Positions 1 through 22,134 of a stretch of DNA of 22,134 nt are shown here, piece after piece. The translations under genes were made by a program, and so were the position numbers. The notes under the pieces were generated by a model that made no database searches, was not told the origin of the DNA, and saw nothing but the letters and a program-made list of their open reading frames with translations. The stretch comes from a virus: positions 1-22,134 of IMG/VR virus record IMGVR_UViG_3300050033_000270; one strand, written 5' to 3'. Within the stretch, counting starts at the first letter, position 1; every line of letters starts with the position of its first letter.

Positions 1-28
1 CGTTGATGCTACCGATATGGTGTTGTAA
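1..28 (+). CDS. C-terminal end of an upstream gene (partial)
   Basis: The second frame is open from the left edge and reads VDATDMVL before a TAA at 26-28. Only eight codons are visible, so no function can be assigned and the frame itself is uncertain. The TAA coincides with the first three bases of the putative -10 box TAAAAT of the next gene. Confidence 0.3.
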
Positions 29-31
29 AAT
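3..31 (+). promoter_or_regulatory. Promoter for a leaderless transcript starting at 38
   Basis: A -35 box TTGATG (3-8), a 17-bp spacer and a -10 box TAAAAT (26-31) lie six bases before the ATG at 38. With the usual distance from the -10 box to +1, transcription would start on the A of the ATG. Direct observation: boxes and spacing. Inference: leaderless start. The same geometry recurs before 688, 1571, 3399, 7397 and 17105. Confidence 0.55.
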
Positions 32-37
32 ATACCT

Positions 38-106
38 ATGGACGAAGATGAAATCTACGAAGACGATGAGATCCTTGATGATGACTTTGAGGGTGATTTG
101 ATATGA
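38..106 (+). CDS. 22-residue highly acidic peptide
   Basis: ATG at 38 opens a 22-codon frame made largely of Asp and Glu with a few hydrophobic residues (it begins MDEDEIYEDDEIL). Its TGA (104-106) overlaps the ATG of the next gene as ATGA. I consider it real for three reasons: it has a well-formed promoter six bases upstream, it is ATGA-coupled to the following gene, and its start context CCTATG recurs at other starts here. Function unknown. Such an acidic peptide could be a leader peptide, a DNA mimic or a binding partner, but nothing in the sequence decides among these. It is too short for most gene callers. Confidence 0.5.
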   Translation: MDEDEIYEDDEILDDDFEGDLI

Positions 107-315
107 GAATCCCTCTTGATTACCAGATGCCTTCTCTTAGTGATCTCAAGCGTGTAGTCGTGCTCATTGCTACAGGAAAAGAAAAGTACAACGAGCAACT
201 CGAGATGACCAAGGAACAGTATCTCCGATACAAGGAGCTCGTGTGGAAAGAAGATCCTATTCGGTTTTACAACGGGATGGAAATCATCGTACCAAAGGAA
301 TCCAATGGAAACTGA
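103..315 (+). CDS. Hypothetical protein, 70 aa
   Basis: A 70-residue soluble protein with a mixed charged composition and no membrane segment or motif I recognise. It contains a helix-prone middle (about residues 27-50, rich in Lys, Glu and Tyr). The start is supported by the ATGA overlap with the acidic peptide and by GAGGG at 89-93, one of the few plausible ribosome-binding sites in the window. The next small gene starts inside its last codons (305). Position among very short genes upstream of the terminase suggests an accessory phage protein. Function not recognised. Confidence 0.6.
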   Translation: MRIPLDYQMPSLSDLKRVVVLIATGKEKYNEQLEMTKEQYLRYKELVWKEDPIRFYNGMEIIVPKESNGN

Positions 316-442
316 ACTGACTGAAAATTATGAATACGTCTATACCATCTCAACGCCAAATAGACTCGACCTGGTGCTTGTGCGTGCCGTGCTCGATCGA
401 GCGCTTTTCGACGAATTGCCAGCAGTAACTAAAACAGTATGA
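305..442 (+). CDS. Hypothetical protein, 45 aa
   Basis: ATG at 305 opens 45 codons ending in TGA at 440-442. It overlaps the preceding gene by 11 bases and the following gene by the ATGA at 439-442. AAGGAA at 295-300, five bases upstream, is a usable ribosome-binding site. The product is acidic at the N-terminus (METELTENYEY) with a central hydrophobic/Arg stretch resembling one amphipathic helix (about residues 20-36). No family recognised. Being sandwiched by overlaps on both sides is the main reason to believe it. Confidence 0.5.
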   Translation: METELTENYEYVYTISTPNRLDLVLVRAVLDRALFDELPAVTKTV

Positions 443-684
443 CCCTCCTCACCCCCTCCGAAACCGAAACCCTCAAGATGTTTGATGAGAAACGCCAAGA
501 AAAAGATGCTCTACGAGCCGTATACGAGGTCTGGTGCGATGTGCGACAAGAAATCTCTACGTACATACGCCACGGTTTGACAAGTATTCGCAACTATTGG
601 CTGTACGGACTAGGAAATACGCCATCGAAAGTGCTAAAATATGGCGTATTCTTTGACTTTATTAGCTATCGGGCGTATACTTAG
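439..684 (+). CDS. Hypothetical protein with ETETLKMF N-terminal motif, 81 aa
   Basis: An 81-residue protein. Its N-terminal segment SETETLKMF (about residues 7-15) is shared with the protein starting at 876, and 23 bases of DNA are identical (460-482 and 888-910). The N-terminal third is charged and helical; the C-terminal third is aromatic-rich (Trp, Tyr, Phe) and overlaps the promoter of the next gene, so its last residues may be under dual constraint. The start is set by the ATGA overlap with the previous gene. Function unknown. The similarity to the 876 protein covers only the first residues, which suggests a shared recruitment tag or a recombined 5' end rather than full paralogy. Confidence 0.55.
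   Translation: MTLLTPSETETLKMFDEKRQEKDALRAVYEVWCDVRQEISTYIRHGLTSIRNYWLYGLGNTPSKVLKYGVFFDFISYRAYT
460..482 (+). repeat. 23-bp direct repeat, copy 1
   Basis: Identical to 888-910. It encodes the ETETLKMF segment near the N-terminus of two otherwise different small proteins (genes at 439 and 876), in the same reading phase in each. Confidence 0.8.
653..681 (+). promoter_or_regulatory. Strong sigma70-type promoter, leaderless geometry, for 688
   Basis: TTGACT (653-658), a 17-bp spacer and TATACT (676-681) form the best consensus promoter in the window (5/6 matches in each box). Six bases separate the -10 box from the ATG at 688, so +1 would fall on the start codon. The promoter lies inside the 3' end of the 439 gene, whose TAG follows the -10 box directly. 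Confidence 0.7.
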
Positions 685-687
685 CGT

Positions 688-879
688 ATGACTACTAAAA
701 AATATCAGTGTCAGATGTGTGGTGCGACGAAGATGCTAGACCCGAAGAAGTGGGGACGCGCGAACGAAGACTCGTACTGCTACTGCCGACCAGATACTCC
801 TAGTTTGATGGATTCAGAGACTCACATACGCTCGATGAAGAAGTATGACCACATCTTCCGAGGAATGAAAACTCTATGA
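688..879 (+). CDS. Small zinc-knuckle-like protein, 63 aa
   Basis: A 63-residue basic protein with C8-x2-C11 and C31-x-C33, a spacing that could bind one zinc ion as a minimal ribbon or knuckle. The segment QCQMCGATKML resembles the first half of many zinc ribbons. The start at 688 is fixed by the leaderless promoter immediately upstream. The stop TGA (877-879) overlaps the next ATG as ATGA. Family knowledge: small phage zinc ribbons are often nucleic-acid binding or contact the host transcription machinery. Which applies here is not determined. A second, unrelated small protein with four cysteines lies at 7688. Confidence 0.6.
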   Translation: MTTKKYQCQMCGATKMLDPKKWGRANEDSYCYCRPDTPSLMDSETHIRSMKKYDHIFRGMKTL

Positions 880-1196
880 CACCATTTGAAACCGAAACCC
901 TCAAGATGTTCAAAGAGAGATTTCCTCTTCCTTGGGACTACAATACAAAAAGGAAAGACATCGAAGAATATTTCCTCACCCAAATCCGTCTCGCCCGCGC
1001 CGACGAACGGAAGCAGGCGTATGAGGAATTGCGGGACGTGATAGAAAACGGAACGCACACGCCTATTAACGCCGAACGCTACCTCCGTATGGTAAAAGAT
1101 GCCAAGGACCCGTTCGATGACGGCTATAACCTAGGCCGTGAGGAAGCGTATGAGCATGTGCTCGTCATCCTAACAAAACCAACATGGGTGGATTAA
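876..1196 (+). CDS. Hypothetical helical protein with ETETLKMF N-terminal motif, 106 aa
   Basis: A 106-residue charged, mostly helical protein. Residues 5-12 (ETETLKMF) repeat the N-terminus of the 439 product. The middle (about residues 30-58) is a Glu/Arg/Lys-rich probable coiled coil with ARADERKQAYEEL. The C-terminal part contains GREEAYEHVLVIL, a pattern seen in many short phage accessory proteins without known function. The start is supported by the ATGA overlap with the zinc-knuckle gene; GAGGA (860-864) lies 11 bases upstream and may assist. The stop at 1194-1196 leaves an 18-bp A-rich gap before the next start. Confidence 0.6.
   Translation: MTPFETETLKMFKERFPLPWDYNTKRKDIEEYFLTQIRLARADERKQAYEELRDVIENGTHTPINAERYLRMVKDAKDPFDDGYNLGREEAYEHVLVILTKPTWVD
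888..910 (+). repeat. 23-bp direct repeat, copy 2
   Basis: Identical to 460-482 and placed at nearly the same distance from the start codon, where it encodes the same ETETLKMF peptide. Confidence 0.8.
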
Positions 1197-1214
1197 AAAT
1201 AATAACCAATAAAT

Positions 1215-1489
1215 ATGGAATACAACTACGGTAAAACAATGGAGGGTAATTTCAGAGACGTAATAGCTTTTCAGTTAGAACAGAGTGATTTTATTGGTAG
1301 CGACGAGCCTGATGTGGAGGACTCAATTAAAAAAGCAATAGATATTGCCGCTAAGGACTGCTCAACTCTATCAAAAATAAAGTCGACGGGTATGTTGTCG
1401 CAGGGTTCACTTCTGCAAAAGAAGCAATAAAGCATATAAAGATTTTGAACAAAGATGCTATCGACTATGAGCTAAAAGAAGCGTACTGA
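1215..1489 (+). pseudogene. Small gene apparently split by a -1 shift (or assembly indel)
   Basis: From ATG 1215 the frame runs 71 codons to TAA 1428-1430, but the residues after about 54 (STGMLSQGSLLQKKQ) look non-native. The -1 frame takes over at about 1372-1380 and reads VDGYVVAGFTSAKEAIKHI and onward as a normal-looking alpha/beta segment to TGA 1487-1489. The junction holds a run of five A (1372-1376); six A would join the two parts into one protein of about 91 residues. The TGA-T-ATG spacing to the gene at 1491 also favours 1489 as the true end. Options are a sequencing/assembly error, a recent frameshift mutation, or programmed slippage. The local A AAA ATA is not a canonical tandem slippery heptamer. 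Function unknown. Confidence 0.5.
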
Positions 1490-1490
1490 T

Positions 1491-1574
1491 ATGATTACCC
1501 AACACATCGACGGTGATCGGTTGCATTCAGATCATCACATGGATGTATCAATCCGTGGTATAGTTAGACCATGA
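1491..1574 (+). CDS. 27-residue His/Asp-rich peptide
   Basis: ATG 1491 opens 27 codons ending at TGA 1572-1574, which overlaps the start of the small-terminase candidate as ATGA. The peptide contains HSDHH (about residues 12-16) and several Asp. It has no ribosome-binding site but sits one base after the TGA of the preceding frame. It may be a real peptide or mainly a translational coupler for the 1571 gene. A -10 box for 1571 lies within it. Evidence is limited to spacing and overlap. Confidence 0.35.
   Translation: MITQHIDGDRLHSDHHMDVSIRGIVRP
1556..1564 (+). promoter_or_regulatory. Extended -10 promoter for the 1571 gene
   Basis: TGG followed by TATAGT (1559-1564) is an extended -10 element (TGn-TATAnT type). 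No convincing -35 box lies 16-18 bp upstream, as expected for extended -10 promoters. Six bases separate it from ATG 1571, the leaderless geometry seen at 38, 688, 3399, 7397 and 17105. Confidence 0.5.
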
Positions 1575-1939
1575 GCAAGAATAAGCACAATGCTGATAAA
1601 ACAGTACCGAAACAGCTAGAACCATATGCTTTCAAACCTGGAGAATCTGGGAATCCTGCTGGGAGACCAGTCGGCTCTGTATCAATAATGGGGCGCATCA
1701 AGACGCTCTTCGCAGAGAATCCAGAACTATTCGCTGGATACATCGCAGACATCGTAGCGGATAAGAATATGCGCAAGGAAGTGCTCCAGCAGATTGATGG
1801 GAAGCCAGTGCAACCTATCAGTGGCGTAGATGGCAATCCTATCGTTCTTCAGATTGTGAAGTACGGAGAAGCTCCAAAAGAAAATGGCAACAATATCACC
1901 CCTGTATCAACCGAGACCATACCAGATACCGCTGCATAA
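1571..1939 (+). CDS. Putative small terminase / DUF5681-like DNA-binding protein, 122 aa
   Basis: A 122-residue protein with FKPGESGNPAGRPVGS at residues 21-36, the signature of the DUF5681-like family commonly encoded directly upstream of phage large terminases. The GRP-containing loop is AT-hook-like. Downstream residues form helices (about 40-75), then a beta segment and a polar tail. Its position, immediately before and overlapping terL by 56 bp, supports a role in DNA recognition for packaging, as a small terminase or its accessory. That role is inferred from position, not demonstrated for the family. The start is supported by the extended -10 promoter and the ATGA overlap with the 1491 peptide. 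Confidence 0.65.
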   Translation: MSKNKHNADKTVPKQLEPYAFKPGESGNPAGRPVGSVSIMGRIKTLFAENPELFAGYIADIVADKNMRKEVLQQIDGKPVQPISGVDGNPIVLQIVKYGEAPKENGNNITPVSTETIPDTAA

Positions 1940-3164
1940 AGCCTTCGATGAAGGAGCCAAGCGGCTTTTCCATATCTGGCATCGTCGTTGCGGTAAGGAT
2001 CTCACAGATCTGAATATCGTCATCGCAGCTATGGCTGAAAAGGTAGGGAACTACTACTACTTCCTGCCGACCTACTCGCAAGCTAAGAAGGTCATCTGGG
2101 AGGGCAAAACGAAAGAGGGAGTGCCATTCCTCGATTTCTTTCCAAAGGATCTCATAGATGGAAAGCCGAATGACTCCGAGCTGAAGATTAAGTTCAAGAA
2201 CGGCTCACTCTTCCAGCTTATCGGTACGGATCACATCGACGCGATTGTTGGTACGAACCCTATTGGCTGTGTGTTCTCGGAGTTTCCCCTGCAAGATCCG
2301 AAGGCATGGAGCTACATTCGCCCTATCCTTGCTGAGAACGGAGGATGGGCTATCTTCAACGGTACGCCGCGCGGGAAGAACCACGCATGGGAAGTGATGC
2401 AGATCGGTAAGGCGAATGGATGGTTCGTTGAAATACTCACTGTTGACGACACTGGTGTTATCGAGAAAGAAGTTCTCGAGTCAGAGAAAGCACAGATGCC
2501 TTCAGCTCTTTTCAATCAAGAATACTACTGCAACTTCATTGAGAATGCGGGACAGTTCTTCCGACGCATCAGAGAAAATCTCTATGATGCTGACGATGTT
2601 TCCGATGATACCCACGATTACCAGCTTGGTGCTGACCTGGCAAAGTACCAGGACTATACCGTTCTTACACCTTTCGACCTCAATACTTTCAAAGTGAAGC
2701 TACAGGATCGATTCAATCAGGTTGACTGGAATCTCCAGAAGGCTCGTATATCCGCCTCTGCCTTTAAGTACAACAATGCTCGAGTGAAGATTGATCGTAC
2801 AGGGGTCGGTGATCCTGTCGTCGAGGATCTCATCTCACAAGGACTCAATATCGGCGAGGACGACGCTATTGTCTTTACCGAAGCGACGCGCATGAACCTG
2901 CTCAACAACCTTTCGATGCTGATCGAACAAGACAAGATCAAGATTCCGAATGACGAGGGGCTGGTCGCAGAACTTGAGAGTTTCCAGTACCGATTATCTG
3001 TCACTGGTAAGATACGCGTCGGGGCTCCAGAGAATATGCACGATGACCGTGTGATGAGCCTCGCACTAGCTGTGTATGGTGTAAAAGACCCCATAGGAGT
3101 CACAAATCGTGGCGGAAGCATCGGGAATGAGGACTGGGGACTCTACAACGCGACGTATGGATAA
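1884..3164 (+). CDS. terL: Terminase large subunit (ATPase-nuclease)
   Basis: The motor and nuclease that translocates and cuts phage DNA at the portal. The 426 residues show the expected order: adenine-binding-like YQPRPYQ near residue 8, Walker A variant HRRCGKD at 33-39, Walker B CVFSE at 129-133 (Ser-Glu in place of Asp-Glu, which is common in terminases), coupling motif NGTPRG at 159-164, then an RNase H-like nuclease with D251 in GADLAKYQDYT, D304 in KIDRTGVGD and HDDR at 386-389. Length and motif order are complete, so the gene looks intact. It begins inside the preceding gene and overlaps the next by 8 bp. The packaging strategy (cos, pac or direct repeats) cannot be read from this alone. 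Confidence 0.95.
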   Translation: MATISPLYQPRPYQIPLHKAFDEGAKRLFHIWHRRCGKDLTDLNIVIAAMAEKVGNYYYFLPTYSQAKKVIWEGKTKEGVPFLDFFPKDLIDGKPNDSELKIKFKNGSLFQLIGTDHIDAIVGTNPIGCVFSEFPLQDPKAWSYIRPILAENGGWAIFNGTPRGKNHAWEVMQIGKANGWFVEILTVDDTGVIEKEVLESEKAQMPSALFNQEYYCNFIENAGQFFRRIRENLYDADDVSDDTHDYQLGADLAKYQDYTVLTPFDLNTFKVKLQDRFNQVDWNLQKARISASAFKYNNARVKIDRTGVGDPVVEDLISQGLNIGEDDAIVFTEATRMNLLNNLSMLIEQDKIKIPNDEGLVAELESFQYRLSVTGKIRVGAPENMHDDRVMSLALAVYGVKDPIGVTNRGGSIGNEDWGLYNATYG

Positions 3165-3396
3165 TTTCATCGGAGTAGAACGCATCCAGCTCTACCAGAG
3201 GATAAAGATCCTCGGCGAGCCTAAGCTGATCCACACTGGAAGCGCAATAATTCCTGTAGGATACAACGTCTGGAGTCCAGACAAGGTGATCGTATACAAG
3301 CGGGTGATACGCCCTGCCGTGGATGGAATGGACGGGAAGCAGGATGATATGTTCGTAGCTGATTGCATTGTGAGCGTTCCGAGCACTATTGTGTAG
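3157..3396 (+). CDS. Hypothetical protein between terminase and portal, 79 aa
   Basis: A 79-residue protein rich in Val, Ile and Gly with alternating hydrophobic residues, suggesting a small beta fold (for example IIPVGYNVWSPDKVIVYKR). I chose ATG 3157, which overlaps the terL stop by 8 bp. The frame also has a start at 3109, but that would lie far inside terL. Its 3' end contains the TTGCAT box of the portal promoter and one copy of a 17-bp element repeated at 13073. No family recognised. The position in the packaging block suggests a minor packaging or head protein. Confidence 0.6.
   Translation: MDNFIGVERIQLYQRIKILGEPKLIHTGSAIIPVGYNVWSPDKVIVYKRVIRPAVDGMDGKQDDMFVADCIVSVPSTIV
3360..3376 (+). 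repeat. 17-bp repeat carrying a -35 box, copy 1
   Basis: TGATTGCATTGTGAGCG is identical to 13073-13089. Both copies place TTGCAT 18 bp ahead of a TAnnnT box and shortly before the start of a virion gene (portal at 3399, connector at 13113). A shorter relative, TTGCATTGCG, is at 19176-19185. Confidence 0.7.
3363..3392 (+). promoter_or_regulatory. Portal promoter, leaderless geometry
   Basis: TTGCAT (3363-3368), an 18-bp spacer and TATTGT (3387-3392) end six bases before ATG 3399. The upstream box lies in the 17-bp element shared with the connector promoter. AGGA touching the ATG is too close to act as a ribosome-binding site, which favours leaderless initiation. Confidence 0.5.
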
Positions 3397-3398
3397 GA

Positions 3399-5300
3399 AT
3401 GCAAGAATCCTCCGAAGAGGTCATCACTGGTCAGTACGGTAACGATGACATTGACCAGATCGCGATAAGCATCGTCCGAACCGAAAAGCAGCGCTGGGAA
3501 GTCGCCACAGCTTTCGTCACTGATCGTGTGAGTTTCAAGATGCGCAATCTCATCCGCATCTTCCGCAAGAACTACTACGGCGTGTTTGACCAGCCAGTCG
3601 ATCCAAACACTCAGATGGAGAAAGTCTGGTATCCGCTCACTGAGATGAATGTCGAAGCGGTGGTGAAGAACATCGATCTCGACTCGAAGGATATTAACTT
3701 CCGCAGTCGCACGACCGATGGATATGCGATGACCGATGTGACTCGCGCTCACGTCAAAGCAAAGCTGCACGAGATGGGCTTTGGGGACAAGATCAAGGAG
3801 TTTACCCGCGACCTAGCTATCGATGGCACCGCAGTCTGGAAGACCTACGAGGAGTATGGAAAGTGCCAGGTGCGCAAGGTGGATCTCCTAAACATTTACA
3901 TAGATCCGACGTCTCCTTCAATCAAGGAGGCATACCGCTTTACAGAACGTGGTTTGATGTTCCCAGAAGAGATCTCATCAATGAACGGATGGCGCAATAC
4001 AAACAACATTGTCCCAGTAGAAGGTCTCCCACGCACTGATCCGTACTGGATGAACCGTGCAACGATGGTGAACTCGAACGTAAAGATGTCAGACGTGTAC
4101 GAGATGTGGGGAAAGATTCCACTCTCACTTATCACAGGGAGACAGTCAGACGAACAGACAGAAGTCGATGGTCATATTGTTGTCTCTGGTATTGATGGTG
4201 GTTCACCACGTTGCCATCTGATTGAAAAGAATCTCAAGAAGTCCCGTGATGGTTTTGCTGTGAAGCCTTACGAAGAAGCGTGGTACACGAAGGTGCCGAA
4301 TCGTTGGTACGGTCGTGGTATCGCTGAGAAGCTCCTTACTCTCCAGATTTATGCGAACATCGTCTTCAATGTGCGCATCAATCGTTCCCGTGTCTCGCAG
4401 CTCGGTCTCTTCAAGGTACGCAAGGGAGCTGGCGTTACGCCACAGATGCTCTCACGTTTGCCAAGCAACGGCGTTGTCGTGCTCAATAACCTCGACGATC
4501 TCCAACAACTCGAAGTGCAGGAAGTCGGTGCTACTTCATACAAAGACGAGGATGTAGTCAACTCGCTCTCTGAGCGCCTTACCAATGCCTTTGAGGTAGC
4601 TACAGGCGAATCCCTCCCATCGTCTACTCCCGCTACAAATGCGGCGATCTCGAACCAGAATGCAAAGAGTGGCTTCGCTATCATCAAGGAAAGCATGGGT
4701 ATCTTCCTCTGCCGTTGGATGGACAATCACGCGCTCCCTATCCTTGCGAAAGAGCTCACAGCCGATGAAATTGTACGCATCGAATCGGATGCTGAGAACT
4801 TCAAGGATCTCGTGGATCGCGTCGTGATGTACAAGGCATCTGAAGCGCTTGATAAACACTTCGAGAATGGCTATATCCCTTCACCGCAGGAACTCCAGAC
4901 TGCGATGGATTCTGCTCGCGAGAAGATGATGAAGAGCCACATGTTCGTGAAGCTCGTGCAGAAGGTCATGGCTGACGAGCTCGACACTATCGTCTATGTG
5001 ACGAATGAAGAGCTCGATGTGCCGATGACCGTCCAGAATCTCCTCGGTATGCTTCATAGCGCTCCACAGTTTAGCGATGCGATTATCAAGCAGACCTTCG
5101 ATCTCTTGAACCTGCCTATGCCGAAGCAGAACGCACAACCTCCTCAGCAGCCACCACAAGGAGGCGTTCCAGTGCCAGTACCAGGGATGCCACCAGCTAC
5201 ACCAACAGGTATGCCACCAATGCCGAATGCACCTGATGCTGTTCGTGCTGCACCGACGATGACAAAGATAGCTACTCGCTCAAACGTACCTCAACGATAA
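3399..5300 (+). CDS. Portal protein, 633 aa
   Basis: Forms the dodecameric ring at the capsid vertex through which TerL pumps DNA. The identification rests on position directly after terL and before scaffold and capsid genes, on length (633 aa) and on a portal-like pattern: a helical N-terminus (RTEKQRWEVATAF), an alpha/beta middle with LLNIYIDPTSPSIKEA, a helical stem, and a long C-terminal helical region. The last 50 or so residues are Pro/Gln/Met-rich and probably disordered (PPQQPPQGGVPVPVPGM). I start at ATG 3399, 2 bp after the previous stop, rather than at TTG 3363, because of the promoter spacing. It is closer to podovirus-type portals in size than to HK97-type portals. The exact subfamily is not resolved. 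Confidence 0.8.
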   Translation: MQESSEEVITGQYGNDDIDQIAISIVRTEKQRWEVATAFVTDRVSFKMRNLIRIFRKNYYGVFDQPVDPNTQMEKVWYPLTEMNVEAVVKNIDLDSKDINFRSRTTDGYAMTDVTRAHVKAKLHEMGFGDKIKEFTRDLAIDGTAVWKTYEEYGKCQVRKVDLLNIYIDPTSPSIKEAYRFTERGLMFPEEISSMNGWRNTNNIVPVEGLPRTDPYWMNRATMVNSNVKMSDVYEMWGKIPLSLITGRQSDEQTEVDGHIVVSGIDGGSPRCHLIEKNLKKSRDGFAVKPYEEAWYTKVPNRWYGRGIAEKLLTLQIYANIVFNVRINRSRVSQLGLFKVRKGAGVTPQMLSRLPSNGVVVLNNLDDLQQLEVQEVGATSYKDEDVVNSLSERLTNAFEVATGESLPSSTPATNAAISNQNAKSGFAIIKESMGIFLCRWMDNHALPILAKELTADEIVRIESDAENFKDLVDRVVMYKASEALDKHFENGYIPSPQELQTAMDSAREKMMKSHMFVKLVQKVMADELDTIVYVTNEELDVPMTVQNLLGMLHSAPQFSDAIIKQTFDLLNLPMPKQNAQPPQQPPQGGVPVPVPGMPPATPTGMPPMPNAPDAVRAAPTMTKIATRSNVPQR

Positions 5301-5303
5301 CCT

Positions 5304-5615
5304 ATGGATGATACAAAACTCGAAGAAAAGCAGATCTCTGACGCACAGGAAGTGAAGGCGATGCTTGAGAGTCGCGGATGGTCATACGTGAAAGCGAAGT
5401 TCGATGAGATGATCCTCGATCTCCAAAATATAAACAACATTGATACTACAGATGTTGCTAATATGCAAATAGAAATCCGAGCGCGAGTGTTGGCATTCAA
5501 GCTCCTCTATGACTTTCTGAAGCAAGATGTGTATGGCTTCGTGGAACAGCAAGAGGTCGCGCAGGAAAAGCTCTCTGAAAGTACCGATACAGGTTACATA
5601 GTGCGTGAAGGGTAG
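5304..5615 (+). CDS. Hypothetical coiled-coil protein downstream of portal, 103 aa
   Basis: A 103-residue acidic protein that is almost entirely helical, with a GWSYVKAKFDEMI segment (about residues 25-37) and a C-terminal coiled coil ending in an acidic, disordered tail. Proteins of this size and pattern often sit between portal and scaffold genes in metagenomic phages, but I know no assigned function. It follows the portal stop with only CCT between TAA and ATG. The same TAACCTATG junction occurs at 14188 and 20733. It ends the portal transcript, with an intrinsic terminator about 120 bp downstream. Confidence 0.65.
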   Translation: MDDTKLEEKQISDAQEVKAMLESRGWSYVKAKFDEMILDLQNINNIDTTDVANMQIEIRARVLAFKLLYDFLKQDVYGFVEQQEVAQEKLSESTDTGYIVREG

Positions 5616-5653
5616 TCTATTTAAGCTCCATCCCTGTATTTTAGTGATGTGCG

Positions 5654-5764
5654 GTGATTCCCACTGAAGGCGTTTCTTTCGCGAGAGCGATGCTGGAGGC
5701 AGAGGTTACTGAACGGATCTTGAGTGCAGGGCTGGGGCTTGAATCGACAAGCCCCTTTTACTAA
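5654..5764 (+). CDS. Possible 36-residue ORF overlapping the terminator
   Basis: In the otherwise gene-free interval 5616-5786, a GTG at 5654 (or ATG at 5690) opens a frame to TAA 5762-5764. The product has a protein-like pattern, with an amphipathic helix (FARAMLEAEVTERILSAGLG). Against it: no ribosome-binding site, no leaderless -10 box, and the 3' end coincides with a strong terminator hairpin. The interval may instead be the transcribed tail of the portal unit or a small RNA; an imperfect hairpin can be drawn over about 5670-5693. Undecided. Confidence 0.3.
   Translation: MIPTEGVSFARAMLEAEVTERILSAGLGLESTSPFY
5734..5759 (+). terminator. Intrinsic terminator after the portal unit
   Basis: An 8-bp perfect stem, GGGGCTTG (5734-5741) with CAAGCCCC (5748-5755), closes a 6-base loop and is followed directly by TTTT. 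It separates the portal transcript from scaffold and capsid. The -35 box of the following promoter falls across its loop and right arm. Confidence 0.85.
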
Positions 5765-5771
5765 TGATAAT
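5744..5771 (+). promoter_or_regulatory. Promoter for scaffold and capsid
   Basis: TCGACA (5744-5749), a 16-bp spacer and GATAAT (5766-5771) match consensus at 5/6 positions each. Transcription would begin near 5778, giving a leader of only about 9 bases before ATG 5787. The -35 box overlaps the terminator hairpin loop. Confidence 0.5.
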
Positions 5772-5786
5772 TGATTGTCTATTGAT

Positions 5787-6371
5787 ATGAATCCAGACAA
5801 CCCTAACGATCCCTCCCTAGCTGATGCTGCCCACGTGACAGCGGCAGACGGTGGGGCGACGGTTGATTCGTCTACCCTCTCCCTTACCGAGCTGAACTCA
5901 TTTCTCGGCAAAAGCTTTACTGATAAGGACACGGCACTCGCGTCTCTGAAGGAAACTTTCTCATTCGTGGGAAAGCGTCAGGCAGATATTGAACGCGATG
6001 TGCGAGCTAAGCTCGCAACCGAAGCAGGTAAAACTGCTGATCCTGATCTTAAAGCCGAGGTCAGCTCACTCAGAGATCGTGTCTTCTTCTCAGAGAATCC
6101 TCAATTTAAGGGATACGAAAGCATCATCCGCAAGATGGGCTCCGATCCTGCCGAAGTTGTGGAATCTCCAGAGTTCAAGTCCGTCTTCGAGAAAGGGAAG
6201 GTAGCTGATGAAGTCTCCCAGACTCGATCAGTTGTCGCCTCTTCTGCACGGGTTGGTCAGTCCGCTTCAGTAACCCAAGAAGCTGTGAAGATCGCTAATG
6301 CAACTGGCTCTACGGAGGCAACTGCGGAAGCGCTCGCTCGCGGCATTGGAGCTGAAATGCGGGGTGAATAA
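5787..6371 (+). CDS. Putative capsid scaffolding protein, 194 aa
   Basis: Expected to guide assembly of the procapsid. The 194 residues are acidic and low in Cys, Trp and Tyr, with a disordered Asp/Asn/Pro/Thr-rich N-terminus, a helical middle with KRQADIERDVRAKL (about residues 63-76), a segment ENPQFKGYESIIRKMG, and an Ala/Ser/Thr-rich helical C-terminus. This matches scaffolds in general design. The location immediately before the major capsid gene is the strongest argument. I start at ATG 5787; the in-frame TTG at 5775 is possible but less likely. A head protease is not seen, so the scaffold probably exits or is degraded by other means. Confidence 0.7.
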   Translation: MNPDNPNDPSLADAAHVTAADGGATVDSSTLSLTELNSFLGKSFTDKDTALASLKETFSFVGKRQADIERDVRAKLATEAGKTADPDLKAEVSSLRDRVFFSENPQFKGYESIIRKMGSDPAEVVESPEFKSVFEKGKVADEVSQTRSVVASSARVGQSASVTQEAVKIANATGSTEATAEALARGIGAEMRGE

Positions 6372-6392
6372 ACAACTTGTGCGGGAATAATT

Positions 6393-6398
6393 TACACT
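6393..6398 (+). promoter_or_regulatory. Possible -10 box upstream of the capsid gene
   Basis: TACACT lies four bases before ATG 6403, and the same hexamer serves the 17105 gene. A weak -35-like TAAACA (6369-6374) is 18 bp upstream. The gap is two bases shorter than at the other sites, so a separate capsid promoter is only a suggestion. Read-through from the scaffold promoter is sufficient. Confidence 0.3.
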
Positions 6399-6402
6399 TC
6401 CT

Positions 6403-7332
6403 ATGGGACTCGTAAATAATGGTTTGGCAACCTACGGTGATGCTACGATCAAGACCGACATTGTGTTGGACTCGGTCGAAATCATCTCCGCTCGTGAAGA
6501 TGGAATCTTCTCGATGCTCGCAAAGACCAAGGCGATTGCAATGATTCACTCGTACCCGATTGATACCCTTGCAACGGCTGGTTCTATTGCCACAGAGCAA
6601 GGTGCAGACTTCACCTACAGTGCTCGTACGACGCCTACGCTTCTTACGAACATTGTGCAGGAGTTTGCTATCCCAATCCGCGTGACTCGTCCGCAGATTG
6701 CAGTTCAGCATTACCACGGTCAGAATGAACTCGATCGTCAGCTCGCTAAGGGCTTGATGGAGTTCACGAACGGCGTGGAGTTTGATCTCGTGCGCGGGTC
6801 GCTCGCTTCGGGCATCTCGGGTACAGTTCAGGCTATGTCTGGTATCATCCAGGCGATTTCCAAGAGCACTAACACCACGGCGTTTACGTCTGGTACTTCG
6901 TTCTCGGCAACCGTTCTCGATGGTCTCATGCAAGCGTGCTGGACGAACTCTAACGGTGATGTCGCTACTGACATCTTCGTCGGAGGTGCGATGAAGCGCG
7001 TTATGGACGGCTTTATTGCCAAGTCCAACGTCGTTGTCAACTCTCCTGACATTCGTGGCATCGTGAAGACCACTACTACCTACGAGACATCGTTTGGTAC
7101 TGTGACTCTCCACAAGCACCGTTACGTTCAGCAGAGCGGTGATGCGACGGGTCGCGTTCTCGCTATCCGCCCTGAAAAGCTTAAGGTCGCGCTCCTCGAA
7201 GCACCTACGGTGCTCACGGATCTCTCGGTTGGTGGTGCATACACGCCTCGTGCTGTGTACGGCTCCCTCACTCTCGAGGTTCGTAACCAGGACAGCAACT
7301 TCTTTGCGTCAGGGTTCAACCTCACTCCGTAA
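6403..7332 (+). CDS. Major capsid protein, DUF5309/SU10-like
   Basis: The main shell protein. At 309 residues it matches the compact HK97-fold capsid proteins of the DUF5309 (SU10 major capsid) family: an N-terminal segment with REDGIFSMLAKTKA (about residues 31-44), the switch from a target residue to HSYPIDTLATA, a central helical spine with FTNGVEFDLVRGSLASG, the variable Ser/Thr/Gly-rich loop, VGGAMKRVMDGFIAK, then FGTVTLHKHRYV and LEVRNQDSNFFASGFNL at the C-terminus. It is preceded by the scaffold and followed by a terminator 20 bp after the stop. No ribosome-binding site is present despite the need for very high expression. The start context is CCTATG. Confidence 0.85.
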   Translation: MGLVNNGLATYGDATIKTDIVLDSVEIISAREDGIFSMLAKTKAIAMIHSYPIDTLATAGSIATEQGADFTYSARTTPTLLTNIVQEFAIPIRVTRPQIAVQHYHGQNELDRQLAKGLMEFTNGVEFDLVRGSLASGISGTVQAMSGIIQAISKSTNTTAFTSGTSFSATVLDGLMQACWTNSNGDVATDIFVGGAMKRVMDGFIAKSNVVVNSPDIRGIVKTTTTYETSFGTVTLHKHRYVQQSGDATGRVLAIRPEKLKVALLEAPTVLTDLSVGGAYTPRAVYGSLTLEVRNQDSNFFASGFNLTP

Positions 7333-7351
7333 CAGGAGCGAAGTTATCCAC

Positions 7352-7379
7352 AGCCCTTCTCTTTACGAGAGGGGCTTTT
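7352..7379 (+). terminator. Intrinsic terminator after the capsid gene
   Basis: A 10-bp stem, AGCCCTTCTC (7352-7361) with GAGAGGGGCT (7367-7376), has one G-U pair and a 5-base loop and is followed by T residues to 7379. It should end the scaffold-capsid transcript. The loop contains the -35-like TTTACG of the sugar-operon promoter. Confidence 0.85.
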
Positions 7380-7390
7380 GGATTTATAGT
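7362..7390 (+). promoter_or_regulatory. Promoter of the glycan operon, leaderless geometry
   Basis: TTTACG (7362-7367), a 17-bp spacer and TATAGT (7385-7390) end six bases before ATG 7397. The -35 box is modest (4/6) and lies in the loop of the capsid terminator, so termination and re-initiation are physically superimposed. This would uncouple enzyme levels from the very high capsid transcription. Confidence 0.55.
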
Positions 7391-7396
7391 GACGAC

Positions 7397-7687
7397 ATGG
7401 ACACCGCTAAGGTCAAGATTGCAAACATTGTTTCTTCGTACATTGAAAATCATTCGGAGGAGTTCAAACTTCTGAGAGAAGCAAATGAGATGACACGGAA
7501 GATGATACGCGAGAAGACCTATGCGACTGAAGGATCGGACATGGTTCCCATGTATCAGACGAGCGAGCGTATGCAGACTGCCATTGCTACGATGCTCAAT
7601 ATAGACGAAGCTACATGGTTCAAGTCCCGAGAAGGCGGTCGTTGGTTCATCCGTACTTATCCAGTTTTCTCACTCCAAAACTACTAA
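7397..7687 (+). CDS. Hypothetical helical protein, first gene of the glycan operon, 96 aa
   Basis: A 96-residue charged protein with a helical N-terminal two-thirds (KLLREANEMTRKMI, about residues 25-38) and an aromatic C-terminus (REGGRWFIRTYPVF). ATG 7397 is fixed by the promoter six bases upstream and lies after the capsid terminator; an open frame continues upstream but runs through the capsid gene. It is directly adjacent to the next gene (TAA then ATG). No family recognised. As the operon leader it could be a regulator or a head-completion protein rather than an enzyme. Confidence 0.6.
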   Translation: MDTAKVKIANIVSSYIENHSEEFKLLREANEMTRKMIREKTYATEGSDMVPMYQTSERMQTAIATMLNIDEATWFKSREGGRWFIRTYPVFSLQNY

Positions 7688-7876
7688 ATGAAAAACAAGC
7701 CTTTTGACGTTCTCACGTGCGGATGTGGGAGAGAGATTGTACTCGATGCTTCGGATGCGGTGCGGATCGTAAGCTATCCAAACAGCCTATTTGCTTGGTA
7801 TTGCAAGTGTGGGCAGTCTTGGACTCGTCGGCAACCAGATGCAATGGACGTGAGTGAAGCACCAAAAGTTGTATGA
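7688..7876 (+). CDS. Small four-cysteine zinc-ribbon-like protein, 62 aa
   Basis: A 62-residue protein with C11-x-C13 and C39-x-C41, each in a Cys-Gly/Lys-Cys-Gly knuckle, flanking a short hydrophobic strand (REIVL) and an aromatic turn (SLFAWY). The paired knuckles fit a single zinc site. The start abuts the previous stop, and the TGA overlaps the giant glycosyltransferase start as ATGA, so the two are translationally coupled. Function unknown. Zinc ribbons in such contexts can bind nucleic acid or stabilise complexes. Confidence 0.6.
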   Translation: MKNKPFDVLTCGCGREIVLDASDAVRIVSYPNSLFAWYCKCGQSWTRRQPDAMDVSEAPKVV

Positions 7877-10230
7877 AGATAGCGCTCGCGATGATCGTGA
7901 AGGGGTCGGACTCCGAAGCAAGAGTCTTGGATAGGTGTTTGCATAGTCTTCGCCATCATGTCGATGGCATTTTTATTACGCGTACGCACAAGCCTGGAGA
8001 ATTGCCGAATCTAGCGGTTGGTAAGATAGCTCATAAGTACAATGCGACTCTCTCAGAGTTTGAGTGGTGCAATGATTTCTCGAAGGCTCGTAACTTTAAC
8101 TTCTCACAGGTGCCGAGTGACTTTGACTACATTATGTGGACAGATGCTGATGACATCTGGCGTAGCATGGAGAAGTTGCGTCCTATTCTCGAATCGAATC
8201 CGAGCCTCGATGCGTTCGCCTTCTGGTATCTCTATGACTGGGATGAGTTCAAGCGCCCTGTCGTCGTCCACAAGAAGACGATGATTATCAAGAATGATGG
8301 GTGCGCGAACTGGGTCGGCGCTATCCACGAAGACCTCGAGCCTACGCGCTCGCTCGAAGTGCATCTCATTGAGGGTATCGACCGTCTCCATCTCACAGAT
8401 CAGACCCGTATTGAGGAAGCTGGAAAGCGCAACGTAGAGATCGCAACGCTTGAGGCAGTCACAAAGCCTGATGATCCTCGTTCTTTCTGGAATCTTGCAA
8501 ACTCTCAGTTCGCTGTGGCTGACTATGCTGCCTCGACAAAGAGTTTCAAAGATTTCATCGCACTCTCTCACTCAGAAGATGAGAAGTATCTCGCATACAC
8601 ACGCCTTGCAGACATCCAGAAGTCGCTCGGGAACCAAGAAGAGGCTATCCGAAACCTCCAGACAGCAATTGGTATAGCTCCTGCGCTTCCTGACGCCTTC
8701 CTACAGCTCGGTTACAACTATTTTGTGTATGGAGACTACGATAAGGCTGAAGAATACGTCCTACAGGGCATGGTACGTCGTCCACAGATCAATAAGATGA
8801 TCGTGTACAACCCTCGGGACTACGATTACAACCCGATGATGCTCCTCGCGAAGATCTACTACAGCAAGAATCGTCCTGATCTCATGCTCCCGCTCCTCAA
8901 GGGGTGTCTGAAGATCTATCCAGACGATGCAAAGTTGCAGAAGATGGTCAAAGAAGGTACACAGGACAAGAATGCGCTTGGTCGTGCTCTAACCAAGGTG
9001 CAAGAGCTTCGCAAGATTCGTTCAAAGGACAAACTGAAGATTGCAATCGAGAAATTGCCTATCGACCTACGATCGCATCCGTCAGTCGTGATGCTTCGCA
9101 ATGCCATGTTCATAAAAGAAACATCCAGTGGCAAGGATATGGTCATCTATTGCGGGAATACACACGCTCAGTGGAATCCAGAGCTCTTCAAGACCAAGGG
9201 ATTCGGTGGATCGGAGGAAGCGGTGATTCATCTTGCTCGGCAGTATGGTTTGATGGGATGGAATGTGACTGTCTATAACAACTGCGGACACAAAGCCATG
9301 AAGGAAGTTCTACCCACAGGGGATGGAATTGGAACCGTGACATATGTACCATTCTGGGAGTTCAACTATCGCGATAAGCAAGACGTGATGATCCTCTGGC
9401 GTTGGCTGAAGCCTCTCGATGCAGAAATCAACTGTCCTAAGATATATGTGGATCTCCACGATGTCATCGGCAAGGGTGAGTTCACTGAAAAACGTCTCGC
9501 GAAGATCACCAAGGTGTTCGTGAAAACTAAGTTCCATCGATCACTCTTCCCGAATGTTCCAGATGAGAAGATCACGGTCATTCCGAATGGTATGCAACTC
9601 TATCATGAAGGGAAGCCTAAGAAGGACAAATATCTCATCATCAACACATCGTCGCCTGATCGTTCGCTCGATGTACTCCCTGCTATCTTCAAGAAGATAA
9701 AAGAGAAGATTCCTGACGCACGGATGCAATGGGCATATGGCTGGGATAACTTCAAGAGTTTCTACGCCACCGATCAAAAGAAGCTCCAATGGATGCGTGA
9801 TACGCAGAAAGCTATGGAGGAAGCTGGTATCGAAGATCTAGGTCGTCTTACACAGGCAGAAGTCGGGAAGCTCTACGCAAAGGCAAACATCTTTGCCTAC
9901 CCTACTGAGTTCGCAGAGATCGATTGTATTTCGGTCAAGAAAGCTCAGGCAGCAGGATGCGTCGCGGTTACGACAGACTTCGGAGCTCTCAAAGAGAGCA
10001 ACAAGTTCGGCATGACTGTTCACTCAAAGAAGACGAAAGATAACTGGAACGCGCCGTATCAGTTCCACTTCGGTATCACTGATGAGAAGCTTCAAGATGA
10101 GTTCGCTGAGACGGTTGTAGCAGCGTTTAATATCGGGTTCCAAGCCGAAGCTGGAGAGGTTGAGGTATGGACGAAGACGTTTGAATGGGAGTCCATTGCA
10201 AAGCGCTGGGATAAGATTTTTCGAGCATGA
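7873..10230 (+). CDS. Fused GT2 - TPR - GT4-like bifunctional glycosyltransferase, 785 aa
   Basis: A two-headed sugar transferase. Residues 1-200 are a GT-A (GT2) domain: ALAMIVKGSD at the N-terminus, EWCNDFSKARNF (64-75), the nucleotide-sugar/metal motif WTDADDIW (89-96) and WVGAIHEDLEP (147-157). About 200-365 hold TPR-like helical repeats (for example NQEEAIRNLQTAIGIAP, DYDKAEEYVLQGM). About 420-785 form a GT-B domain of GT4 type: GFGGSEEAVIHLARQYG, ITVIPNGM, and the acceptor/donor motif PTEFAEIDCISVKKAQAAG near 680 in place of the classical E-x7-E. GT2-TPR architectures of this kind include protein-glycosylating enzymes, so a polypeptide acceptor is plausible but not shown. No membrane segment or signal peptide. 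It is ATGA-coupled on both sides. Confidence 0.85.
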   Translation: MKIALAMIVKGSDSEARVLDRCLHSLRHHVDGIFITRTHKPGELPNLAVGKIAHKYNATLSEFEWCNDFSKARNFNFSQVPSDFDYIMWTDADDIWRSMEKLRPILESNPSLDAFAFWYLYDWDEFKRPVVVHKKTMIIKNDGCANWVGAIHEDLEPTRSLEVHLIEGIDRLHLTDQTRIEEAGKRNVEIATLEAVTKPDDPRSFWNLANSQFAVADYAASTKSFKDFIALSHSEDEKYLAYTRLADIQKSLGNQEEAIRNLQTAIGIAPALPDAFLQLGYNYFVYGDYDKAEEYVLQGMVRRPQINKMIVYNPRDYDYNPMMLLAKIYYSKNRPDLMLPLLKGCLKIYPDDAKLQKMVKEGTQDKNALGRALTKVQELRKIRSKDKLKIAIEKLPIDLRSHPSVVMLRNAMFIKETSSGKDMVIYCGNTHAQWNPELFKTKGFGGSEEAVIHLARQYGLMGWNVTVYNNCGHKAMKEVLPTGDGIGTVTYVPFWEFNYRDKQDVMILWRWLKPLDAEINCPKIYVDLHDVIGKGEFTEKRLAKITKVFVKTKFHRSLFPNVPDEKITVIPNGMQLYHEGKPKKDKYLIINTSSPDRSLDVLPAIFKKIKEKIPDARMQWAYGWDNFKSFYATDQKKLQWMRDTQKAMEEAGIEDLGRLTQAEVGKLYAKANIFAYPTEFAEIDCISVKKAQAAGCVAVTTDFGALKESNKFGMTVHSKKTKDNWNAPYQFHFGITDEKLQDEFAETVVAAFNIGFQAEAGEVEVWTKTFEWESIAKRWDKIFRA

Positions 10231-10403
10231 CACGTTTGTCACCTGAAGGTCAGACGAAGCTAGTAAAATCCCTGGTGGCGAATCTGGAAGCATTCAAAGC
10301 TGCATCCACTATAGGAATTGATATGCGAAAGGTATTCATTATATCTCGTGAAGAATTGCGCTGTATTGATACAGTGATCCAGACGGTCAAAGACTTCATA
10401 TGA
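10227..10403 (+). CDS. Hypothetical protein, 58 aa, between glycosyltransferase and nucleotidyltransferase
   Basis: ATG 10227 overlaps the preceding TGA, and its own TGA (10401-10403) overlaps the next ATG, so it fills the gap between two enzymes exactly. The product is helical: a first amphipathic helix (about residues 8-27, LVKSLVANLEAFKAAS) and a second near the end (RCIDTVIQTVKDFI). It is probably a small subunit or helical binding protein. No family recognised. The double ATGA overlap is the evidence that it is translated. Confidence 0.6.
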   Translation: MTRLSPEGQTKLVKSLVANLEAFKAASTIGIDMRKVFIISREELRCIDTVIQTVKDFI

Positions 10404-10798
10404 AGAAGGGGATCACATTTGGAACTTTCGATCTCTGTCATGCAGGACATATGCTCATGTTCAAAGAAGCGAAAGAGCAATGTGACTATCTAATTGTTGG
10501 TCTTCATAGTGATCCGTCCCTCGAGCGCCCACGCAAAAACAAGCCGATTATGTCACTGGCGGAACGGAAGATCATTCTTGAGGGAATCAAATATATTGAC
10601 GAGATTGTGACGTACGATCTCGAAGAAGATCTCATCGATATTCTTGTGGACTACAAACCAGATGTACGCATCATTGGTGCAGACTGGAAGAATAAGCATT
10701 TCACTGGCTTTGAACTTCCCATTGAGACCTACTACAATACAAGAGGTCACGGATATTCCTCAACCGAGCTCCGAGAACGAATCAAACATGCAAAGTAA
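10400..10798 (+). CDS. Cytidylyltransferase-like nucleotidyltransferase, 132 aa
   Basis: A compact nucleotidyltransferase of the TagD/RfaE-C type. GTFDLCHAGH at residues 8-17 carries the HxGH catalytic motif, GLHSDPS follows the second strand, ERKIILEGIKYIDEIV matches the conserved helix, DVRIIGADW the nucleotide-site strand, and GYSSTELRERI (about 117-127) the C-terminal T/S-S-T motif. Length (132) equals single-domain family members. The reaction would be CTP (or another NTP) plus a phosphorylated polyol or sugar to a nucleotide-activated donor; the substrate cannot be read from sequence. It likely supplies a donor to the glycosyltransferases in this operon. It overlaps the methyltransferase gene by 11 bp. 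Confidence 0.85.
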   Translation: MKKGITFGTFDLCHAGHMLMFKEAKEQCDYLIVGLHSDPSLERPRKNKPIMSLAERKIILEGIKYIDEIVTYDLEEDLIDILVDYKPDVRIIGADWKNKHFTGFELPIETYYNTRGHGYSSTELRERIKHAK

Positions 10799-11276
10799 AG
10801 CAGAAATCGAAGAGTGGTACACCAAGCCTGATCCTTGGGGTTATGAAGGCACACAGGACGATATTGACCGAAGGAGTATCATCCTAAGAACATGTGGAGA
10901 AGCAATGTTTTATGATCGAGCTCTCGACATAGGATCTGGGGAAGGGTTTATTACTGCTCATCTCCCAGCAAAAGAAATCGAAGCGTATGAAATCTCTGAC
11001 AATGCTGCTGCACGTCTACCGTGGAATGTGCGACGGGTAATCAAGCCGACTGGGAAGTATGACCTGATTATTGTCATGGGTATGATGTACGCGCACTATG
11101 ACTTCCCGATGTTCCTGCGAATGATACGAGAGCACGCCGATGGTCTGGTGATTCTGTGCAATATCAAGGAATGGGAAGTGAAAGAAGTCTGCCAGCTTGG
11201 TGAGCCAGTCGAGACGTTCGAGTTTCCTTATCGTGAGTTCACTGAAGTAATGCGCGTATATGATTTTGCTTCATAA
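10788..11276 (+). CDS. NodS-like SAM-dependent methyltransferase, 162 aa
   Basis: A class I methyltransferase. Motif I is ALDIGSGEG at residues 45-53, and YEISDNA provides the acidic end of strand 2 that binds the SAM ribose. The preceding WYTKPDPWGYEG (10-21) closely resembles the DPWGY signature of NodS-type enzymes, which N-methylate a deacetylated glucosamine in Nod-factor synthesis. That analogy is notable because the next gene is deacetylase-like. At 162 residues it is slightly short for the family. I chose ATG 10788, giving an 11-bp overlap with the upstream enzyme, rather than an in-frame start at 10644 inside it. It overlaps the next gene by 17 bp. Confidence 0.8.
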   Translation: MQSKAEIEEWYTKPDPWGYEGTQDDIDRRSIILRTCGEAMFYDRALDIGSGEGFITAHLPAKEIEAYEISDNAAARLPWNVRRVIKPTGKYDLIIVMGMMYAHYDFPMFLRMIREHADGLVILCNIKEWEVKEVCQLGEPVETFEFPYREFTEVMRVYDFAS

Positions 11277-11757
11277 TATCGGCGACGAGAAGCATTCAAA
11301 CTACAACACACGCGAGCAGATCATGGCGTGCGGCGAGATGCTTTCATTCGATGGAGTGTACCGAAGCGTGTATGAGAATCGAGACCTACTGATGGATCGC
11401 CCATTCTTTATGTTCGTAGGTGGGGACACTATCGGCAAAGACAATGCTTTTGACTTGGCAAACGTACCAAAGCTCGAGCAATTTTGCACGATGGAAGAAT
11501 TGGAAGAACTCGCACACTCATATCTCGGGATTCTCGCATGGCATACGTGGACTCATAGAGATCTCACTACGCTCTCTGAAGATGAGATTCGTGGAGAGCT
11601 TGAAAGACCCTCTGGCTTCGCACCGTATATCGCATATCCCTATGGTAAGTTCAATGACACGGTGATCAGAATTGCTAAGGAAATGGGGTATATTCGTGGC
11701 TATTCGGTGACTGAAGGGGACAATAGCCAGTTTCAAATACTTCGCTCCTATTTATGA
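11260..11757 (+). CDS. Polysaccharide deacetylase-like (NodB-fold) protein, 165 aa
   Basis: Resembles the CE4/NodB family, which removes acetyl groups from GlcNAc-type sugars with a metal ion. Visible motifs: SFDGVYRSVYEN (29-40) in the place of motif 1, HTWTH (95-99) as motif 2 with H95 and H99, and AYPYGKFND (125-133) as motif 3. Motif 1 normally has two consecutive Asp (TFDDG); here only D31 is present and the metal-ligand position reads Gly, so activity is doubtful or altered. At 165 aa it is shorter than typical catalytic domains (about 200). Located between a NodS-like methyltransferase and a GT2, it may deacetylate or bind the glycan being made. ATG 11260 overlaps the methyltransferase by 17 bp. 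Confidence 0.75.
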   Translation: MILLHNIGDEKHSNYNTREQIMACGEMLSFDGVYRSVYENRDLLMDRPFFMFVGGDTIGKDNAFDLANVPKLEQFCTMEELEELAHSYLGILAWHTWTHRDLTTLSEDEIRGELERPSGFAPYIAYPYGKFNDTVIRIAKEMGYIRGYSVTEGDNSQFQILRSYL

Positions 11758-12350
11758 TTACTTGTGTCATCGCATCGTACAAATACGGGCACCTAGCGGC
11801 TCAAGCGATTGAGAGTGTGCTTTGCCAAACACGACCAGCAGATCGAATCCTTTTCGTTGACGACGGAGCGGGAGACTGTAAACATTTGCCAGCACTCTAT
11901 CCGACCGTTGAGTTTGTTTTACGACCAAGAAATCTAGGTGTAGTTGCAAACTTTCAGAATATGCTCTCACAGGTGATGACTGATAAGGTGATGTTCCTTG
12001 GTGCTGACAACTATCTACGACCAGATACTCTTGAGAGGCTTGATACAGTAGACGCGGACATCGTCTCGTATGACATCGCTCTATTCGGAGATCAAGTTGA
12101 GGAGTTCAGGAAGATCGTTCCTTGTCTGAAGCAGGATGGATACTATATTTGGCGTGGCGCTCTACACGGATCGTCACTCTACAATGTCGAAAAGGAAAAA
12201 GCTGCTGGCGGGTATGTCCGCAATCCACACTCGGTGAAAACAGAAGAGGATAAGATGCTTTTCGAGAAGATGCTCGAGCAGGGTGCGCTGAGGCATAATC
12301 TATCAGAGCCTTTGCTTTATTATCGGAGACATAAACACAACTTTCAATGA
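11754..12350 (+). CDS. GT2 family glycosyltransferase, 198 aa
   Basis: A GT-A fold inverting glycosyltransferase. CVIASYKYGHLAAQAIESVL (residues 4-23), VDDG at 35-38 for nucleotide binding, RNLGVVANFQNML (59-71) and the DxD-equivalent GADNYL (83-88) are all in the expected order; EEDKMLFEKML near residue 165 corresponds to the acceptor-side catalytic acidic region. It is short (198) but contains the whole catalytic core. ATGA overlaps on both sides place it in the same translational chain. Sugar and acceptor unknown. No membrane segment. Confidence 0.85.
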   Translation: MITCVIASYKYGHLAAQAIESVLCQTRPADRILFVDDGAGDCKHLPALYPTVEFVLRPRNLGVVANFQNMLSQVMTDKVMFLGADNYLRPDTLERLDTVDADIVSYDIALFGDQVEEFRKIVPCLKQDGYYIWRGALHGSSLYNVEKEKAAGGYVRNPHSVKTEEDKMLFEKMLEQGALRHNLSEPLLYYRRHKHNFQ

Positions 12351-13075
12351 AAATCTACGTCGTCATACCGCACTACATCCTCAATGACCACATTGCAGAG
12401 CTCGCTAAGAACGCTATAGCATCGTTCAAGAAGTATCCCGTGACCGTGGTATCGGTTGATGACGGATCGCCTATGGGTATGGAGTGCCTGAAGGACTCTG
12501 ATGTCATCATTCCTCGTGTGAATGGCGGCTTCGCGAAGGCTTGCAACACGGGTTTCAAATATGTCCTTGAGCAGAATGAGCCATGCTGGGTGGTATGTGC
12601 GAACAATGACATCGAAGTATCAGGTAATTGGATCGAGGAGGCACAACGATGCTTCGATCAGTTCCAGGCTGACATGGTTGGTGGTCTAGGGTATCGGATC
12701 AAGGAGTTTCCAAAAAGAGACGAAAACTTTGTCACTGAAGGCGGTCAACTCGAAGATTTTATGTTCCCAGGTGGATTTTACATCACTACGGACGCATTTC
12801 TTCGCGAGATAGGGCAATACGACGAGAAATACGAGCATGGTGGCATTGAGGACATAGACCTGTTCTACAGAGCTAAGAAAGCCCACAAACGACTAATAAT
12901 GACACCTAAGATCAAGTATTGGCATGAAGAAGGAGCGACACGTTACTCAGAGACACAGAAGGGCAAGCAGAGCGAAGCAATCAAGCGAAATGAGGACTAC
13001 TTCGAGAAGAAATGGGGATTTGATCCGATTCGACAGCTCAATACGATTCTGCGGGACAACCGTCTCAATCCGTGA
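12347..13075 (+). CDS. GT2 family glycosyltransferase, rhamnosyltransferase-like, 242 aa
   Basis: The last gene of the glycan operon. VVIPHYILNDHIAEL at the N-terminus, VDDGS (37-41), NGGFAKACNTGF (59-70), the DxD-like CANNDIEV (84-91) and GGIEDIDLFYRAKKAH (165-180) with the ED catalytic pair, followed by YWHEEGATR (191-199), are typical of WbbL-type GT2 enzymes that add rhamnose or similar deoxysugars. The specificity is an analogy, not shown. The stop TGA (13073-13075) is the start of the 17-bp element that carries the connector promoter, so the operon ends there. Confidence 0.85.
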   Translation: MKIYVVIPHYILNDHIAELAKNAIASFKKYPVTVVSVDDGSPMGMECLKDSDVIIPRVNGGFAKACNTGFKYVLEQNEPCWVVCANNDIEVSGNWIEEAQRCFDQFQADMVGGLGYRIKEFPKRDENFVTEGGQLEDFMFPGGFYITTDAFLREIGQYDEKYEHGGIEDIDLFYRAKKAHKRLIMTPKIKYWHEEGATRYSETQKGKQSEAIKRNEDYFEKKWGFDPIRQLNTILRDNRLNP

Positions 13076-13089
13076 TTGCATTGTGAGCG
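13073..13089 (+). repeat. 17-bp repeat carrying a -35 box, copy 2
   Basis: Identical to 3360-3376. Here it is intergenic (its first bases are the stop of the last glycosyltransferase), whereas copy 1 is coding. A purely coding explanation is therefore unlikely for both. Confidence 0.7.
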
Positions 13090-13105
13090 CTTAGAGCGCT
13101 ACGCT
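13076..13105 (+). promoter_or_regulatory. Connector/tail-block promoter
   Basis: TTGCAT (13076-13081), an 18-bp spacer and TACGCT (13100-13105) end seven bases before ATG 13113. The spacer length equals that of the portal promoter, whose -35 region is identical. An inverted repeat (13090-13110) covers the -10 box. Confidence 0.45.
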
Positions 13106-13110
13106 CTGAG
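13090..13110 (+). promoter_or_regulatory. Inverted repeat over the connector promoter
   Basis: CTTAGAGCG (13090-13098) and CGCTCTGAG (13102-13110) are inverted about a 3-base centre with one mismatch (a G-U pair in RNA). It has no T run, so a terminator is unlikely. Its position across the -10 box suggests an operator or a hairpin near the mRNA start. The AGCGCT copies at 13086-13091 and 13095-13100 can form an alternative fold. Confidence 0.45.
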
Positions 13111-13112
13111 TA

Positions 13113-13850
13113 ATGACTCTTGGAGATGTTGCAAATAAGGCACGTGCACTCACTCACACTGATACTACTTCGTATACAGCGGCTAATATTCTGATCGACA
13201 TCAATATCTGGTATCACAAGGCAGTTTCGATGGTTCTCGAGAGCATCGATCAGGCAGACTTCGATGATCAGCGTCGAACGAACTACCCGATCCAGACGAC
13301 TCCGATGGTTGCAGGTCAGCGCGATTACACAATGCCTGTCTCTGAGAAAGTACTCAAGATTAAGCGTGTCGATATAACGTATGACGGGACGAATTGGTAC
13401 CGAGCATCTCTTTTCGATGATGGTGTGTTTCCATACGGTATGGGCAATGACACGTCCGTGGATACAAACTTCATCAAGCAAGCTCCACAGTACGACGTGA
13501 AGTACAACTCGCTTTTCATCTACCCGCTTGCTGCTGCTTCGGATGTAGCTGCTGGTGCCGCTATCCGCATTGAATGGGATCGCCAGATTCAAGTATTTAC
13601 CTCGAGCGACTATACAACTGACCCGAATGATTCGACGGTTGTACTTGGCTTCGATGATCCTTTCCATCCTATTGTCGCTTGGGGCGCAGCATTCGAGAAA
13701 GCTACGGCAGACCAGTTGCCGAATCTCGGAACGATCCAGACTGGGCTTCAGGATTGGGAACAACGTCTTCGTGTCGCATATGGCAATAAGGTACGGGATG
13801 CGAGCCTTACTGTTGCAATGGGGGGCAATGCAATGATCGATTTCCATTAA
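13113..13850 (+). CDS. Putative head-tail connector / tail tubular-like virion protein, 245 aa
   Basis: A 245-residue protein with a helical N-terminus (TLGDVANKARALTHTDT and a following helix rich in Ile and Asp), then a beta-rich centre with AGQRDYTMPVSEKVLKIKRV (about residues 69-88), and a C-terminal helical segment with PIVAWGAAFEKATADQL and LQDWEQRLRVAYGNK. This alternation of N-terminal helices, beta core and C-terminal helix is typical of podovirus connector or tubular A proteins such as T7 gp11-like adaptors. The match is structural pattern, not a named family. As the first gene after the sugar operon, with its own promoter, it opens the tail block. Confidence 0.55.
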   Translation: MTLGDVANKARALTHTDTTSYTAANILIDINIWYHKAVSMVLESIDQADFDDQRRTNYPIQTTPMVAGQRDYTMPVSEKVLKIKRVDITYDGTNWYRASLFDDGVFPYGMGNDTSVDTNFIKQAPQYDVKYNSLFIYPLAAASDVAAGAAIRIEWDRQIQVFTSSDYTTDPNDSTVVLGFDDPFHPIVAWGAAFEKATADQLPNLGTIQTGLQDWEQRLRVAYGNKVRDASLTVAMGGNAMIDFH

Positions 13851-13866
13851 AAATAACCACAAAAAT

Positions 13867-14184
13867 ATGAAAATCACCGTCGGTACAGTTACAACAGAGT
13901 CAGACATCGCAGCAGAAACATCGTTTCTCAATGTGCCTTGGACTATCAGCGAATCGCACGAGGCGACAGCAGATCAGCCAGCGGGCGATGTGATGCTTAT
14001 TGAGGGAGTCCAGGCATTCCCTCTCGAGACATCAGCGGCAGATGTACAAGCATTTCTTTCGCAGAAGCTCACGACCTATCAGGAGAACGTGGCTTTGAGC
14101 GACGGAGCTGCTGCGCTCAACGCGGGGCTCGCGAATGCAGCGACAGTCGCGTCAGAACTTAGTGGAATCGAAGTAACCAATTAA
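13867..14184 (+). CDS. Hypothetical virion-block protein, 105 aa
   Basis: A 105-residue acidic protein with a beta-rich first half (MKITVGTVTTESDIAAET) and an Ala-rich helical second half. No family recognised. It follows the connector by 16 bp of A-rich sequence with no ribosome-binding site; a similar A-rich leader precedes the gene at 1215. Its position between connector and tail proteins suggests a minor structural or chaperone-like role. Confidence 0.55.
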   Translation: MKITVGTVTTESDIAAETSFLNVPWTISESHEATADQPAGDVMLIEGVQAFPLETSAADVQAFLSQKLTTYQENVALSDGAAALNAGLANAATVASELSGIEVTN

Positions 14185-14187
14185 CCT

Positions 14188-14793
14188 ATGCAAAACTTTC
14201 TTAGCCGTGCGACTATAATCCCATTCGAGAACGTCGAGTACACACTCCGCGACTCTGAAGGGAATGTGAAGATGCTCTTCCAAGAGAATTGGCTGTGTGT
14301 GAAGCTTATGAAGTCGGGAATCGTGTCGCCTAATTGGATCAACCAGTGGTATGCCTTCCTTCTTGAGCCTCTTTTTGGGCACTATGCACAGTCGAAGCTC
14401 GTTATGAACAAAGTTGTGAACGCAGGGCTTGCTCTTGCGGCGGGTCTTTTGAACGGCTCTGGTTCTCCAACGACTCCGACATACATCGCGCTTGGTACTG
14501 GTGCTACGGGCGTCCAAGCAACTGACACAACGCTTGGTACGGAGATCACACTCCACGGTCTTGCTCGAGCAGCAGCAACCGTCTCACTCCAGACTACGAC
14601 TGTAACCAACGATACCGCACAGTGGCTCAAGTCGTTCTCAGTGACGGGTACGGATGCACCAACTGAGTCGGGAGTCTTCAACGCATCATCCAATGGGACG
14701 ATGCTCTGCCGTCAGACTTTCTCAGCAATCAACGTCGCAAACGGCGATACACTCCAGGTTACCTGGAAGATTGCGGAAACCTCTGCAAACTAA
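14188..14793 (+). CDS. Phage virion protein with conserved beta-sandwich domain, 201 aa
   Basis: The first 70 residues include VEYTLRDSEGNVKMLFQEN. The remainder contains a pattern shared by many phage minor structural or tail proteins: NKVVNAGLALAAGLLNG, TYIALGTGAT, TDTTLGTEI, ESGVFNASSNGTMLCRQTF, and NGDTLQVTWKI at the C-terminus. These suggest an all-beta virion decoration or tail-fibre-associated domain. Family members are known only as structural or hypothetical, so the exact role is open. It starts 3 bp after the previous stop at a TAACCTATG junction. Confidence 0.65.
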   Translation: MQNFLSRATIIPFENVEYTLRDSEGNVKMLFQENWLCVKLMKSGIVSPNWINQWYAFLLEPLFGHYAQSKLVMNKVVNAGLALAAGLLNGSGSPTTPTYIALGTGATGVQATDTTLGTEITLHGLARAAATVSLQTTTVTNDTAQWLKSFSVTGTDAPTESGVFNASSNGTMLCRQTFSAINVANGDTLQVTWKIAETSAN

Positions 14794-14816
14794 TTAACAG
14801 TCCTAATTAAATCCCT

Positions 14817-15305
14817 ATGCAGGTATACATTGCAGCAAACGGCGCAAGCCCAACCACAGCAGCCCAGGTGCCTGTCTCAACGGGTACTGCGATCAAGACG
14901 CTGTTGCAGATCGCAACACCTTCGACATCAGCATTCAAAATCATCGAGTGGGGCATTTCATTCGATGGATCCGCAGCAGCAACTCCGATCCGATGTGAAC
15001 TCATCCAGACTGATGTGGCTGCAACATCAGGCACATCGCTCACACCTACAACCTATACCGATCCAAACGCCCCAGCTTCGCTCTGCGTCGGAGGTACGGG
15101 CGCAACGTGTTTCAGCCCATCGGCAGAAGGTACGATCGCAGCAACGCGCGTTCTCGATGTACAATTTGTCGCTCCGACGAATCAGTACGTGCATCAGTTT
15201 CCTCTTGGTCGTGAGCCGATGGTTCCGATCTCGAAGTTCTTGCGCGTCCGTGTGACAGCAACAGCAGCGGTGAATGCCTACGCATACGTCATCTGGGAGG
15301 AATAA
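14817..15305 (+). CDS. Beta-rich virion protein, 162 aa
   Basis: A 162-residue protein of alternating polar and hydrophobic residues rich in Ala, Thr and Ser. The segment IKTLLQIATPSTSAFKIIEW followed by GISFDG (about residues 26-51) and the ending FLRVRVTATAAVNAYAYVIW resemble a widespread phage structural family of one beta-sandwich, often found next to tail-fibre genes. No enzyme motif. It follows a 23-bp gap with CCTATG at the start. Tail or decoration protein is the best guess. Confidence 0.6.
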   Translation: MQVYIAANGASPTTAAQVPVSTGTAIKTLLQIATPSTSAFKIIEWGISFDGSAAATPIRCELIQTDVAATSGTSLTPTTYTDPNAPASLCVGGTGATCFSPSAEGTIAATRVLDVQFVAPTNQYVHQFPLGREPMVPISKFLRVRVTATAAVNAYAYVIWEE

Positions 15306-15311
15306 TCTGGT

Positions 15312-15500
15312 ATGAGAGTCTCTCTTCCTACAAACAGAAAGATGAGGCGAGATCACGTTGTCACAAAATCATTCAGCTACTCAAAAGATGATGTAACACT
15401 TGCGTTCTCACTTCGTGTGGATAATAAATCTCAACTCAAAGCATTTGAAGAGCTGCTGGTCGAGGCTCTTGCTGAAGTGCGTGAGGAGATAAAGAAATAG
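15312..15500 (+). CDS. Hypothetical protein, 62 aa
   Basis: A 62-residue protein that is basic at the N-terminus (RVSLPTNRKMRRDH), with one central strand (VTLAFSLRV) and a strongly acidic C-terminal helix (KAFEELLVEALAEVREEI). GGAGG at 15296-15300 is 11 bases upstream and may serve as a ribosome-binding site although it is the coding end of the previous gene. Function unknown. Very small proteins of this pattern often sit among tail genes. Confidence 0.55.
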   Translation: MRVSLPTNRKMRRDHVVTKSFSYSKDDVTLAFSLRVDNKSQLKAFEELLVEALAEVREEIKK

Positions 15501-15502
15501 AT

Positions 15503-16381
15503 ATGGCTACTTGCTCATACTTGATTGTAGCGGGAGGAGGTGGAGGACAATACAACCAATACGGCGGTGGCGGCGGCGGAGGTGGTGGTGTACTTTCTGG
15601 CTCAACTACTGTTACAGCAGGTACACCATATACGATTACTGTCGGTCTTGGAGGTACAGGAGGTACCTATACATCTGCGACAAGCGCAACCTCTGGCGGA
15701 GACTCGACCGCTTTTGGTCTTGACGCTGTCGGCGGTGGTTACGGAGGCGGGACTCTAAAAGCGTCAGGGCAAGCTACTAACGGAACTTCTGGTGGCTCTG
15801 GCGGAGGTGGTGGTGCAGGAGCAGTAAGTGCATCAACTGGTGGCTCTGGTACAGGAGGACAAGGTAATGCTGGAGGTAAAGGAACAGGGCTTGGTACTGG
15901 AGGCGGCGGAGGTGGTGGTGCAGGAGCAGTAGGTGCAGATGCTCTGCTCACCGCAGGAAATACTGCAGGAAACGGAGGTATCGGTATTTCCTCTTCAATT
16001 TCTGGTTCTGCACAATATTATGCAGGTGGTGGAGGAGGAGGTGCCTATGGTACGCCAGGAACAGGCGGATTAGGTGGTGGCGGTAATGCTTCCGACTACG
16101 CTTCTCAAGCGGCACGAACTACTAATACAGGTGGAGGTGGAGGTGGAGGAAACGACTATTTGAGTGGTGGTGGACAAGGCGGTGACTCAGGCATCGTCAT
16201 AATCTCCGCAACTACAGGTACATTCTCTCCAACAGCATCAGGCGCAAACTCATTCACTCAATCAGGTGGCAATGATATTTGGACGTTCACATCAAGCGGA
16301 ACGTGGACACCGACAATTTCGGGTAGTCTACCTAAGATAATGAATATATTGCAAGCAATAAATCGTTCCAACACCTACTAA
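15503..16381 (+). CDS. Glycine-rich tail/adhesin-like protein, 292 aa
   Basis: A Gly-dominated protein. After a short hydrophobic strand (SYLIVAGGGGGQYN, residues 5-18) there are repeated Gly runs of 5-9 residues separated by Thr/Ser/Ala segments up to about residue 230. The last part (about 235-275) is a normal Thr/Ser-rich beta segment with DIWTFTSSGTWTP. Family knowledge: Gly-rich domains with poly-Gly-II-like sandwiches tip the tail fibres of several T-even phages and bind receptors, so a fibre tip or adhesin is a reasonable hypothesis. A 27-bp DNA repeat (15800-15826, 15905-15931) shows recent internal duplication. It starts 2 bp after the preceding stop. Confidence 0.65.
   Translation: MATCSYLIVAGGGGGQYNQYGGGGGGGGGVLSGSTTVTAGTPYTITVGLGGTGGTYTSATSATSGGDSTAFGLDAVGGGYGGGTLKASGQATNGTSGGSGGGGGAGAVSASTGGSGTGGQGNAGGKGTGLGTGGGGGGGAGAVGADALLTAGNTAGNGGIGISSSISGSAQYYAGGGGGGAYGTPGTGGLGGGGNASDYASQAARTTNTGGGGGGGNDYLSGGGQGGDSGIVIISATTGTFSPTASGANSFTQSGGNDIWTFTSSGTWTPTISGSLPKIMNILQAINRSNTY
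15800..15826 (+). repeat. 27-bp direct repeat in the glycine-rich gene, copy 1
   Basis: Identical to 15905-15931, 105 bp downstream and in the same frame. It encodes a poly-Gly-AGAV stretch. Confidence 0.75.
15905..15931 (+). repeat. 27-bp direct repeat in the glycine-rich gene, copy 2
   Basis: The second copy of the 15800-15826 repeat. In-frame recombination between the two would remove 35 codons without a frameshift. Confidence 0.75.
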
Positions 16382-16382
16382 T

Positions 16383-17072
16383 ATGTCACGATTCGGACGA
16401 TCATTTCCAATACATCCTCTCAACAAGCAGGTAATGCGTGGGACGATGTCCTTTACTTCGATCTTGACCGACGGAGTGATCGGCACAGATACAGTAGCAA
16501 AGGCAACGCAACGTAGCTTTCTGGAAGGCATCATCGGAACGGATACTCTCGCAGCAGTTCGTCTTCGTGCGCAAACACTTACCGATGGAGTTATAGGCAC
16601 TGATTCGATAGTCAGAAGCACCGTAAAATCACTCGTGGACGGTGTGATTGGGACTGATTCGATCATTCGCTCTACAGCCCGTCTTTTCACTGAAGGAGTT
16701 ATTGGCACCGACACGAGGACGACAATCCGAGGGAAGTTTGCAACTCTCATCGAAGGAATTATTGGTGTTGATAATCTGATTCGGAGTACAGTGAAATCAC
16801 TCGTGGACGGAGTCATCGGAACGGATACCTTCGCTTTGATGCGTTCTCGATTCTCTATTCTTACAGAAGGAATCATAAATACTGATACATATTCTCGTAT
16901 CCTCACTAAACTTGTGATGCTCACCGAAGGTATACTCCACACAGAGACCCTAAAGAAGCTTCTCAATGGAGCAGATGTCATCTGGTCGCATGTCGCAAAA
17001 TCAGCGGCAGCTACTTGGTCGAAGGCATCGAAGGCGGCAGCAGCGACTTGGACTCACCTGAATATCTCATGA
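16383..17072 (+). CDS. Tandem-repeat fibre-like protein with nine DGVIGTD repeats, 229 aa
   Basis: Residues about 27-190 consist of nine imperfect repeats of 18-20 residues, each with a core like L-T/V-D/E-G-V/I-I-G-T-D-T/S followed by an Arg/Ser/Thr-rich segment (examples: LTDGVIGTDSIVRSTVK, LTEGIINTDTYSRIL). Regular spacing and the hydrophobic alternation suggest a solenoid or beta-stacked fibre. The C-terminus has Trp-based repeats (VIWSHVAKS, ATWSKASKA, ATWTHLNIS). Part of the repeat is recent at the DNA level: 17 bp at 16626-16642 recur at 16794-16810. No enzyme motif. It starts one base after the previous stop. It is most likely a tail appendage; the exact role is unknown. Confidence 0.6.
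   Translation: MSRFGRSFPIHPLNKQVMRGTMSFTSILTDGVIGTDTVAKATQRSFLEGIIGTDTLAAVRLRAQTLTDGVIGTDSIVRSTVKSLVDGVIGTDSIIRSTARLFTEGVIGTDTRTTIRGKFATLIEGIIGVDNLIRSTVKSLVDGVIGTDTFALMRSRFSILTEGIINTDTYSRILTKLVMLTEGILHTETLKKLLNGADVIWSHVAKSAAATWSKASKAAAATWTHLNIS
16461..16960 (+). repeat. Nine-unit coding tandem repeat
   Basis: Units of about 54-60 bp encode the DGVIGTD-type motif. Most units have diverged in DNA while conserving protein, whereas units 3-4 and 6-7 share long identical stretches, suggesting later duplication or gene conversion. Confidence 0.7.
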
Positions 17073-17098
17073 CTTGTGATAAGGAATCGTAATACACT
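17069..17098 (+). promoter_or_regulatory. Promoter for the 17105 gene, leaderless GTG
   Basis: TACACT (17093-17098) is six bases before GTG 17105. ATGACT (17069-17074) is a weak -35 box 18 bp upstream. The in-frame TAA at 17090-17092 excludes any upstream start, so GTG is the first possible start of this gene and matches the leaderless spacing. Confidence 0.45.
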
Positions 17099-17104
17099 AC
17101 TTTT

Positions 17105-18598
17105 GTGATAGGAAAATACCAACTCGAGTTCAATGAAAAGCAGTTTACTGCTGGCATTTCTACAAATGACACTACTAGCGACGGCGGTCTTGCACCATCT
17201 TCAAAAGGGACGAACCTAGTACTCTCTCCTGGTACGGTATACGCTACGGCAGCAGAAGTATCTCTTCATCCAAATGATCCGACTGATAATATAATTGCTT
17301 CAAGTGAAGACTCAGAAGGTGTGCCTGTCCAACGTGTATTTCTTGGTGATACTGGGAACTTTTATACCCTTTCTTCAGGAGTTTTGGCGCCTCTTTTTAC
17401 TGGCAGCAAGACGTATATACCTGGTGGTACAGATTTCGTTGCTTTCAATACTGATTTTTCTACATTCTCTGGATGTTATTTCGCGACATCAGCAACAGAC
17501 ATTGCAAAATATAAGTTCCTAAATGGGGTCAGTTCATCTATGGATGAGACGTGGTGGTCTTCAACAAAAAGCCAAGGATCATTCACGAACTCTGGTGTTA
17601 GTACCGCGCATCCTATGGTCGTATTCCAGTCGCGTCTTTGGGTTGCAGACGTAAACACGAATCATCAGGCAACACTCCACAATATAACCACAGGAGAAGT
17701 AATCAGTCTGAATGTCTTTACTCTTGGATCAGCAAATGAGTTCATCTACGCACTTGCAGTCGATCCTTCGACTGGTTTGATGATGATTTCTACCTCTCGA
17801 GGTACAAACTATGGAGATACTATGCAGCAAGAAAACTATGTGTACCTCTACGATGGATTCTCATCTCAGTACACTCGCCAGATCCGTGTCGATGACCTTG
17901 TGACAGCCTTCCATATCGTCGGTGGTCGTGTCTACTGCACTTACGGAAACAATCTCGGTGTTTGGAACGGGAATGGTGTTTCATTCCTCCGTGTACTCAA
18001 TAATGTGAATCTTGTTGGTGCTCAACTCGCATACAAGCACAAGATGGCGAATTACAAGAATACACTTTTTGTAGCAGATGGGACTCAAATCCTTGCATAT
18101 GGTGCAATCAATCAGGCTGGTGGTCTACAGGGAACAGCAAGCCCCGTCTTTTACTATCCATACTATGCTCAGACATCTACTTCATTCCTATCTCATATTG
18201 CGCATGTCGGATCAGGAGTGATCGCGGCAGCATATCTTGACGGAACTACAAAGAGATTGTATCTTACCGATCTTACATCAACAACAGCAGGAAGCGCTTT
18301 GGTGGCACCTCAGACGACATATCTACCGCGTCCTATATTCGTCCGAAGAATGCGCGTCATAACGACTGGTATCACGACTACGGCTGGAATTGGGGACACA
18401 GCTATCGTCGATGAGACTGGAACATCTCACCAGGCTACTGTTCATAAGTTTGTGGTAGCGACTGCGCAGTCACCACGATATGTATTCGATTTCGATTTCA
18501 CGAATCTTAAACTCCAGACACTCCAAGTGAATATCAATATTGACACGCAACACTTCGGTATCAAGCGCGTCATCATTTACTACGACATAGCTGAGTAA
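17105..18598 (+). CDS. Large beta-propeller-like virion protein, 497 aa
   Basis: A 497-residue all-beta protein rich in Thr, Ser, Gly and aromatic residues. Repeating blade-like blocks can be seen: FLGDTGNFYTLSSG, FQSRLWVADVNTN, YALAVDPSTGLMMISTSRG, YVYLYDGF, IVGGRVYCTYGNN, NTLFVADGTQILAYG. Such repeats are typical of propeller folds in phage nozzle or tail-tube proteins, for example tubular-B-like nozzles of podoviruses. The comparison is by pattern. The protein begins with GTG (first start after an in-frame TAA). It is located midway in the tail block and probably belongs to the tail or nozzle. Confidence 0.6.
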   Translation: MIGKYQLEFNEKQFTAGISTNDTTSDGGLAPSSKGTNLVLSPGTVYATAAEVSLHPNDPTDNIIASSEDSEGVPVQRVFLGDTGNFYTLSSGVLAPLFTGSKTYIPGGTDFVAFNTDFSTFSGCYFATSATDIAKYKFLNGVSSSMDETWWSSTKSQGSFTNSGVSTAHPMVVFQSRLWVADVNTNHQATLHNITTGEVISLNVFTLGSANEFIYALAVDPSTGLMMISTSRGTNYGDTMQQENYVYLYDGFSSQYTRQIRVDDLVTAFHIVGGRVYCTYGNNLGVWNGNGVSFLRVLNNVNLVGAQLAYKHKMANYKNTLFVADGTQILAYGAINQAGGLQGTASPVFYYPYYAQTSTSFLSHIAHVGSGVIAAAYLDGTTKRLYLTDLTSTTAGSALVAPQTTYLPRPIFVRRMRVITTGITTTAGIGDTAIVDETGTSHQATVHKFVVATAQSPRYVFDFDFTNLKLQTLQVNINIDTQHFGIKRVIIYYDIAE

Positions 18599-18599
18599 T

Positions 18600-19175
18600 A
18601 TGTCTATATTCTCTAACACAGTAAAACTTGATAGCGGAGATTCTGTCTCTTTCTCTCATCCACAGGATCAGACGATGGCTCTCCCACCGCAAGGTATCCC
18701 AGATATGTCGAATGAGACACTCGCAGCTCAGATAGATGAGTTGCGTCGCCTTATTACAGATCAGATTCACAACCATAAACATGATGGTGCAATCAGTCGT
18801 CCAATAAATCCTCAGACGGATCTACTCCTTCCTCAGAACCCGACGTATCTACGGTCGATTGTAGCCACCTCTACACCAATCGCGCTTGGCACGACTGGAG
18901 CAATAACTCTTGATCCAACAAAAGGAACAGTTTTCACGATCACTCCTACAGCGGCCGTCCAGATCAAACCAACATCTTTCCCTCTGGGGATATTCTCAAT
19001 CATCATAAAAACCTCTGGAACCAGTAGCTACACGATCACCTTCGATGTTGGTTTTACGGCGATAGGTACTCTTTCGACAGGTACTTCTGATGGTCGATAT
19101 TTCACGGCTACATTTGTCTGCGATGGCATCAACTTCAGAGAGGTTGCACGTACGGCTGCAATGCTTCCTTCATAG
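18600..19175 (+). CDS. Tail-fibre-associated beta protein, 191 aa
   Basis: A 191-residue protein with an N-terminal polar segment, a short helix around ETLAAQIDELRRLITDQIHNH (about residues 39-59) that could trimerise, a His-rich patch, and a Thr/Ile-rich beta C-terminal half ending in YFTATFVCDGINFREVART, a pattern common at the end of phage fibre or appendage proteins. It begins at a TAATATG junction one base after the previous stop. Likely a virion appendage or fibre-attachment protein; no catalytic motif. Confidence 0.6.
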   Translation: MSIFSNTVKLDSGDSVSFSHPQDQTMALPPQGIPDMSNETLAAQIDELRRLITDQIHNHKHDGAISRPINPQTDLLLPQNPTYLRSIVATSTPIALGTTGAITLDPTKGTVFTITPTAAVQIKPTSFPLGIFSIIIKTSGTSSYTITFDVGFTAIGTLSTGTSDGRYFTATFVCDGINFREVARTAAMLPS

Positions 19176-19210
19176 TTGCATTGCGTGCTCTCTATATGAA
19201 ACGATACACA
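19176..19210 (+). promoter_or_regulatory. Possible promoter for the 19215 gene
   Basis: TTGCGT (19181-19186) and TACACA (19205-19210) are separated by 18 bp, four bases before ATG 19215. The preceding TTGCATTGCG (19176-19185) resembles the 17-bp element of the portal and connector promoters. The -10 box is imperfect and the gap to the ATG short, so this is tentative. Confidence 0.3.
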
Positions 19211-19214
19211 TAAT

Positions 19215-20729
19215 ATGGTAAACGACCCAGCATCCGTAGGACTTCCATCACTTTCTTCTTCTCTCTCCACTACGCCTTCTTTCAACATGGCGAACAGTAC
19301 TCCTGCGACTAACATTTCAGCTACCCCAGCAGATCCGATCACTCCAAAGCTCATAACTGGTACCCCAGGTGCTCCAAATCTTCAGACAGCTCCAGCGCCA
19401 ATCTCGCCAGTGACAAAGACACCCCCAGCGTCGTTTGCGAGCGCTTCTGGTGGTCAATCAACAGCCTCAGTGACTCTTCCAAATGGCGGTACTGCCGCGA
19501 CAGATCAGTATGGGAATGTGATCTCCCCGACGAGTTTCTCACTCGACACAAGTGGTAGTGTCCCGTCATCTGTCCTTGGGAGCAACGTGACAGCATCGGA
19601 TGTGAATGGTCAAGGGAACGCCTATGCTCAGTACGTGCAGGGTCTTGCTCAAGCGAAGCAACTTCCGCAGTCGTACATCGATGCGCTCAATGCGTACAAC
19701 GCATCTACTCTCAAAACACAGAGCGATCAGGTCGCTGGCACAAATATGAGTGGTGTCAGTACTGATTTCGCGCAAGGTCTTACTGCACGTCAGCTTCAAA
19801 CCGATCAACTCGGGACGATCGGAGCTTCAAATGCTCTTACAGCCGAGCAAGCTAAGTATACGGCGAATGTAGATGCTGCAACTGGTTTGGCGAGCGCCTA
19901 CGCACCAACTTCAGTGTCACCAGGATCGTCGCTGGTCTCTCCAATCACAGGACAGGAGTCCTACAGTGGTTTGGGAGGATACCAGGCTGTACAGGGCATT
20001 TCAACGGTTCAGGGGCTTATCTCGAGCTTCCCTGATGCTGGGATCGTTCCAGGCGATACTCCGCAGATCGCTGCACAGAAAGCTATGTCTGCTCCTTCTT
20101 TCCAGGCTCGCAATCTTATTGGGGTTCCACTTCCAGGTGGCGGGTATAGCTTCGTCAATAAGAACCAACTCCGCACGAATCCAGATGGATCGTATACCTA
20201 CGTGAGTCCAACACAGGCTTCAAACACTCAGGCTGCTTCGGATGCTCTCAAGACGCTTACTGATCAGAAGTCACAGATGACCGCAGCAATCTCGACTGCT
20301 GATTCTACTTTCCCATTGCTCCTCGCCGCAGCAAAGAAGGCTGGTCTCAACAACAACTCACCACTTATCAATGGAATCCAGCAAGCCGTTGCGAATCGCG
20401 TGCTCGGTTCTGGAGACATTGCAGCCCTCAATACTCTCGTGACATCGGTTAGCCAGGAATACTCGCGCATCATCGCTCGTGGCGGCACTGTCGATGACAG
20501 CACTCGAACCGCTGCGGGCGCTATCGTGAATGGCACCTATAGTCTCGATCAGCTCCAGACTGTGTATGACACAGTGAAGAAAGAAAGCGCAGCCGTTCTT
20601 TCTGGTTATGATACTGCGATCAAACAACAGCAAGACACTCTCAATAGTTTCAGTTCTGGATCGGGGAGTAGTACTGGTGGTTCCACTGTCACAGGCGGGA
20701 ATGTGGGTGATTCGTGGGCTAACATCTAA
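19215..20729 (+). CDS. Ser/Thr/Ala-rich virion protein, probably internal or tail-associated, 504 aa
   Basis: A 504-residue protein. Residues 1-130 are low-complexity Ser/Thr/Pro/Ala (SLSSSLSTTPSFNMA near the start) and probably disordered. The middle is helical with many Gln/Ala/Thr (TAEQAKYTANVDAATGLAS). The C-terminal 140 residues are a clear helical domain with LLLAAAKKAGLNNNSPLI, TLVTSVSQEYSRIIARGG and DQLQTVYDTVKKESAAV. The C-terminus ends in a Gly/Ser tail. Such composition fits internal or ejection proteins of short-tailed phages, but no named family is certain. The Ser/Thr-rich N-terminus could be an O-glycan acceptor for the operon upstream. Confidence 0.55.
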   Translation: MVNDPASVGLPSLSSSLSTTPSFNMANSTPATNISATPADPITPKLITGTPGAPNLQTAPAPISPVTKTPPASFASASGGQSTASVTLPNGGTAATDQYGNVISPTSFSLDTSGSVPSSVLGSNVTASDVNGQGNAYAQYVQGLAQAKQLPQSYIDALNAYNASTLKTQSDQVAGTNMSGVSTDFAQGLTARQLQTDQLGTIGASNALTAEQAKYTANVDAATGLASAYAPTSVSPGSSLVSPITGQESYSGLGGYQAVQGISTVQGLISSFPDAGIVPGDTPQIAAQKAMSAPSFQARNLIGVPLPGGGYSFVNKNQLRTNPDGSYTYVSPTQASNTQAASDALKTLTDQKSQMTAAISTADSTFPLLLAAAKKAGLNNNSPLINGIQQAVANRVLGSGDIAALNTLVTSVSQEYSRIIARGGTVDDSTRTAAGAIVNGTYSLDQLQTVYDTVKKESAAVLSGYDTAIKQQQDTLNSFSSGSGSSTGGSTVTGGNVGDSWANI

Positions 20730-20732
20730 CCT

Positions 20733-22134
20733 ATGGCGGGAACTCCTCTGCCTCAGAATAACGGGACACCCGCTCCGACGATAGCTCCTACGGCAGTCGT
20801 TAGTGCTCCAGCACCGCTCGCAACATCAGCTCCTATTATGCCCGCGCCAGTTGCTCCTCTTGCGTCTGCACCTATCCAGACCTCCCAGGACATACCTCCG
20901 AATTACACGGCACCGCGTCCGATCGCTACACCTGCGATTGCTCCAGTTTCAGTCGCACCTTCGATCACTACACCGATCAATACACAGCTTGATCCTCAAG
21001 TACTTACGGTCATGCGTGCCATCCGTCAGGCGGAAGGTGGCGACTATACAAACACTACGGGTGACGGTGGAGCATCTTACGGTGCCTTTCAATGGAACAA
21101 CGGTGGAAAACCAGTTGCACCAGGTCAGACTCCTGCGAACTGGCAGACGGCTGCACAGAAATATCTCGGTGACTCGAGCGCTCCCATGACGCCCGCGAAT
21201 CAGAATTATGTCGCCTATCATCAGATCCTCGACTACAAGAATGCTGGTCTCACTCCAACATCTATCGACGCTCTTTGGAACGGAGCAAAATCTGATCCAA
21301 ATAATCCTGGTCAATTCATCCACATCAGTCCGCAAAGAGCAGCGACATTCCAGACAAATCTCCAAGCAAATATAAGCGGTACAGCACCAGATCTCACATA
21401 CAAAGGAGATCCAAACGCCGTACCAGGTGCCCCTACTGGTAATGGAACACCCACAGCTCCTACATATGGAGCTACATTCCCTGCGACGGCTCAAGATAAT
21501 GGATTCGTAGCTGGTTTCAAGGCGCTCGGGAATATCCCATCATCGGTGTACGGTCTCGGAGCTGGTGTAGCAAATATGTTGATGCACCCGATAAATACGG
21601 TCACAACGCTCGGTGAGGGAGCGATCGGCGGTGTCGAGAATCTCACTGGTCAGAATCCTGGAGCTCCAGATGTAAACCAGCAGACCGCAAACGCTATCGG
21701 AAAGGCTTTGGTAGATCGATATGGCTCTCTTGAGGCTCTTCAGAATACTGCGACGAATGATCCCATGGGCTTTGGCACAGATATTGCATCTCTGCTCGCA
21801 GGTGGCGCAGGTCTAGTCGATACAGCTACGGGTGCAGCAGCTAAAGCAGGTCTACTGGCAGAAGGGACTGATGTCGCTGGTACACTTGCTCGCGCTGGTG
21901 AAGAAGTCGCAGGTGGCGTAACAGCCCCCGTGGTGAATGCAGCGGGCGCGATCGGGACTAAGGCAGCAGACATCCTCGCTGCTCCTGATGTTGGTGCGAT
22001 TGAGGCAGCACAGCGTACTGGTGTCACTCTTCCTGCTGGTGCGATGACGACGAACCCTGTCATCCAGCGTATCGAGGCGCTCGCGACACTCGGCGAAGGT
22101 GCAAGCAACTATGAGAAGATCTACTCCGCAGCAG
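20733..22134 (+). CDS. Large virion protein with lysozyme/transglycosylase-like domain (partial, 3' end off window)
   Basis: Open from ATG 20733 to the right edge (467 residues visible, no stop). Residues 1-85 are Pro/Ala-rich and disordered. About 86-215 contain RAIRQAEGGDY with E101 as candidate catalytic acid and GASYGAFQW at 113-121, a layout like small lysozyme-fold or transglycosylase domains carried by tail or ejected proteins; the family is not certain. After about 250 the chain is Gly/Ala-rich helical (FKALGNIPSSVYGLGAGVAN, MLMHPINTVTTLGEG), resembling large polyvalent virion proteins ejected with DNA. Likely role: local peptidoglycan opening at infection. It starts 3 bp after the preceding TAA at a TAACCTATG junction. 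Confidence 0.65.
   Translation, partial: MAGTPLPQNNGTPAPTIAPTAVVSAPAPLATSAPIMPAPVAPLASAPIQTSQDIPPNYTAPRPIATPAIAPVSVAPSITTPINTQLDPQVLTVMRAIRQAEGGDYTNTTGDGGASYGAFQWNNGGKPVAPGQTPANWQTAAQKYLGDSSAPMTPANQNYVAYHQILDYKNAGLTPTSIDALWNGAKSDPNNPGQFIHISPQRAATFQTNLQANISGTAPDLTYKGDPNAVPGAPTGNGTPTAPTYGATFPATAQDNGFVAGFKALGNIPSSVYGLGAGVANMLMHPINTVTTLGEGAIGGVENLTGQNPGAPDVNQQTANAIGKALVDRYGSLEALQNTATNDPMGFGTDIASLLAGGAGLVDTATGAAAKAGLLAEGTDVAGTLARAGEEVAGGVTAPVVNAAGAIGTKAADILAAPDVGAIEAAQRTGVTLPAGAMTTNPVIQRIEALATLGEGASNYEKIYSAA

Follow-up and report, generated by a model that had tools for sequence, protein, structure and literature searches.

How does a phage begin translation when its genes carry almost no Shine-Dalgarno (SD) motifs? 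The question is raised by a 22,134-base IMG/VR virus fragment from an uncultivated phage (referred to here, at its whole length, as the window), in which several genes are preceded by a TAnnnT box ending exactly 6 nt before the start codon. It is highly probable that these boxes belong to sigma70-type promoters whose transcripts would begin with the start codon itself, making the first cistrons leaderless, as the initial annotation proposed. Four lines of evidence favor this reading: the position statistics of the window, a start-blind promoter scan, conservation in front of the portal gene, and a pyrimidine-rich base at -1.

Promoter-like boxes in the window

The following genes provide the framework for our analysis:

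Left end of the window: small open reading frames (ORFs) upstream of the terminase genes, containing the starts at 38 and 688
Start 1571, plus strand: probable small terminase
1884 to 3164, plus strand: large terminase (phrog_2, Terminase_6C)
3399 to 5300, plus strand: portal/head-tail adaptor (phrog_332), with the conserved late promoter in front
6403 to 7332, plus strand: SU10-type major capsid protein (PF17236, 4.6 × 10−44), in the capsid operon
Start 7873: large glycosyltransferase/TPR protein
3' of 7873: nucleotidyl-, methyl-, and glycosyltransferases, followed by tail-region genes

Positions 7873 to 13075 form a run of sugar- and nucleotide-modifying genes placed between the head and tail genes (a TPR/double glycosyltransferase, a cytidylyltransferase, a methyltransferase, a polysaccharide deacetylase, and two glycosyltransferases). 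The large glycosyltransferase is kept throughout the window's phage family.

With start codons assigned by ORF rules, 6 of the 34 starts in the window have a TAnnnT box ending exactly 6 nt upstream (gap 6), versus a mean of 0.5 matches at each of the other 30 gaps between 0 and 30 nt (Poisson P[≥6] = 1.4 × 10−5; 4 × 10−4 corrected for all gaps). The TAnnnT frequency of the window predicts 0.37 matches at gap 6. A seventh start, at 13113, has its box at gap 7. Six of these seven sites, 17105 weakly, have a -35-like hexamer 17 or 18 bp upstream of the -10 box, within the 16 to 18 bp expected of sigma70-type promoters. Two classes can be distinguished: a canonical form (TTGAnn, 17 bp, TAtanT), typified by the sites at 38 and 688, and a form in which TTGnnTTG lies 18 bp from a TAnnnT box. 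The latter, which stands in front of structural operons, is referred to here as the late class, with activity presumably late in infection. The predicted sites are as follows:

3 to 40, plus strand: predicted canonical leaderless promoter; TTGATG (3-8), 17 bp, TAAAAT (26-31), 6 nt, ATG 38
653 to 690, plus strand: predicted canonical leaderless promoter; TTGACT (653-658), 17 bp, TATACT (676-681), 6 nt, ATG 688
1556 to 1573, plus strand: predicted extended -10 leaderless promoter, with no -35; TGG-TATAGT (box at 1559-1564), 6 nt, ATG 1571
3363 to 3401, plus strand: predicted late-class leaderless promoter; TTGCATTG (3363-3370; -35 hexamer TTGCAT), TATTGT (3387-3392) 18 bp from the first hexamer, 6 nt, ATG 3399
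7362 to 7399, plus strand: predicted leaderless promoter; TTTACG (7362-7367), 17 bp, TATAGT (7385-7390), 6 nt, ATG 7397
13076 to 13115, plus strand: late-class promoter; TTGCATTGTGAGCG (-35 hexamer TTGCAT, 18-bp spacer), TACGCT (13100-13105), 7 nt, ATG 13113
17069 to 17107, plus strand: weak late-class promoter; ATGACTTGTGA (weak -35 hexamer ATGACT, 18-bp spacer), TACACT (17093-17098), 6 nt, GTG 17105
19176 to 19217, plus strand: candidate late-class element read from the sequence; TTGCATTG (19176-19183), upstream of ATG 19215

The last of these is doubtful because no TAnnnT stands at the expected place, while the promoter at 688 ranks among the strongest of all sites scanned. Every coordinate that the initial annotation had given for the seven starts checks out, and its -35 boxes lie where it placed them. 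Its view that the boxes lead operons holds in that the signal is confined to transcript-leading genes (about 27 of the 34 starts have no box), although 38 and 688 precede the terminase genes and so lie outside the structural late region. Its suggestion of a whole late region organized in this way went too far: the geometry is restricted to genes that lead transcripts, and the majority of cistrons are internal and lack SD motifs. Counting against the leaderless reading is the capsid gene at 6403, which is presumably the most strongly expressed and itself has no gap-6 box.

Conservation among relatives and the late promoter element

We gathered 84 relatives from IMG/VR in two scans with the SU10-type capsid protein, and removal of duplicates left 70 sequences, counting the window. 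All 20 relatives tested for this protein, the marker of SU10-capsid Caudoviricetes, score above the cut-off, and one contig (L001) is near-identical to the window. No close cultured relative was found; the top capsid hit in annotated phages is environmental, with about 30% identity. One relative (L011) carries a group I intron (RF00028) at 9784 to 10007, directly before and into its capsid gene match, and the capsid reading frames of L023 to L025 are partial or late-starting and may be interrupted.

The initial annotation had proposed checking whether the boxes are kept in relatives while the surrounding sequence drifts. This is the case at the portal gene, whose upstream regions we aligned on the -10 box in seven phages (the window, L002 to L006, and L036). 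Identity is 82% in the 8-nt left (-35) element and 30%, or about random, in the 10-nt spacer core, and the -10 box has an invariant T/A/T around a 27% identical center. Choosing sites as TAnnnT accounts for part of the invariance of the -10 box, but it imposed no such selection on the left element or on its constant 18-bp distance. The box at 1571 is kept in some relatives (TATTAT in L004 and TAATAT in L003, both at gap 6; gone in L036 and others), and the box at 7397 is kept in several. The box at 17105 is missing from the three relatives with that gene (L003, L004, and L006). The promoter at 13113 is kept in L003, L004, L006, and L036, but there it is leadered, lying about 45 to 60 nt upstream of the ATG. 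Among late structural operons, a leaderless-type promoter precedes the portal gene in seven phages and lies 3' of the capsid gene in several, and the 13113 operon is leadered in four relatives.

The late-class sites of the window resemble each other beyond the -35 hexamer. Those ahead of 3399 and 13113 share TTGCATTGTGAGCG, 14 identical nt (3363 to 3376 versus 13076 onward), and the site ahead of 17105 shares TG..TTGTGA with both at the same offset. When we searched the relatives for TTGnnTTG near starts with the spacing left free, the 18-bp offset recurred in most sites. When only the left element was scored with a weight matrix, more sites came to light in L004, L006, and L036, with an ATG 6 to 8 nt after the -10 position, which did not enter the score.

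It is a realistic possibility that TTGnnTTG is recognized by a late activator or an alternative sigma factor encoded by the phage and is not a -35 element read by the host's main sigma factor. Compared with its -10 box, which is TAnnnT only, the element is longer (TTGyATTGrTAya) and more strongly conserved; its 18-bp offset is nearly invariant; each phage has copies at several structural operons; and it coexists with canonical 17-bp promoters. On the other side, TTG at -35 fits sigma70, and no sigma factor or activator was recognized among the Pfam-scanned proteins, which only sample the early regions. Leaderlessness would follow from the -10 position in either case, so that a dedicated activator or sigma factor is compatible with the leaderless part of our preferred explanation.

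Gap 6 also stands out across the family, with 120 ORFs having a box there versus about 50 at other gaps (1,352 ORFs in 70 sequences). A bias from in-frame stop codons was considered as the origin of this peak and ruled out, because TAYnnT boxes, which cannot be in-frame stops, peak equally (71 at gap 6 versus about 21 at other gaps). The unselected middle positions of these gap-6 TAYnnT boxes drift to TATAAT.

We also scanned 80 sequences (1.16 Mb) for sigma70-like promoters while ignoring start codons. Measured from the -10 box, the first ATG lies at 6 nt in 25 cases and at 7 to 9 nt in 28, only 0 to 3 times at each distance from 10 to 18 nt, and then in a second, broad group at 19 to 40 nt that represents leadered genes. 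These two groups suggest that the family uses both leaderless and leadered transcripts; many family promoters have leaders of about 13 to 33 nt. Under strict settings, gap-6 promoters were found in only 18 of the 80 sequences, indicating that the leaderless device is widespread but not universal.

The same distances bear on whether these promoters might instead have variable starts, giving short leaders of a few to about 15 nt and ordinary, SD-less translation. The shoulder at 7 to 9 nt would indeed give leaders of 1 to 3 nt, but the sharp mode at exactly 6 nt and the near-empty interval from 10 to 18 nt make short leaders of this kind unlikely, as does a pyrimidine at -1 before A at +1, which fits initiation on the AUG. 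It is highly improbable that the boxes reflect the random occurrence of TAnnnT in AT-rich upstream regions, spotted post hoc: the pattern is loose and the family's start contexts are A-rich, but the window P is about 10−5, the excess is replicated in relatives, and the boxes are conserved against a drifting spacer.

At 7397, the predicted leaderless promoter overlaps the end of the preceding operon:

7352 to 7376 (7379 with the T run), plus strand: intrinsic terminator of the capsid operon; 10-bp stem closed by a TTTAC loop and followed by TTT

By its computed fold (-20.2 kcal/mol, z = -4.5), this hairpin with its T run is a textbook intrinsic terminator. Five bases of the -35 hexamer TTTACG form the loop of the terminator and the sixth belongs to its stem; the 17-bp spacer contains the T run. 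One transcript would thus end and the next begin within about 45 bp, the terminator loop doubling as the -35 element. Similar arrangements can be read in L002 (TTGCAA), L013 (TTGACG), L054 (TTTACA), and L079 (TTGACA, with a shorter spacer), and L036 probably has one as well, which shows how far such genomes compress their transcription signals.

Translation initiation and the host

The initial annotation was right that ribosome-binding sites are nearly absent, and the same is true of the whole phage family. Counting AGGA, GGAG, and GAGG at positions -15 to -4, we found SD motifs at 4.9% of 978 family starts versus 8.4% in an upstream control stretch, so that the motif is absent and even depleted. 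The same code detects SD motifs at 38% of starts in lambda, 45% in Thermus phage P23-45, and 53% in the distant relative MW202524 (control stretches, 2 to 6%), and the family's lack of SD motifs is therefore not an artifact of the code. The family's start contexts are rich in A, and 57% of its 907 starts have T at -1, versus 18 to 33% in the control phages. This T could extend the pairing of the initiator tRNA and so replace the SD interaction. Leaderless-type starts (n = 45) differ from the rest in having C or T at -1 in 82% of cases, with C at 31% versus 10% elsewhere. Internal cistrons are mostly butted together, which suggests coupling or reinitiation.

In the mechanism that we propose, RNA polymerase would initiate at the start codon's first nucleotide, leaving a leader of 0 to 3 nt. 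The first cistron would then present its AUG at the 5' terminus for direct binding by ribosomes or initiator tRNA. The tightly packed, SD-less cistrons downstream would be reached by coupling or reinitiation through their A-rich context and T at -1. Canonical and late promoters would both feed this pathway, the latter at structural operons.

Leaderless genes of the TA-led type in bacteria have a TAnnnT box located about 12 bp before the start codon (Zheng et al. 2011, PMC3160421), and among the bacteria surveyed leaderless genes are a minority, exceeding 20% of genes in Actinobacteria and Deinococcus-Thermus (PMC3160421). The window family shares with these genes the motif, its position (an above-background box about 12 bp upstream), the presumed start on the AUG, and the lack of an SD motif before such genes; unlike them, it is a family of uncultivated phages in which no SD motif is detectable. 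Middle and late mRNAs of Thermus phage phiYS40 are mostly leaderless, and its leaderless late strategy involves a shift in the balance of host initiation factors, with IF2 up and IF3 down (PMC3594737). The likeness to phiYS40 lies in the proposed leaderless phage transcripts; the Thermus phage that we compared by sequence is P23-45, which uses SD motifs, whereas the window family has none and has its own late -35 element. The large terminases of the window and P23-45 share only about 27% identity. The lambda cI mRNA is leaderless and begins at its AUG from a sigma70 promoter; it is, however, a single regulatory gene in an SD-using phage. The Manatee Spring podophage ctKR88 (MW202524) has an SU10-like capsid protein 30% identical to that of the window and likewise a glycosyltransferase gene after the capsid region, but it uses SD motifs (53% versus 2%) and has no excess of gap-6 boxes.

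The family-wide absence of SD motifs suggests that the host, too, probably begins translation in an unusual way. Because Mycobacteria and Deinococcus combine SD motifs with leaderless starts, a phage family without SD motifs points to other hosts. TGA is the stop codon in 201 of 907 family genes, which speaks against UGA-recoding host groups. A host among the Patescibacteria is a tentative candidate. Searches of the accessible literature turned up no description of CPR phages that initiate leaderless or without SD motifs. Alignment of the capsid protein to genome contigs found no relative. An archaeal host, considered from the terminase, was rejected since the matches to archaeal MAG contigs (about 30%) are too distant and such a host clashes with bacterial -35/-10 boxes. 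The only tRNA found among the family is in L055. SD-free leaderless expression would be a readable trait of the host ribosome that narrows the host search, and it makes a testable prediction about the host's own genes. It also matters for annotation, because gene finders that expect SD motifs will misplace starts in such phages.

Leader hairpins in relatives

Two conserved hairpins occur in the leaders of relatives and are concrete RNA targets; neither was found in the window, and an Rfam search of eight loci, most carrying one or both, gave no match to either. We tentatively suggest that neither this lineage of phages nor, by extension, that of its host relies on SD pairing to begin translation. 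Operons would open with leaderless AUGs under a dedicated late promoter, the cistrons inside them would depend on SD-less A-rich reinitiation, and, in transcripts with a leader, the hairpins (AGAGG loop; AGGCGG...CCTTACCT) may assume ribosome or antitermination roles.

The first hairpin has a YAGAGG-type loop (CGAGG in L099) and lies 9 to 27 nt upstream of 13113 homologues in eight phages:

L043 17108; L046 16421; L051 11765; L096 973 (minus strand): YAGAGG-type hairpin
L097 16303; L099 10783 (minus strand); L103 5734 (minus strand); L112 585: YAGAGG-type hairpin

Its stems are almost wholly different in sequence, and yet, with pairs counted in register by a script, the six loop-proximal pairs form in all eight phages and covary strongly, with up to five pair types per position. 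The loop displays an SD-like core in a family that is otherwise SD-less.

The second hairpin, AGGCGG...CCTTACCT, consists of a stem with a C/UUA internal loop and lies 3' of a promoter in about a dozen phages:

L011 6213 and 17390; L012 2773 and 13366; L014 687; L043 17081: AGGCGG...CCTTACCT hairpin
L046 16384; L054 13370; L055 16179; L059 11414; L064 9078: AGGCGG...CCTTACCT hairpin
L073 11389; L110 19012; L112 544: AGGCGG...CCTTACCT hairpin

Three of these carry the compensatory change of AGG/CCT to GAG/CTC, and 13 cells are changed on both sides of the stem, a number matched by none of 500 shuffles. The hairpin usually lies a few tens of nucleotides downstream of a TATAAT-like box, ahead of a portal or 13113-type operon.
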